DNA of 64,000 bases, taken from the NCBI GenBank assembly GCA_024516035.1, contig CM044959.1, positions 36,111,876 to 36,175,875 on the forward strand, written 5' to 3'. This DNA is from Bactericera cockerelli (lineage: Eukaryota; Arthropoda; Insecta; Hemiptera; Triozidae). A program made the translations under genes and the position numbers. The notes below the pieces were generated by a model. It did not search any database, was not told where the DNA came from, and saw nothing but the letters and a program-made list of their open reading frames with translations. Shown here in pieces: positions 1 through 64,000 of the stretch (position 1 is its first letter; every line of letters starts with the position of its first letter).

Positions 1-181
1 TGATAAGAACTTCTTTATTTTTCATCTTGGGAATTTATCTGAATCTGAATTTATCAGTAGGTAGGTATCACATTCCTGTTATTCTGGTTATATTTTTCGG
101 TAAACGTCCTGATTTATTTTCTAATGGTAAAGAAATTCATATTGAAAACTAAAGTAACAACCACCTATTAAAAAATATTAC

Positions 182-297
182 CTGTAGGAAGTTCTGAAGA
201 AGGGGTTTTGGTACACTCCCAGCATGGCTTGATAGTCCGTAACAATACTGGATAGCTTCTCGTCTAGCTCCTTTAGGCGAGGGGGAACCCCTTTTAC
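182..297 (-). CDS. Spectrin-like exon, last seen
   Basis: 38 codons plus 2 bases: [17 protein letters not shown] to NPFFRTSYR, donor TACAG|GTAATA. Two acceptors are possible: TTTAG at 298-299, which gives an open frame, and a better TTTTCAG at 319-320, which puts a TAG in frame. I chose the first for that reason. Confidence 0.5.
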
Positions 298-3200
298 CTA
301 AATTCTCCAGGCCTTCGCCTGAAAATAAAGGTGAGATTTGTGCCTTTATTTAAAAAATTCTTAATTTTGGTTAACTTTTCGTCAATGTTTCTCAAGTCGT
401 CGAGGTTTTTTTCTTCACTCTAATTCTAGCCCTTTCGCTGAACTACAGAATTGGTAGTTTTATAAAACCCCGCATAAGTTCGGAAAAACTCCATGTTTTT
501 CTCTTTTATGCTTGTCCCAATAACTCAGTGTTCAAAGAGTCATTCTGGGTAATCTTGAGGTCGCAGGTTCAAAACGTAGCCGCGACAGTTATCCTTCCAT
601 TTGGGATTTTTTTTAATAATACACCTTGGGCATCCTTCTGGAAAAAAGTCCTACAATATTATAATTATTACCGACCTGAGAAACTTGATCAATAACACGG
701 CGAACATTTCTGGAAGCCGGTGGTCCAAGTCAAGCAAAAAATTCAGTAAGGCGAGTTTTCAGTGATTAACAAAAATTTGATACTTTTTTTTATAAATAAG
801 GCAAAGTAGTCACTGTGGCAGAGTGAGTTAGCGCGCTAGGCATTGCACACATGGTGACCTGGGTTCGATTCCCAGCGGGGGAGGATTTTTTTCTGCTCTG
901 TACTTGGATGTTCGGGGTCCACTCATACCTCGTGAGGAAGAATGAGTAGCTGCTTTAATGTGAAGCAGCGACCAGTGGCAGAATCATAGGCAAAAAATAA
1001 TACAAGATATTGGAAATTAAAGTGGTAAATTTCCTATGATTATGCGCTACCCACTAAAATTGTGACATAATAACACAAAGATAAAGCATTATATAAATAA
1101 GGCAATATTGTAATATTTATTTATCTTCTCCACTTGCTCCCGCTCTCACCTTGTCCTTGGACCAGTAGATCCTCCCGCAGTTCTGATCCGCAGCTGAATC
1201 TCAGCCAGAGCTCTGCGTATCTCAGGCAGCACCACCCGGGTCTTGTCTCCTATGTGGTCCAGGACATCCTGGGCCGAGGAGAGGTCTTCCGAGAGGATGG
1301 GGTAGAGTTGTGCATCCAGCTTGGAAACCCAGTCAACCGTCTGTGGAAAAAAGAAAGTAGTTCTTTTATAAGTTGTTGAGAGAAATAGTAAATTTATTTA
1401 CTACAAACTGACATCACTGTGATGCTTGCCGTGAGACACAGTACTGACAAACTTTAACATTTTTTTTTTTTATTGGGATCATTTGTTGTGGATGATTCAA
1501 GGTTTGTATATAGCATCTAAAATAGAAATGGATGATCGAAAACACCTTATTAGGACATAAGTGTTAGGTGTTCTCTAAATTATTTAAAACTTATAATTTT
1601 GATACACTATTTTTAACATTAAAAGAGAAATAGGTGTCAGTAAACACGTGCATAATTTTCTGTTACAATCCTGTTTCCGCTCTGAATATTACTGTTTTTC
1701 TTTATTTTCTTGTTCCCACTATACATTATTAGGTAACCTAATAATACATGTATGTATTATTAGGTTACCATGATTTATAAAATCATACCCATACTCAAGT
1801 GTTGTTAATATATAAAGTGAATGACCATACACCTGAATTGACTAATTAGTTTGACTAAAATTTCATTTTCATATGCTCCAAGATTTTAATGATATTTATG
1901 TCGTAAAAGTATTAATTGGTGTGGTTTGAGTGTTTTTATGTATTGCCTTAATGACCATGTAGCCCCCGCACTAGTGACGCTAGATTAAGAATAACAACAC
2001 TGTTTCAACCTGGCGACGGCAAGCGGAAATGATTCGCCGCTGATGAGGAAGAACAAATCGTGTAGGCCGAAGACATCCAAGTTCATGGAAAGCTATAAAT
2101 TTGAAAACAGCACAGCGGGCTAATCTGGGAAAACACGAGTTCGTGATTATAAAAATGTTCAACACAAAAAAACGAGCTATAAAATACGATTGTAAATGTC
2201 GTTTCTTTGTGTTCTTTTGTCAGTTTAGTAGAATTTGTGGATAGCACGGCCTTAGGAGACACTAATATTCCTAATCATATTATGAATAAATTCATAGCTT
2301 GTTCCGTAATGCCTGAATGCCACCACTTGTTGTCATCTACGTTTAGCTTATTTTCAAAGTGTTTAAAATTGTATATTACGTGAAGTAGTTAGTAGTCCAG
2401 TGAGAAAGTGTCGTCAAAACATCTTTCTTCACAAGAGTCAAATCAAAACGAGGCATAAAAGAGACTGAAAAATCATGTTTTACTAACAACTTACATTTGG
2501 AATTGTCTCCCCCCCTAGGAGTGGGGGGGGTTAAAACAGATTACGATACCAGCTTTGTCAGTTCAAAGAAAAAAATCATTGGCACCTTTAACGGGTTTGG
2601 CGTTAGGAAGGTCATCCAGCCGTAAAATTTAGAAGTGGGAGCGCCAGAACCAACCACCTCAACCATGAGGAAGAGGTTGAACAATGCCGACCCAAGTAGG
2701 TTTGGGAAAAGGCAAAGTGAAAGAAGAATTTGGAATTATATGTTTCATGGAATTATACTATGTTCTCGATTTTTTCCAGTATTCAGATCACCCCCGGCGC
2801 GGCGGCCTGCAATGTCAATACCTACACACAACATAACATATTATGAGGTTTTCTAAATCTTCCATATTGCGCCTCACAACAATACATTCATCTCGAGGCT
2901 GGAATATTATACCTACTCAACCTGGCAGCGAATCAAAACAATATCAAATTCAAGATGCAGCGAGATTATGAAAGAGGGATTGACAAAAACGTTAATTTTA
3001 CAATGACAGATATAGATCGTTTGAAGAATTAATACAAATAAAACATTCTGCCCGGGTTCCAGACAACAGGGTTTTCCCAAAGCAAGATTAGGAAAAGAAT
3101 ATTGATAAAGAAAGATACTGTTGATAGACCCAAACCTATTTAGAACAGGTACCTCATACATTTTTTTGAGAATACACGTTAAAGATGGCTCACTTTAAGA

Positions 3201-6200
3201 TTGCATGATACTCTGAGAGCATCCTATAACTGTTTTTAGAACTTGGTCATTTTAATATACTTTGCTGAACATTACCTTGTCAAAAAGTTCAAACAAAAAT
3301 GTAAAATTAGATTGAAATCACTGAGTAGGAATTAGAAATAGAAAGATGTCTACATTGCTGAAAATGTTAGAAACCCCTGAAACTTTTTTCCAGAGCCTAA
3401 CACGGAATATCCCGTCATTTCTGGAACATTAGACTCTTAGAACGATGTTAATGATATGTTTTTATCTATGGATGGAAAAGATGAATGCATTTCGGGGGGT
3501 TATGTGACGGTGCTAAATTAATGACATCTAATGCGTCCCTCACAAGATGTGCCTGTCTTGGATTTGAATTGAGTAATTGTTAATATTCATTTTATATTTA
3601 TTTTTTACTTTGAGATTATTAATTTTAAACTGTCGTAATTTTTTTTTCTTTTCTTTTTTTCTTTTTCAAAAGTATCAATTTACTGCTTTACAGGTGTCTC
3701 TTCTATTTTAACTGCATACGGTATACACGAGGTACTATCATTTATGTAGTTTCTTCTAACCTTTTACGACTTTGACACATCTGTAAACAATTAAAGCTTT
3801 GATATCCAAAGATTGTGAATTTCTGTTTTATACATTCAATTGGTCCACTGAATTCTCTTTTCAGGGCATCACTATAAGGAAGGACTTTTAACAACCTTGT
3901 TTTCTACCAAAAGGATGTTTTTACAATGTAAAGAAAGCGCAAAGTATTACTCCGCCACTGGACAAGAGAGAACCTAGGCAACAGAAAAAAACATCCCTAA
4001 CTCCCCTACTCAACCTTTCATTTCAGCATGTGTTCGATCAAACGAGAATGTTAATATTTACAGGGAATAACTTGTAGAATAGTTCTTTGTAGTTGTAGAG
4101 TTTTACTTTTACACATTTGACTGTCTAGTTTTACAAACAAATATCGTATTCGACTGATCCGATTCAACTACGTAGACTAGATATCGAGCAAAATTCTTGT
4201 TCGTTTGATACCAAACTCTGGTAGTATTGTAAAAAAAAACTTCAAGTTCCTTTACTACAGATTCCCTCCTCAAAAAACTTTACAGTTTTTATCTTTCCAA
4301 ACTTGGTACAAGACTTGATCTCATTCAACAAGAAAATTACAATCTCAATTGACCAGAACTAGCCTCTAGGACCCGAAAAGAACTATAAGCCTTCTTCTCT
4401 CAAAACTGAGATTTGACTTGTAGAATAGTTCTTTGTAGTTGTAGAGTTTTACTTTTAGAAACTTGACTGTCTTGTTTTACAAACAAATATCGTATTTGAC
4501 TGATCCGATTCAACTACGTACTATACTTTAGAACTATACTTTAGAGCTAAAGAGGTTCCCTACTATTTTTTCTTCCTCTAGACTCTCTAGAGAGTAGACA
4601 GACAATAAAAGCATGGCTCTAGCCCTAGCGACAAGCAGCACGGATGACGCTGAAATGTACCAGCTAGCGACCGCTGAGCTGCAGCGACTCCAGCGACAGT
4701 ATCGCATCATGGAGCGGGACAGAGAGGCGTACCAGGACGAGATGAGGATCAGCATTGGAAAGCAGAGGAAGATGATAGACATGCTGAGTCGGGAGAAAGA
4801 GGAACTGCTGCTGGCTGCCAGGATCACGTAAGACCAAAGGAACTTTGTCGTCTTCCAATGTATTAGAAAAAATCTATCTCTAGACAAGTTGTAAATAATA
4901 AATCCCCCCAAAAACACCACTTCGTGGTTAAAAAAGAAGAACGCCTCACTCAAAAGAATGATTATAATTAGCTAAAAATAATGATATCAAATTGAGAACA
5001 CCTTACCCCCCCTCTTTCTATATCTCTGCACTCCTCTCTGAATTCATTCCTCTTTTGTTTATCTTTCTTTGTCCTTTCTAGGGGTCATCCCAAACTTGAT
5101 TTCTCTTTAAATTTACTTGTTGCACGGCAATAAATAATGGCGGTCGGAGTATGATTTTTCTGAACTTATTTGATTAAATCGAGAAAATTACACCGCGACC
5201 GCCATTTTTTACTGCCGTGCAACAAGTAAATTTAAAGAGAAATCAAGTTTGGGATGACCCCTAGAAAGGACAAAGAAAGATAAACATAAGAGGAATGAAT
5301 TCAGAGAGGAGTGCAGAGATATAGAAAGAGGGGGGGTAAGGTGTTCTCAATTTGATATCATTTATTTTTAGCTAATTATAATCATTCTTTTGAGTGAGGC
5401 GTTCTTCTTTTTTTAACCACGAAGTGGTGTTTTTGGGGGATATCAGTTCTTTTTGTACGAAAATATAGGTTCATACACTACTGAAACATTATGAATAACA
5501 AAAGTAAATAAGCTGGAATAATGTGAATGTACCAAGTTGTCTTTTTTTTAAAGATATAGTTTTAGCAGTACATATTTAATTTTTCTAAGGTCAATATGTA
5601 TTTGGATCACAGATTTGGCCCCCTGAGTCCCCAACGTGAGTAAATAATAATATAAATTTGCAATGCAAGACCTTTTGATTCTATACTCCACATGATTAGG
5701 TTTATCTTTCAATGCTAAATAAACCTCGGAGCCTCCTATGGGGGACCCTAAAAACACCTGGATTTACAAATGCCAGAGAAATTAATTTGTAATCACCTTA
5801 TCAAGGTGAGGTAATGAGTTCTCTCCCGTTGACCTTTTCTTACCCGAATTCTCTCCGGCTTGTTGCAGGGGTCACCACGAGTATCTCCCCAGGAAATGAG
5901 ACAATGCTTTTTTACATAAGTTATTTAAGAAAATGAAAACTATAAAATTATCATTTTTATATAAGAATCGGCCTTTTATAAAGAAATATTTTAAAATTTC
6001 TAACTAATGAAAGGCTATGCCTTCAGTGTATAGTAGATTTAGGTAAAATACATAGAAGGCCATGCCTCAGGAATATAGTAGGGTTAGGGATAATATATAG
6101 GAGGCCATGCCTTGGGTTTATCATAGGGTTAGGAAAAATACATAGAAGGCCATGCCTTAGGTCTATATCAATGATTACTAGGTGTTTCGATTATAATTTT

Positions 6201-9200
6201 TATGCTAGCCTAAACTATGTAGGTATAAAATGAGGTAAAAATGCAAGCGACGCGACGGGAGACAATTTGGTGTTGATAAAACCATGAGCGGGAGAGAACT
6301 CGGTGGTGACGTCCCTTATCAATACCTCACGAGGTATGAGTGTACCCCGGACATAATGGACAGAGAAAAAAAACTTCCCTGAAGGGGATCGAACCCAATT
6401 CATCGTGCGTGCAAGCCTAGTATGCTACCCACTTGGCCAAAGTCACTACTTTGTCACAACTTTTAGTGAGTAGCATCGACATTATTAGAGCTACCTCATC
6501 ATATTTTATCTCCATCCAACCATGATTGTCCAAAATCAATCTCGTAATGCCACCACAGGTCATTGGCCAATTCTGCAACAACTAAAATTTTCCTCGCGAG
6601 GGTAATGAGGTCGTCATGAAGATCAAATATAAAGATCGGAAAAACAAAACAACGTTAAGCCCAAATTAAAAATATAAAGCTAAAAAATTTCGTCCCCGCC
6701 AGGATTCGAACCCATGCTGACCGGTTGGCAGGTCGAGCGTGCTACCAATAGACAAAGTTATCTTCTAAAGAAACTGACGGAAAATGAACTAACTAAATTA
6801 ATACTTGGAAACTTAAACATTAAAATTTTGCAGTGAGAGAGCGAGGTCATCTCGAAAAATACATACTGGCCAAGATCTGACCACTAAGCTAAGGATTCGA
6901 AGGTACCTACCCGCCAAAGAAAATGAAAAGGCCACCAGGTGCCACCCAGTGGACCGGATGAAGGAATAAAATCAATAAATTTGGTTTCTGCTCATCAAGA
7001 TCTTTCATTTGATACCACTTAAGATTAGTATTATCCTTCAATTCCCGATTTGGGCTCCCAAAACCCGAGGCCGCCCAAATGGGCCGCCCGCTTATAATTT
7101 AGAATTTTTTTTTGGTCCGGGCTCATCTCCATTATATCTTGATCACTTTAGACACCTCACTTAATCTTCAGTGCCAAGTTAAAGACACGAAGTCGGGTCT
7201 CAAATGATCCGTATGAAGAAAAAAAAACAGAAAAAAAAAAAAAATTATGAATCTTTTCATGTCTTTCACGATTGTTGGGGGGTCTCGAAAATAGGGTTCC
7301 CGTTGGCCTAGGAAGTCAAACAAAAAGTAAAATCAATTTATTTTTCAACGTAGAGTCCATTTCTGCAACAAAAATCGCAATTTTTGAAATTCATGTTGCA
7401 CTTTTCGCTGGCTGAAAGTACATGAAATGCATGGGAACTATGTTTTCCGTAACCTTACACTCTGCCGGGCTGTCTCTTTCTTTGTATAGGCGTTCTTCAC
7501 ACCTCGGCCGAGGTGTTTGATAAATAGTAAGTACAAGTAGTTTTTTTATTTGAACAGTCAACATTGAAGAAGAAATCTTATATTTTCCAACAGAGGCCCT
7601 TCAAAGCTTAGGAGAAGTACCTTTGTATAAATGTTTCTTTAGAAAGAAAATAAATAAATAAAACTATTAAACAAGCGTTCGTCGGGTACTCTAGGGGTCG
7701 CGCGAAGCGAAGTCATTTATATGACAAGTTATCCTTCTATTTGGGATTTTGACTAAATACTGACGTACTCGAAGACTAAATACTGACGTCGCTGTTGGAA
7801 TAATGGGACTTATTAATGCTAGTTGGACAGGGAAAATAAGTGCAATATTATTATTAGATTCAACTGGGAGTGGTAATGTAGTCTTATGGTTCAAGATTAG
7901 AGTTTTGGATTGGAGTTTTCTCAGGACCGCGATCCGTTGACCTAATTCCTCATATTTCAAACGATAGCTTGTTTGTAGATGATAAATCTACAAAAACTCT
8001 CAATTTCACTCATAAGTACTATTCTCTCGTTCATTCACTCAGCAAATCTGAAAAGAACGAGGCAAAGAACGCCAGCTACAAGAATCGCATCGAAATCCTG
8101 CTCAAGCAACAGGACCTGATCGAGTCCAAGATCAAATCCGAGCAGTTGCAGCTGAAAGAGTTGGATGCTCAGATCAGGAAGGTGGAGGATCAGGTGCATG
8201 AGCTGCGCAGCTCTCACATGAACGATGAGAAGTACCTGATCAGAGTGCAAGAGCAGAACCGAGAAGTAAGTTTGAGAGAGAGAAGAATGTTCCAGGGTAA
8301 TACTCTACTCACATGAACGATGAGAAGTACCTGATCAGAGTGCAAGAGCAGAACCGAGAAGTAAGTTGAGAGAGAGAAGAATGTTCTAGGGTAATACTCT
8401 ACTCACATGAACGATGAGAAGTACCTCATCAGAGTGCAAGAGCAGAACCGAGAAGTAAGTTGAGAGAGAGAAGAATGTTCTAGGGTAATACTCTACTCAC
8501 ATGAACGATGAGAAGTACCTGATCAGAGTGCAAGAGCAGAACCGAGAAGTAAGTTCTAGGGTAATACTCTACTCACATGAACGATGAGAAGTACCTGATC
8601 AGAGTGCAAGAGCAGAACCGAGAAGTAAGTTGAGAGAGAGAAGAATGTTCTAGGGTAATACTCTACTCACATGAACGATGAGAAGTACCTGATCAGAGTG
8701 CAAGAGCAGAACCGAGAAGTAAGTTGAGAGAGAGAAGAATGTTCCAGGGTAATACTCTACTCACATGAACGATGAGAAGTACCTGATCAGAGTGCAAGAG
8801 CAGAACCGAGAAGTAAGTTGAGAGAGAGAAGAATGTTCTAGGGTAATACTCTACTCACATGAACGATGAGAAGTACCTCATCAGAGTGCAAGAGCAGAAC
8901 CGAGAAGTAAGTTGAGAGAGAGAAGAATGTTCTAGGGTAATACTCTACTCACATGAACGATGAGAAGTACCTCATCAGAGTGCAAGAGCAGAACCGAGAA
9001 GTAAGTTGAGAGAGAGAAGAATGTTCTAGGGTAATACTCTACTCACATGAACGATGAGAAGTGCCTGATCAGAGTGCAAGAGCAGAACCGAGAAGTAAGT
9101 TGAGAGAGAGAAGAATGTTCTAGGGTAATACTCTACTCACATGAACGATGAGAAGTACCTCATCAGAGTGCAAGAGCAGAACCGAGAAGTAAGTTCTAGG

Positions 9201-12200
9201 GTAATACTCTACTCACATGAACGATGAGAAGTGCCTGATCAGAGTGCAAGAGCAGAACCGAGAAGTAAGTTGAGAGAGAGAAGAATGTTCTAGGGTAATA
9301 CTCTACTCACATGAACGATGAGAAGTACCTGATCAGAGTGCAAGAGCAGAACCGAGAAGTAAGTTCTAGGGTAATACTCTACTCACATGAACGATGAGAA
9401 GTACCTGATCAGAGTGCAAGAGCAGAACCGAGAAGTAAGTTGAGAGAGAGAAGAATGTTCTAGGGTAATACTCTACTCACATGAACGATGAGAAGTACCT
9501 GATCAGAGTGCAAGAGCAGAACCGAGAAGTAAGTTGAGAGAGAGAAGAATGTTCCAGGGTAATACTCTACTCACATGAACGATGAGAAGTACCTGATCAG
9601 AGTGCAAGAGCAGAACCGAGAAGTAAGTTGAGAGAGAGAAGAATGTTCTAGGGTAATACTCTACTCACATGAACGATGAGAAGTACCTCATCAGAGTGCA
9701 AGAGCAGAACCGAGAAGTAAGTTGAGAGAGAGAAGAATGTTCTAGGGTAATACTCTACTCACATGAACGATGAGAAGTACCTCATCAGAGTGCAAGAGCA
9801 GAACCGAGAAGTAAGTTGAGAGAGAGAAGAATGTTCTAGGGTAATACTCTACTCACATGAACGATGAGAAGTGCCTGATCAGAGTGCAAGAGCAGAACCG
9901 AGAAGTAAGTTGAGAGAGAGAAGAATGTTCTAGGGTAATACTCTACTCACATGAACGATGAGAAGTACCTCATCAGAGTGCAAGAGCAGAACCGAGAAGT
10001 AAGTTCTAGGGTAATACTCTACTCACATGAACGATGAGAAGTGCCTGATCAGAGTGCAAGAGCAGAACCGAGAAGTAAGTTGAGAGAGAGAAGAATGTTC
10101 TAGGGTAATACTCTACTCACATGAACGATGAGAAGTACCTGATCAGAGTGCAAGAGCAGAACCGAGAAGTAAGTTCTAGGGTAATACTCTACTCACATGA
10201 ACGATGAGAAGTACCTGATCAGAGTGCAAGAGCAGAACCGAGAAGTAAGTTGAGAGAGAGAAGAATGTTCTAGGGTAATACTCTACTCACATGAACGATG
10301 AGAAGTACCTGATCAGAGTGCAAGAGCAGAACCGAGAAGTAAGTTCTAGGGTAATACTCTACTCACATGAACGATGAGAAGTACCTCATCAGAGTGCAAG
10401 AGCAGAACCGAGAAGTAAGTTCTAGGGTAATACTCTACTCACATGAACGATGAGAAGTACCTGATCAGAGTGCAAGAGCAGAACCGAGAAGTAAGTTGAG
10501 AGAGAGAAGAATGTTCCAGGGTAATACTCTACTCACATGAACGATGAGAAGTACCTGATCAGAGTGCAAGAGCAGAACCGAGAAGTAAGTTGAGAGAGAG
10601 AAGAATGTTCTAGGGTAATACTCTACTCACATGAACGATGAGAAGTACCTCATCAGAGTGCAAGAGCAGAACCGAGAAGTAAGTTGAGAGAGAGAAGAAT
10701 GTTCTAGGGTAATACTCTACTCACATGAACGATGAGAAGTACCTCATCAGAGTGCAAGAGCAGAACCGAGAAGTAAGTTCTAGGGTAATACTCTACTCAC
10801 ATGAACGATGAGAAGTGCCTGATCAGAGTGCAAGAGCAGAACCGAGAAGTAAGTTGAGGAGAGAAGAATGTTCTAGGGTAATACTCTACTCACATGAACG
10901 ATGAGAAGTACCTCATCAGAGTGCAAGAGCAGAACCGAGAAGTAAGTTCTAGGGTAATACTCTACTCACATGAACGATGAGAAGTACCTGATCAGAGTGC
11001 AAGAGCAGAACCGAGAAGTAAGTTGAGAGAGAGAAGAATGTTCCAGGGTAATACTCTACTCACATGAACGATGAGAAGTACCTGATCAGAGTGCAAGAGC
11101 AGAACCGAGAAGTAAGTTGAGAGAGAGAAGAATGTTCCAGGGTAATACTCTACTCACATGAACGATGAGAAGTACCTCATCAGAGTGCAAGAGCAGAACC
11201 GAGAAGTAAGTTGAGAGAGAGAAGAATGTTCCAGGGTAATACTCTACTCACATGAACGATGAGAAGTACCTGATCAGAGTGCAAGAGAGAAGTAAGTTGA
11301 GAGAGAGAAGTAAGTTCCAGGGTAATACTCTACTCACATGAACGATGAGAAGTACCTGATCAGAGTGCAAGAGAGAAGTAAGTTGAGAGAGAGAAGAATG
11401 TTCTAGGGTGATACTCTACTCACATGAACGATGAGAAGTGCCTGATCAGAGTGCAAGAGCAGAACCGAGAAGTAAGTTGAGAAAGAAAAAATTGTTCCAG
11501 GGTAATACTCTACTCACATGAACGATGAGAAGTACCTGATCAGAGCACAAGAGCAGAACCGAGAAGTAAGTTGAGAGACAATAATATTCTTAGGGAATAT
11601 AAATACTCTTGGAATAACTTGAGAAAATCAGTACATTTCTTAATTTTACCTTTTCAGGTTTTTTTTTTAAATAAACATGGTTTTTTTTATATGTATTAAT
11701 ACCTATGTAAAATATTTATCCCATAAAATATATAAGACCTGTTTGACTGCTGGAGTAAAGGGACTTTTCAGTCTTACCTCGGCAGTATAAACAAGGTATA
11801 TTCTATTCTATTCTATTCTATTCTACATCAATATTATAAACAGAAAAGTCAGAAGTTGTATTAGATGTACAAATTTTTACCAAAGTACTCGTAAGCTTCT
11901 TTTTTCCATTAAAAAAAAATATACAGTTACCAGGGGCGGCATTTTACTTCTTTTTGAATGATAAAGAATAAATGTGTTTTGTACATACATAACAGTTTAC
12001 TTTAAATAGATTTTAAACAACGTTATATTTCTCTTCGATGGACTGTACAACATAAATATGTGATGAGGAGGGGTAATTTCAACTTTAATTTAGTGAAATC
12101 GGTATTGCGTAAATTTCTAGGTGGATCTTCTAGAGAATCGACTACATACGGCCACTGTGAAGTTCAACAAGATGCTGATGGGGAACCGCATGCTGAAGCA

Positions 12201-15200
12201 TGAGATAGATCTGCTGGTCAAATCCAAGGCGCACTTCAACGAGCTGTATCAGGAGTTGATTCAGAAACTTGCAGATGGTACGTAAGTTGCTCGAATGCAA
12301 TTGTTGGTCTAAAGTCCAAGGGATCACCCGGATCACAGTAAATATCGCAGCTGAAGAACGTTTTAGATTAGATATTGTGAAAATTCTAACCACCTTGGTT
12401 GATCATAACATCTCCGATTTGTTCAAAGCCCAGAGGTACATACGTGCACTATTGAAAATATTTTATCGTCCTTTGAATTGTATCCCCTTATCCATACAAA
12501 TTTAATGGATATTTTTCATTACTATAGGGGGGCGTCATCGTGAACGATGGTAGCCAGACAGTGGAGGAATGACTCAGCACTTCTAGCACTGTCTTTTTTT
12601 TGGATAGCACAATCTTTTTTTTTAGTTGCGTTCCTCACAACATACCCATCTGAAAGCTGTAATTTCATCATCATTTTGATTTAATCTTTACAAATTAAAC
12701 AAAATTTAATCTGTAACATTGTTTTGGATCTGAATTCCAGGCAAGAAAGTGATCTTGGATCTCATCGAGCAAGCCACGGTGGCTTACGACCAGCGGGAAG
12801 AGTCCCAGAACAAACTGTTCGCCCTCAAGGAGAGGGACAAGGTGAATGTGGCGATGTATGGGCACGAGATGAGGGAGCTGCAGCGGGAGCTGGACCACGA
12901 CATCAAGCTGCAAGAGTTCCTGGGTAAGAATTATTAGTTTATTTTATTTCGAAAAAATGGCAGATTCAATTCAAAGTGAAATAAAAAAGACCGAGACAAG
13001 GGAAAACATGTGTATACAACTATACACATAGACAGTAAGCACCCATTTAGGTACATATCATAATAATTATACTAGTAGTATCTGTAAAATAAAATAAATA
13101 AAAACATTAATAGTGAGTAGTCCAGGTTTATGGGCAATATGCAGAAACTTATCGCCTACTACTGAACTCAAAATGAACGTAGCTACAAGAGTTTCTGTCA
13201 GAAACAAGAGACAATACCTGATATGTTTGCTAATAAGCTTTAAAGTCAGTTTCAACTACTATAGTCAAAATGTGTGGTAGGATTTTCCATCCAAAATATG
13301 TGGTATGATACATCCAACCATCTAGAGTGGAAATATGTCATACTCATGAAACACTGAGAATGGAGACGGATTACCAGCAGTACAATTTTGGAGTCTGAGA
13401 ACGAATGGAATCGCGATACAGTGTACTTCCAAGTCCCCATGTCAATCTATGTTTAATTACAGTGTTGAAATGACACCAGAAAAAGTTTTTCCATCGATTC
13501 AAATAATATGTAATCATACTAATCATATTTATGTAACCATGAAAACACATCAAGAAATGGTAGAAACGTATAAAATTTATTTTAAATAAAAGAATTGTCT
13601 CTTTCTATCTTCAGGAATCAAGGGTCAGAAGAGGATCATGCAGGATCTGGAACTGAGGGAGGCCGAGAAGAAGAAGGAGCAGCGAGAATCCCTGAGCCGG
13701 ACGATTGAGAAGTTTGAGAATATCCTGCAGCAGATCAAGCAGTTCTGCAATGAAACCGACATAGACAGGTACAACTTTGGGGCAGAATTGATAAATAATT
13801 CTAAAGTACCTAACACACAGACTGTACCTTACACAGACTGTGGGAGTTCCAAATCACCTGAAATATGATTTCTCCATCTGGTTAGCAAAAGTATAGTTAA
13901 AAGAAAAATCATAAAAACTAATAGCAATGCTTCCTTTTAACGTGTTCGCCAGGAAACTGCATGTAACCAAATTTGGAGTTAGACCAATTTCTGTAAAACT
14001 GATTTTAAACTTCTACCACGAATTGTGTTTTAATAAACGCTTTGTCTCTCGATTGACCAGGGTGGCTGCTCTGTTCATGAAGCAAGAGGAGGAAAAACTT
14101 CGCCCTGTTTAACTATGTCAATGAACTGAACAACGAATGCGAAACGCTGAAGGATCAGGTCAAAGAGCTGAAAGGTAATTTATGATAAACAAATAATTTA
14201 AAAATAAACTCTGGACGAAAATAAGAAATGATAATTCGGTGTGATTCTACCTGATGGTAAAATATCAGCTGATCACACCATGGCAAGTTGGATTTTCATA
14301 TTTGAGTAGACACTCACACTCAATGTATGGTTATTAATTCCAGCCTTAGTATCTAGGAAGGTCTAATTTCAACATACAGACCAATTAATTTTGCATATTT
14401 TAGTTTTACTGTGAGTGTCAAATTACTAAACACATAATACACAAATAGTTGTTTTTACAATAATTGAAACCATAATTTTGCATTTACTCCTGTTTTTCAA
14501 TGAAAATTATTATTTTATTTACAAGTTGACCAGTTTGAGTGTACCTACCTCCCTACATCTTTTGTTCTGTTTCTAGTAAACATCAACGAGCAGCGCACTA
14601 TCAACAAACAGAAAGCCATGGAGCAGCAGGACACACTGAGTAGTCTCAATCAGGATCTGAAAACCAAACAAGAGGAAACTGCTGCCACAAGACGCACACT
14701 TGACAACACTGTAAGCGTCACGGGAGACATCCTCGACAAGATCAGCGCACTTTTCTCATTCATGCGTCAGCAACAGACGCACCAGTCCGCATCCGTGCTG
14801 AATCTACTGGGCGAAACCGATCAGATTCAAGTGAACAAATACAACGTGTCGCTCTTCCTCGCCATCATTGAAAAGACGATCAGTCAGCTGCTGAATATTG
14901 TGAACGCGCCCTTGGAGGAACCACCTGTTGCTAAGCAGGAAGATAGTGTTCATTTTGAGTTCAGTAGTAGGCGATAAGTTTCTGCATTTTGCCCGTAAAC
15001 CTGGACTACAAGTATTTTATGACATGTAATTGGGTGCTTACTGTCTATGTGTTTACACATGTTTTCCCTGTCTCGTCTTTTTTTTATTTTGAAATGTATC
15101 TGCCATTTTTTCGAAATAAAATAAATTAAATAATTCAATATTTCATATGCAGTGAAATTTTCCATTCCATCAATTCTAAACACCCATATTTTCAGAGACT

Positions 15201-18055
15201 TTTTCAAAGCATTAAAGCAAATCTTTTAAGGTTATACCTTACACTCTGCCGGGCTGTTTCTTTCTTTGTATAGGCGTTCTTCACACCTCGGCCGAGGTGT
15301 TTGATTACAGTAGTGTAATCCTGATATTGAAGATAAGCTTTGTATCACCATGACAACCACAGAAACAAATCCCCATAGAAGCAGAGAAGCACACTACATT
15401 ATAAAACTTTCTGTTGAGTATTTGAGTGTACTTGGTTGGCCCTTGCTTTTTCATTTGAATTTTATATGAATAATACTACAAAAGTAAAGAAAAGTATTCA
15501 TTGTGTGTCAAAACAAATTGTTATACCATTTTAGAAACTATGAACTGTACAAATTGGTATAAAGTTTTCTAACAATTCAAGACAAAAACAAACTCTGATA
15601 TCTATTTTCTAAATATAAAAACAAATAGATTTATTTTTTGTGAATTCTGAAAACATCATGGAAGACATTCGCGCTCTCAAATCATTCCCTTGAAAGACAT
15701 CGGCAGCCTGGATTGGTTCGCCAATCAGCAGAGGATCACAACACTTCACCAGAGCATCATTTCCGAGATGAAAGACGGCGAGAATTCGGTGACAGCCAGG
15801 CTGATTCAGGAGGAGGGGAAGGCAGTGGTGTTGCTACACGAACTGATTGGACTGGATGAGTGGAAAAGAAATGTGCTGACGCGTATAAAGAAGAAGGTAA
15901 CTAAGTGATCATGTCTGTGTTTATCAATATTATTCAAACTAGCTCTATTAAATTATTGATTAACTGGGACTCGAACCATGAAATTCCAGGTTGCAAGTCA
16001 CCGTCTTATCGATTAGTTACTGTGAGGTTGCTTGTTATTGCTGTTTTTTTATGGTGGTCGTTGTAATGATGACGACAGGGTAATGAAACCAATCAGACTG
16101 AAGAACTTGCGTGCATAAAGTACTTGTACTTACGGAAAAAGTTCAATTTCGCAATATCTAAAAGTCTAAATCATAACATATCATTGACAAACAGTATGAT
16201 ATTATTTAAGATTAGAACTTTCTAGAGCTGAAAAGTAGGGACCTAAGTTAAGTAAAGTATAGTCACTTTATGACAAATGAAATAATATTTGTGAGGGCAT
16301 TTGAAATTGGATTACAGCAAAGATTACAGCAAAGATAACCAGACCATCCCTCAAGTCGAAACTATTCTTAACAGCTTTGTTGGCCGTATTAATTTTCGTT
16401 CCAGGATGGTTTGAATCAAGTGTTTCCAATCTACTCTATTCTGTTCTTTGAGTCAGTGTGCTCTTCAGTTCTCCTGTCCGTGATGTACTGCCAAGATGAT
16501 GATCTGACCAACATGTTTGAAGAGGAAGTGCTGTGCGAGCTCGTGGATCATTGTGTCGACCACATTGTGCTTCTTATAGGTGAGGAAACATAATGCGTGA
16601 CTGTGTTGTACATAGCAGCAACGTTGATAACGCATGATGGTGTCTGCGAGGTTAGGTGATGAGACCAATTCTGGCTTGACCTAACCCACAAAGATTATTA
16701 TGGTCCAAGGATTAAACCATTGATCGTGCAGACGCCTTTCAAATAAATTTAATAAAGTATAAGCTTTAAAGAGTAACTGCTAATGGTAAAGTTGATTCCA
16801 CTCCCAGTCATATTTTTGAACGCCTCAATACCAGTTTAGCTAAGAAAATTACTCGAAACCTGAGAGTCTACGTTTTAGTTGAGGATCGAGGATTGAAAAA
16901 ATAATTTGGTATGATTTTTTTTTCTCACATGTACCTAAGATATCACAGTATTTTTCACTCTAATTCAACTACGTTCAGGAAATCTAAAATGTGTACTTGA
17001 ATTATTATTTGAAGAGAAACTTCCTCAATTATGTAGGATTTCTCTAACTTGACAAAACCTTTTCAATGAGATCTTCAGTTAATAGATCTAAACAATACCT
17101 TACTTTTTCTCAGGGGTGACAAACAAGAAATCACCAATCAATCTGGAAACAAAAACACTGGACGACAGTTTAACCAACGTTGAACGAATCAACCGATATG
17201 AGTCGGATCTTCTGTATCAAGTCAGCAACGTGTTCCTATCCATTCTTCGTCTTGTGATAGATCACCTGGATGATTTGCCTCTGAGTCTGCTGACTCGTTT
17301 AGTTCAGCACCATGATGTGGCAATCCTGCTGGTTCATCTGATGGAGAACAGGGCATGGAGTGGAACAGATGTGGAGGGAGAGGAAGTGAAGTACAATAGT
17401 GAAGCCTGGAGCCGGGTCAAGCCGGAGGACCGATACATACTGGGTCAGTTTTTATACACAACAGCTATTGTATTTTTCATTATAACTTCAAATGTATATT
17501 ATAGAGATGATTCTACAGATAAGTACTAAAAATATACCGATAAAGTCTCCACATTAAAGGTTACCTATGTTGTGAATAACGCGGAAGATCCTCAGGTTCT
17601 GATTTTTGAGCGAACGAATACCTAAATATTTTAATTTTAAATTTGGCGCTACAGAATTTTATGTACAATCTTTAATGTAGGAAAAACACCATTTTATAAA
17701 ATAAATAAATTTGAAGAGAATCGGTTGAGAAATTTTGGACATACAAATGATTGGGTAAAAAATATCAGAATATATCGATAAAGGAAATTCGATAATTTTT
17801 TATCACCGAGTTTATACGATTTGAACCATTGACGAAGAAGTAGTGTGTGTGTGTGTGACTGTGCGTCTATAATTGGTGGAGTTTTTCTAATCTGTTATCG
17901 CCTTCAGCATTACTAAGAAATTTGTTTTTCGTTATCAGACTTGTCAGTTGTCTGCAAAATTAGAAACAGTATCGATAGTATGACTGATAGTTATAGTGAA
18001 CCTGTTAAATAGAGAAATTAATCGTGATCCTCTCAACAGCCTCCGTGGCGCAATT

Positions 18056-18098
<43 letters not shown>

Positions 18099-20606
18099 TC
18101 CACCCGGGGGCGATTTTTTTTTTAACATCTTATATTTTTTTTCACTCCAACATTCATTTTTAATAGAACAGTTTGTTGGGTTCTTTTGTATGAAATAACT
18201 AAGTACCTGGGCTACCTACTTTGGAAAACAAATTATTTTTTCAAAACGAACACTTTTCTAGTTATATATGTATTTGTGTAGTGTTGCTCATAATCAGGAA
18301 GTTATGGTATGCAATCATTCTTATTAGTTAAATTTCTGCTTGCGACACAAACTCATGTCTAATTCAATGTCTCCTTCCTGTGGTTCCCAGGCAAGTACGA
18401 AGCTCAGACTTGGAAGATGCTCCTGGACCTGCTGATGCATCCCAGATGCGCCGAGCTGTACGAGATATCCACCTCCCGCAAGGGCGAGCTGCTCAAGCTG
18501 GAGAAACATCTGCACGAAATCATCATCGACCAATTCCCGGCGTTGGGACACTTCCAACCGTGGTTCGCGCAGCTGAAAATGACCGGTGGCGGCCGAAACG
18601 TCGCGCCCAAACCGCTCATTCTCGAAATGGAAACCGATTCCATCCGATCGAAATTTCAGTCGGAAAACTTCGACAACATCGTCGAGAACACGATGAGAAT
18701 GCTCAACAGTGTCGTGTACCTGCGAGAACTTGCCACTAAACATTCGGACGTTTACGCGAATTTTGAAAACCTTCATGCGCCGTCGCAGAAGGACGCTGGG
18801 GGACATTCCTGCAGCGCGTGTGAGGCTCGGGCCAAGTTCAAGTGTAGCCGCTGCAAGCAGGTGTGGTATTGCGACAAGAGTTGCCAGCTCAAGCATTGGG
18901 GGGAGCACAAGAAGCTCTGCAGCGTATGAGGGGTTTCTTCCTCTAGCTGAGTATAGCTTCTATATCCTTGAGCATTGGGGGGAGCACAAGAAGCTCTGCA
19001 GCGTATGAGGGGTTTCTTCCTCTAGCTGAGTATAGCTTCTCTACCATTGAGCATTGGGGCGAGCACAAGAAGCTCTGCAGCGTATGAGGGGTTTCTTCTT
19101 CTAGCTGAGTAAAGCTTCTATACCCTTGAGCATTGGGGGGAGCACAAGAAGCTCTGCAGCGTATGAGGGGTTTCTTCCTCTAGCTGAGTATCGCTTCTCT
19201 ACCCTTGAGCATTGGGGGGAGCACAAGAAGTTCTGCAGCGTATGAGGGGTTTCTTCCTCTAGCTGAGTATCACAAGATATTTTATCAATTTCGCAAACTA
19301 TATTGCTTTTTTCAATATTGTCAATAACTTGCATAACTTCTCCATAAGAACAGGCATTCTAGAAATATATTTTTGATCACTTGCAGTTTCTTGGATTGTC
19401 AGGAGTTGGTTATTTTATTTTGTTATTTGGAATTTTGATGATGAATTTTGAAAGACCAGGACTTGCAGCCATACCGGCGAGTGCCTAGTTCGATAAACAA
19501 GAAATATTGCAGCGTAATAGCAGTGAGTTGCTCTCATAGGAACATAAATTTGTCTTGATTTTTGCTTATCTAAAAATGAGCCATTGTATGGAATTACAGA
19601 ATTATTCTAGGGCACATTGGATAGTAACTAATATTCCATGCAAAATAAAGGAAAAACACATCAATTCTCATGTGACATTGACTATGTGACTCCATGCGTT
19701 TTTCAATGTTTGTCCCCTTTCTAATAGGAAATACGAACGCATATACTGGTCACAGTGCAAGCAAGTTCCGTTGAAGCGAAAACCGTTTCAACTACCGTTC
19801 CAAGCAATCAATGTAAATAGACCGTAGAGGAGCCTCTAGGACTATATGGAGGGCACTCATAAATAAAATCAGACTCCTAAGTGAAACATGAGTCAGAAAT
19901 TTTCCTGTTTATTACAATACGCAATTTCCGAACTAATAGGGCACAGAAAACTTACAATTGATTGCTAGTACAGTCAAACCTGGATATAAAAGAACTGGAT
20001 GTGAGAGAAACTTGTACATAAGAGCAAATATTCTAGGTCAAATTTAACTCTCTCTAAGGGAAAATAAATCTCTTTATAAGAGAAACCTATACATACTCGT
20101 ACAAGAGAAAAAATCTGGTGTAAACATCACACGACTTTCCTTATCCCCCAAAAAGAAGTCGAATTCCGCCACTGGTGACTCAACGGTAACGGATACTTAA
20201 AAATCAGTGCCAAATTCGTAATCAGCACCTTAAAATCATTGGATTTGATATGTCGCAACCCCCATCTGGGGTAAATAATAAAAAAGTTAGTCCAAGCGGG
20301 TCCCCCCAAAATACCGGTAAATTGAGGCCGGGTTCCAAAAAGTTCAAGATTTCAAAAAAATGATGAGAATAGACCCCTATTATTTTTTTAACTTGAGAAA
20401 ATGTTGTTCTCTAACTTTTTTTGTATCTTTAACCAATTTAAAAAAGCGGCGCTTGCGGCTAATATTTGCGGCCCTGCGGCCGCAGAATGCGGCCGATTTC
20501 AACCAAAAGTTTCATGGTTCGTCTGGTGTATAAATTGAATTACCATACCAAATTTCAAGTCTCTAGCTCTTACCGTTCTCGAGATATCCTGTTTACACAC
20601 ACACAC

Positions 20607-20664
<58 letters not shown>

Positions 20665-21010
20665 GCACGGACCAATGGCTGAAATCAACTTTTTTGGTAT
20701 CCTGAGGCTATGATTCGTCCAGAAATGTGAAAAAACTGGGTAGGTCAAATTTTCGACGAATACAATACTTTCCTTATTATAGATAAGGAAAGTAAAAATT
20801 TCCGGTCCTTTGACTTCTCTTATATCCACAGAATCTATACTATATTCTTGAATATGATTACGTCCTAGGAACGAACAAATTGGATTAATATTATTTTATT
20901 GATATTGACATGAAACTAACGAAATACCTAAATCAAATAGGAAAAAGAAAGATTTTTGTTGTTGATATAACAACTGACCATTTGACAAAAAAATTCGCCC
21001 CCGGGTGGAT

Positions 21011-21052
<42 letters not shown>

Positions 21053-21351
21053 AATTGCGCCACGGAGGCTGGATACGAAAGTTCAGATATGAAGTTAATT
21101 TTGATGTGCAACTTTTAGTACTTGGAATATTGCAAGTAAAGTACTTAGGTACATTACGAACGATTTTATACGTACTATGAAATACATTATAAGTACATTG
21201 TACATAATTTACATAAACAGCATCTTACTGATAAGCGCATTTGCCAAAAACAAACTTTCTGTCAAAAAGGTACTGCATTTGATAGGTTATTTTGACTATC
21301 AAATATGTTTGCGAACTGATAATGTAAACAGTCAGCCTCCGTGGCGCAATT

Positions 21352-21393
<42 letters not shown>

Positions 21394-24300
21394 ATCCACC
21401 GGGGGCGAATTTTTGTAGGAGGATTAAAGAAAATAAAATATTGTTTTTTTCTTAAAAGATAGTTTCTGTCCAGCAGTTATTTTAGTGGATTAAGGGAGCG
21501 TTTATCAATCACATTGTAACAGGTTGATAAATTTTAAAGTAAAGAAGCCCTTACAAGATCAAATCAAATCAAATGTAAATCACATTTTTAATTAAAAACG
21601 TTTTAATACTGATCTGCACCAATAAAGCACAAATCTTGTTTCGAAGAAGAAAAAATATGGTGTCAAAATCCCAAATGGGAGGATAATTTTTCATGTCCCG
21701 CCGGCGCCGACTGGGCTTCGAACCCACGAAATCTGGATTACCAGATCGACTGGGACAAAGATAGTGTAACAATGGGAATCGATAAACGCTGCCATTGACA
21801 GAAACAGATCGAAAGCGCCTACCTTGCTGCTGTCCGCCATGTTTTGCATGAGCCGGATCCGTGTGTCCTGCTGGCGAGTGATGTCTAGCTGGTAGGCGTG
21901 GTACTTGGCGTCCACACTCAGGCTGCGGTTGTCGAAGTGCTCTAGGAGGTGGTCAATGCAGGCGCGGGTGCGGCCAATGTCCAGACGGGCCTCTCTGCCT
22001 CCGACCTGCGGAGAACGGGGCACCCAATTAGATCTTGTTATTTAAAAACCGACCTCAGTAGCTTGATCGATAAGGCGGCGGACTTGTAACCTGGAGGTCG
22101 GTGGTTCAAGTCCCGGATTCAGCAAAGATTTAGTAAAGCTAGTTTGAGTAGATGCGACATCGCGAAAGTGATTAACACATGTATGATAACTATGATTATT
22201 TAAAATGATATAATTTTAGAATAGAAATGTTCAGTATATTTATAATAAAACAACACAACATGAAGAACATCTTACAAGTAAAAGATTTCTTCCAATTTTT
22301 CAGAGGTTGGGAGAGTTCCTCTAATACTCACAGCATTACCTCTCTGTATAGGGTTCTAGGTGATGAGACTAGGAACCACAAAGGGTTCCTAGTCTCATCT
22401 GTGAACCTCTGGAACTCCGTACCCTATCCAACCCTTAACTCATTATCTGAATACTCCTTTAAAGCAAAGCTTACTGAAGCAGTTGGCAACCACTCCTTAA
22501 GCCTTTAAAATCCCAATCCCTCTAACCACTCCTTCCTCTCTCCTTTTTACTCATGCTAGGTGTGAATGTGTGTGTGTATGGATACCTTTTTTATTTTATA
22601 TTTTTATACCTTATTAATTGTAATACTTGTATATTATGTTATTTATTTAAATAAATAAAGAGGTGCTATATTAAACTGTTAGCGTAATGGGACTTCCTGT
22701 CTCGAGCCGACAGTCTAAATACAGCACTACTATACTATACTATACTATATAGCAATTGCAATACGCTGGATGAGGCAATGCCGTGATCGGATGTCTCCGG
22801 ACACACGGGTCAACAGAGTTCCTATTCTGTTGATTATTTTTCTGGCTTCTTCTGCCCATGGACCAGGAGTTTCTACTGAAAATGCAGCAGAGTGGAAGTT
22901 CTGCTTGATCAAACGTTAATCAGGGAGAAGACCAGTGTCTCGCTAGAGGACTATAAACAGAGAACGGCCTAGCCAATCCTAACAAGCCAGACTAGCTCGC
23001 AGTTTCCCAAGGGTTTAATAGCTTTTAAAGAAAACCCAAGTTCCAAGATGGTTGATCACACTTAGAAAATTTTAATGTGGTTGCAGGTGAGCTAACTTTA
23101 AACTAAAGCTAATCGAGCGCGCGATTAGCTCAGTGGTTAAGCACTCGCTTGCCATGCGGAAGGTCCGGGTTCGATCCCCCGTGCGACAAAAATTTGTATT
23201 CTTAGTTTGGTTACAATTGTTTGTAAGGGATACCTTCCGGTGCGCTCGTGTTGACCCGAGCACCTAATTGGGAAGTATTGTGTCAAACACAGACCACAAC
23301 GTCTACAGTAGCTCCTGTTTCATGGCTTCGAAATAAAAACGGCTGTGAAACACTATATTTAAAAAAGAAAAGAAAAAAAATATCATCAATGTGGAAGTAG
23401 AGTGCAAGAACCAACCAACCTCACCCGAGGGGAAGAAGTTGACCGATGCCGACCCCACATAGGTGGGGAAAAATCAAAGAATAAGATCAACACAGATTTT
23501 TTTCTCCAAATACTTAAAATAGCTTTATAAAAAAAAATCTCCACCATCAGGAACTAAACCCAAATCTACTAGGCACAATTTCGTTTTACAAAACAAAATA
23601 CTGACCTCAAGCTCTGACCTAATCTCTTGGCATCGATTACCGGTATATCCCAACGTCCAAATAAACATGGATCCATATTATTTTGCAAACATATTTATAA
23701 TTGAAATAAACATACAAGATCTTGGTAGTGTTTTATTCCCATTTAATAGCATACAGTTCCATTTAGTTTCAACGATATATAGGTTATTATTTTCGCTGTT
23801 TTGCTCTCCGCGAAATCTTGCCAAAAACATAAAATTCGCGCTCTAATGACAAAAACTCACTTTTCTTTATTTTTTTAAATAAACCATCTCTCTCTCTCTC
23901 TCTCTCTCTCTTGGATTAATTTCAAACCACACCAAGTACTAAAGAATAGATATCCTCAACGCTACGCACCCACATCTAACTTTTAGTCTATGTTTAACAT
24001 AATAAAATCGAGAAAATGAAGAAAAGATCTGTAAGATGACCTTTAACACCGAGAATCAATGGGATTGGAAGCGAAAAAATTCTATCGAAGTTTTGTTTGA
24101 TCTTTATTCCAACAAAGATTTTCTCAATTTCCTGAGTCGAAGGTCATGTGATTCGCAGTGAAAATTCTCGATCAAAGTACACTTCACAAGTGTACAAGAG
24201 TGCATACTGCACTAATGCATATAGTGCAGAAACATTTCTGTTTACATCGTAATGCTACAATATGTACATTCAAAATCCTGTGCTCATATTATATTCACGA

Positions 24301-27300
24301 ATCCTAATGTTATTTACGAGTACACTATCCTGTACCTTCTCATATTGTATGTATTTTTAAACATATTATTTAGATATTTATCTACATAGTTTCATGTTAT
24401 TTACACCTACAGGAACGACGTGCAACAGCGCATTCAATTTCTCAAGTATGCGTGTTAAAAGTATTAAAAATAATGCAGTTTTGGACTTATTCCACGAGAT
24501 ATCCAGGCAGCGGTAGAGCCTCTCTTTCTCTTTGCAACACTTGTGTCCAACAAGCAGTGAGAAAAGTTACCTTCTGTATGATGTTATTGAAAACCAAAAT
24601 TATAAGCACATATGGTGATTCGAAGCAAGAAGCAAGGTGATCTGCCCTGTGAACTACCCGGTCACCACATATGTCACCAACACTGATGTAAACTGTCAAT
24701 GCATGTCCCTAGCGCCGACAGGGTCAGAAGTTGACTGGGGGAGGGTTTACCCACCGACAAAAGTCAAAGTGCAAAATAATTAACGATTGCAATGGTTCAC
24801 TTACACACAGACAAATTGAGCGGAGCTATGAAAAACTAGCGGGGTCCACTCATTAGAAACTAGAAGATTGATGTTCTGATAGAAGTGAGAAAGAGAAATA
24901 GGGAAGAAGAGAGAGAGAGAGAGAAAAGGGGGAGGGTTGGGCAGATCAGAAGATAAATTAAAAGAAACAGAAAAACATGAATCGTGCGTTAGCTAAAATT
25001 TAACACTACATCGCCCCCTGAATCAACCCTTCCCCCGGAGTCTGTGCAAATTTGCCGGGACCCGGTGCCAAAAAAACGGAAGAAAAAAGATCGTCTGCTC
25101 GTATTTTTTGTATTCATCTTACGTCATTTAGTTTTTCTTTATGATAATTGATTAAAAGAAATTGAATACTATGGGGAGGGGGAGGGACAACCCGTGGGAG
25201 AGTGGACAATACACTGCCTGTGTCTTGTAGCTCTAAATGATGCTGGACTTGATACAGCGAACACACACGATAACAGATGTGGAGATAAAATCTAGTGCTG
25301 AAGCCAATGGGAAGATCTGAAGGGATCAAAATCAAAGTAGAGACTGGAGTATCCATCATGGCTTTATAAGATCAAGTCACAAGGAACTGTGTAAATATTT
25401 AGCATGTCTATATTTGTCTATTTAAGAGGCAGAGTCTGATGAATACACCTGAAAATACGAACGAAGATAGTCTACCACCAAATGGTGAAGACAATACGGA
25501 AATTTGAAGGGATCAATTCAAAGATATGGCCTTACATAATAACGTAACAGCAACTTTATCAACTTCAGTGGTAGATGGGATGTCGGATGACAGACCACTA
25601 TGGAAACATACGTACACTAGCATGACAAAATACAGATGGATATTATTAAGTGATGAATCCAATAGAGAATGTGAAAGTTCATGTCCAAGCCAAAATTTAG
25701 ATGAGTATCTCTATAACGAGTCCAATGTTAAATCTACATTACACTCTGGTACAAAATGCTGGACAACCTGTAGTATACGCTTGATAGATTATTTCATATT
25801 ATTTCTTTTAATTTAATGTTGTTCTTTAATTGTTTAATTAGGATAACTACGCAGAAAAATGTATGTCCGAAAATTTCAATGGTCTCAGGATCTTAGTTAC
25901 TAAAGTTTGTATGCTGAAACTTCCTCATTCAGCTATCATTTATTTTTAGCTAATTGTACTAATTTTTGAGTGGGGCTTCCTTTTGTAACCACGAAGTGGT
26001 GTTTTTGGAATAAACTCCACTGGATACGAATCTGGAATTCTCTCCACACGTTTTACTGACGATAAAAATATGTTTGATAATCTTTGTCTTCTGATGGGAT
26101 TCGAACTCCTGACCTTTCATTTCTTGGCACGAACTTCATACAGACGTGGGAGTTTTGAAGATAAAATTACAGACCTCTGTTTTTCTATAGTATTGTACAT
26201 AATAAAATTTGTATATCTGTTCGAAGATACGTGTGGGTCTACATCTTATTGCAATCATTTCTAATAAACGACCCTTAGTGCTCACCTCACTCAGCCTCGG
26301 TCGGGCCGGGAATGTCGAACATAACGAAGGTTAGAATTTGAGTGTTCGACCACTAACTTCGATAACTTCGCTGAAACTGTTCTCGTAAGATCAGGAAACT
26401 TAACTTCCAGGTGTATTGAAAAAGCCTTTGATCACTCTACTGTCGAACCTATTCTTTTTCTTATGTTCTTTGTAAGTTTGACATCTAATATCTTACTATA
26501 CGTTAGCGTCGAGTACTGGTTCTAAACACAGAGGAAGGAGCTGTATAAATTCGGAAAAGTACTGGAAATTTATTCATATGTGATAGAAGCTAAAGAAAAA
26601 GATACTAGTAAGTATGTAACTTGTTGTAGCCAACTTGGCTACAGCTGGAGGGGGGAATGATGGTCTCCAATCAAATCTATTTCAATATTGGCTCGTCCTG
26701 AACCACATATTTATATGTGGGATCAACCATCGCGCATCGTGAGAACTTGGACTTTTTCTTTATAAGTTATTAAACCCTTAGGAAACTGCAAGCTAGTGTG
26801 GCTTGTAGGGGTTGTCTAGTCAGTTTCTATTTATAGTTCTCTAGCGAGACACTGGTCTTCTCCTTGTTTAACGTCCCCCAGCCAGAAATATGTAAGTAAT
26901 TCATACTAGTATGTAAGTAATCATACTAGTATGTAAGTAATTTCATACTAGTATGTAGTATTTCATATAGTATAAGTGATTCATACTAACTATGTACAAT
27001 TGTACATATGTCGTAGACTCACTAGAAAATTAGGCAAAAAGTTAAGGCTCTTTCTATGTCAATTGTAGAATGTGCTAACCGAGCCAGCAACGTCAGTAGC
27101 TCGAGCGATAAAGCGGCAGACTTGTAACCTAATGTTCGGCGGTTCCAATACCAAATATGCAACTATTATAGTAAGACGAATTTGAGTAATTGTGAAAACA
27201 AATAAATAACTAACTTAGGTGAGGTTACAAAACATCAAACAGGCTTAGGCTTATTAGTACAGAGCCTGATTTTTGCAATTAACCCTCATTGCCTTGTTTT

Positions 27301-30300
27301 CTTTTTCCAATAAGACTCAAAAGATACTGACAGAAATATTACCTAAATACGTACCAATATTTAACAAACCCAGGGGAAACACTTGACAAACTCCATCACA
27401 AAACCACGAGAAAAACAGCACTAGCAAAACACGTTGTTGAGAAAAACACGAAACCACAGGGAGAGCGTCTCGAATCCACACACACCAGAAGCACACGAGA
27501 GCAAAAAATAAACACTCTAATTAAAAATTAAAAATCCTATTTATAAAAATTAAAATCCATGAATCGCCGCGACATTATTCGTTTCTGCTCTTTTCGTACG
27601 TTTATTAAAAAAATAATTCAATTTTAAAATTCTGCGCTCGGCAAGATTTTCAGTGTGAAAGAGAGAGAGGCGCAAAAAGGAGAGGGCAGACGACTTCGGG
27701 ATTCTTAAAATATACCGCATTCGGTGTACATGAGAGCAGGGACCGGGATGTATCCAGGGCGGAGATGGGGCCATTTCAGTACTGTATGAATTCACCTAAC
27801 CACAACAAAATATCTGTATGAATTCACTAAAAAACTCTATGACTTCACATAACCACAACAAAAAATCATAGTTATTGTGCCCTAAAAACCACGAGTTTCT
27901 TTACTTCAGTTGTTATATTGAGATACCCTGATTCAATATTCTAAAAAATATGAAGAAAATCTGTAAGAAAGGCAAGAAATGCAGAGAAAAAAATCTGGTG
28001 TGACACCACACGACTTTCCTTATCACAGCCACTGGTGACTCAACGGTAACCGGTAACTAAAAATCAATGTCAAATTCGTAATCAGACATTGGATTTGATA
28101 TGTCACAACCACCATCAAGTAGGAATAGTAAAAAAGTTAGTCCTAGGGGACCCCCCCAAAATACCGGTAAATTGGGGGCGGATTCCAAAAGTTCAAGATA
28201 TCAAAAATGATCAACATAGATCCCTATTATTTATATTTATTACATAATATGAAACCAGACTGCCATACGAGTCTATTAGCCCTGTGCGCACTGAGCACTA
28301 CTGGTACCTGAGGTTTGAACGGCGAGGTTTTTGTTCCAATCACGGTAAAATATTATGGTCAAATTTCCAATCCTAACTCTGAAAAAGTCTGAAAAAGATT
28401 TTCAATAAATTGTTTTAAATCATGCTACTGAATTTCGATTATCTGAGCTCCAGAGCTCTTATATCGTGGTACAACTATTCCGAACAAGCCAGATATATCA
28501 GCTAGCATTCGCCCAGCGCCTAAATAAATCAAGTATTTATTTAAGTATTGTCTATTCTTCCAGTTTTCTAGCATATCTTTTTCTGTTGAATTTGAAAGGA
28601 CACGGAATTAGGGTGGGACATCAGAGTGTTGGGTAATGAATGTTTACAGTCCATTGTAATTTTTGCAAGAAAGAGATTACAAAGAATTTGACAGAGATTG
28701 CCACAGGCAAATAACCATGCCTTTATTTAGACTTATTGTCTATTTTCTTTTTTTACTTTTTATATTTATCATTGTTTTGTTTTTTTCTTGTTTTAATATT
28801 ATACGTTACCTGTACTTTGTCTCAATAAAGCTTAAAAAAAAAACTAGAAATCAAACCAGAATCAGCAACCAGACTCACCTTCTCCACGAGCTTGAAGAAG
28901 CGCTGACACACAGTTCGGAACAACTCGTTCATCTTCGTCAACTTGCCGAGCTTGTCTTCAATGAGTGAGTCCTGCTGCTGCCGCTTGCTCAGCAATAGAT
29001 CCAGCAGATCCAACTCTATGCTCAAGGTCACACTCAGCTCGATGGATGCTGACGTAGTGTTTACTGAGCTTGAGTCTTGCGCTGATCGTAACAGAGAGCG
29101 CGAGGTATTTGTCGTTCAGGTTCGACAGTTTCCGGTCGATATCGGCTCGGAGCTCGGGACGAATGTTGGTCGGAATGTCGGCGATGATGTTTGTAATGTC
29201 CTCTTTGCGCTCCTAGAAATAAAACAGGTAAGAACATACATTGTCAATCAGGTTGATGAAAATATTGTAAATAGATATCCAATGTGCCAAGTATGAAGAA
29301 AAAATATGAATTTTTACTAATTTTTAAAGTCAATGCAATTATTTATTAGCAAGCAATATAGTTCAACGTCACAATAACCGACCACAATAAATACATAAAA
29401 AGAAATAACGCAGATCGACCCAAAATCACTCCGCGATCGACCGATCGATCGCGATCGACTGGTTGGGCCCTGGTCTATTGGGTCTGTGGAGGGGTGGGAG
29501 GTTTTAGTGTTTTGTAATCGGTTGTAGGGAAGGCTAGAGAACCATGGGATCCGGGGCTCTCCTCTCTTACAGGGGACAGACCCGGTTCTCAAGGTTAGGC
29601 CTTCCATTTTCACATAACCAGGCTTCTGACATGGCGGCAGTATCCATAAGTATGCTGCCGTCTTGGGCTTGGTATCTCTATTAAAAAGGTTTTTCCTACT
29701 TCCTCTCCACAGGCCTGAGGCCCATTCTGTGTCAAAAAAAGCAATAATTCACCAAGTTCCAAGTTGAGAGAATGTACATCTCAACAAACATTCGGAAGAG
29801 TCACAAATGTAATATACATAGATATTTAATATACCTCTAGATCCTGCGAATACTGCACATGAGAATCAAAAAACTGCCTGGCTAACGCTAATCCTGAGCC
29901 CATGTCTTGATGCCCGTTGACGAAATTTTCGACATCTGTAGTCAACCAGGATAAAACCTAAAAGGAAAAAATAATATTATTAGTATTGTCATAACTATTT
30001 GACTCAGAGAAGGTACAAAATTATTTAAATCATTTGTTTAGTGCGTAAATGGATAGTTAAAAATTAGCTAAAAGGAACAAGGTCATATATCATAAAATCA
30101 TGCAATTTTTCCGTTACTAGGTAAACAAAATAACTTATATGTAAAACACAACAGCCATAGGGATTGGTCTCTTTTATATAATAGACTTTTGAGGCAGATG
30201 TAAAGCAATAGATGAAAATGTCAAAGCTGAAGTATATGTATAATTTGTTGTTTACAAACTATCGTAGTTGAGCATGAGAATATCCATAGAGGATTTAAAT

Positions 30301-33300
30301 CAATTGTCAATGGATAGAAGCAAAAACAAGATAAACAACTACTGTAGATACATGGGTAGGCCAAACATTGGAACGGAGTAAAAAATATTTTTTTTTTTTT
30401 ACAAAAACGAACACAATATTTCCGATTTCTAATATTCAAAATTTCTCGGAAGTAATGTAAAAGCTTCAAAACAAAAGCTGTATAATAGCTTCATTACTTA
30501 CTACAAATACATATTAAACACAATCCTTGGTCCTTCAAACGTCAACATACAAGGATAGATAGATTAGAAAGCAGGAACTATAGAATATACCTAGATAAAA
30601 AAATCTGATTAGTAAGAAAGTCTGATTTCTTTGGAAGTCACCAAATTCTTCTAACACGAATAGTTTAAAAAATAAAAAAAAGTGACTTCCAAAGAACATA
30701 AGGACATTCCAGTGTTAGAAAACAAAAGCGAGACGCTACTTACATGCTGATAACACTCAAGAAAGCGTTTAAGCGGTTTGGTCGTGTAGAGCCGCGCGCT
30801 ATTCACCTCTGATATGCTCTGGCGGTTGAGCCGCTCCTGAGGTATTTGTCCGGGCGACACTTTGGTTGGACTAGTCGGGTGTTCTGGTTGAGGAATTTTG
30901 CTGACAAATGTTTTGGTAGTTGGCGATTTCTGGGGCAGATTCTGTTGTTTTTCCTCATCAAGTTTCTGCTTCTTCCTCTCTTCTTCTAGCTGAACTATCA
31001 CCTCAAGGTCACGCAGTCTTTGCTTTTCTTTTTCCTTTTCTATTTCTTTCAATTCCTCTATTTGTTTGCGCAGCTCACTTTCTTTTTCTTTTCTCAGTTC
31101 TTCCTTGTGCTTTTTTAAGAGTTCCTCGTTCTGTTTTCTTTCTTTTTCCAAAAGCTCTCGTTCTTTCTTTATTCGATCCAGTTCTTCTTGCTGTTTCCTA
31201 TCTTCCTCAAAGACTCTCTGTCTGTGAGCTTCTCGCTCTTTTTGTAATTGCTCTTCTATTTCTTTAACCTTTCGTATTCGTTCTGCTTCTCGTTTGTCTT
31301 GGTCTTCCTTTTGCTTGCGTTCTCTTTCAATTTTTATTTCAAATTCTCTCTCTTTTTGTATCCTTTCTTGTTCGAGTTTCTCGCTTGCTTCTCTTTGCTT
31401 TCGTAATCTCTCCTTTTCCAACTGTTCTTTTAGTTCCTTTTCTCTTTGTCGCCTTTCTTTCTCGAGCAGTTCTTCAGTTTTTCTTAGCCTTTGTATTCTT
31501 TCTTCTTCTAATTTATCATCAAGTTCTTTTTGTTTTCTTCGTTTTTCTCTTTCAAGTTCTTCCTCAGCTTCCTTTTCTTTGCGTATTCGCTCAAGCTTTA
31601 GTTTATCTTGAAGCTCTTTTTCTTTTTTTCTTCTTTCCTCTTCTAATATTTCTTCCATTTCTCTTTGTTTTCGAATTTTTTCTTGCTCTATTTTCTCTTC
31701 AGCTTCTTTTTCTTTGCGTTGTCTCTCTTTTTCTAGTCGTTCGTGTATTTCTTTTTCTTTACGTTTTCGTTCAATTTCCATTTGTTCTTCTGTTTCTTTC
31801 TGTTTTTGTAACCTCTCTTCTTCCAGTTTTTCTTCCATTTCTTTTAATCTTCTTCTTTTTTCTTCCTCTAGTGTCTTATCAAGTGTCTTCTGTTGCTCTA
31901 GTATTCGCTCCCGTTCTTCAATTTCTCGCTTTCTTCTTACATCTTCTTGTCTAGATTGTTCTTCGATTTCTTTTTCAAGTCTTTCTTTTTCGAGTTTAGC
32001 TTCAATTTCTTTCTTTAGCTTTTCTCTTTCGACTTTACTTTGCTCTTCTCTTTCTTTCAATAATTGTATCTCATGTTTTCGCTTCAACTCTTGTTCTAAT
32101 TCTTTTAATTTGTCTAAATCTTCTTTTCGTTTATGTTCTCTTTCTTCTTCTTCTTTGACTCGTTTGATTTCTTCTTCGAATTTTTCTTTTTCTCGACGAT
32201 ATCTTTCGCGCTCTTCTTCCTCTTCTCTGTGTTTTCTTTCTAACTCTTCCTTTACTTCACGTTCTCTTTCTTCTTCACGTTTGATTTTTCTATCTCTTCA
32301 AGACGTTCCTTTTCTCTTTTCCTATGAACAGACAGAAAGGGTGTCATGAATGGTTTAGAACTTTAGAAAGTAGGTATAAAAGCGAACTGCTAATATACAC
32401 ATCTTCCAATAATTACATAAATAGATATTTTACTAGATACATATTTTATGCTACATTGAAATTGTATTTGACTGTGGAAAACTATTCATACAGTCTTCAC
32501 CTATGTGAATGGATAAAAGTGTCAGTGGCACTTTCAGAACTTACCTTTCCAGTTCTTTCTCCTTCTCGTACTCCTGTTCGGCTCTGAGTTTCTCTCCTCT
32601 CGCTCTCTCTGTTTCTCCAGCTCCCTCTGTCTCAACTTCTGCTTTCTCGTCTCTATCTCCTGCGTTCTCCGATCTGACTCTATCTCAACTGCCTCTGCTT
32701 CGCTTTTGATTCTCAAAAGTTCCTCTTCGTATTTTCGTTGCGTTTTTAACTGCTCAAGTTTTTGTAGTTCGATCTGTTTGAGTCGTTCGAGGTTTCGAAT
32801 CTTTTCGATTTCTTGTTTCCTGAAATAAGATAAATCAGATAATTGTTAAATTGCCAATCGAACATCTAAGTTGATGCAGTTAGAGCAACATTTAAAAACG
32901 TTTGAGAATTGAAAATAAAAAATCCACTCAATGATTGGTTCATTTCTTACAATAGAAACGAGATGTACATTGTACATACTGTGCTACTATCAGTGAAAAA
33001 TAATATTATATAAAAAAAAATCAAGACCCAGAGATACACTGTTACTACAATAAAAAGTGGTGGCATATCTTAATAGTTAGCACAAATTAAATAAATTCAA
33101 CAGAAAAATTTTAGTACACAAAAACAGATTTGCTTTAATGCACAATGCAGGTGCATAGTGGCATACTCATATATTCCATGTTATCCTTTCATGCACTAAT
33201 TTACAGTAGTTACTTTTAAACCTCTTCAGCACAATGTACAAGACTCACGAATCTTAAGACAGACTTAAGACTTTGATGATCACATATTCAATTTTATCGA

Positions 33301-36300
33301 TGACAAAAAAAAATTCCGTACACAGTGCATGACTTCTAAAAAACAGTCAAGTCTTACAACACCAACAACACGAGAACGAAACTTTTTATATCACATAACT
33401 ATTATCCTTTGCTCGGTATCAAACCTACAATCCCCGGGAAAATATTGAACACTATAAACACTCCCGACCAGTGACAAATGTGCCGTGAACAGAAATTCAG
33501 CACAAAACCAGACGAGAAAAAATATCTCCGATCTACTTGAAAATAACACACACGGGGCAGCTATAGTGCCCCAAATTGGAGTGCATGCCAAAAAGAGAAG
33601 AAACATAAACACCTTGCTCGAGGAAATTGAATTGTATGAATTTTGGCATAATTTTCATTCTCTTTCTTAGCGTTCGCGTTAATTAAACACACCTATGCAC
33701 CGGCATGTTGGAGTTGTGGAAATAATTAAATGTATGAAGAATCGGGTGTACAACACATTGCATAAGACAAATAATATAAAAATTAAACGGCACATGCAAG
33801 ATAATAAAAACAGACGAGATACTGTAGGCCGGTGGCGCCGAGTTCAGGCCCGAAATACTGTGCGGCAATGCCTCATTATGTAATGTGTAGAAAAAATATG
33901 TGTAGGGTTATGTTGGTGAGAGAGAATTAATAATTCACTTGAAAAATCCTCTCAGGAAATGCACTTGTTTTGTATGAGTAGGTATAGGTTCTAATTTGAG
34001 CTACTTCGGTCCAATAATAAAATTGTTTTCATTTAACTCAGTTAATAATAATAACACTTTTTAGTGGTAAGTAACCACCAGGCGAGGTTAATGCTTAAAG
34101 CATTTTCTACCACCTAACCCTCAGTTTTATTATTTTGAGGTCAAAAATTGAAATTAACGAGGAAAAATTCATGCACTAGGTGGGATTCGAACCAACGAAT
34201 CAAAACTTTACCTGGATTACCAGGCTAGCGCGTTAGCCACTTGATTACCAGTTTAAACTCACCTCAGTATTACGTTTTCCTGAATTAACTCACCTCAGTA
34301 TTTCCTTCTCCCGATTCATTTCACCTCAGTAGTTCGTTTTCCTGATTCAACTTACCTCAGTAGTTCGTTTTCCTGACTCAACTCACCTCAGTAGTTCGTT
34401 CTCCCGATTCAACTCACCTCAGTAGTTCGTTTTCCTGATTCAACTCACCTCAGTAGTTCGTTCTCCCGATTCAACTCACCTCAGTAGTTCCTTTTCCCGA
34501 TTCAACTCACCTCAGTAGTTCCTTCTCCCGATTCAACTCACCTCAGTAGTTCGTTCTCCCGGATCAACTCACCTCAGTCGTTCGTTCTCCCGGATCAACT
34601 CACCTCAGTAGTTCGTTTTCCTGAATCAACTCACCTCAGTAGTTCATTCTCCCAATTCAACTCACCTCAGTAGTTCGTTCTCCCCGATTCAACTCACCTC
34701 AGTAGTTCGTTCTCCCGGATCAACTCACCTCAGTCGTTCGTTCTCCCGGATCAACTCACCTCAGTAGTTCGTTTTGCTGATTCAACTTACCTCAGTAGTT
34801 CGTTTTCCTGACTCAACTCACCTCAGTAGTTCGTTCTCCCGATTCAACTCACCTCAGTAGTTCGTTTTCCTGATTCAACTCACCTCAGTAGTTCGTTCTC
34901 CCGGATCAACTCACCTCAGTAGTTACTTCTCCCGATTCAACTCACCTCAGTAGTTCGTTCTCCCGATTCAACTCACCTCAGTACGTGAGTCAGTAGTTCG
35001 TTCTCCCGGATCAACTCACCTCAGTATTTCCTTCTCCCGATTCAACTCACCTCAGTAGTTCGTTCTCCCGAATCAACTCACCTCAGTAGTTCCTTCTCCC
35101 GATTCAACTCACCTCAGTAGTTCGTTTTCCCGATTCAACTCACCTCAGTAGTTCGTTTTCCCGATTCAACTCACCTCAGTAGTTCCTTCTCCTGAATCAA
35201 CTCACCTCAGTAATTCCTTCTCCTGATTCAACTCACCTCAGTAGTTCGTTCTCCTGATTCAACTCACCTCAGTAGTTCGTTCTCCCGGATCAACTGACCT
35301 CAGTAGTTCGTCCTCCTGATTCAACTCACCTCAGTAGTTCGTTCTCCCGATTCAACTCACCTCAGTAGTTCGTTCTCCCGGATCAACTCACCTCAGTAGT
35401 TCGTTCTCCTGATTCAACTCACCTCAGTAGATCGTTCTCCTGATTCAACTCACCTCAGTAGTTCGTTCTCCCGGATCAACTCCAGGCGCCTCTGTGTCTC
35501 CCGCGCCAGCACCACCTCCTCCCCCCCACTCCTCTCCCTCAACTCTGTCTCCACGATGGTCTGCCTCCGCGTCTCCGTCTCAACCCTCTGCCTGCGGAGC
35601 TCTGTGTCCAGGGTGAACCTGGAAGTGACCGACACGCCACGGACGTTAAACATGGTGTAACATATCGTCTTGCTGGGGGACGATTAACAGGGAGTAACAT
35701 ATCGTCTTGCTGGGGGACGTTAAACAGGGAGTAACATATCGTCTTGCTGGGGGACGTTAAACAGGGAGTAACATATCGTCTTGCTGGGGGACGTTAAACA
35801 GGGAGTAACATATCGTCTTGCTGGGGGACGATAAACAGGGAGTAACATATCGTCTTGCTGGGGGACGTTAAACAGGGAGTAACATATCGTCTTGCTGGGG
35901 GACGTTAAACAGGGAGTAACATATCGTCTTGCTGGGGGACGTTAAACAGGGAGAAGACCAGTGTCCCGCTAGAGGACTATAAACAGAGAACAGACTAGCT
36001 AACCCTCATAAGCCAGGCTAGCTTGCAGTTTACTAAGGGTTTAATGGCTTATAAAGAAAAGTCTATGTCCTCATGATGGTTGATCGCACATAGAAATATT
36101 ATTATTATTATATAATTCTTTATTAGATACAAAATGACATTATGTACATATAAATAATAATTTTAACAGTGAAAAAATGAAAAAAACAATATATAAAATA
36201 AAAATGAAAAAGTATAGAAAATATTTGAAAACATATGTCCTAACTAAAGGGCGGGGTTATTGCCTATGGCAATCTCTTCCACCCAACCCTTATGTTCAGG

Positions 36301-39300
36301 ACGAGCCAACTTTGAAATAAGTTGGCTGGAGACCATCACTCACCCCTCCAGCTGTAGCCAAGCTGGCTACAACAAGAACAACATAGAGTAACATATATTA
36401 TGACCGGGAGATGGTCCTACCAGGTCCCTACTCATAGTACTCATGTATATTAATATAAGTGAGCAGGTACCTGGCAAGCGCATCTCGAGCCTGCCATTAC
36501 TTGTTTATAATAATAGTACTCTACAGTGGAAGGTAACCAGAAGGCGAGGCTATTGCTTAAAACATTTTTGAACACCTAACTCTTCAAGAATAAAAGTTTT
36601 TTCAAGTTCCTGATACCCATCTCACAAAATAATAGCTTCCGTATTGGATAGCTTTTTTCTATCCTGTATTTCTTCGCTTTTTAAAGAAACTAATTGGGTT
36701 GATTCTTCATTCTGCCTTCTTCATTCTGTATGTTATAAGACATAACACTTTCCGTGCCGGAGACTCATTTTGAAATTATTGCCCAGTGCCGTAGCGATAT
36801 TTGGCCGGTGTTACCAAATGGTAATATTTTTATTTATTTATTTAGAAACTCTTTATTAGCAGAACATATATACAGACAAACAATGGTAAAAATTAAATAT
36901 AAAATTGACAGTATTAATAATATAAACAAGAAAAAAATAAATAAAATATATACATATGTCCTAACTAAAGGGCGGGGTTATTGCCTATGGCAATCTCTTC
37001 CACCCAACCCTTAAAGTTTCCCTATCTAGATTATCAAGTATTAAATAAAATAAAATAATAATAAATAAATAAAAATATGTACATGGATATATATAATTAT
37101 ATACAAAAAAAAAAGGATTTATATATAATATATATAAATGTAAGAAAAAAAAAAAAAAAAAATCAATTTTCCAAGAAATGTTCCTTCGTCAAACCTTTAA
37201 ATGCCAAGCGATTTTCCAAGGTTCTAAGTTCATCAGGCAATTGATTCCAGGATCGAACAGCATTAACTATAAAACTATTACCCATATGGTTTGTGTGATG
37301 AGGTGGAATGGAGAGATGAGTGGAGCGAGTGTTATGGCTATGAAATGAAGAAAGTGAGTGAATTGATGAATGAAGATATGGAGGTGAAGCCTCCTTCATT
37401 ATTTTCCATAGTAAGCCCAATCTCTGGTGTTCTAACCTCTTATCGATTGGTAGCCATTGAAGAATTCGTCGATTTGCTGAAACATGATCGAATTTCTTCA
37501 ACCCAAAAATGTATCGAACACAAGCATTCTGATACGTTTGAAGTTTTTTAAGTAGGTTCCCAGTGATATTTGACATAGCAGCTCCAGCATATTCAATTAA
37601 AGGAAATATAAGAGAAGTACACAGGAGCCGCTTTGTCTTGCGGGGCAAAAACCTTTGCAAACGTTTCAGGGAATGAAACTTTCGATACACTTTTTTACCA
37701 ATGTGAATAACCTGAGAGTTCCATTGAAGATCTGCATCAAAAAGTAAACCAAGATATTTTATACAAGAGGAAAATGGGATTGCTTCAGAGTTGAAAATGA
37801 TGGGAGGTATATGGGACTGAGATACCCGATGTAATAGTGGTTGAGACCCTATAATGATGGATTGAAACTTTTTTGGATTTGGGATTATACCATGGTTTTG
37901 AGTCCAGGCCTTTAAAGCATTAAGATCTGTATTCATCTTGAAAATAGCTTCATTGATATCATCCACATAAGTTTCAATGTAGAGTTTGTAAGTCGTCAGC
38001 ATATAGATGATATTTACAGTATTTAAAAATTGACGATATATCGTTGATAAATATTGAAAATAATAGTGGCCCTAAGATACTGCCTTGAGGTACCCCTGTA
38101 TTGATAGGAAGTAAGCAAGAGCTTGAATCTTGGTTAAAAACATACTGCTGACGACCCCGTAAATAGGTATTAAACCAATGAAGTACAATAGGTGAAAAAT
38201 TGAAATGTTTTGAGAGCTTAGTGAGAAGTATATCAAAATCAACCGAATCAAAAGCTTTACTAAAGTCTGATAGTAGTAGGATAGTAACTTTAGTATTATC
38301 CATACTTTTGCGTATATCATCAGTAACTTTAATCAGAGCAGTAGTTGTGCTGTGACCCGATCGAAACCCAGATTGATAAGGATTAAACAGGTTGTTGGAA
38401 TTTGAAAAGTTTATTATTTGATGATGAACTACTTTCTCAAGGACTTTCGATAATACGGGGAGAAGAGATATAGGCCTGAAATTGTTTAATCCTGTAGGTT
38501 TGGATATTTTGGGTAAAGGAAGAACACGACCGATTTTCCATTGTGTAGGAAACTTACCCGAACGAAGAGAGGAATTGATAATGTGGGTCAAAGGGATCAC
38601 AATGAAATCCAAAATTAATTTCAAAAACTTTATCGAAAGACCATCATTGCCAGATGCGTTTGATTTAATAGAACTGGTAATACCGGCACAGGCTTGAATT
38701 TTTTTTGAAGTTTTTCTTGTTCTGTGCCGGTGTTACCATTTGGTAACTCTATTTGGTAACCAGTGTTACCAAAAGGTAACACCGGGGTCGAGAAGTAGAT
38801 GTCTTCGGTGTTACCAAACGGTAACACCATTTTCCTGAACAGGTGTTACCAAATGGTAACACCGGCACGGAAAGTGTTAAGTTATGCATAAACTAAAGAG
38901 GGGAACGTTTTTTGTCCAAACGAATTAAATAGCTCACTACATTATGGTGTGTGATGAGGAAGATTATCGGTCGGTTTGCATCATCCTGAGAAGAGAACAC
39001 CTTTGCGTCATTACGACAGTATTCGTTCTAATATCAGCATTAACAATCAAATTCTAAGAGGGGGAGTGTAATGTTGGGACTTAGAAAAAAATATATTCTC
39101 CCATGCATCCTCACCGAAATAAGACCACTACATCACTTTCTATTCTGTAAGATAAGGAAAAAAAACACTGCCAATTATGGACACAATACTTCCTCGTGAT
39201 TGCTTCACATTGTAAACACGTGCCAATTTTGAGATTTTATAGAAAATTACTTGTATCTCCAAAACGGCTCAACCGATTTTCTTCAAATTTGATTTATATG

Positions 39301-42300
39301 ATATAATATCGTTTTTTATACATTCTAAATTCCACAAAAAATTCTGTATCGGCAAGTCGTGGTCCTTATTTTTTTACTTTTTTGTCCAAAATTTCGGATT
39401 TTCTTAAATATCAGAGTCAAATTATAATTAATTTAAAAATAAATATAAATGACCTATGTAAAACAATAATATCCATATTCTTACAAAATTTCATCGAAAT
39501 CGGGTGTACCGTTCACGAGATATAAGCGTTTAAGTAAAAAGTTAGTGGTCAGGCGCATGGTCTCTTTCACCCAGAACCGCTGATATGAATTCGATGAATT
39601 TAAAATGGGACCATCTACGGAATGTCTCCTAGATGTGTGCAAAATTTTATCAAAATCGGTCGAGTAGTTTCCGAAATTTGCGCGTTACAAGGAATCGTTT
39701 TAACAGACCGACGGACCGACAGACCGACAGACGGACACAAAACCAAATTTACTCAGTAGGTTATGGAACGTCCAGAAATATGAAAAAAATTGAAATCGGA
39801 GCAAAAAAATATTTTTTTTTTACAAAAACGAACACAATACTTCCGATTTCTAATATTAGAAATTTCTCGGAAGTAATACAAAAATCGGTCTGTCTTACTA
39901 AAGGAAACCAAAATTCGCCTCACCTGCACTCCCTCTCGTAGCCGGGACTGGCCGGTACCGACGCGGAGTAAGCGTTGCGCACATAGTTCTCAAAGTCCTC
40001 CACACTGGGACTCAGAGCGCGGTGGATCTCCTGAATAGCCTCTTGGCTGGAGCTCAGCCGGCCGCGGGACGAACCCACCCGCCCATTCAGCCTCGGGGGG
40101 CTTTGCCAATCCCGGCGGGTCGGGTCGATTGGGCTGAGTCCATGACGGGTTGAATCCAGACCGTTCCTAGCGGGGCTAACTCTTCCGTTTCTTATAAGAT
40201 CTTGCTTGTCGTATCTCGCATGATCAAGTCCATTTCCTAATCCACTCTTTCCGGGACTTCTGTCACTTCTTGACGGATCAAAGGTGTTTTCTCCCGGGAC
40301 TGACTCTATCGTTTCTCGTCCGATCTATGCCATTGTGATGTATCGGGCTAAGTCTACTGTGACCTGTGAACTCTAGTCCGTGTCGGATAGGGCTGGGCCG
40401 GGAATCGAACGAGGAATAGCCGAGGTCGAAGCTGCGGCTCATGACCTCGTGATGGGGGTGGATGGGTTGGAACTCGTGACTGTGGGGAGTTAGCTGGGGG
40501 GTCAGGGACCTGCGAAAATACGTTTTCAAAATATTTAGACAAGTAAGTAAAATAAAGCATCAAACATATCTTTGATCTTTAACAGTGATTTTTGTTGGGA
40601 TCGGTTATCCTATAACTAACACAAGGTATTACTCACCTATGATTTTTTTATATTTTTTTTTATTATCTAACGTTATTTTCAATTTCTATATTGAGGCGGG
40701 AGTTTCACACCCGACATTTCCGTAGGGAAATGTGAAGCTACTCACATAAAGATTGACCTTAACCACATTGAGGTTGTTGAATTGATGATAATGAGAACTC
40801 ATGGGTGTAACTAGGTGAAACTCTTCTAGCAAACCAACGAACAATAGAATAGAATATACAATAGAATAGAATATAAAGATAATTGTATTTATCAGTGAAG
40901 ATTTTACAATGGTGGTTGGCAGATGGTGGCAGGTGGTTCCTCAACGAACAATCCGTTGAGGAAAAGAATAACTCAAGGTATGACTCACCTGTGGAACTCC
41001 CTGACTCGCACCTCCCTGTCATACTCCTGGCTATGACTCATACTGGAGGGCAGAGTGGCATACTTGACTCACCTGTGGAACTCCCTGACTCGCACCTCCC
41101 TATCATACTCCTGGCTGTGATTCATACTGGAGGGCAGGGTGGCATACTTGACTCACCTGTGGAACTCCCTGACTCGCACCTCCCTGTCATACTCCTGGCT
41201 ATGACTCATACTGGAGGGCAGGGTGGCATACTTGACTCGCCTGTGGAACTCCCTGTCATACTCCTGGCTATGACTCATACTGGAGGGCAGGGTGGCATAC
41301 TTGACTCGCCTGTGGAACTCCCTGTCATACTCCTGGCTATGACTCATACTGGAGGGCAGGGTGGCATACTTGACTCACCTGTGGAACTCCCTGTCATACT
41401 CCTGGCTATGACTCATACTGGAGGGCAGGGTGGCATACTTGACTCACCTGTGGAACTCCCTGTCATACTCCTGGCTGCGAGTCATACTGGAGGGCAGGGT
41501 GGCATACTTGACTCACCTGTGGAACTCCCTGACGCGCACCTCCCTGTCATACTCCTGGCTATGACTCATACTGGAGGGCAAGGTGGCATACTTGACTCAC
41601 CTGTGGAACTCCCTGTCATACTCCTGGCTATGACTCATACTGGAGGGCAGGGTGGCATACTTGACTCACCTGTGGAACTCCCTGACTCGCACCTCCCTGT
41701 CATACTCCTGGCTATGACTCATACTGGAGGGCAGGGTGGCATACTTGACTCACCTGTGGAACTCCCTGACTCGCACCTCCCTGTCATACTCCTGGCTATG
41801 GACTCATACTGGAGGGCAGGGTGGCATACTTGACTCACCTGTGGAACTCCCTGACTCGCACCTACCTGTCATACTCCTGGCTACGAGTCATACTGGAGGG
41901 CAAGGTGGCATACTTGACTCACCTGTGGAACTCCCTGTCATACTCCTGGCTACGAGTCATACTGGAGGGCAGAGTGGCTTACTTGACTCACCTGTGGAAC
42001 TCTCTGACGCGCACCTCCCTGTCATACTCCTGGCTACGAGTCATACTGGAGGGCAAGGTGGCATACTTGACTCACCTGTGGAACTCCCTGTCATACTCCT
42101 GGCTACGAGTCATACTGGAGGGCAGGGTGGCATACTTGACTCACCTGTGGAACTCTCTGTCATACTCCTGGCTACGAGTCATACTGGAGGGCAGGGTGGC
42201 ATACTTGACTCACCTGTGGAACTCTCTGACGCGCACCTCCCTGTCATACTCCTGGCTACGAGTCATACTGGAGGGCAAGGTGGCATACTTGACTCACCTG

Positions 42301-45300
42301 TGGAACTCCCTGTCATACTCCTGGCTACGAGTCATACTGAAGGGCAAGGTGGCATACTTGACTCACCTGTGGAACTCCCTGTCATACTCCTGGCTACGAG
42401 TCATACTGGAGGGCAAGGTGGCATACTTGACTCACCTGTGGAACTCCCTGTCATACTCCTGGCTACGAGTCATACTGAAGGGCAGGGTGGCATACTTGAC
42501 TCACCTGTGGAACTCCCTGTCATACTCCTGGCTACGAGTCATACTGTAGGGCAGGGTGGCATACTTGACTCACCTGTGGAACTCCCTGACTCACACCCCC
42601 TGTCATACTCCTGGCTACGACTCAAACTGGAGGGCAGGGTGGCATACTTGACTCACCTGTGGAACTCCCTGTCATACTCCTGGCTACGACTCATACTGGA
42701 GGGCAGGGTGGCATACTTGACTCACCTGTGGAACTCTCTGACTCGCACCTCCCTGTCATACTCCTGGCTATGACTCATACTGGAGGGCAGGGTGGCATTA
42801 CTTGACTCACCTGTGGAATTCCCTGTCATACTCCTGGCTATGACTCATACTGGAGGGCAGGGTGGCATACTTGACTCACCTGTGGAACTCTCTGACTCGC
42901 ACCTCCCTGTCATACTCCTGGCTATGACTCATACTGGAGGGCAGGGTGGCATACTTGACTCACCTGTGGAATTCCCTGTTATACTCCTGGCTATGACTCA
43001 TACTGGAGGGCAGGGTGGCATACTTGACTCACCTGTGGAACTCCCTGTCATACTCCTGGCTATGAGTCATACTGGAGGGCAGGGTGGCATACTTGACTCA
43101 CCTGTGGAACTCCCTGTCATACTCCTGGCTACGAGTCATACTGGAGGGCAGGGTGGCATACTTGACTCACCTGTGGAACTCCCTGTCATACTCCTGGCTA
43201 TGACTCATACTGGAGGGCAGGGTGGCGTACTTGACTCACCTGTGGAACTCCCTGTCATACTCCTGGCTATGACTCATACTGGAGGGCAGGGTGGCATACT
43301 TGACTCACCTGTGGAACTCCCTGTCATACTCCTGGCTATGAGTCATACTGGAGGGCAGGGTGGCATACTTGACTCACCTGTGGAACTCCCTGTCATACTC
43401 CTGGCTACGAGTCATACTGGAGGGCAGGGTGGCATACTTGACTCACCTGTGGAACTCCCTGTCATACTCCTGGCTATGACTCATACTGGAGGGCAGGGTG
43501 GCATACTTGACTCACCTGTGGAACTCCCTGTCATACTCCTGGCTATGACTCATACTGGAGGGCAGGGTGGCATACTTGACTCACCTGTGGAACTCCCTGA
43601 CTCGCACCTCCCTGTCATACTCCTGGCTACGAGTCATACTGGAGGGCAGGGTGGCATACTTGCGGGCCAGGATGGGGTCCTGCGGGGGATGCGGGGTGGA
43701 GAGCTTCCTCACAATCAGGGAGTCCTGGTGTCGAGTCCAGGCGGAGTTGATGAGGGAGCGGAGCTGGTGGATGCTCTGCAGGACCTGGCGGATGCCTTCG
43801 CTCTGGAATAATTAGAATTATAGGATGAGGTAATGTTGTTGTTATTATACAGGGTCGCAAGGTGGGTGTTCGTATTTGAAAGAATGAAATTGGCCACCCT
43901 GGCCCCGACATGGGGGCCGGTAACAAAAATCGACCCCACTCTTAAAGAAGGTCTTATTACCCCGGTTTACAGTACAAAATTTTAATTTTATCCAAAAAGC
44001 CATTCGAAAGTTATTCAGGGATTTCCAGACTTTTGCCCCACCTGTATAATAATTCCCTCTCCCTGACATATTAACAATTGTACAAATACCTACCTTACTG
44101 ATTTTCCAAACTCGGGACTGTAACCACCGAAATCAGGGTTGTGTGTCCTCAGCTTTATGTTGTTGTAAGTAGCTTAACTACAGCTAGGAGGAGTGATGGT
44201 CTTTAGACTTTAGACGATGGTCTTTAAAAGTTGGCTCGTCCTGAAGCACATATTTCTATGTGTGTATCGTGAGATCTTGGGATTTTTCCTTAAAAGCTTT
44301 TAAACCCTTGGGAAAGAGCAAGCTAGCGTGGCTTGTTAAGGGTTGGTTAGTCCGTTCTCTGTTTATACAGGGTGATCGAAACCACCCAGCCACTATCTTT
44401 TTCTCGAGAACGGTTTGAGTTAGGATCTTGAAACAAAAAATTAGTCCCCAATATGGAGTCTGAAGTTTCATGGGAAAATATTTTGAACCTCCGCCCACCG
44501 CCCCTAAGGGCGTTTTCAGGGGGGCACATGTCCGTTTCTCCCGAATTTTAAATGGAATGCAATTTTTTTTATTTTACATTCAAAACATGCAAAGCAAGTT
44601 AGTAACACTAGTAAAAAGAAAAAAAATATTCCTTGGTTCGAGTCCCGAAAAAACACGGCTTTTAGAAGAAAATAGACCCAGGTTCCGGAAGTCATTACGG
44701 GCACCCGGTAAACGTTGTAAAAAAAACAAAAATGTCAAAAAATAGGTAAAGTTCTCCTCTTTAATTAAATGTACTTACTTTTATTCTGCAAGTAAGTCAT
44801 AGGTCCTTAAATTGGTCATAAACTTTTTTCAGGTTCAAAAGACCAAAAGTCCAGAAATTTAAATTCGACCCCCTATTTTTTTTTCTTCAACATAAAAGTA
44901 GAAAATAAGTAGCATACAATGCAAAAAAAATTAACTCTCTGCGATTTTTTTCTGAAAATGGCAGACGAATAACCTCTGAAAAGCGTTCATTTCCGTGCGC
45001 GTGTGTCATGACACGAGTCCGTGCCTGAAGTTTGTATGTACGATGTAGATAACTCACCTCTACAGATGTTCAAAAACACCACCCTCTGCTGCAATACATT
45101 TCCTGAGTCTGCCAGAATAGGTGGCATGAACTCTCTCTAGCTCCTCAGGTGTGATGTTCCGGCAGATCTCAATGATACGCAGCTTCATATTTTCCACATC
45201 TGTTGGCCTGGTTCGGTATGCTAAATCTTTCACCTTTCCTCACAGGTAAAAATCAATGACGGTGAGGTCCAGGGTGCCGGGGGGATAAGGTTTTGGTTCT

Positions 45301-47687
45301 CCTTTGTCGATCCATCTTTGAGGGAAAAAGCGATCAAGTTGTTCTCGCACCCTCAGATAAAAATGGGGTCTAATTTAACCTATTCACTTGATCCTTTGGG
45401 CAGATAGCTGTTGATGCAAGGAAAATAATGAAAATTACTCTCCTTTAGAATTTGCTCAATGCACGTGTAAGGAATGGCCGAATCTCTTGCTATACGAGTA
45501 CCTATCTCGGATGCTGACTTCATGGTTTACAGTAACCGCAGAACGAACATTAATAATATTATCATCAGTTGTCGTTCTTTTTCTAATTTTGTAGAGGTGA
45601 GTTACCTACATCGTACATACAAACTTCAGGCATGGACTCGTGTCATGACTCACGCGCATGGAAGTGAACACATTTCAGAGGTTATCGCAGAAAGTTAATT
45701 TTTTTCGTCTTTCCGCACCCTGGACCTAACCGATTTTCACCTGTGGGGAAAGGTGAAAGATCTAGCATACCGAACCAGGCCAACAGATGTGGAAAATATG
45801 AAGCTGCGCATCATTGAGATCTGCCGGAACATCACACCTGAGGAGCTAGAGAGAGTTTTTAAAAAAAAAAAAAAAAAAAAAAAAGATGAGTGTTTCACAG
45901 CCTTTTTTATTTCGTAGCCATGAAACAGGAGCTACTGTAGACGCTTGTGGTCTGTGTTGCAGCCTGCCCATCCCGTAGTACGCCTCCCCATCCCGTAGTA
46001 CGCCTCCCCTCTGATGGCGAGAAGTGACACAATACTTCCCATTTAGGTGCTGGGTCAACACGAGCGCACCGGAAGGTAACCCTTACAAACAACTGTAACC
46101 AAATTTTGAATACAAATTTTTGTCGGCGCGGGGGTTCGAACCCGGGACCTTCCGCATGGCAAGCGAGTGCTTAACCACTGAGTTCATGCCACCTATCCTG
46201 GCAGACTCAGGAAATGTATTGCAGCAGAGGGTGGTGTTTTTGAACATCTGTAGAGGTGAGTTATCTACATCGTACATACAAACTTCAGGCACGGACTCGT
46301 GTCATGACACACGCGCACGGAAATGAACGCTTTTCAGAGGTTATTCGTCTGCCATTTTCAGAAAAAAAATCGCAGAGAGTTAATTTTTTTTGCATTGTAT
46401 GCTACTTATTTTCTACTTTTATGTTGAAGAAAAAAAAATAGGGGGTCGAATTAAATTTCTGGACTTTTGGTCTTTTGAACCTGAAAAAAGTTTATGACCA
46501 ATTTAAGGACCTATGACTTACTTGAAGAATAAAAGTAAGTACATTTAATTAAAGAGGAGAACTTTACCTATTTTTTGACATTTTTTGTTTTTTTTTACAA
46601 CGTTTACCGGGTGCCCGTAATGACTTCCGGAACCTGGGTCTATTTTCTTCTAAAAGCCGTGTTTTTTTTCGGGACTCGAACCAAGGAATATTTTTTTTCT
46701 TTTTACTAGTGTTACTAACTTGCTTTGCATGTTTTTGAATGTAAAATAAAAAAATATGCATTCCATTTAAAATTCGGGAGAAACGGACATGTGCCCCCCT
46801 GAAAACGCCCTTAGGGGCGGTGGGCGGAGGTTCAAAATATTTTCCCATGAAACTTCAGACTCCATATTAGGGACTAATTTTTTGTTTCAAGATCCTAACT
46901 CAAACCGTTCTCGAGAAAAAGATAGTGGCTGGGTGGTTTCGATCACCCTGTAGTCCTCTAGCGAGACTCGGGTCTTCTCCCTGCTCAGCCTCCCAGTTAG
47001 ACTTTGTTATTGTTGTTGCAAGCTTCATGGAATTTCGTGTATATTCTAAGTTTTATTGATTTCAAGGCACAATGGAGTTAAATGTGAAAACAAGTTGACC
47101 TGTAATTTCTTTTGAGTGGTAGTGTAATTGAAGAATAAGAAATGTGGGCTGAACTTACATTTTGAATGGGTATGCCGAGGGTTTCACCTTCTAGCACAAC
47201 GCTCCCCCAGATCTCATCCAGGACAGGCGTCCAGTCCTTTACTTCCTCGATATGGGCAACCTCACGCTGTAGATCTTTGAGCTTTTCGATGACCTGGGAA
47301 CGAGAATATTATTATAGTTAGTTCTGCCCAAAATTGTTTTCTTTTCTACAAAACCAATCCATCAAAATGGAAATTAATTGTATTCTGATAGATATCAATC
47401 GGTGTAAGAGAGTTCTCTTTTTCCTTATCTTAAATTAGAGGGATTAGAACAAGTACAACTTTAATTAATGGCACCCTGAAATTTTTAAATCCAACTCCTC
47501 CAGAAGATCTGATACTTACAGTGTGAGAGTTGCTGAAGAAGTGAATGACCTTAATCCAAAGTTCAGCCCTGGTTTCAGTTTCGTGAATCAACTCAGCACA
47601 TTGCTGCAGCAAGGCGTAGCTTTTCTTGCTCAGGTCAGGAACGTCTTCAGCGGACTTGAGGAACCAAATCAGCTTCTCTTGCACCTC
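182..47687 (-). CDS. Large spectrin-repeat/coiled-coil protein gene (at least 12 exons, both ends outside the window)
   Basis: I read exons in transcript order: 47687-47520, 47293-47159, 43802-43585, 40509-39924, 35618-35454, 32819-32545, 32321-30744, 29957-29835, 29212-28879, 22005-21823, then after 20.5 kb 1340-1150 and 297-182. All borders are GT/AG and phases agree once single-base indels are allowed, giving roughly 1,350 aa. Layout: helical spectrin-like segments with typical tryptophans ([20 protein letters not shown]); a Ser/Pro/Arg-rich linker; about 650 residues of Glu/Lys/Arg coiled coil; then more spectrin-like helices ([25 protein letters not shown]). This suggests an elongated cytoskeletal scaffold. 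I do not recognise the orthologue; CCDC141- or SESTD1-type spectrin proteins are loose analogies only. Attachment of the last two exons rests on phase and domain type and is less certain. Confidence 0.62.
298..1149. repeat. Intron with three tRNA-derived SINE fragments
   Basis: The intron holds tRNA-like remnants at about 545-620 (box-B-like GGTTCAAAAC), 669-775 (box A GAAACTTGATCAATAAC, box B GGTGGTCCAAGTC) and 803-950 (GAGTTAGCGCGCTAGGC, GGGTTCGATTCCC, then a tail with CACTCATACCTCGTGAGG). Related copies appear elsewhere in the window. None folds as a clean tRNA. Confidence 0.55.
1150..1340 (-). CDS. Spectrin-like exon, probable continuation past the nested genes
   Basis: Begins [19 protein letters not shown] after TTTCCACAG and runs to a donor ACAAG|GTGAGA. 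It is a spectrin-like helix pair. Near the end, reading one base over (missing base at about 1174-1176) gives GRIYWSKDK and a phase-0 end that fits the next exon; unshifted it ends in phase 2. It could belong to a separate gene instead of the spectrin gene. Confidence 0.6.
1732..1769. repeat. 38-bp near-perfect palindrome
   Basis: Arms beginning GGTAACCTAATAATACA pair with the mirror arm ending TTATTAGGTTACC, 18 of 19 positions, with no spacer to speak of. It lies in the nesting intron, far from any exon. It could be a cruciform-forming site or the core of a tiny palindromic element. Confidence 0.7.
2590..2735 (+). mobile_element. 3' end of an RTE-type LINE
   Basis: The sequence GGAAGGTCATCCAGCCGTAA followed by AACAATGCCGACCCAAGTAGG and a GGGAAAAGGC ending is typical of RTE/BovB-class LINE 3' tails. 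A second, shorter relative with AGAACCAACC and GATGCCGACCCCACATAGG is at 23397-23485. No reverse transcriptase is left at either place. Confidence 0.5.
2736..4070. other. Noncoding stretch upstream of ODAD1
   Basis: AT-rich sequence with no coding signal, RNA gene or array that I can support. It lies in the presumed spectrin-gene intron. Confidence 0.6.
4071..4520 (+). repeat. 104-bp direct repeat upstream of ODAD1
   Basis: Positions 4071-4174 and 4417-4520 are near-identical direct repeats starting CTTGTAGAATAGTTCTTTG and ending GATTCAACTACGTA, 346 bp apart. The second ends 92 bp before the ODAD1 start codon, so the pair may flank or form part of its promoter. No TATA box is evident. Confidence 0.75.
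4613..14977 (+). CDS. ODAD1: Outer dynein arm docking complex subunit, ODAD1/CCDC63 family (7 exons)
   Basis: This gene encodes a coiled-coil subunit of the docking complex that anchors outer dynein arms to axonemal doublet microtubules; in insects it would serve sperm flagella and sensory cilia. I read exons 4613-4827, 8043-8265, 12121-12277, 12741-12923, 13615-13768, 14061-14174 and 14577-14977, all with GT/AG borders and compatible phases, giving about 481 aa. Family signatures seen are [19 protein letters not shown] near residue 22, the stretch around [24 protein letters not shown], and [10 protein letters not shown] near residue 316. The start ATG at 4613 has a good context (aaaagcATGg). 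Exon 6 has a +1 frameshift at an A5 run (14093-14097); removing one A restores the family motif [14 protein letters not shown]. Exon 2 is followed by a large tandem array of its own 3' end. CCDC63 and CCDC114 (ODAD1) are vertebrate paralogues, so the symbol stands for the shared ancestor. Confidence 0.88.
4903..5442. mobile_element. 540-bp foldback element with arms of about 247 bp
   Basis: The left arm (about 4903-5149) and right arm (about 5193-5442) are near-identical inverted copies around a loop of about 45 bp. Outer ends read CCCCCAAAAACACCACTTCG; the inner ends carry GGCGGTCG / CGACCGCC. It is a nonautonomous foldback or MITE with no coding capacity. One arm end (76 bp) recurs at 25933-26008. 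In RNA it would form a very long hairpin inside ODAD1 intron 1. Confidence 0.85.
6013..6170. repeat. 45-bp tandem repeat, about 3.5 copies
   Basis: The motif AGGCCATGCCT recurs at 45-bp spacing (6013, 6058, 6103, 6148) with TAGGGTTAGG-like sequence between. Confidence 0.75.
6240..6457 (-). mobile_element. tRNA-derived SINE copy
   Basis: On the - strand a tRNA-like head (AAGTGGGTAGCATACTAGGC box A, GGGTTCGATCCCC box B) is followed by a tail containing CACTCATACCTCGTGAGG, shared with the + strand copy at 803-950. The anticodon arm does not fold well, so it is not a functional tRNA gene. Confidence 0.65.
7452..7521 (+). repeat. 70-bp interspersed repeat ending in a hairpin
   Basis: Nearly identical to 15236-15305. 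Both run from ACCTTACACTCTGCCGGGC to GGCGTTCTTC and finish with the palindrome ACACCTCGGCCGAGGTGT plus TTGAT. One copy is in ODAD1 intron 1 and the other is just past the gene's end, same orientation. Confidence 0.8.
8215..11580 (+). repeat. ODAD1 exon-2/donor tandem array (94/76-bp units, about 38 copies)
   Basis: Each unit carries the last 50 or so bases of exon 2 (CACATGAACGATGAGAAG to AACCGAGAA), the splice donor GTAAGT and intron sequence to TACTCTACT. Most units are 94 bp; a class lacking TGAGAGAGAGAAGAATGT is 76 bp. Point variants (TACCTG, TACCTC, TGCCTG) mark units and show a higher-order repeat: a nine-unit, 810-bp block at 8574-9383 recurs with the same unit order at 9384-10193. The first unit is the real exon end; the rest fill 3.3 kb of intron 2. 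Confidence 0.95.
11581..12120 (+). mobile_element. Rest of ODAD1 intron 2, with a LINE 3' tail
   Basis: Positions 11725-11825 read like a non-LTR 3' end (GCTGGAGTAAAGGGACTTTTC, TACCTCGGCAGTATAA) closed by (TTCTA)n at 11799-11825. The remaining bases are AT-rich without features before the exon 3 acceptor. Confidence 0.5.
12930..13179 (-). repeat. Inverted copy of the ODAD1 3' end inside ODAD1 intron 4
   Basis: This stretch, starting 6 bp after the exon 4 donor, is the reverse complement of 14947-15131, which holds the last codons (...EFSSRR), the stop TAA and the 3' UTR with its AATAAA signals. The pairing includes TTGAGTTCAGTAGTAGGCG and CATTTTTTCGAAATAAAA; identity is high with a few indels. 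Either the gene end was duplicated in inverted orientation or both are copies of a mobile element that supplied the C-terminus. Confidence 0.88.
14978..15131 (+). promoter_or_regulatory. ODAD1 3' UTR with polyadenylation signals
   Basis: Downstream of the stop codon the sequence becomes AT-rich and has overlapping AATAAA motifs at about 15114-15125. This segment is complementary to intron 4. Confidence 0.5.
15132..15657 (+). other. ODAD1-ZMYND10 intergenic region
   Basis: About 0.5 kb containing the second 70-bp hairpin-ended repeat (15236-15305) and presumably the ZMYND10 promoter. No clear TATA box. Confidence 0.55.
15658..18929 (+). CDS. ZMYND10: ZMYND10, MYND zinc-finger dynein-arm assembly factor (4 exons)
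   Basis: ZMYND10 is a cytoplasmic co-chaperone needed to pre-assemble axonemal dynein arms. Exons are 15658-15896, 16405-16579, 17114-17443 and 18391-18929, phases compatible, about 427 aa against roughly 440 in human. Recognisable segments are the N-terminal ALKSFP...[20 protein letters not shown] in exon 2, [18 protein letters not shown] in exon 3, and [16 protein letters not shown] in exon 4. The C-terminus is a complete MYND finger with spacing C-x2-C-x7-C-x2-C-x5-C-x3-C-x7-H-x3-C. Exon 1 is frameshifted after codon 11: one base is missing near 15688-15691, and adding it joins the ATG to the conserved frame. It lies 0.7 kb downstream of ODAD1 on the same strand; both act in dynein-arm biology. 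A tRNA-Asn gene sits in intron 3. Confidence 0.93.
15959..16030 (-). mobile_element. tRNA-like SINE fragment in ZMYND10 intron 1
   Basis: The - strand has a box-B-like GGTTCGAGTCCC and a box-A-like TAACTAATCGATAAGACGG, the layout of the tRNA-derived SINEs seen elsewhere in the window. Confidence 0.45.
18039..18112 (+). tRNA. tRNA-Asn (GTT), in ZMYND10 intron 3
   Basis: 74 nt, with a complete 7-bp acceptor stem (GCCTCCG/CGGGGGC), D arm GGCGCAATTGGTTAGCGC, anticodon loop CTGTTAA giving GTT, and T arm GGTGG-TTCAAGT-CCACC. It is followed by a T run (pol III terminator) and is on the same strand as its host gene. Confidence 0.96.
18895..19272 (+). repeat. 79-bp tandem array of the ZMYND10 terminal exon (about 4.8 copies)
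   Basis: The unit starts in the last coding bases (ATTGGGGGGAGCACAAGAAG), runs through GTA TGA (stop) and into the 3' UTR (GGGTTTCTTCCTCTAGCTG). Copies start at 18895, 18974, 19053, 19132 and 19211, exactly 79 bp apart. Each carries its own copy of the MYND tail and stop codon, but only the first is in frame with the gene. Confidence 0.95.
19273..20117. other. Noncoding stretch after ZMYND10
   Basis: AT-rich; I see no gene, RNA or array here. Confidence 0.55.
20118..20795. mobile_element. Nonautonomous repeat with a (CAGA)n core and terminal hairpin
   Basis: Begins near CACACGACTTTCCTTATC, contains a GC-rich GCGGCCGC palindrome patch, then (AC)n(CAGA)n at 20594-20664, and ends in a hairpin ACTTTCCTTAT...ATAAGGAAAGT. 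Its first part recurs at 27998-28240. The element at 39146-39886 has the same plan with different sequence. It has no coding capacity. Confidence 0.65.
20996..21069 (-). tRNA. tRNA-Asn (GTT)
   Basis: 74 nt, identical in plan to the copy at 18039, with intact acceptor, D, anticodon (GTT) and T arms. A seven-T run follows on the - strand. Confidence 0.96.
21335..21407 (+). tRNA. tRNA-Asn (GTT), one base short
   Basis: 73 nt. The anticodon loop CTGTTAA and both internal promoter boxes are intact, but one C is missing between the T stem and the acceptor stem (CCACC then GGGGGC), so the seventh acceptor pair is lost. A T5 terminator follows. It may be a consensus error in a C run or a decaying copy. 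Confidence 0.85.
21660..21775 (-). mobile_element. tRNA-like SINE fragment
   Basis: Read on the - strand: box-A-like and box-B-like (GGGTTCGAAGCCC) motifs, then GGCGGGACATGAAAAATT and ATTTGGGATTTTGACACC. The tail is shared with sequence near 590-615 and 7729-7752. Confidence 0.5.
21823..22005 (-). CDS. Spectrin-gene exon upstream of the 20.5-kb nesting intron
   Basis: 61 codons, phase 0 at both ends: [19 protein letters not shown] to [11 protein letters not shown], acceptor CGCAG, donor CAAG|GTAGGC. The helix pattern continues the spectrin-like series. The next compatible - strand exon I can find is at 1340-1150, beyond ZMYND10 and ODAD1. Confidence 0.7.
22048..22180 (+). mobile_element. tRNA-Thr-like SINE
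   Basis: The head carries GTAGCTTGATCGATAAGGCG (box A), an anticodon-like CTTGTAA and GGTGGTTCAAGTCCC (box B). Relatives lie at 669-775 and 27079-27200, all on the + strand. Confidence 0.6.
22290..22745 (+). mobile_element. 3' fragment of a non-LTR retrotransposon
   Basis: An ORF fragment to the stop at 22508 reads [16 protein letters not shown] and FKAKLTEAV, the usual C-terminal pattern of Jockey/CR1-type polymerases, followed by an AT-rich 3' UTR and (TACTA)n at the end. The rest of the element is missing. Confidence 0.6.
22914..23068 (+). mobile_element. Interspersed repeat X, partial copy
   Basis: Runs CAGGGAGAAGACCAGTGTC, CTAGAGGACTATAAACAGAG, ..AGGGTTTAATAG.., GATGGTTGATC. Other copies are at 26631-26885 (-), 35954-36385 (+) and 44159-47004 (-, interrupted). 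The fullest copy shows a palindrome TGTAGCCAACTTGGCTACA near one end. No coding capacity. Confidence 0.7.
23117..23380 (+). mobile_element. tRNA-Gly-like SINE, full length
   Basis: The tRNA-like head has TTAGCTCAGTGGTTAAGC (box A), anticodon-loop-like TTGCCAT and GGGTTCGATCCCC (box B), then a 3' body through TTCCGGTGCGCTCGTGTTG and CTCCTGTTTCATGGC, ending in an A-rich tail. A second copy, on the - strand, is inserted into the transposon at 44368-46950. Confidence 0.8.
23381..25932. other. Noncoding stretch with a (TC)n tract
   Basis: Contains the RTE-like 3' end at 23397-23485 and (TC)n at 23886-23911. A 96-codon ORF at 25526-25816 has no recognisable features and ordinary AT-rich composition; I do not regard it as a gene. 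Nothing else is supported. Confidence 0.5.
25933..26008. mobile_element. Solo arm end of the foldback family
   Basis: 76 bp matching the right end of the element at 4903-5442, including TTATTTTTAGCTAATT and the palindrome ACCACGAAGTGGTGTTTTTGG. Confidence 0.75.
26631..26885 (-). mobile_element. Interspersed repeat X, longest uninterrupted copy
   Basis: From TTGTTGTAGCCAACTTGGC to AACGTCCCCCAGCC, with an internal short palindrome CCACATATTTATATGTGG. It gives the order of segments used to interpret the broken copies. Confidence 0.7.
27079..27200 (+). mobile_element. tRNA-Thr-like SINE
   Basis: Carries GTAGCTCGAGCGATAAAGCG and GGCGGTTCCAATACC; same family as 22048-22180. Confidence 0.55.
27998..28240. 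mobile_element. Partial copy of the repeat at 20118
   Basis: Shares CACACGACTTTCCTTATC, CACTGGTGACTCAACGG and CCCCAAAATACCGGTAAATT with 20118-20385; lacks the (CAGA)n part and the terminal hairpin. Confidence 0.7.
28241..28878. other. Noncoding intron stretch
   Basis: AT-rich spectrin-gene intron sequence downstream of the exon at 28879; nothing recognised. Confidence 0.5.
28879..29957 (-). CDS. Spectrin-gene exons: 29957-29835 and 29212-28879
   Basis: The first (41 codons) reads [14 protein letters not shown] through VQYSQDLE; the second (111 codons) starts [14 protein letters not shown] and ends [10 protein letters not shown] at GAAG|GTGAGT. Trp-led amphipathic helices fit spectrin repeats. 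The second exon changes frame once near 29044-29045 (one extra base); both halves are clearly coding and border phases agree after correction. Confidence 0.7.
30367..30456. mobile_element. Solo 3' end of a hairpin-ended repeat
   Basis: Nearly the same as 39789-39875: ACAAAAACGAACACAATA, then a hairpin with TTCCGA...TCGGAA stems. Confidence 0.75.
30744..32321 (-). CDS. Spectrin-gene exon: 1.58-kb highly charged coiled coil
   Basis: One long exon encodes about 526 residues, nearly all Glu, Lys, Arg, Gln and Leu in [17 protein letters not shown] heptads, followed by a short Pro/Ser/Thr tail ([17 protein letters not shown]) and [18 protein letters not shown] at CAT|GTAAGT. The acceptor is TTCATAG at 32322-32323. 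One A is missing from the run at 32285-32289; without it the frame stops early. The composition resembles single-alpha-helix/caldesmon-like rods, so database hits here would be unspecific. On the + strand this exon produces long Ser/Phe-rich spurious ORFs. Confidence 0.78.
32545..32819 (-). CDS. Spectrin-gene exon: coiled coil
   Basis: About 92 codons from [15 protein letters not shown] to [10 protein letters not shown], with acceptor TTTCAG and donor GAAAG|GTAAGT. The coiled-coil reading switches frame at the AAA run matching 32589-32591 (one A apparently missing). With it restored the heptads continue and the exon ends in phase 2, as the next exon needs. Confidence 0.68.
32820..34174. other. 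Intron sequence between coiled-coil exons
   Basis: AT-rich. A LINE-like 3' fragment at about 34066-34128 (AGGCGAGGTTAATGCTTAA, CCACCTAACCCTC) resembles 36536-36590. Nothing else is supported. Confidence 0.5.
34175..34256 (-). mobile_element. tRNA-like SINE fragment abutting the 31-bp array
   Basis: The - strand shows box-A-like GTGGCTAACGCGCTAGCC and box-B-like GGTTCGAATCCC. It marks the far end of the adjacent array. Confidence 0.5.
34258..35453 (-). repeat. 31-bp exon-end/donor tandem array (about 39 copies)
   Basis: On the gene strand the unit is the exon end plus donor: GAGAACGAACTACTGAG|GTGAGT then TGAATC or TGATCC. The real exon end (35454 upward) is the first unit, and the same 31 bases exist inside the exon up to the donor, so the array is a tandem copy of exon sequence. 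Units differ by point changes (GTTCGTTCTCC, GTTCCTTCTCC, GTTCGTTTTCC on the + strand); one irregular unit is at about 34978-35000. Confidence 0.95.
35454..35618 (-). CDS. Spectrin-gene exon: start of coiled coil, followed by a 31-bp array
   Basis: 55 codons reading [15 protein letters not shown] through LIRENELLR, with acceptor CTTCCAG and donor CTGAG|GTGAGT. Charged heptads begin the long coiled coil. The last 31 exonic bases match the unit that is repeated about 39 times in the next intron. A 37-bp array of another sequence lies about 40 bp upstream of the acceptor. Confidence 0.72.
35658..35953. repeat. 37-bp tandem array, 8 copies, built from the end of repeat X
   Basis: The unit TAACATATCGTCTTGCTGGG...GGGAG starts at 35658, 35695 and every 37 bp to 35917. 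Its half GACGTTAAACAGGGAG is the terminal sequence of repeat X, and the last unit runs directly into a repeat X copy. It begins about 40 bp upstream of a spectrin-gene acceptor. Confidence 0.9.
35954..36385 (+). mobile_element. Repeat X copy split by a LINE 3' fragment
   Basis: X sequence runs to about 36105 (GATGGTTGATCGCACATAG) and resumes at about 36291 (TTCAGGACGAGCC). Between them lies a - strand copy of only the last 185 bp or so of the LINE found complete to its 3' end at 36827, sharing CTAACTAAAGGGCGGGGTTA, with an (ATT)n tail. Confidence 0.7.
36746..38877. mobile_element. Palindrome-rich TA-flanked DNA element, split by a LINE
   Basis: Terminal inverted repeats ACACTTTCCGTGCCGG (36746-36761) and their complement (38862-38877) are flanked by TA on both sides. 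Without the LINE it is about 276 bp and consists largely of near-copies of the palindrome GTGTTACCAAATGGTAACAC: one interrupted by the LINE and at least four between 38727 and 38860. It has no coding capacity. TTAA is present at the right flank only, so piggyBac-type insertion is less likely than TA-type. Confidence 0.8.
36827..38674 (-). mobile_element. 5'-truncated non-LTR retrotransposon (CR1/Jockey-like), reverse transcriptase broken
   Basis: The - strand ORF from 38624 shows RT motifs in order: [67 protein letters not shown]. The reading continues in another frame from about 37990 ([16 protein letters not shown]) to the C-terminus ending at 37163; one indel at about 37978-37990 breaks it. 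The endonuclease domain is missing. The 3' end has an (AAAT)n tail. An exact 8-bp target duplication TGGTAATA is at 36819-36826 and 38675-38682. Confidence 0.9.
39146..39886. mobile_element. Nonautonomous hairpin-ended repeat with a (GACC/GACA)n core
   Basis: Begins at a GATAAGGAAA motif, contains AACAGACCGACGGACCGACAG-type short repeats, and ends in a hairpin TTCCGATTTCT...AGAAATTTCTCGGAA. The architecture parallels 20118-20795, and the 3' end alone recurs at 30367-30456. Confidence 0.65.
39924..40509 (-). CDS. Spectrin-gene exon: Ser/Pro/Arg-rich linker
   Basis: About 195 codons, low complexity, with repeated SP motifs ([28 protein letters not shown]-like) and a possible phosphorylation-rich linker character. 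It starts [13 protein letters not shown] and ends SPGYERECR at GCAG|GTGAGG. A stop appears mid-exon because of one extra A (T4 on the + strand, 40287-40290); without it the frame stays open to the donor and both border phases fit. Confidence 0.68.
40984..43660 (-). repeat. 69/84-bp exon-end/donor tandem array (about 36 copies)
   Basis: On the gene strand each unit holds AAGTATGCCACCCTGCCC, the exon end encoding [10 protein letters not shown], and the donor CACAG|GTGAGT. The 84-bp form keeps 15 bases (GTGCGAGTC region) that the 69-bp form lacks. Unit 1 is the true exon end at 43585. Both lengths are multiples of three, which leaves two + strand frames open for hundreds of codons; those ORFs are artefacts. 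Two units (near 41237 and 41306) have GC in place of the donor GT. Confidence 0.95.
43585..43802 (-). CDS. Spectrin-gene exon followed by an array of its own 3' end
   Basis: The exon (72 codons plus 2 bases) starts [14 protein letters not shown] after TTCCAG and ends REFHR at CACAG|GTGAGT. Its last 84 bases are multiplied about 36 times in the following intron (40984-43584). Read-through past the donor reaches TGA at once, so use of this first donor keeps the frame. Phase 2 at the end fits the next exon at 40509. Confidence 0.72.
44368..46950. mobile_element. Tc1/mariner-like element with inverted arms of about 750 bp, defective
   Basis: Ends CAGGGTGATCGAAACCACCC and its complement are flanked by a TA duplication at 44366-44367 and 46951-46952. 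The arms pair inward for about 750 bp or more. Both arms include remains of a DDE transposase C-terminus: - strand at about 45060-45330 and + strand at about 45718-45860 plus 46190-46250, reading [52 protein letters not shown], the familiar tail of insect Tc1/mariner-superfamily transposases. The - copy has W-to-stop in YLWGK. No intact transposase remains. The structure looks like an inverted duplication of one element. Confidence 0.85.
45858..46181 (-). mobile_element. tRNA-Gly-like SINE nested in the Tc1/mariner-like element
   Basis: Same family as 23117-23380, truncated at its 5' end, inserted within the transposase remnant between ...GAGAGAGTT and CATGCC...; the left arm of the element shows the uninterrupted site. 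GAGTT on both sides may be a short target duplication. A T-rich/A-rich homopolymer tail is at its 3' side. Confidence 0.8.
47159..47687 (-). CDS. Spectrin-gene exons: 47687-47520 and 47293-47159
   Basis: The first exon (56 codons) begins [15 protein letters not shown] after an acceptor ending TTGCAG and ends FFSNSHT before GTAAGT. The second (45 codons) begins [12 protein letters not shown] after CCCAG and ends LGIPIQN before GTAAGT. Both are phase 0. Heptad-like helices with conserved Trp at helix starts fit a spectrin repeat. The gene continues upstream past the N gap, so the promoter and N-terminus are not present. Confidence 0.75.
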
Positions 47688-47786
47688 CTGCAATGATAGA
47701 CCCGAATTATAATGGTGTAAGGAAAGATTGAAATTTGGATACAAAAGTTATAGTGTTTTCTTTCATTTTAGGCGTTATTACTATTG

Positions 47787-47886
47787 NNNNNNNNNNNNNN
47801 NNNNNNNNNNNNNNNNNNNNNNNNNNNNNNNNNNNNNNNNNNNNNNNNNNNNNNNNNNNNNNNNNNNNNNNNNNNNNNNNNNNNNN
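47787..47886. other. Assembly gap (100 N)
   Basis: Exactly 100 N, the usual placeholder for a gap of unknown length. Sequence to the right is not the natural neighbour of sequence to the left. Confidence 0.99.
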
Positions 47887-48510
47887 CGCGAAATTTCCCG
47901 GTACACCCAAAGGCCCTGTTTCGGGAAAGGGGGGAAGGCAGTTGTTGCTAAAAAGAACTAAATTGGGCCCGGGAGGGGGGGGAAAAAAATTTTCGGGCGC
48001 GAAGAAAGAAAAAGGTTAAACTAATTTAAATCATTCTGGGCTTATAAAAAAAAAATTCAAACTAGCTCCGGGTTCAAACCATAAAAACTTCCGGGTTTCC
48101 CAACCCCACCTCTTATCATAAACACGTGATTTGGGGTAACTTTTTGGTTTAATGGCTCTTTTTTTAATATGGGGTTGTAATGATGAACGAACTAATGAAA
48201 CCAATCAACAAAGAAATTTGCGTGGAAAAGTAAAATGACTTGTATTTAAAGGGAAAAAGGGTTCAATTTTGCAAGGGTCAAAAATTCCTAAATCATAAAA
48301 ATCATTGACAAACATATGCAAATTAAATTAGGATTTTTCAAAGAGCTAAAAATAGGCCCCAAAGGGTTAATAAAGTAACCCCCTTTTATAAAAATAAATA
48401 ATATTTATGGGGGCATTTAAAATTTGATACAGCAAAGAAAAGCCAACCTTTCCCTCAAGGGGAAACCTATTTTTAACAGTTTTTTTAAACCGTATTTTTT
48501 TTCCTTCCGG

Positions 48511-48690
48511 GATTTTGGGGAATCAATTTTTTCCAATCTACTCTATTCTTTTCTTTGAGTCAGTGTCCTTCTTCTTTCCCCTGTCCGTGAGGGTTATGCC
48601 AAATGATGACCCTGCCCAAACCTGTTTAAAGGGGGAATGTTTGGCGACCCGGGGGAAATCATTGTTTCGACCACATTTTTGCTTCTTATT
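48511..48690 (+). pseudogene. Corrupted copy of ZMYND10 exon 2
   Basis: Contains CCAATCTACTCTATTC and TTTGAGTCAGTG as in 16430-16460, but the frame is destroyed. Confidence 0.85.
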
Positions 48691-49247
48691 GGGGTGGGGA
48701 ATCATAATCGAAATTATTTGTACTAGTAGCAAAAGGATAACGCATAAGGTCTCTGCGGGGGGTTAGGTGAAAAACCCAAATTTCCCGGGCTTGAACCACC
48801 CCCCAAAGATTTTTTGGCCCAAAGGAAAAAAAACCCCTTTGATCCGGGCGAACTTAAAAATTAAATTTTAATAAAAGTAAAAGTTTTAAAAAGAGAAAAC
48901 TGAAAGGGGTAAATTGGGTTCACTCCCCACATTTTTTTTGGAACCCTCAATACCAGTATAGCTAAAAAAATTTACTCGAAACCAGAATCCACTTTTATTT
49001 GGGGGGCGAGTTGAAAAAAAATTTTTTGGGTATGTTTTTTTTTTCACGTTACCCTAAAAATACCAGTTTTTTTTTCACCAAATTCGACAACTTTTCGGGA
49101 AACCCAAAAAATGCTATTTTAATTTTTTTTGAAGAGAAACTTTCCCCCAACTATTTTAAAGTTTCTCAAAATTTAAAAAAAAAACTTTTTCAATGAAATC
49201 TTCATTAAATTTAGATCTGAAAAAATTTACCTTACTTTTTTTTTTAG

Positions 49248-49572
49248 GTGACAAACAAAAATCACCAATAAATCGGGAAAAAAAAACAGGGGAAAATTTT
49301 TTAAAACCAAAATTTTTGAACGAATAAAACCGATATATCGGATTTTTTCTGTAAAATCGCAAGGGTTTTCCAATCCATTCTTCGTTTTGTGAAATTTAAA
49401 CCTGGACTTTTTGCCCTTTTATCTGTGACCGTTTAGTTCGGGCACCATACCGATCCTCGGGTTAAACTAAATGAAAACAGGCAGGGGGAACAGTTTGTAG
49501 GAGAGGGGGTTAAATTTACAATATGAAGCCTGGACCGGGGAACCCGGGGGACCGAAAAAATACAACGGGTAT
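49248..49572 (+). pseudogene. Corrupted copy of ZMYND10 exon 3
   Basis: Begins GTGACAAACAAAAATCACC, matching 17116 onward; many substitutions and indels. Confidence 0.8.
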
Positions 49573-50965
49573 TTTTATACCAACACAATTTATGTTTCTT
49601 ATAATTTTAAAATGCCTTTATAAGAGTTTAAATTTCTACAAATAATACAAAAAAAAATTGGGAAAACGGGGGCGACCCAAAAGTAAGGGGAATTTAAATT
49701 TTGGGGGGGGGAAAAGGGGGGGGGGGGGGATGGGGTTCTCCATATTTTTTTCCCAAGGGGCCACTCTCCAAGAAATTTGAAAAGGGTTCTTTTCCTCTGA
49801 GTGCATTCTTCGCCCTGGGAAATTTTTCTAGTAAACGATTTTTTTTCCCTTTTTTGGGGGGAAAACGAAAAGGGTTTCAAAAAACGAAAAAAAACATTGA
49901 ACAAACCCAAACACTCTTTCCTAAAACCCTTGCCGAACCACGACCCAATTTTAGGGAAGATTTCGGGGAAAGCCCGGGAGTTAAATTTCCCAGGGGAATT
50001 TTAACTAAAATTTTTTGATCATAAAAGGGGTTTGAAAGCGAAAATTGTTCCGGGCCCTTCCCCTCCACACTTTTGGGCCCGGGGGCGCCCGACTTCGGGC
50101 CCCCCTGGAGCGCAAAATCGTTAAAGACCCAGTTTTTTTTTCTAAAGGGTTATAAACTGGCGATGAATCATGGGCATGGCTAAAACCCCCAAAATTTTTT
50201 TTACACCCCTCTTTTGAACCCGCACTCACCCCTTTCACTTTGCCTTTTCCCACGTTTTCCCCGAAACGGAAAAAGTTTTTTTCTCAAAAAAATTTCACGG
50301 ATGAACAAAATCCCAACTCACGCAAATGAATTTTGCACATTTTTATTTTTGGAGGAAACCGTTTGGAATAGAATCTTTGGGAGAACCTAATCCCCCCTTC
50401 CCGCTTTCCCCCCCAGAAATTTCCCCGTTATTTTTTGGGGCCCCCCCCTCGTATTCCCCAAACAAAAAGGGTTAAAGGTTTAATAACCAAAAGGCCCTAA
50501 AAGGTTGTATTTTGGGGGCGAACAAATACCTAAATTTTTTAAAATTTTAAAAATTTGGGACTACAAAATTTTATGTAAAACTTTAATGTGGGAAAAAAAC
50601 CTTTTTAAATTAAAAAAAATAAATTTGAAGAAATCGTTGAAAAAATTTTTTGGAGATACAAAGGGTTTGGGGGTTAAAAAATACCAAATCCCTAAATCGA
50701 TAATGGAAATTCAATAATTTTTTAACACCGAGTTTTACGTTTTAAACCCCATTGACGAAGAAGTGGTTTTTAAACTGGGGCCCTATAATTGATGGGTTTT
50801 TTTTCCAAAATCCGGGAAAGCCCCCTTTTCAGCACTACTCAAAATTTTTTTTTTTCATTATCAAAACAGTCATTTCTGAAAAATTTTTAGAAACAGTATC
50901 GATAAAATAAACTGATAGTTATACTGCCCCTGTTAAATAGAGCAAAAAAAAGGGGTTCCTCTCAA

Positions 50966-51043
50966 CACCCCGGGCGCAAGGGGTTTAGGTTTTTCCGGGT
51001 TAACCAAAAGGGTTGGGTGGTTCAACCCCCCGGGGGGTTTTTT
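50966..51043 (+). pseudogene. Corrupted copy of the intronic tRNA-Asn
   Basis: Retains GGGCGCAAGGGGTTTAGG and GGTTAACCAAAAGG in the position expected from 18039-18112; cannot fold. Confidence 0.8.
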
Positions 51044-51289
51044 TTTATCTTATATTTTTTCACCCCAAATTTAAAAAAATTTTTTTTTTTAATAAAAATT
51101 TTTGGGGTTTCCTTTGAAATAAATAACTAATTTCCTTGGCTACTTTAAAAACAAATTATTTTTTCAAAACGAACATTTTTCCCTAGTTATTTATTTTTTG
51201 TATTTGCTCATAACCCGGGAAGTTAAAAATTCCTGCGGCCCCCCAAATTTTTCCCAAATTCCCAATTTCCCCCTTCCTTTTTTCCCAGG

Positions 51290-52200
51290 CAAATACGAAC
51301 TCAACTTTGGAAGAGCCCGGGACCCGCTACCCACCCCAATGCGCCGAGTTTGTAAAAAATACCCAAACCCCCCCAAAGGGCGAGTTTGCTAAAGGTTTTG
51401 GAAAAAAATCTCCCACGAAATCATCACCCGCCCAAATTTTCCCGGGGGTTGGGACACTTCCAACCGTGGTTCGCGCAGCTGAAAAAAACCGGGGGGGCCC
51501 AAAAAACGTCGCCCCCAAACCGCTCACCGCCCCTTTGAAATGGAAACCGATTCCATCCGATCGAAATTTCACCCGGAAAACCCTTGGGAACAAAAACCCC
51601 TTTGGGGAGGGAAACACCAAAAAATTTTGGTTTTCCAAAAACCCGGGGGGTCGGGTACCTGCGGGGGGGGGAACGGGGGGCCCCACAAAAATTTTTCGAC
51701 GGTTTAACGGGGCCGAATTTTTTTTGGAAAAACCCTTTCGGGGGAGCCGCCCGCGGGAAGGGGGAATTTTTTTTGGGCGGGGGGGTAAAAATTTTTTCCC
51801 TTGCGGCCCGCCCTTGGGGGGGCCCGGCCAGGGGTTTCAAGTTAAAACCCCCCGGCTCCCAAAAAACCCAGGGTTTTTGGGAAAATTTTTGGCGGGGAAA
51901 AAAATTCCAAACCCCAATTCTTTTTGGGGGGGAAAAACCCCAACCAAGAACTTTTTTGGGCCAACCCGGGGGGATGGAAGTTTTCTTCCCCTCTCCCCTG
52001 AAAAAGGACTTCCCTCTACCCCTTGGAAAGCCCCATTTTGGGGGGAAAGCCCACAAAAAGGGGCTTTTTCACGGAAAAATTTAAGGGGGGGGGTTTTTTT
52101 TCCTCAAACTGAGTTTTTTCCCCCCCTTGCCCTATTACCCCTTGGAAACCCCAATTGGGGGGGAAAACCCCCACAAGGGGGAAGTTTTCCCGGCGGGGGG
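51290..52200 (+). pseudogene. Corrupted copy of ZMYND10 exon 4 and its 79-bp array
   Basis: Keeps AATGGAAACCGATTCCATCC-type islands, then G/C-run versions of the MYND end and at least two traces of the array unit. A long ORF through it (51307-52344) is a by-product of removed stops. Confidence 0.8.
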
Positions 52201-54099
52201 CCGTTTTTGAAAGTTTTTTTTTTTCCTTTTAAAAGCCTTTTAAAAGTAAGCCTTCCTTTTTTCAAAAAAAAAAACCCTTGGGAAGGCTTGGGGAAAAACA
52301 AAAAAAAGGGAAAACTTTTTTTGGAAAAAACGTTTTTTTTTTAAAAGGTTTTTCTTTTTCCCAAAAGCTAAAAAAAAAAGTTTATGGGTTTTCCCTTTTT
52401 TACCCCCTTTTAAAAAAAAGAAAAGGTGGAACACCAAAAAACCCTTTCCTGCCAAGCTAAAAAAAGGGGTTTCTTTCCCTTTTTTAAAACGGGAAATTTT
52501 TTTAAAGAAGCTTTTTTAAAAACCTTTAAAAAAAAGAATTGGGGGAAAGCCAAAAAAAACCCAAAAAAAAACTTTTTTGAAAAAAAAGCCTTTTTTTTAA
52601 ACCCAAAAATTTCTTTCGAATATATTCCCCAAAACCCTTAAATTTTTTTTTGGGGAAACAAAAAACTCGAAAAAAAAAATAAAAAAGGGTTTTTTTTGGA
52701 TATTTCCCCCCTTAAACCTTTGGGGACAAAAAATTTCGCCCCCCGGTTTTTAAAAAATTTCTTAACCACCCAAAGGTAACCTTTCCCCGGAAAGGCGGGG
52801 GAACAAATTCAGTATAAAGGGTTTTTTTTAGTGAATTTTAAGTTTTAAAAAAGGGGTTGGGGGGGCACAAGTTGGGAACGGAAATTAAAGGTTTTTCTTT
52901 CCCCCTTAAAAGTAAGTAAAAATTTTAATCCTTCTTTGGGGAAACCAAATTTTTTGAAAAATTCCGAAAAAAAGGGATGCTTTTTTTAATTTTGCAATAA
53001 TTTTGGCATAATTTTGAAAACCACCCCGGGGCTGAATTTTATTTTTGTTCCAAAATTGGGTTTTTCTGGGGGTTTTTTGAGGGTTTATTTTATTTTTTTT
53101 TGAATTTTGTTGAGCAAAATTTAAAAAAGGGGGAACCAAAAACTTAAAAAATTAAAGGGAAGGCCCCAAAATTCAAAAAACAAAAAAAATTTAAATCCCG
53201 AAAATTAAAAAAGTTAAAGTTTCTTTTTTTTAAACTTTTTAAAATTTTGCCCCCTTTTTGAGTTTTGGGTTAATTAAAAAAAAAAAAAATTTAAAAAAAA
53301 TGGTTTAAAACCCAAAGGGAAAATTTTTTTGGGGCCCCCCAAATTGGAAAAAGTTAACAAAATTTAAAAAGGGAAATAAAAGGAAAACAATCAAATTTCT
53401 CATGTTTCCAGGACCATGGGGCCCTCCCATTTTTTTTGTCAATTAAATTCCCTTTCCAATGGGTTTTCGAACTAAAGGGGGTAAACCGGGGGTCCCCAAA
53501 GCCAAGGTTCCGTTGGGGGAAAGGGCGAAAAACCTTTAATTTTTTTAATTTTTAAAAGGAATAATTTTTAAAACCAAACCCTCGGGATTTAAAACCCCTT
53601 TTCAAAAAAAAAACAACCCCTTAAGGGTGAAAAAAAACAAAAGGTTCCGAGTTTTTCATTTTAGTCCCCAAAAACCAATTTTCCCCAAAAAAAGAAAACA
53701 AAAATTTTTAAAAAAAATTATTGCTTTTTTTTACCGGCCCAAAACCCCTATTTTAAGAAACAATGTGAAAAACTTAAAAGACATATTTTTTTTTTTTTTT
53801 TTTTAAAGGCCCGCCCCTTTTTCCCAACTCCAAAAAAATTTAATTTCTTATAAAAAAAAAAACCCCAATAAAAAAATTTTAAAAAAAGGGGCCCCCTTTC
53901 GCCTGGGGTTTTTACCAAAGGGTTTTAAAATAAAAAACTAAACCCTTAATAAAAAAAGTCTAGGAAAACCAAATTTAAATTTAAATTTTTTTTTATATTG
54001 GGGCAGGGAAATTTTTTTAAGGGGTTAAATTAAAAATTTTAAAAAAAAGTTTTTTTGGTTGTTTATTAAAAAATTTTACCAAAAAATTTCCCCCCGTTT

Positions 54100-54508
54100 T
54101 TAAAAACCCCAACCCCTTTGGTTTTTTTAAAAAGCCGAACGCCCCCTTCCCATTGGGCCAACCGGGGGGGATTAAAATTCATTTTTGAAGGGTTAAAATT
54201 TTTTTTTGCAATTTTGATTTTTGGAAAACCCCTTTTCCCCAAGGGGGAAAATTTTGGGTTTTAAATTCCGGCCCGGTTTTTTACGAAATATTTTGACAAA
54301 AAAGGTTAAGGGGTAAAAAAAAATTTACCTCAATTTGTAAGCTTTCCAAAAAAACAAATTTGAAAAATTTAATGTTTTGATGGGGTTTTTTCCCCAAAAA
54401 TTTTTCCGCCTTTTTTTAATTAAACAGGAAGCCCTTCCGTGGCCCCAATTTTTAAACCTTTGGTTTAACCAAAGGGTTGGGTGTTCAAAAAAAACCCCCT
54501 TGGGCCCG
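54100..54508. pseudogene. Corrupted copies of the two other tRNA-Asn genes
   Basis: About 54100-54172 (-; GGCCAACCGGGGG, AAGCCGAACGC) matches 20996-21069, and about 54430-54508 (+; CCTTCCGTGGCCCC) matches 21335-21407. Confidence 0.75.
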
Positions 54509-54999
54509 AATTTTTTGGGAAATTTTTTTTTAAAATAAAAAAATTTTTTATTTTTCCTAAAAATAAGTTTTCTTTTTTCCCAAAACCCTTCAGATTGAAA
54601 AGGGGGCCCTTTATGAAAAACCAAATTACAAATAAAATTTGTTTAAAATTTTTTAAGAATTAAAAACCCTTTAAAAAAGGGTTTCCAAAAAATTTTTGGA
54701 ATTTTTAAAAGGGTTTTTTTCAAAAAAAAAAAATAAATTTTTTCAATTCCCCCCCTTTCAACGGGGGTTTAAAAACCCCTTCATTAATTTTTTTAAATTC
54801 CCTTTTTTTGGCTAAAACCGGGGTTTTTTAAAATTTTTAAGGGGGGGGGAAGAAGAAAAAAGAAAAAAAAAAAAAAAAAATTGAAAATTCCCAAATAAAT
54901 TTAATTTTTTCATTGGGCCCCAAAGGGGGCCAAATCGGGTTTCCAAAATTCGGACCGAAAAAATTTGTAAAATAATCAAAAAAAAACCGGCCTTTTACA

Positions 55000-55222
55000 A
55001 GTTAAACGTTTTTCGAAAGCGGTTTATCCTTTTTCTGCTTCCCCCAAAATTTCGGGGGAAAAAAAAGCCGATTCCCTTTTAAAAATGAAATTTCAAAAAA
55101 ATTTTTTTGGTTACGGGTTTTTTTGGCGTCCACCCTCTCTGCCCTTTTTTTTCCAATTTTTCAAAGGTCATAAAAGGCGGGGGTTTTCGGCTGGAAAAAA
55201 AGGCCCGCCCCGGTTTTACCTG
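55000..55222 (-). pseudogene. Corrupted copy of the spectrin-gene exon at 21823
   Basis: TTGGCGTCCACCCTCTCTGCC and flanking traces match the + strand of 21823-22005. Confidence 0.65.
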
Positions 55223-58200
55223 GGAAAAAACCAAAAATTAAAAATCTTGAAAATTTTTATTTAAAAGTAAATTTAAAGAGAAATTTTTGGTGGTGGGAAA
55301 AAGAAAGCTGGGTAAACGGAGGTGAGGATTTTAAAAACCTTAAAGGTTTCCAATTTTAAATTTTTTTTTCGTTCCCCCACGATTGGGCCCGGTTCTTTCA
55401 AACCAGGGAAGTTGGTTTTTTTTAAAAATTAAAGTAAAAAACTCGCTACCCCCGGCCCCCCTGTTAAAAGGTTGCCGTTCCGGTTTATACCCTACGGACA
55501 CATTTTCCCCTTTTAAAAGTTTAGGAAAAAAATTAAAAGTTAAATTTTTAAAATAATAAACAACACAACAGAAAAAACATTTTACAAGGAAAAGATTTCC
55601 CTTCCAATTTTTCAGAGGGGGGGAGATTTTCCCCCTAATCCCAAACACTTTAAACCTCTCTTAAAGAAATTTTTGAAATACCTGGATGGGGAAGCCTGAC
55701 CCGGAATTCCCCGGGACCACTCAACAAAGTTCCTATTCTGTTGATTATTTTTTTTTTGTTTCCCTTCCCCCCAGGGGAACCAAAGATTTTTCCCACTGAA
55801 AATGAAAGCAAAGTGAATTTTCTGTTTATAAAACTTTAAATCAGAAAAAACCATGTCTCCAAAGAAATAAAAACAAAACCCCCCTTAGCCAACCCCTAAA
55901 AAAGAAAAACCCCAGTTTTGCATTTCCCCAAAGGGGTTTTAATATTTTTAAAAAAAACCCAAGTTTTTAAAGGGAAGGGTTTTTCACACTTAAAAATATG
56001 AAATGGGGGTTTTAATAAACTAATTTAAAAACAAAATTTGGGCCGGATAACTCAATGTAAAGAACAAAACCAAAAACCCCCCAAAAAATTCCAACCCCCC
56101 AAATTTGGGGCTCCAAATAACCTTTTTTAAAAACTTAAAAGCTTTAAAAAAAATTTTTCCCCAACCATCGGGAACAAAAACCCAAAATCTACAGAAACAA
56201 TTTCTTTTTAACAAAACAAAATACTACCTAAAGCTGGGACCTAATCCTTGGCATCGATTAGGGTAACCCCAACGCCCAAAAAAAAATGGACCCCAATTAT
56301 TTTCCCAAAACATATTTAAATTTTGCAATAAAAAACCCAAGATCGGGGAAATGTTTTTTTCCCTTTTAAAATTCAACATTTTCCGGTTTTACCTACGAAT
56401 AAGGTTATTATTTTCCTTTTTTTGCTCCCCGCGAAATCTTCCAAAAAATAAAATGGGCCTCTAATGACAAAAACTCACTTTTCTTTTTTTTTTTTAAAAA
56501 AACCCTTTTCTTTTTCTCTCTCTCTCTCTTTTTTTGGGTTTAAAGGGTTAAAAACCACCCCAAAAATTAAAAAGTTTAGATATCCTAACCCCCCAAACCC
56601 ACATCAAACCCTTTTAGCCCAATTTTTAACATTTTAAAATTTCGAAAAAGAAAAAAAGGTTTAAAGATGACCTTTTAAAAAGGGGAACCAGGGGAATTGA
56701 ACAAAAAAAATTTACGAAGCCTTATTGCCCTTGAATCCAACAAAGTTTTTCCCTTTTTTTCCCTTTGGGGCAAAGGCCTGGGGATTCGCAGTAAAATTTT
56801 TTCCCGATCAAAGTACACCCCACAAGGTAAAAAAGTCATCTGCACAATGCATATAGTGAAGGAAAAATTTCTTTTTAAAAATCGAATCTACAGAAATTCA
56901 TTCAAAACCTTCCATATTAAAACCCACGTATCCTTTTGGTTTTTTAAACGAGAACCCCTATCCTTACCTTCTCATTTGTATTTTTTTTAAAACATATTAT
57001 TTAGATTTTTATAAAATTTATTTTTCTTTTTTTATTTACACCTCCCGGGAAAACGGGGTTGAAAACAGGGGCATTTTTTTTCTCAATATGCGGTTAAAGT
57101 AAAAAAACAGAAAACATGAATCGTGCTTTTCAAAATTTAACCTACTTTCCCCCCTTTAAAAAAAACCCCTTTCCCCCGGGCCCCGTCAAATTTTTTCCGG
57201 CCCCCCCCAAAAAAACAAAAAAAAAATTTGGGGCCCCGATTTTTTGTATTCATCTTACTTTTATTTAGTTTTTCTTTATAAATTGATTAAAAAAAATTTG
57301 GGGAAATTTTTAGGGGGGGGGGGGACAATCCGGGGGGAGGGGACAATACACTCCTGTGTCTTTACCCCAAATAAAACTACTTGATCCCCAAAGAACAAAA
57401 AACTTTAAAAATTAATTTAAAACCCCAGGCTAAAACCCCAAAGGGAAGATCAAAAAGGGACCCCAAAAACAAAAAAAAAATAAAATTTTGGAAAAAAAAA
57501 AATTCCCTGCAATAAAGGGAAAAAATTTCCCCCCTTTTTCTAATTTAAAAAGCGCTGAAAAAAAAAAGGGAAAAACCTTTTTCCCTTTTTAAATTTTCCC
57601 GGGAACGGGGTTTTTTCCCGTCTTTTTTTCCCATTTTGGTTTTAAAAAAGAATTTTTTTTTAAAATTTTTTGCCAAAAGGGCCATTTTTTTTTTTTTCAA
57701 ATGCTAAATTTCCCCTTTAAAAAATTTTTAAAAACCCCAAGGTTTTTAAATTTTTTTCCCTTTTGTTTCGGGGTTTTCCCCAACCCCGGGGTTTTCCCCC
57801 AAAATTTTTCCCCTTTGGAAAAAACCCGGGTTTAAAGAAAAAGGTTTTTGGGAATTTCCCTTTTGGGGGTTGGGGCCTTTAAAAAATTTTTTTTAAATTC
57901 CAAAATTCCTTTTAAAAACCCTTTCAAAAAAATTAAAAAAAATTTGTATTTTTTTTTAATTTTTTAATTATTTTTTTTAAATAACAAAAAATTAAAATTT
58001 TTCCCAAAATTTAAAGGGGGCTCGGGGTTTTAAGTTACAAAAAATTTTTTAAAGGGGAAATTTTTTCTTTTTGCTACATTTTTTTTGAAAATTTTTCCAT
58101 TTTTTTGGGGGGGCTTCTTTCCTTTTTTTTAAAAACCCAAAATTTTTTTTGGAAAAAAATCCACTAAAAACCCCAAGGGGGTTTTTCCCCCACCCCTTTT

Positions 58201-61157
58201 TCTATGAAAAAATATTTTTTTAAAAACTTTGTTTTCGGGGGGGGATTCCGAACTCCTGCCCCCTTTTTTTCTTGCACGAATTTTATACAGACGGGGGGTT
58301 TTTAAAAAAAAATTACAGCCCCCCTGTTTTTCTATAGTTTTACATAAAAAAATTTGGGGAAAACCCGTTAAAAAATACTTTTCCCCCCCTTTTTTTAAAT
58401 ATTTCAAAAAAAAACCCCCCCTTTTCCCCTCCCCCCCCCCGGCCCCGGGCCGGGGGAAAGCCCCCATAACAAAGGGGTTTGAATTTGTTTTCCCCCCACT
58501 AACCGATAACCCCGCGGGAAAATTTTTCCCCCGGGAAACCCCGAAATTTAAACCCCCCTATTTTACAAAAAAGGGGGTTGAAAAACCCCCTTTTGCACTC
58601 TTTTTGGCCCCAACCAATTTTTTCCCCAAATTTTTTGTAATTTTTTAAAAAATTTTAATAACTACTTAACCCCAGCTCGAGAAAATAAAATTAAAAAACC
58701 CAAAAAAAGGCGGTTTTAAAATTGGGGAAAAACGGGAAAATTTTTTAAAAGTAAAAACTAAAAAAAAAAGGTCCCCCTTTAAAATGTAATTTTTTTGTAG
58801 AAAATTTTCACAGGGGGGGGGGGAAAAAAGGGGCCCCCAAACAAATCTTTTTAAATTGGGGCCCCCCGGAAAACCCCAAAAATTTTTTTTTAAATTTGGG
58901 TCAAAAAAGCGCACGTGAAATTTTTTCTTTTTTTTAAAGGGTTTTTAAACCCCTTTGGGAAAATGCAATTTAGTGTGGTTTTTTGGGGGGTTGGGGTTTT
59001 TTCCCGTTTTCTTTTAAAAATTTTTCCCACGAAACTGGTCTTCCCCCCTTTTTTCCCCCCTCAGCCAGAAAAAAGTAATAATTCATACTGTAAAAAAATT
59101 TTCATATTTTTTTTAAAAATTTTTTTTAATTTCATATTTTTAAAGAAATAAATTCAAACTAACTTTTTTCCCTTTTGTACATATGTCTAGCCCCCCCCAA
59201 AAAGGGGGAAAAATTTTTAATTTTTCTATTCTTTTTGAAAAAAGGGGGTGTTTTTCCGGCCAACGTCATTACCGAGGGATAAACCGGCAGATTTTAACCA
59301 AATTTTGGGGGTTTTTTCCCAAATCCCAAAAAAAAATGCAATTTTTATAAAAAAAAAATTTTTTGGAAAAGGGTGAAAACAAAATTATAACTTTTTTAGG
59401 GGGGGGTTAAAAAAAAATCAAACGGGGGGGCCGTCATGTACAGACCCTTTTTTTTTTGCAATTAACCCTCTTTTTTTTTTTTTTCCAATAAAATCCAAAA
59501 AAATATGACAAAATATTACCTAAATACAAACCCAATTTTTAAAAAAACCCGGGGGAAACACGGACAAACTCCATAAAAAAACCCCACAAAAAAAACAGAA
59601 CTAAAAAACCTTTTTGAAAAAAAAAACCCCAAAAAAACCGGGGGGAAGGGGGTCAAAAAATCCACACACACCAAACACACAGAGCAAAAAATAAACACTC
59701 TTTTTTAAAAATTAAAAATCCTATTTTTTTAAAAATTTTTAAAAACCATAATCGCCCCCGACAAATTTCGTTTCCCCCCCCTTTTCGTACGTTTTTTTAA
59801 AAAAATAAATTTAATTTTTAAAAAAATTTTGGGGGTCGGCAAGATTTCCCGTGGGAAAGAGAGGGAAAAAAAAAAAAGGGGGAAAGGCAGACGCTTCGGG
59901 GGTTTTTTAAAAAAATTTCCCCCTTCGGGGTACGAGAAACAGGGAAACCCCGGGGGGGGACCAGGCGGAGAGGGGGGGCCCCCTTTATACTGAGGAAAAT
60001 TAACCTAAAAACCCCAACCCCAAAAATTTGTATGAATTCCCCCTTTAAAAACTCTTGACTTTTTATAACCACAACCCCAAAAAAAATAAAAATTTTTTTC
60101 CCAAAAAACCAAGATTTTCTTTACCCAGTTTTTATTTTTTTAATACCCTTATTAATATTTTTAAAAAAAAAAAAAAAAATGGTTTTAAAAAAACAAGAAG
60201 TCAAAAAAAAAATCTTTTTTTAAAAAACCCACGACTTTCCCTTTTTTACACCACGGGACCAAAAAAAAACCCCCCAAATAAAAAAACCCCAAAAACAAAT
60301 TCGGGAATTTAAACCCCCGGATTTGGGGGTTCCAACCCCAAACCCCCCCAAGTTTAAAAAAATAAAAAATTGTCCCCGGGACCCCCCCCCAAAAAAACCC
60401 GGGAAATTGGGGGGGGTTCCAAAAAATTCAAGATTTTTAAAAATTGACAACATAGACCCCCCTTTTTTTTTATTTTTTCATAAAAAAAAAACCAAATGCC
60501 ATACGAGTCTATTAACCCTTTTTTACTGAGCACTACTTTTTCCTGAGGTTTTAAAGGCGAGGTTTTTTTTTTCCCAAACCCCAAGGGGGAAAAAAATTTG
60601 GCAAATTTCCAAAAACCCCCCTCTTTTTAATCCCCAAAAAAGGGGGTTTTTAATAAATTTTTTTTTAAAAAATTTTTTTTTAATGAAAATCGATTTTCTT
60701 TTTCCCCAAAAACCTTTTTTAAAAAAGAAAAAATTTTTAGCTAACCCCAAAAATTTTTAACAATGGCGCTAACCCCAAAAATTTTTTTAAACAAGTCGTA
60801 AAAACATTTTTTTAATGCCGGGGGCCACAAAAGGGGGAAAAATGTTAGCTAACAAAAATTTTTCTTATGGGACCCGCATTATACGTTGGAAAAACCCCCT
60901 TTGAAAAAACCAGATTATCCCCCCTTTTTAATTTTTCCCCCCCCCCTAAAAAAATCATTTATTTTTTTAATATTGTCCCATTTCTTTTTGTTTTCCCCCC
61001 CTACCCCTTTTTTTGTTGATATTTAAAAGGGCCCCGGGGAAATTAAAAGGTTTTGGGGGGTCAAGTGGGGTTTTTTAAAGGGGAAAAACCCCCCCCTTGT
61101 AATTTAAAAAGAAAGAATTACTACTGATACAAAAAAAAGAAACAAACCAAATCACAA

Positions 61158-62310
61158 GCAGACTCACCTCTCCCCAAAGAGCTTGAAGAAGCGCTGGCAC
61201 AAATTTTAACAACTCTTCATCTTCGTCAACTTTTTGACCTTTTTTTCAAAGGGGATTTTCCCCCCCGCTGCCGCTTCTCCCAAAAAAACCACAAAAAAAA
61301 ATCTATCTCTGGGAACCTTCCCCTCTGGTTTTTTTACAGTTTTGGTTTTTAACTTGAGTCTTGCCGGGTCGTAACCCCAAAAACGCCAAAAAGGGTAAAA
61401 AAAAAAAAAAATTTTTTTTTTTTTTTTTGTTCATTCACCAAATTTTCCCGGCCCAAACCCCGGGGCCCCGGGGGGTCGGGCCAATGGTTTTTGGGGAAAA
61501 ACGGATGATGGGGTTTTTAAAAAACCTCTTTTTTTCCCCCTAAAAAAAAACAGGTTTTAAAAAAATACATTTTTAATCTTTTTTGGAAAAAAATTGGGGG
61601 AAAAAGATTTTCCAATGTCCAAGGGATAAGAAAAAAATATAATTTTTTTCAATTTTTAAATCAAAATTTTTTTTAGCAACAAAATTTTTTTTAAAAACCC
61701 CAAAAACCAAAACCCCAAAAAAAAACATAAAAAAAAAAAACGGGACGCCCCCCAAAACACGCCCCCGGGGGTCGACCGTCGATCGCGATCGACTGGGGTT
61801 GGGGCCCCCCCTCTATTGGGGGGTTTTGGGGGGTTGGGGGGTTTTAAAAATTTTTTTAACCTTTGGGAAGGCTAGGAACCATGGGAAAAAGGGCTCTTCC
61901 TCTCTTACAGGGGGAACCCGGGTTTTGGGGGGGTTAGGCCTTCCATTTTCACATTTTAACCCGGGTTCCGACAGGCGGCAGTATCCTTTTGTAAACTGCC
62001 GTCCCGGGGGTTTTTTCTATTAAAAAAAGGGGTTTTTTCCCCCCTTTCCCTTTCCCCAGGCCTAGCCCATTCTTTTGTCCCCAAAAAAAAAGGGGGTAAT
62101 TCACCAAGTTCCCAAGTTTTGGGGAGAATTACATCCAACAAACACGGAAAAATCACAAATGTAATAAACAATTTTTAAAAATACCTCTTAAACCTGCCCC
62201 CTACTGCACAGGAATCAAAAACGCCCCCCTAAAACCCCCTCCCCCCCCTTCTTTTTGCCCCCGGGGGGCGAAATTTTTGGGGCCCCTGTATCAACCAATA
62301 AAACCTAAAA
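61158..62310 (-). pseudogene. Corrupted copies of spectrin-gene exons 28879-29957
   Basis: GAGCTTGAAGAAGCGCTGGC at about 61180 matches the exon at 28879; degraded traces of the 29835-29957 exon are at about 62186-62310. Confidence 0.8.
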
Positions 62311-63137
62311 GAAAAAAAAAATATTAATTTTTGGGCAAAACTATTTTTAAATCAGAAAGTACAAAAAATTTTTTAAAAAAATTTTTTTTGGGGGGGGAAA
62401 TGGGGGGTTTTAAAAAATTTTTCCCAAAAGGAACCCGGGGGGGGGGGGGGGGGGGAAAAAAAAATTTTAAAAATCATTTAATTTTTTTTCCCCCACTAGG
62501 GGGAAAAAAAAAAACCCTTTTTTTTAAAAACACAACAAAAAATTTGGGGGTTTGGGGGCCCCTTTTTTATAAAGGGGGTTTTTAGGCAAATGTAAAGCAA
62601 TAGATGAAAAAACAAAGCTTGGGAAAAAGTATAAAAATTTTTTTTTTTCCCAAAAAAACTACTATTTTTCAAAAAAAAATAACCAAGAGGGGGTTTAAAT
62701 TCCAAAATTTGGGGGAAAGGGGGGAAAACAAAAACAAGATAAACAACTACGTAATTTTTAAGGGGGGGCCCCAAAAAATTGGGAAAAAATAAAAAATTTT
62801 TTTTTTTTTTAAAAAAAACCCCCCACAATTTTTTCCCCTTTCTAATTTTTAAAATTTTTCAAGTAATTAAAACTTCAAAAAAAAAAACGGTTAATCTTAA
62901 AATTTCTTAAAAAAAAACATATTAAAAAAATCCCTTGGGCCCCCAAAGTAACTAAAAAGGGTAGGGAAAATTTTAAAAACGGGGGAAATATAAAATTTCC
63001 AAAAAAAAATTGTTTTGTAAAAAAGTCTGATTTTTTTGGGAATCCCAAATTTAACACAATATTTTAAAAAAAAAAAAGTGACTTCCAAAAAAAATAAGGA
63101 CATTCCAGTTTTAAAAAAAAAAAAAGAGACCTACTTA

Positions 63138-64000
63138 CATGCCCAATAACACTAAAAAAAGCGGGTTTTAAACGGTTTGGTGTGTAAAACCCGGGCCCTT
63201 TTTTCCCTTTTCCCGGGGTTGACCGCCCCTAGGTATTTTTTTCCGGCACACTTGGGGGGGCTTGGGGTTTTTTTTGGGGAATTTTTCTGACAAATTTTGG
63301 GGATTCGATTTCGGGGTTCTGTTTTTTTTCCTCATCAATTTCTGTTTTTTTTCCCCCTTTTTTTTTACGAACTATCACCTCGGGGCACCGTCTTTTTTTT
63401 TTTTTTTCCCTTTTTTTTTTCTTTTAAAATTTCCCCTATTGTTTTCGCAAACCCTTTTTTTTTTTTTCTCAGTTTTTTCCTTGTGTTTTTTTTAAGATTT
63501 CCCCCCCCTTCTTTTTTTTTTCTTTTTCCAAAGGCCCTTTGTTTTTTTTTTTATTTGATCCATTCCCTTTTTTCTGTTTTTCCATCTTCCCAAAGACTCC
63601 TGTCTGTAGTTTTCGCTTTTTTTTAATTGCTCCCCTTTATTTCTTAACCTTTTTTTTCGGGGTTTTCTTCTCTTTGTCTGTTCTTCCTTTTTTTTTTCCC
63701 TTTTTTCAATTTTTTTTTCAAAAAAACTTTCCCTTTTTTTATCCCCTTTTCCCCTTTTTCGGGTTTTTTTCGCTTTTTTTTTCCCTTTCTTTCTAATCCT
63801 CCCTTTTTCCCAATGTTCTTTTAGTTCCTTTTTATTTGTCCCCCTTTCTTTCCCCGAGCATTCTTCATTTTTCTTTTGCCTTTTATTCCCTTTTTTCTTC
63901 TAATTTTCACAAGTTCTTTTTTTTTTTTTTGTTTTTCTTTTCAATTCTTCCTCAGCTTCCTTTTTTTTTTTTATTCCCTCAATTTTTTTTTTTTCTTAAG
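63138..64000 (-). pseudogene. Corrupted copy of the coiled-coil exon
   Basis: From ACTTACATGCCCAATAACAC, matching the donor at 30744, to the window end, matching about 31612; reduced mostly to T runs on the + strand. Confidence 0.8.

Follow-up and report, generated by a model that had tools for sequence, protein, structure and literature searches.

A possible donor-favoured origin for length-variable minisatellites at 5' splice sites of psyllid genes

The window analysed in this work, that is, the whole stretch of 64,000 nt, corresponds to CM044959.1:36,111,876-36,175,875 (forward strand) of the Bactericera cockerelli assembly GCA_024516035.1. Judged from the sequence, the source genome is that of a psyllid; the ODAD1 and ZMYND10 proteins share 79% and 68% identity, respectively, with those of Diaphorina citri. 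The second coding exon of ODAD1 (8043..8265, plus strand), set by reading the window DNA together with the orthologues P0008 and P0009, is immediately followed by the donor GTAAGT at 8266; the next exon lies at 12121..12279 (plus strand), and its join to position 8265 is suggested by the orthologues. The last exon of ZMYND10, with the MYND finger, occupies 18391..18929 on the same strand, with the stop TGA at 18927-18929. Two minus-strand exons of a coiled-coil gene, ...ENELL(R) (35454..35618) and ...VREFH(R) (43585..43802), both end at a donor GTGAGT. A previous reading, made from the sequence only, had assigned them to a spectrin gene; the exons themselves were confirmed, but the spectrin identity is weak (Spectrin_7, 19.6 bits vs. 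a cut-off of 27, in one exon). A gap of 100 N (47787-47886) precedes the right part of the window (47887..64000), which is homopolymer-rich, degraded and largely collinear with approximately 16-32 kb of the window, and therefore does not represent independent sequence.

The arrays of the window were called with TRF, and the exon ends were set by reading the DNA, 20 of them being curated by eye. According to TRF and reading, four out of the five large arrays have their first unit across a coding 3' end, as proposed by the sequence-only reading: three cross a 5' splice site (GT at 8266, plus strand; GTGAGT after 35454 and after 43585, minus strand) and one crosses a stop codon (TGA at 18927-18929, plus strand). 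By random placement, the probability of four or more of five large arrays falling at exon 3' ends is 2.2e-6, a post hoc value that uses the 20 eye-curated ends, two minus-exon ends being off by one base.

The ODAD1 array (8213..11578, plus strand; TRF and reading) is composed of 94-bp units with 76-bp variants and contains 39 donors; each unit includes the exon end, GTAAGT and the intron start, and a block of 810 bp is duplicated with no mismatch (8658-9467 = 9468-10277). The 39 exact genome-wide matches of a 25-base word from this array all map to this locus, in one or the other of its two copies, with no dispersed repeat that would indicate a transposon-derived satellite. The ZMYND10 array (18892..19270, plus strand; TRF and reading) has 4.8 copies of a 79-bp unit spanning the stop codon and is also multi-unit in the degraded copy (best reading, at least five units). 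The site of this array is a stop codon rather than a consensus donor. The coiled-coil gene harbors 39 copies of a 31-bp unit with 39 donors (34256..35482, minus strand; TRF) and an array of 69/84-bp units with 36 donors (40981..43660, minus strand; TRF and reading), whose overlapping TRF rows cover 40981-43599, the first exonic copy extending to about 43660. The fifth large array (35641..35953, no strand assigned; 37 bp, 8.5 copies; TRF and reading) is intronic, just ahead of an acceptor and away from any exon 3' end; it sits in a repeat with look-alikes elsewhere and appears to be dispersed. None of the smaller TRF arrays (e.g., 6011-6158, 26889-26996 and those in the minus-strand coding region 31696-32054) is located at an exon end, as judged by eye. 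As their units are repeated head to tail, measure about 10-100 bp and include variants, the arrays of the window fall among the minisatellites/VNTRs.

The three donor-crossing arrays are multi-unit in both assembled copies, and their donor counts differ between the window and a nearby second copy: 39 vs. 8 for ODAD1, 39 vs. 46 for the 31-bp array (second copy at C5:36178488-36179948) and 36 vs. 10 for the 69/84-bp array (C5:36182408-36183112). The duplicated neighbourhood suggests that the second copies represent the other haplotype, i.e., alleles. Nearly every unit of the counted arrays retains an intact donor GT. In two psyllid orthologue proteins of ODAD1, exon 2 is joined directly to exon 3, with no array sequence, and therefore the ODAD1 array is probably intron only. 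The ODAD1 array (acceptor preceding 12121) and the 29-bp L033 array are both followed by unique intron with its own acceptor; the ODAD1 unit, in addition, includes intron sequence missing from the exon.

The sequence-only reading had called for a genome-wide check of enrichment at exon 3' ends, which was run with splice motifs as a proxy, without annotation. The donor pattern consisted of three AGGTRAGT in tandem, with periods of about 23-53 bp, and the control was the motif read backwards, which has the same composition. The tandem donor pattern gave 9,707 matches vs. 896 for the control (about 11x) and the tandem acceptor motif 440 vs. 330 (1.3x), counts in which matches overlap, so that a few long arrays carry a heavy weight. 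The proposal was thus not refuted, and the excess of the donor motif over its control implies that the anchoring at exon ends is real and not limited to this window. Among the matches listed, the initial 4.77 Mb of C1 contain six donor array loci, two of which are near-identical copies, or 1.26 per Mb; for the acceptor motif, 19 loci are spread over about 154 Mb, a density of 0.12 per Mb. In a clean sample of 281 kb, AGGTRAGT does not exceed its control outside arrays (24 vs. 36), while inside arrays or within 60 bp of them, it occurs 157 times vs. 0; these 157 occurrences stem from five separate loci, each of which lies at an exon end as judged by eye. Combining the genome-wide counts with the 281-kb base rates, AGGTRAGT yields roughly 16x the matches per single site of its backwards control. 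By this proxy, arrays are more frequent at donors than in control DNA, as expected for a donor-directed expansion.

Exons beyond ODAD1 and ZMYND10 were judged by eye, without annotation. Seven donor-type array loci were found in 110 kb sampled outside the window, four of which share one strand of a single 10-kb stretch, apparently one gene; this stretch was the one out of five spaced 10-kb stretches to contain four donor arrays. The upstream flanks of seven tandem-donor loci revealed a clear long exon in three cases and a plausible short exon in two (near-identical copies), one case being unclear and one not reached. One array (C5:10007174-10008702) is separated from its exon, its start lying about 100 bp into the intron. 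A real exon acceptor was recognized in one of the four acceptor-motif loci inspected (C3:26476282-26476861, 44-bp units), and one two-copy acceptor duplication was also found.

The arrays had also been described as growing downstream. Their downstream position was confirmed, but a polarity of growth was not: no significant divergence gradient, and no addition of units on the exon side, was found in the six computable of nine array copies, the counts in some copies being distorted by unit-length variants. An earlier tally, with edge effects, had hinted that some arrays diverge more toward their 3' end. An automated comparison of exon/intron breakpoints in 12 array copies revealed no common junction signature, a weak comparison because the flanks have diverged; a few short microhomology matches are visible by eye, but we give them no weight.

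On the whole, we tentatively favour, at somewhat less than an even chance, the idea that these are length-variable minisatellites seeded at the 5' splice sites of many psyllid genes, with duplication or expansion favoured at the donor. A tandem duplication would capture the last exon bases, the donor and some intron, and unequal exchange or slippage would then turn it into a VNTR. The first donor, still attached to the intact exon and transcribed first, would be the one used, so that the copies would leave with the intron. We infer both the birth of the arrays by duplication and the use of the first donor; a donor-directed bias of birth or expansion is the likeliest reading of the excess of arrays over ordinary DNA, and it would act at the donor itself, most plausibly through a germ-line process linked to transcription or splicing. 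The sequence-only reading, which is partly supported overall, had proposed R-loop or nascent-RNA templated repair at splice sites as a candidate for such a process. The position of the arrays, their repeated occurrence at unrelated loci, the donor/acceptor asymmetry and the different copy numbers of the two assembled copies are direct observations. Several findings speak against the favoured idea: the ZMYND10 array at a stop codon, the detached array on C5, the real acceptor array and the two-copy acceptor duplication, and the lack of a significant divergence gradient, of a special conservation of the copied donors and of a common junction signature. In a more specific and more speculative form, which we regard as possible, this lineage might have a mutation hotspot in its germ line at the 5' splice site, where co-transcriptional donor recognition (through polymerase pausing, an RNA-DNA hybrid or tethering of the nascent exon RNA) would trigger tandem duplication and expansion, leaving VNTRs at hundreds or more exon ends.

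A selective filter alone is a serious, albeit doubtful, competitor. Duplications might arise anywhere in exon-rich DNA, out-of-frame exonic or acceptor-crossing ones being purged and those past the first donor or the stop being silent ("first copy wins"). Selection for arrays that spare the upstream frame, already put forward in the sequence-only reading, does account for the rarity of acceptor and out-of-frame exonic arrays; it treats donors and stop codons alike, it is consistent with first-donor use at ODAD1, and an array in a transposon-like open frame has, by eye, a period of 69 bp, which is divisible by three. Yet purging only removes arrays and cannot lift those at donors above neutral DNA, which leaves the per-site excess of matches over the backwards control unexplained by selection alone; a strongly exon-biased birth would be needed as well. 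AT-rich non-exonic arrays exist, and one donor-type array has only 30% G+C; therefore, G+C content alone looks insufficient.

The word GTRAGT might itself be fragile and prone to duplication, exonic or not, and it is indeed present in the unit of most donor arrays. This is unlikely: most of the 24 non-array AGGTRAGT in the 281 kb look non-exonic by eye, vs. the five array loci all at exon ends, although these are small numbers. Positive selection for donor strings, e.g., U1 binding sites guarding long introns or tuning splicing, would agree with the persistence of the donor GT, and in the pooled counts, donor hexamers varied at 28/1376 vs. 381/11799. This hint of selection on the copied donors lacked clear support in a window-rank test of eight array copies, where donor hexamers were not clearly more conserved than other unit windows (their highest rank was 5 of 31, reached in one copy); the wide variation in copy number between the two copies also speaks against it, and we consider it improbable.

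The creation of new introns by tandem duplication of an AG|GT-bearing segment would fit the AG|GT found in several units and the fission yeast genes cited in PMC4974935, in which 24-bp AGGT copies stand in tandem, but it is very improbable given the unique intron and acceptor behind the ODAD1 and L033 arrays and the intronic content of the ODAD1 unit. Equally remote is an assembly artefact, suggested by the degraded duplicate in the right part of the window and by the perfect 810-bp repeat; the second copies hold three arrays at other lengths, and the same class of array occurs at other loci with unrelated units.

Classical minisatellites/VNTRs are scattered arrays whose units measure tens of bp and come in variants, with higher-order blocks and differences in length. 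The psyllid arrays resemble them in unit size, variants, higher-order blocks and length differences between copies, but they are not scattered, their positions following 5' splice sites and, in one case, a stop codon. Our literature searches found no paper on donor-anchored arrays. The parts of PMC2812944 considered here describe, for human segmental duplications, internal tandem repeats of variable number that lie at exon-intron boundaries. These are similar in being boundary-crossing minisatellites that average about 30 bp per unit, vary in number and alter gene structure; those parts report few cases (27 intron modifications), in recent paralogues and with no donor/acceptor split, whereas the psyllid shows a genome-wide donor-motif excess and involves genes such as ODAD1. 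Intron creation (Hellsten 2011, as cited in PMC4974935) shares with the psyllid the tandem duplication of an AG|GT segment; there, the duplication yields a new intron, while the psyllid loci checked for this show an existing intron that has gained length on its 5' side without losing its acceptor.

If the bias at donors is mutational, splicing or transcription would directly mark a defined site in the DNA of the germ line, and with so many arrays in one genome, the connection between RNA processing and the birth of tandem repeats could be tested directly. A purely selective bias would still provide a natural experiment on which donor the spliceosome takes, with a single exon followed by tens of near-identical consecutive donors and with copies that differ in length. 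In both cases, they are relevant to the annotation and assembly of the genomes of psyllids, some of which are crop pests.

Five large arrays were detected by TRF in the part of the window preceding the N gap (those scoring at least 500, with overlapping rows merged). According to TRF and to the reading of the sequence, four of the five begin within the 3'-terminal part of a coding stretch and extend downstream, which bears out the anchoring on exon 3' ends that the sequence-only reading had proposed for them. They are located at 8213-11578 (+), at the end of the second coding exon of ODAD1; at 18892-19270 (+), across the ZMYND10 stop codon; and, on the minus strand, at 34256-35482 (31-bp units) and 40981-43660 (69/84-bp units), at two exons of the same coiled-coil gene. 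Reverse-transcriptase-like open frames, bordered by GGTAACACC-rich repeats, were recognised by eye between two exons of this gene (37163-38732, -). The fifth array (35641-35953) is intronic, lies within a repeat having look-alikes elsewhere, and represents a counter-example to the exon-end placement; 37/38-bp arrays resembling one dispersed family occur here, at C5:10050461-10050654 (C5 being a contig) and in another fetched stretch (L032:890-988). By eye, no exon-end position was found for smaller arrays of the window, e.g., 6011-6158 and 26889-26996. The same reading also described the arrays as growing downstream; no significant growth polarity was found along the six of nine array copies for which it was computable, and only the downstream position stands. 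Moreover, no clear conservation of the copied donors (5' splice sites) emerged among eight array copies, nor any common breakpoint signature among the twelve compared; none of these three analyses revealed a mechanism.

Much of the window neighbourhood is present twice on the same contig, the second copy being most simply the other haplotype. The number of donors in the window and in the second copy is 39 versus 8 for ODAD1, 39 versus 46 for the 31-bp array, and 36 versus 10 for the 69/84-bp array. The ODAD1 array contains an 810-bp block repeated with zero mismatches, reflecting either the recent duplication of that block or an error in the assembly. Homopolymer-rich degraded sequence was observed at 47887-64000 and at C5:36092001-36108000 (L014, L015); the former is largely a collinear copy of window positions ~16-32 kb and is probably an unpolished duplicate remaining in the assembly. 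It also carries the ZMYND10 array, with a fit of 264.0 for one unit, 331.8 for five and 345.2 for ten, which does not fix the number of units.

Under random placement of the arrays, and with 20 exon ends curated by eye, the probability that at least four of five arrays have an exon end inside the first unit is 2.2e-6; this value is post hoc and, therefore, other genome stretches were examined. An arbitrary 60 kb (C5:10.00-10.06 Mb) and five spaced 10-kb stretches (110 kb in all) harbor seven donor-type array loci recognised by eye, and four of the 11 array rows scoring at least 500 are of this type. Three loci lie at C5:10007174-10008702 (L023), C5:10049554-10049750 (two copies, at a donor or a stop) and C5:10050837-10051707; the other four (77, 29, 55 and 80 bp), on one strand of L033 (C6:5,000,001-5,010,000) and L034, apparently belong to a single gene, which by eye resembles a class V aminotransferase. 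None was recognised by eye in the remaining four 10-kb stretches. At C5:10007174-10008702 there are 17 copies, each with an exon end and donor followed by a T-rich tract of varying length; ~100 bp of intron separates the first copy from its exon. The sole acceptor case in this sample is a two-copy duplication at C5:10008970-10009135.

Genome-wide, three AGGTRAGT donor words spaced by periods of 23-53 bp gave 4675 + 5032 matches versus 457 + 439 for the pattern read backwards; matches include overlapping triples, and arrays are fewer than matches. The same design applied to the acceptor word TTTNCAGG yielded 198 + 242 matches versus 184 + 146 for its control, at least one of the loci listed (C3:32553258) being actually a donor array. 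By this splice-motif proxy, the enrichment at exon 3' ends extends beyond the window, with acceptors near control. Among the matches listed, six donor loci fall in 4.77 Mb, against 19 acceptor-motif loci in ~154 Mb. The clean sequence sampled amounts to 281 kb (window and neighbourhood included); in it, AGGTRAGT occurs 24 times outside arrays (control, 36) and 157 times inside or within 60 bp of them (control, 0), the 157 representing only five distinct loci, two counted in both copies. With base rates extrapolated to 565 Mb, triple matches per word are ~0.20 for the donor, 0.012 for its control, and ~0.003-0.004 each for TTTNCAGG and its control, all rough values from small counts.

The upstream flanks of seven tandem-donor loci were fetched. 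A long open exon precedes the first donor in L038, L039 (PDZ-like by eye) and L042, and a plausible 25-residue exon lies upstream in the near-identical L035 and L036; L037 is ambiguous, and the flanks of L040/L041 stay within the array throughout. Three of the four acceptor-motif loci examined look non-exonic, and one (L043, C3:26476282-26476861) is a real exon start, where an array of 44-bp units straddles a genuine acceptor, followed by a clear exon. This mirror of the donor class exists and looks rare.

The nearest published case found is that of human recent paralogues, for which PMC2812944 describes variable tandem repeats at exon-intron boundaries. Intron gain by tandem duplication (PMC4974935) involves the same AG|GT word, but there introns are created. 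No genome-wide class of donor-anchored arrays was found in the literature searched (subscription journals mostly outside it, supplements and preprints excluded).

Donor arrays outnumber those given by the control word of the same composition elsewhere in the genome; this, in turn, would imply either a duplication birth strongly biased towards exon-rich DNA or a duplication promoted by the donor itself. We tentatively prefer the latter, since acceptor words sit at control level. Exon-biased birth with strong purging, to which we assign a slightly lower probability, could yield the same picture, and the acceptor comparison is diluted, true acceptors being only part of the TTTNCAGG sites. The frame-sparing selection suggested by the sequence-only reading fits the tolerance past donors or stops and the rarity at acceptors, but purging only removes arrays and cannot create their excess.

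Concerning the genes, ODAD1 shares 79% identity with a Diaphorina citri protein and 75% with that of Cyamophila, and the assignment of ZMYND10 is supported by its MYND finger and 68% identity to D. citri. On these grounds, the genome is considered that of a psyllid. Compared with the two ODAD1 orthologues, the exon 6 frame is broken at ~14062-14173, which may be an assembly error or a real allele. Three tRNA-Asn(GTT) genes are present: that at 18039-18112 lies in the interval separating exon 3 of ZMYND10 from exon 4, and those at 20996-21069 and 21334-21408 lie downstream. Because both ODAD1 orthologues read across the exact join 8265 -> 12121, the first donor would most simply be the one used, the array being spliced out with the intron. 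At the 69-bp array, the exon frame encounters a TGA immediately beyond the first donor; thus, a later donor, if used, would give a truncated protein. An equivalent argument applies to the first stop codon of ZMYND10. Together with the recognition of donors during their transcription, a rule by which the first copy wins explains why arrays beyond a donor or a stop would be tolerated and arrays across acceptors would not.
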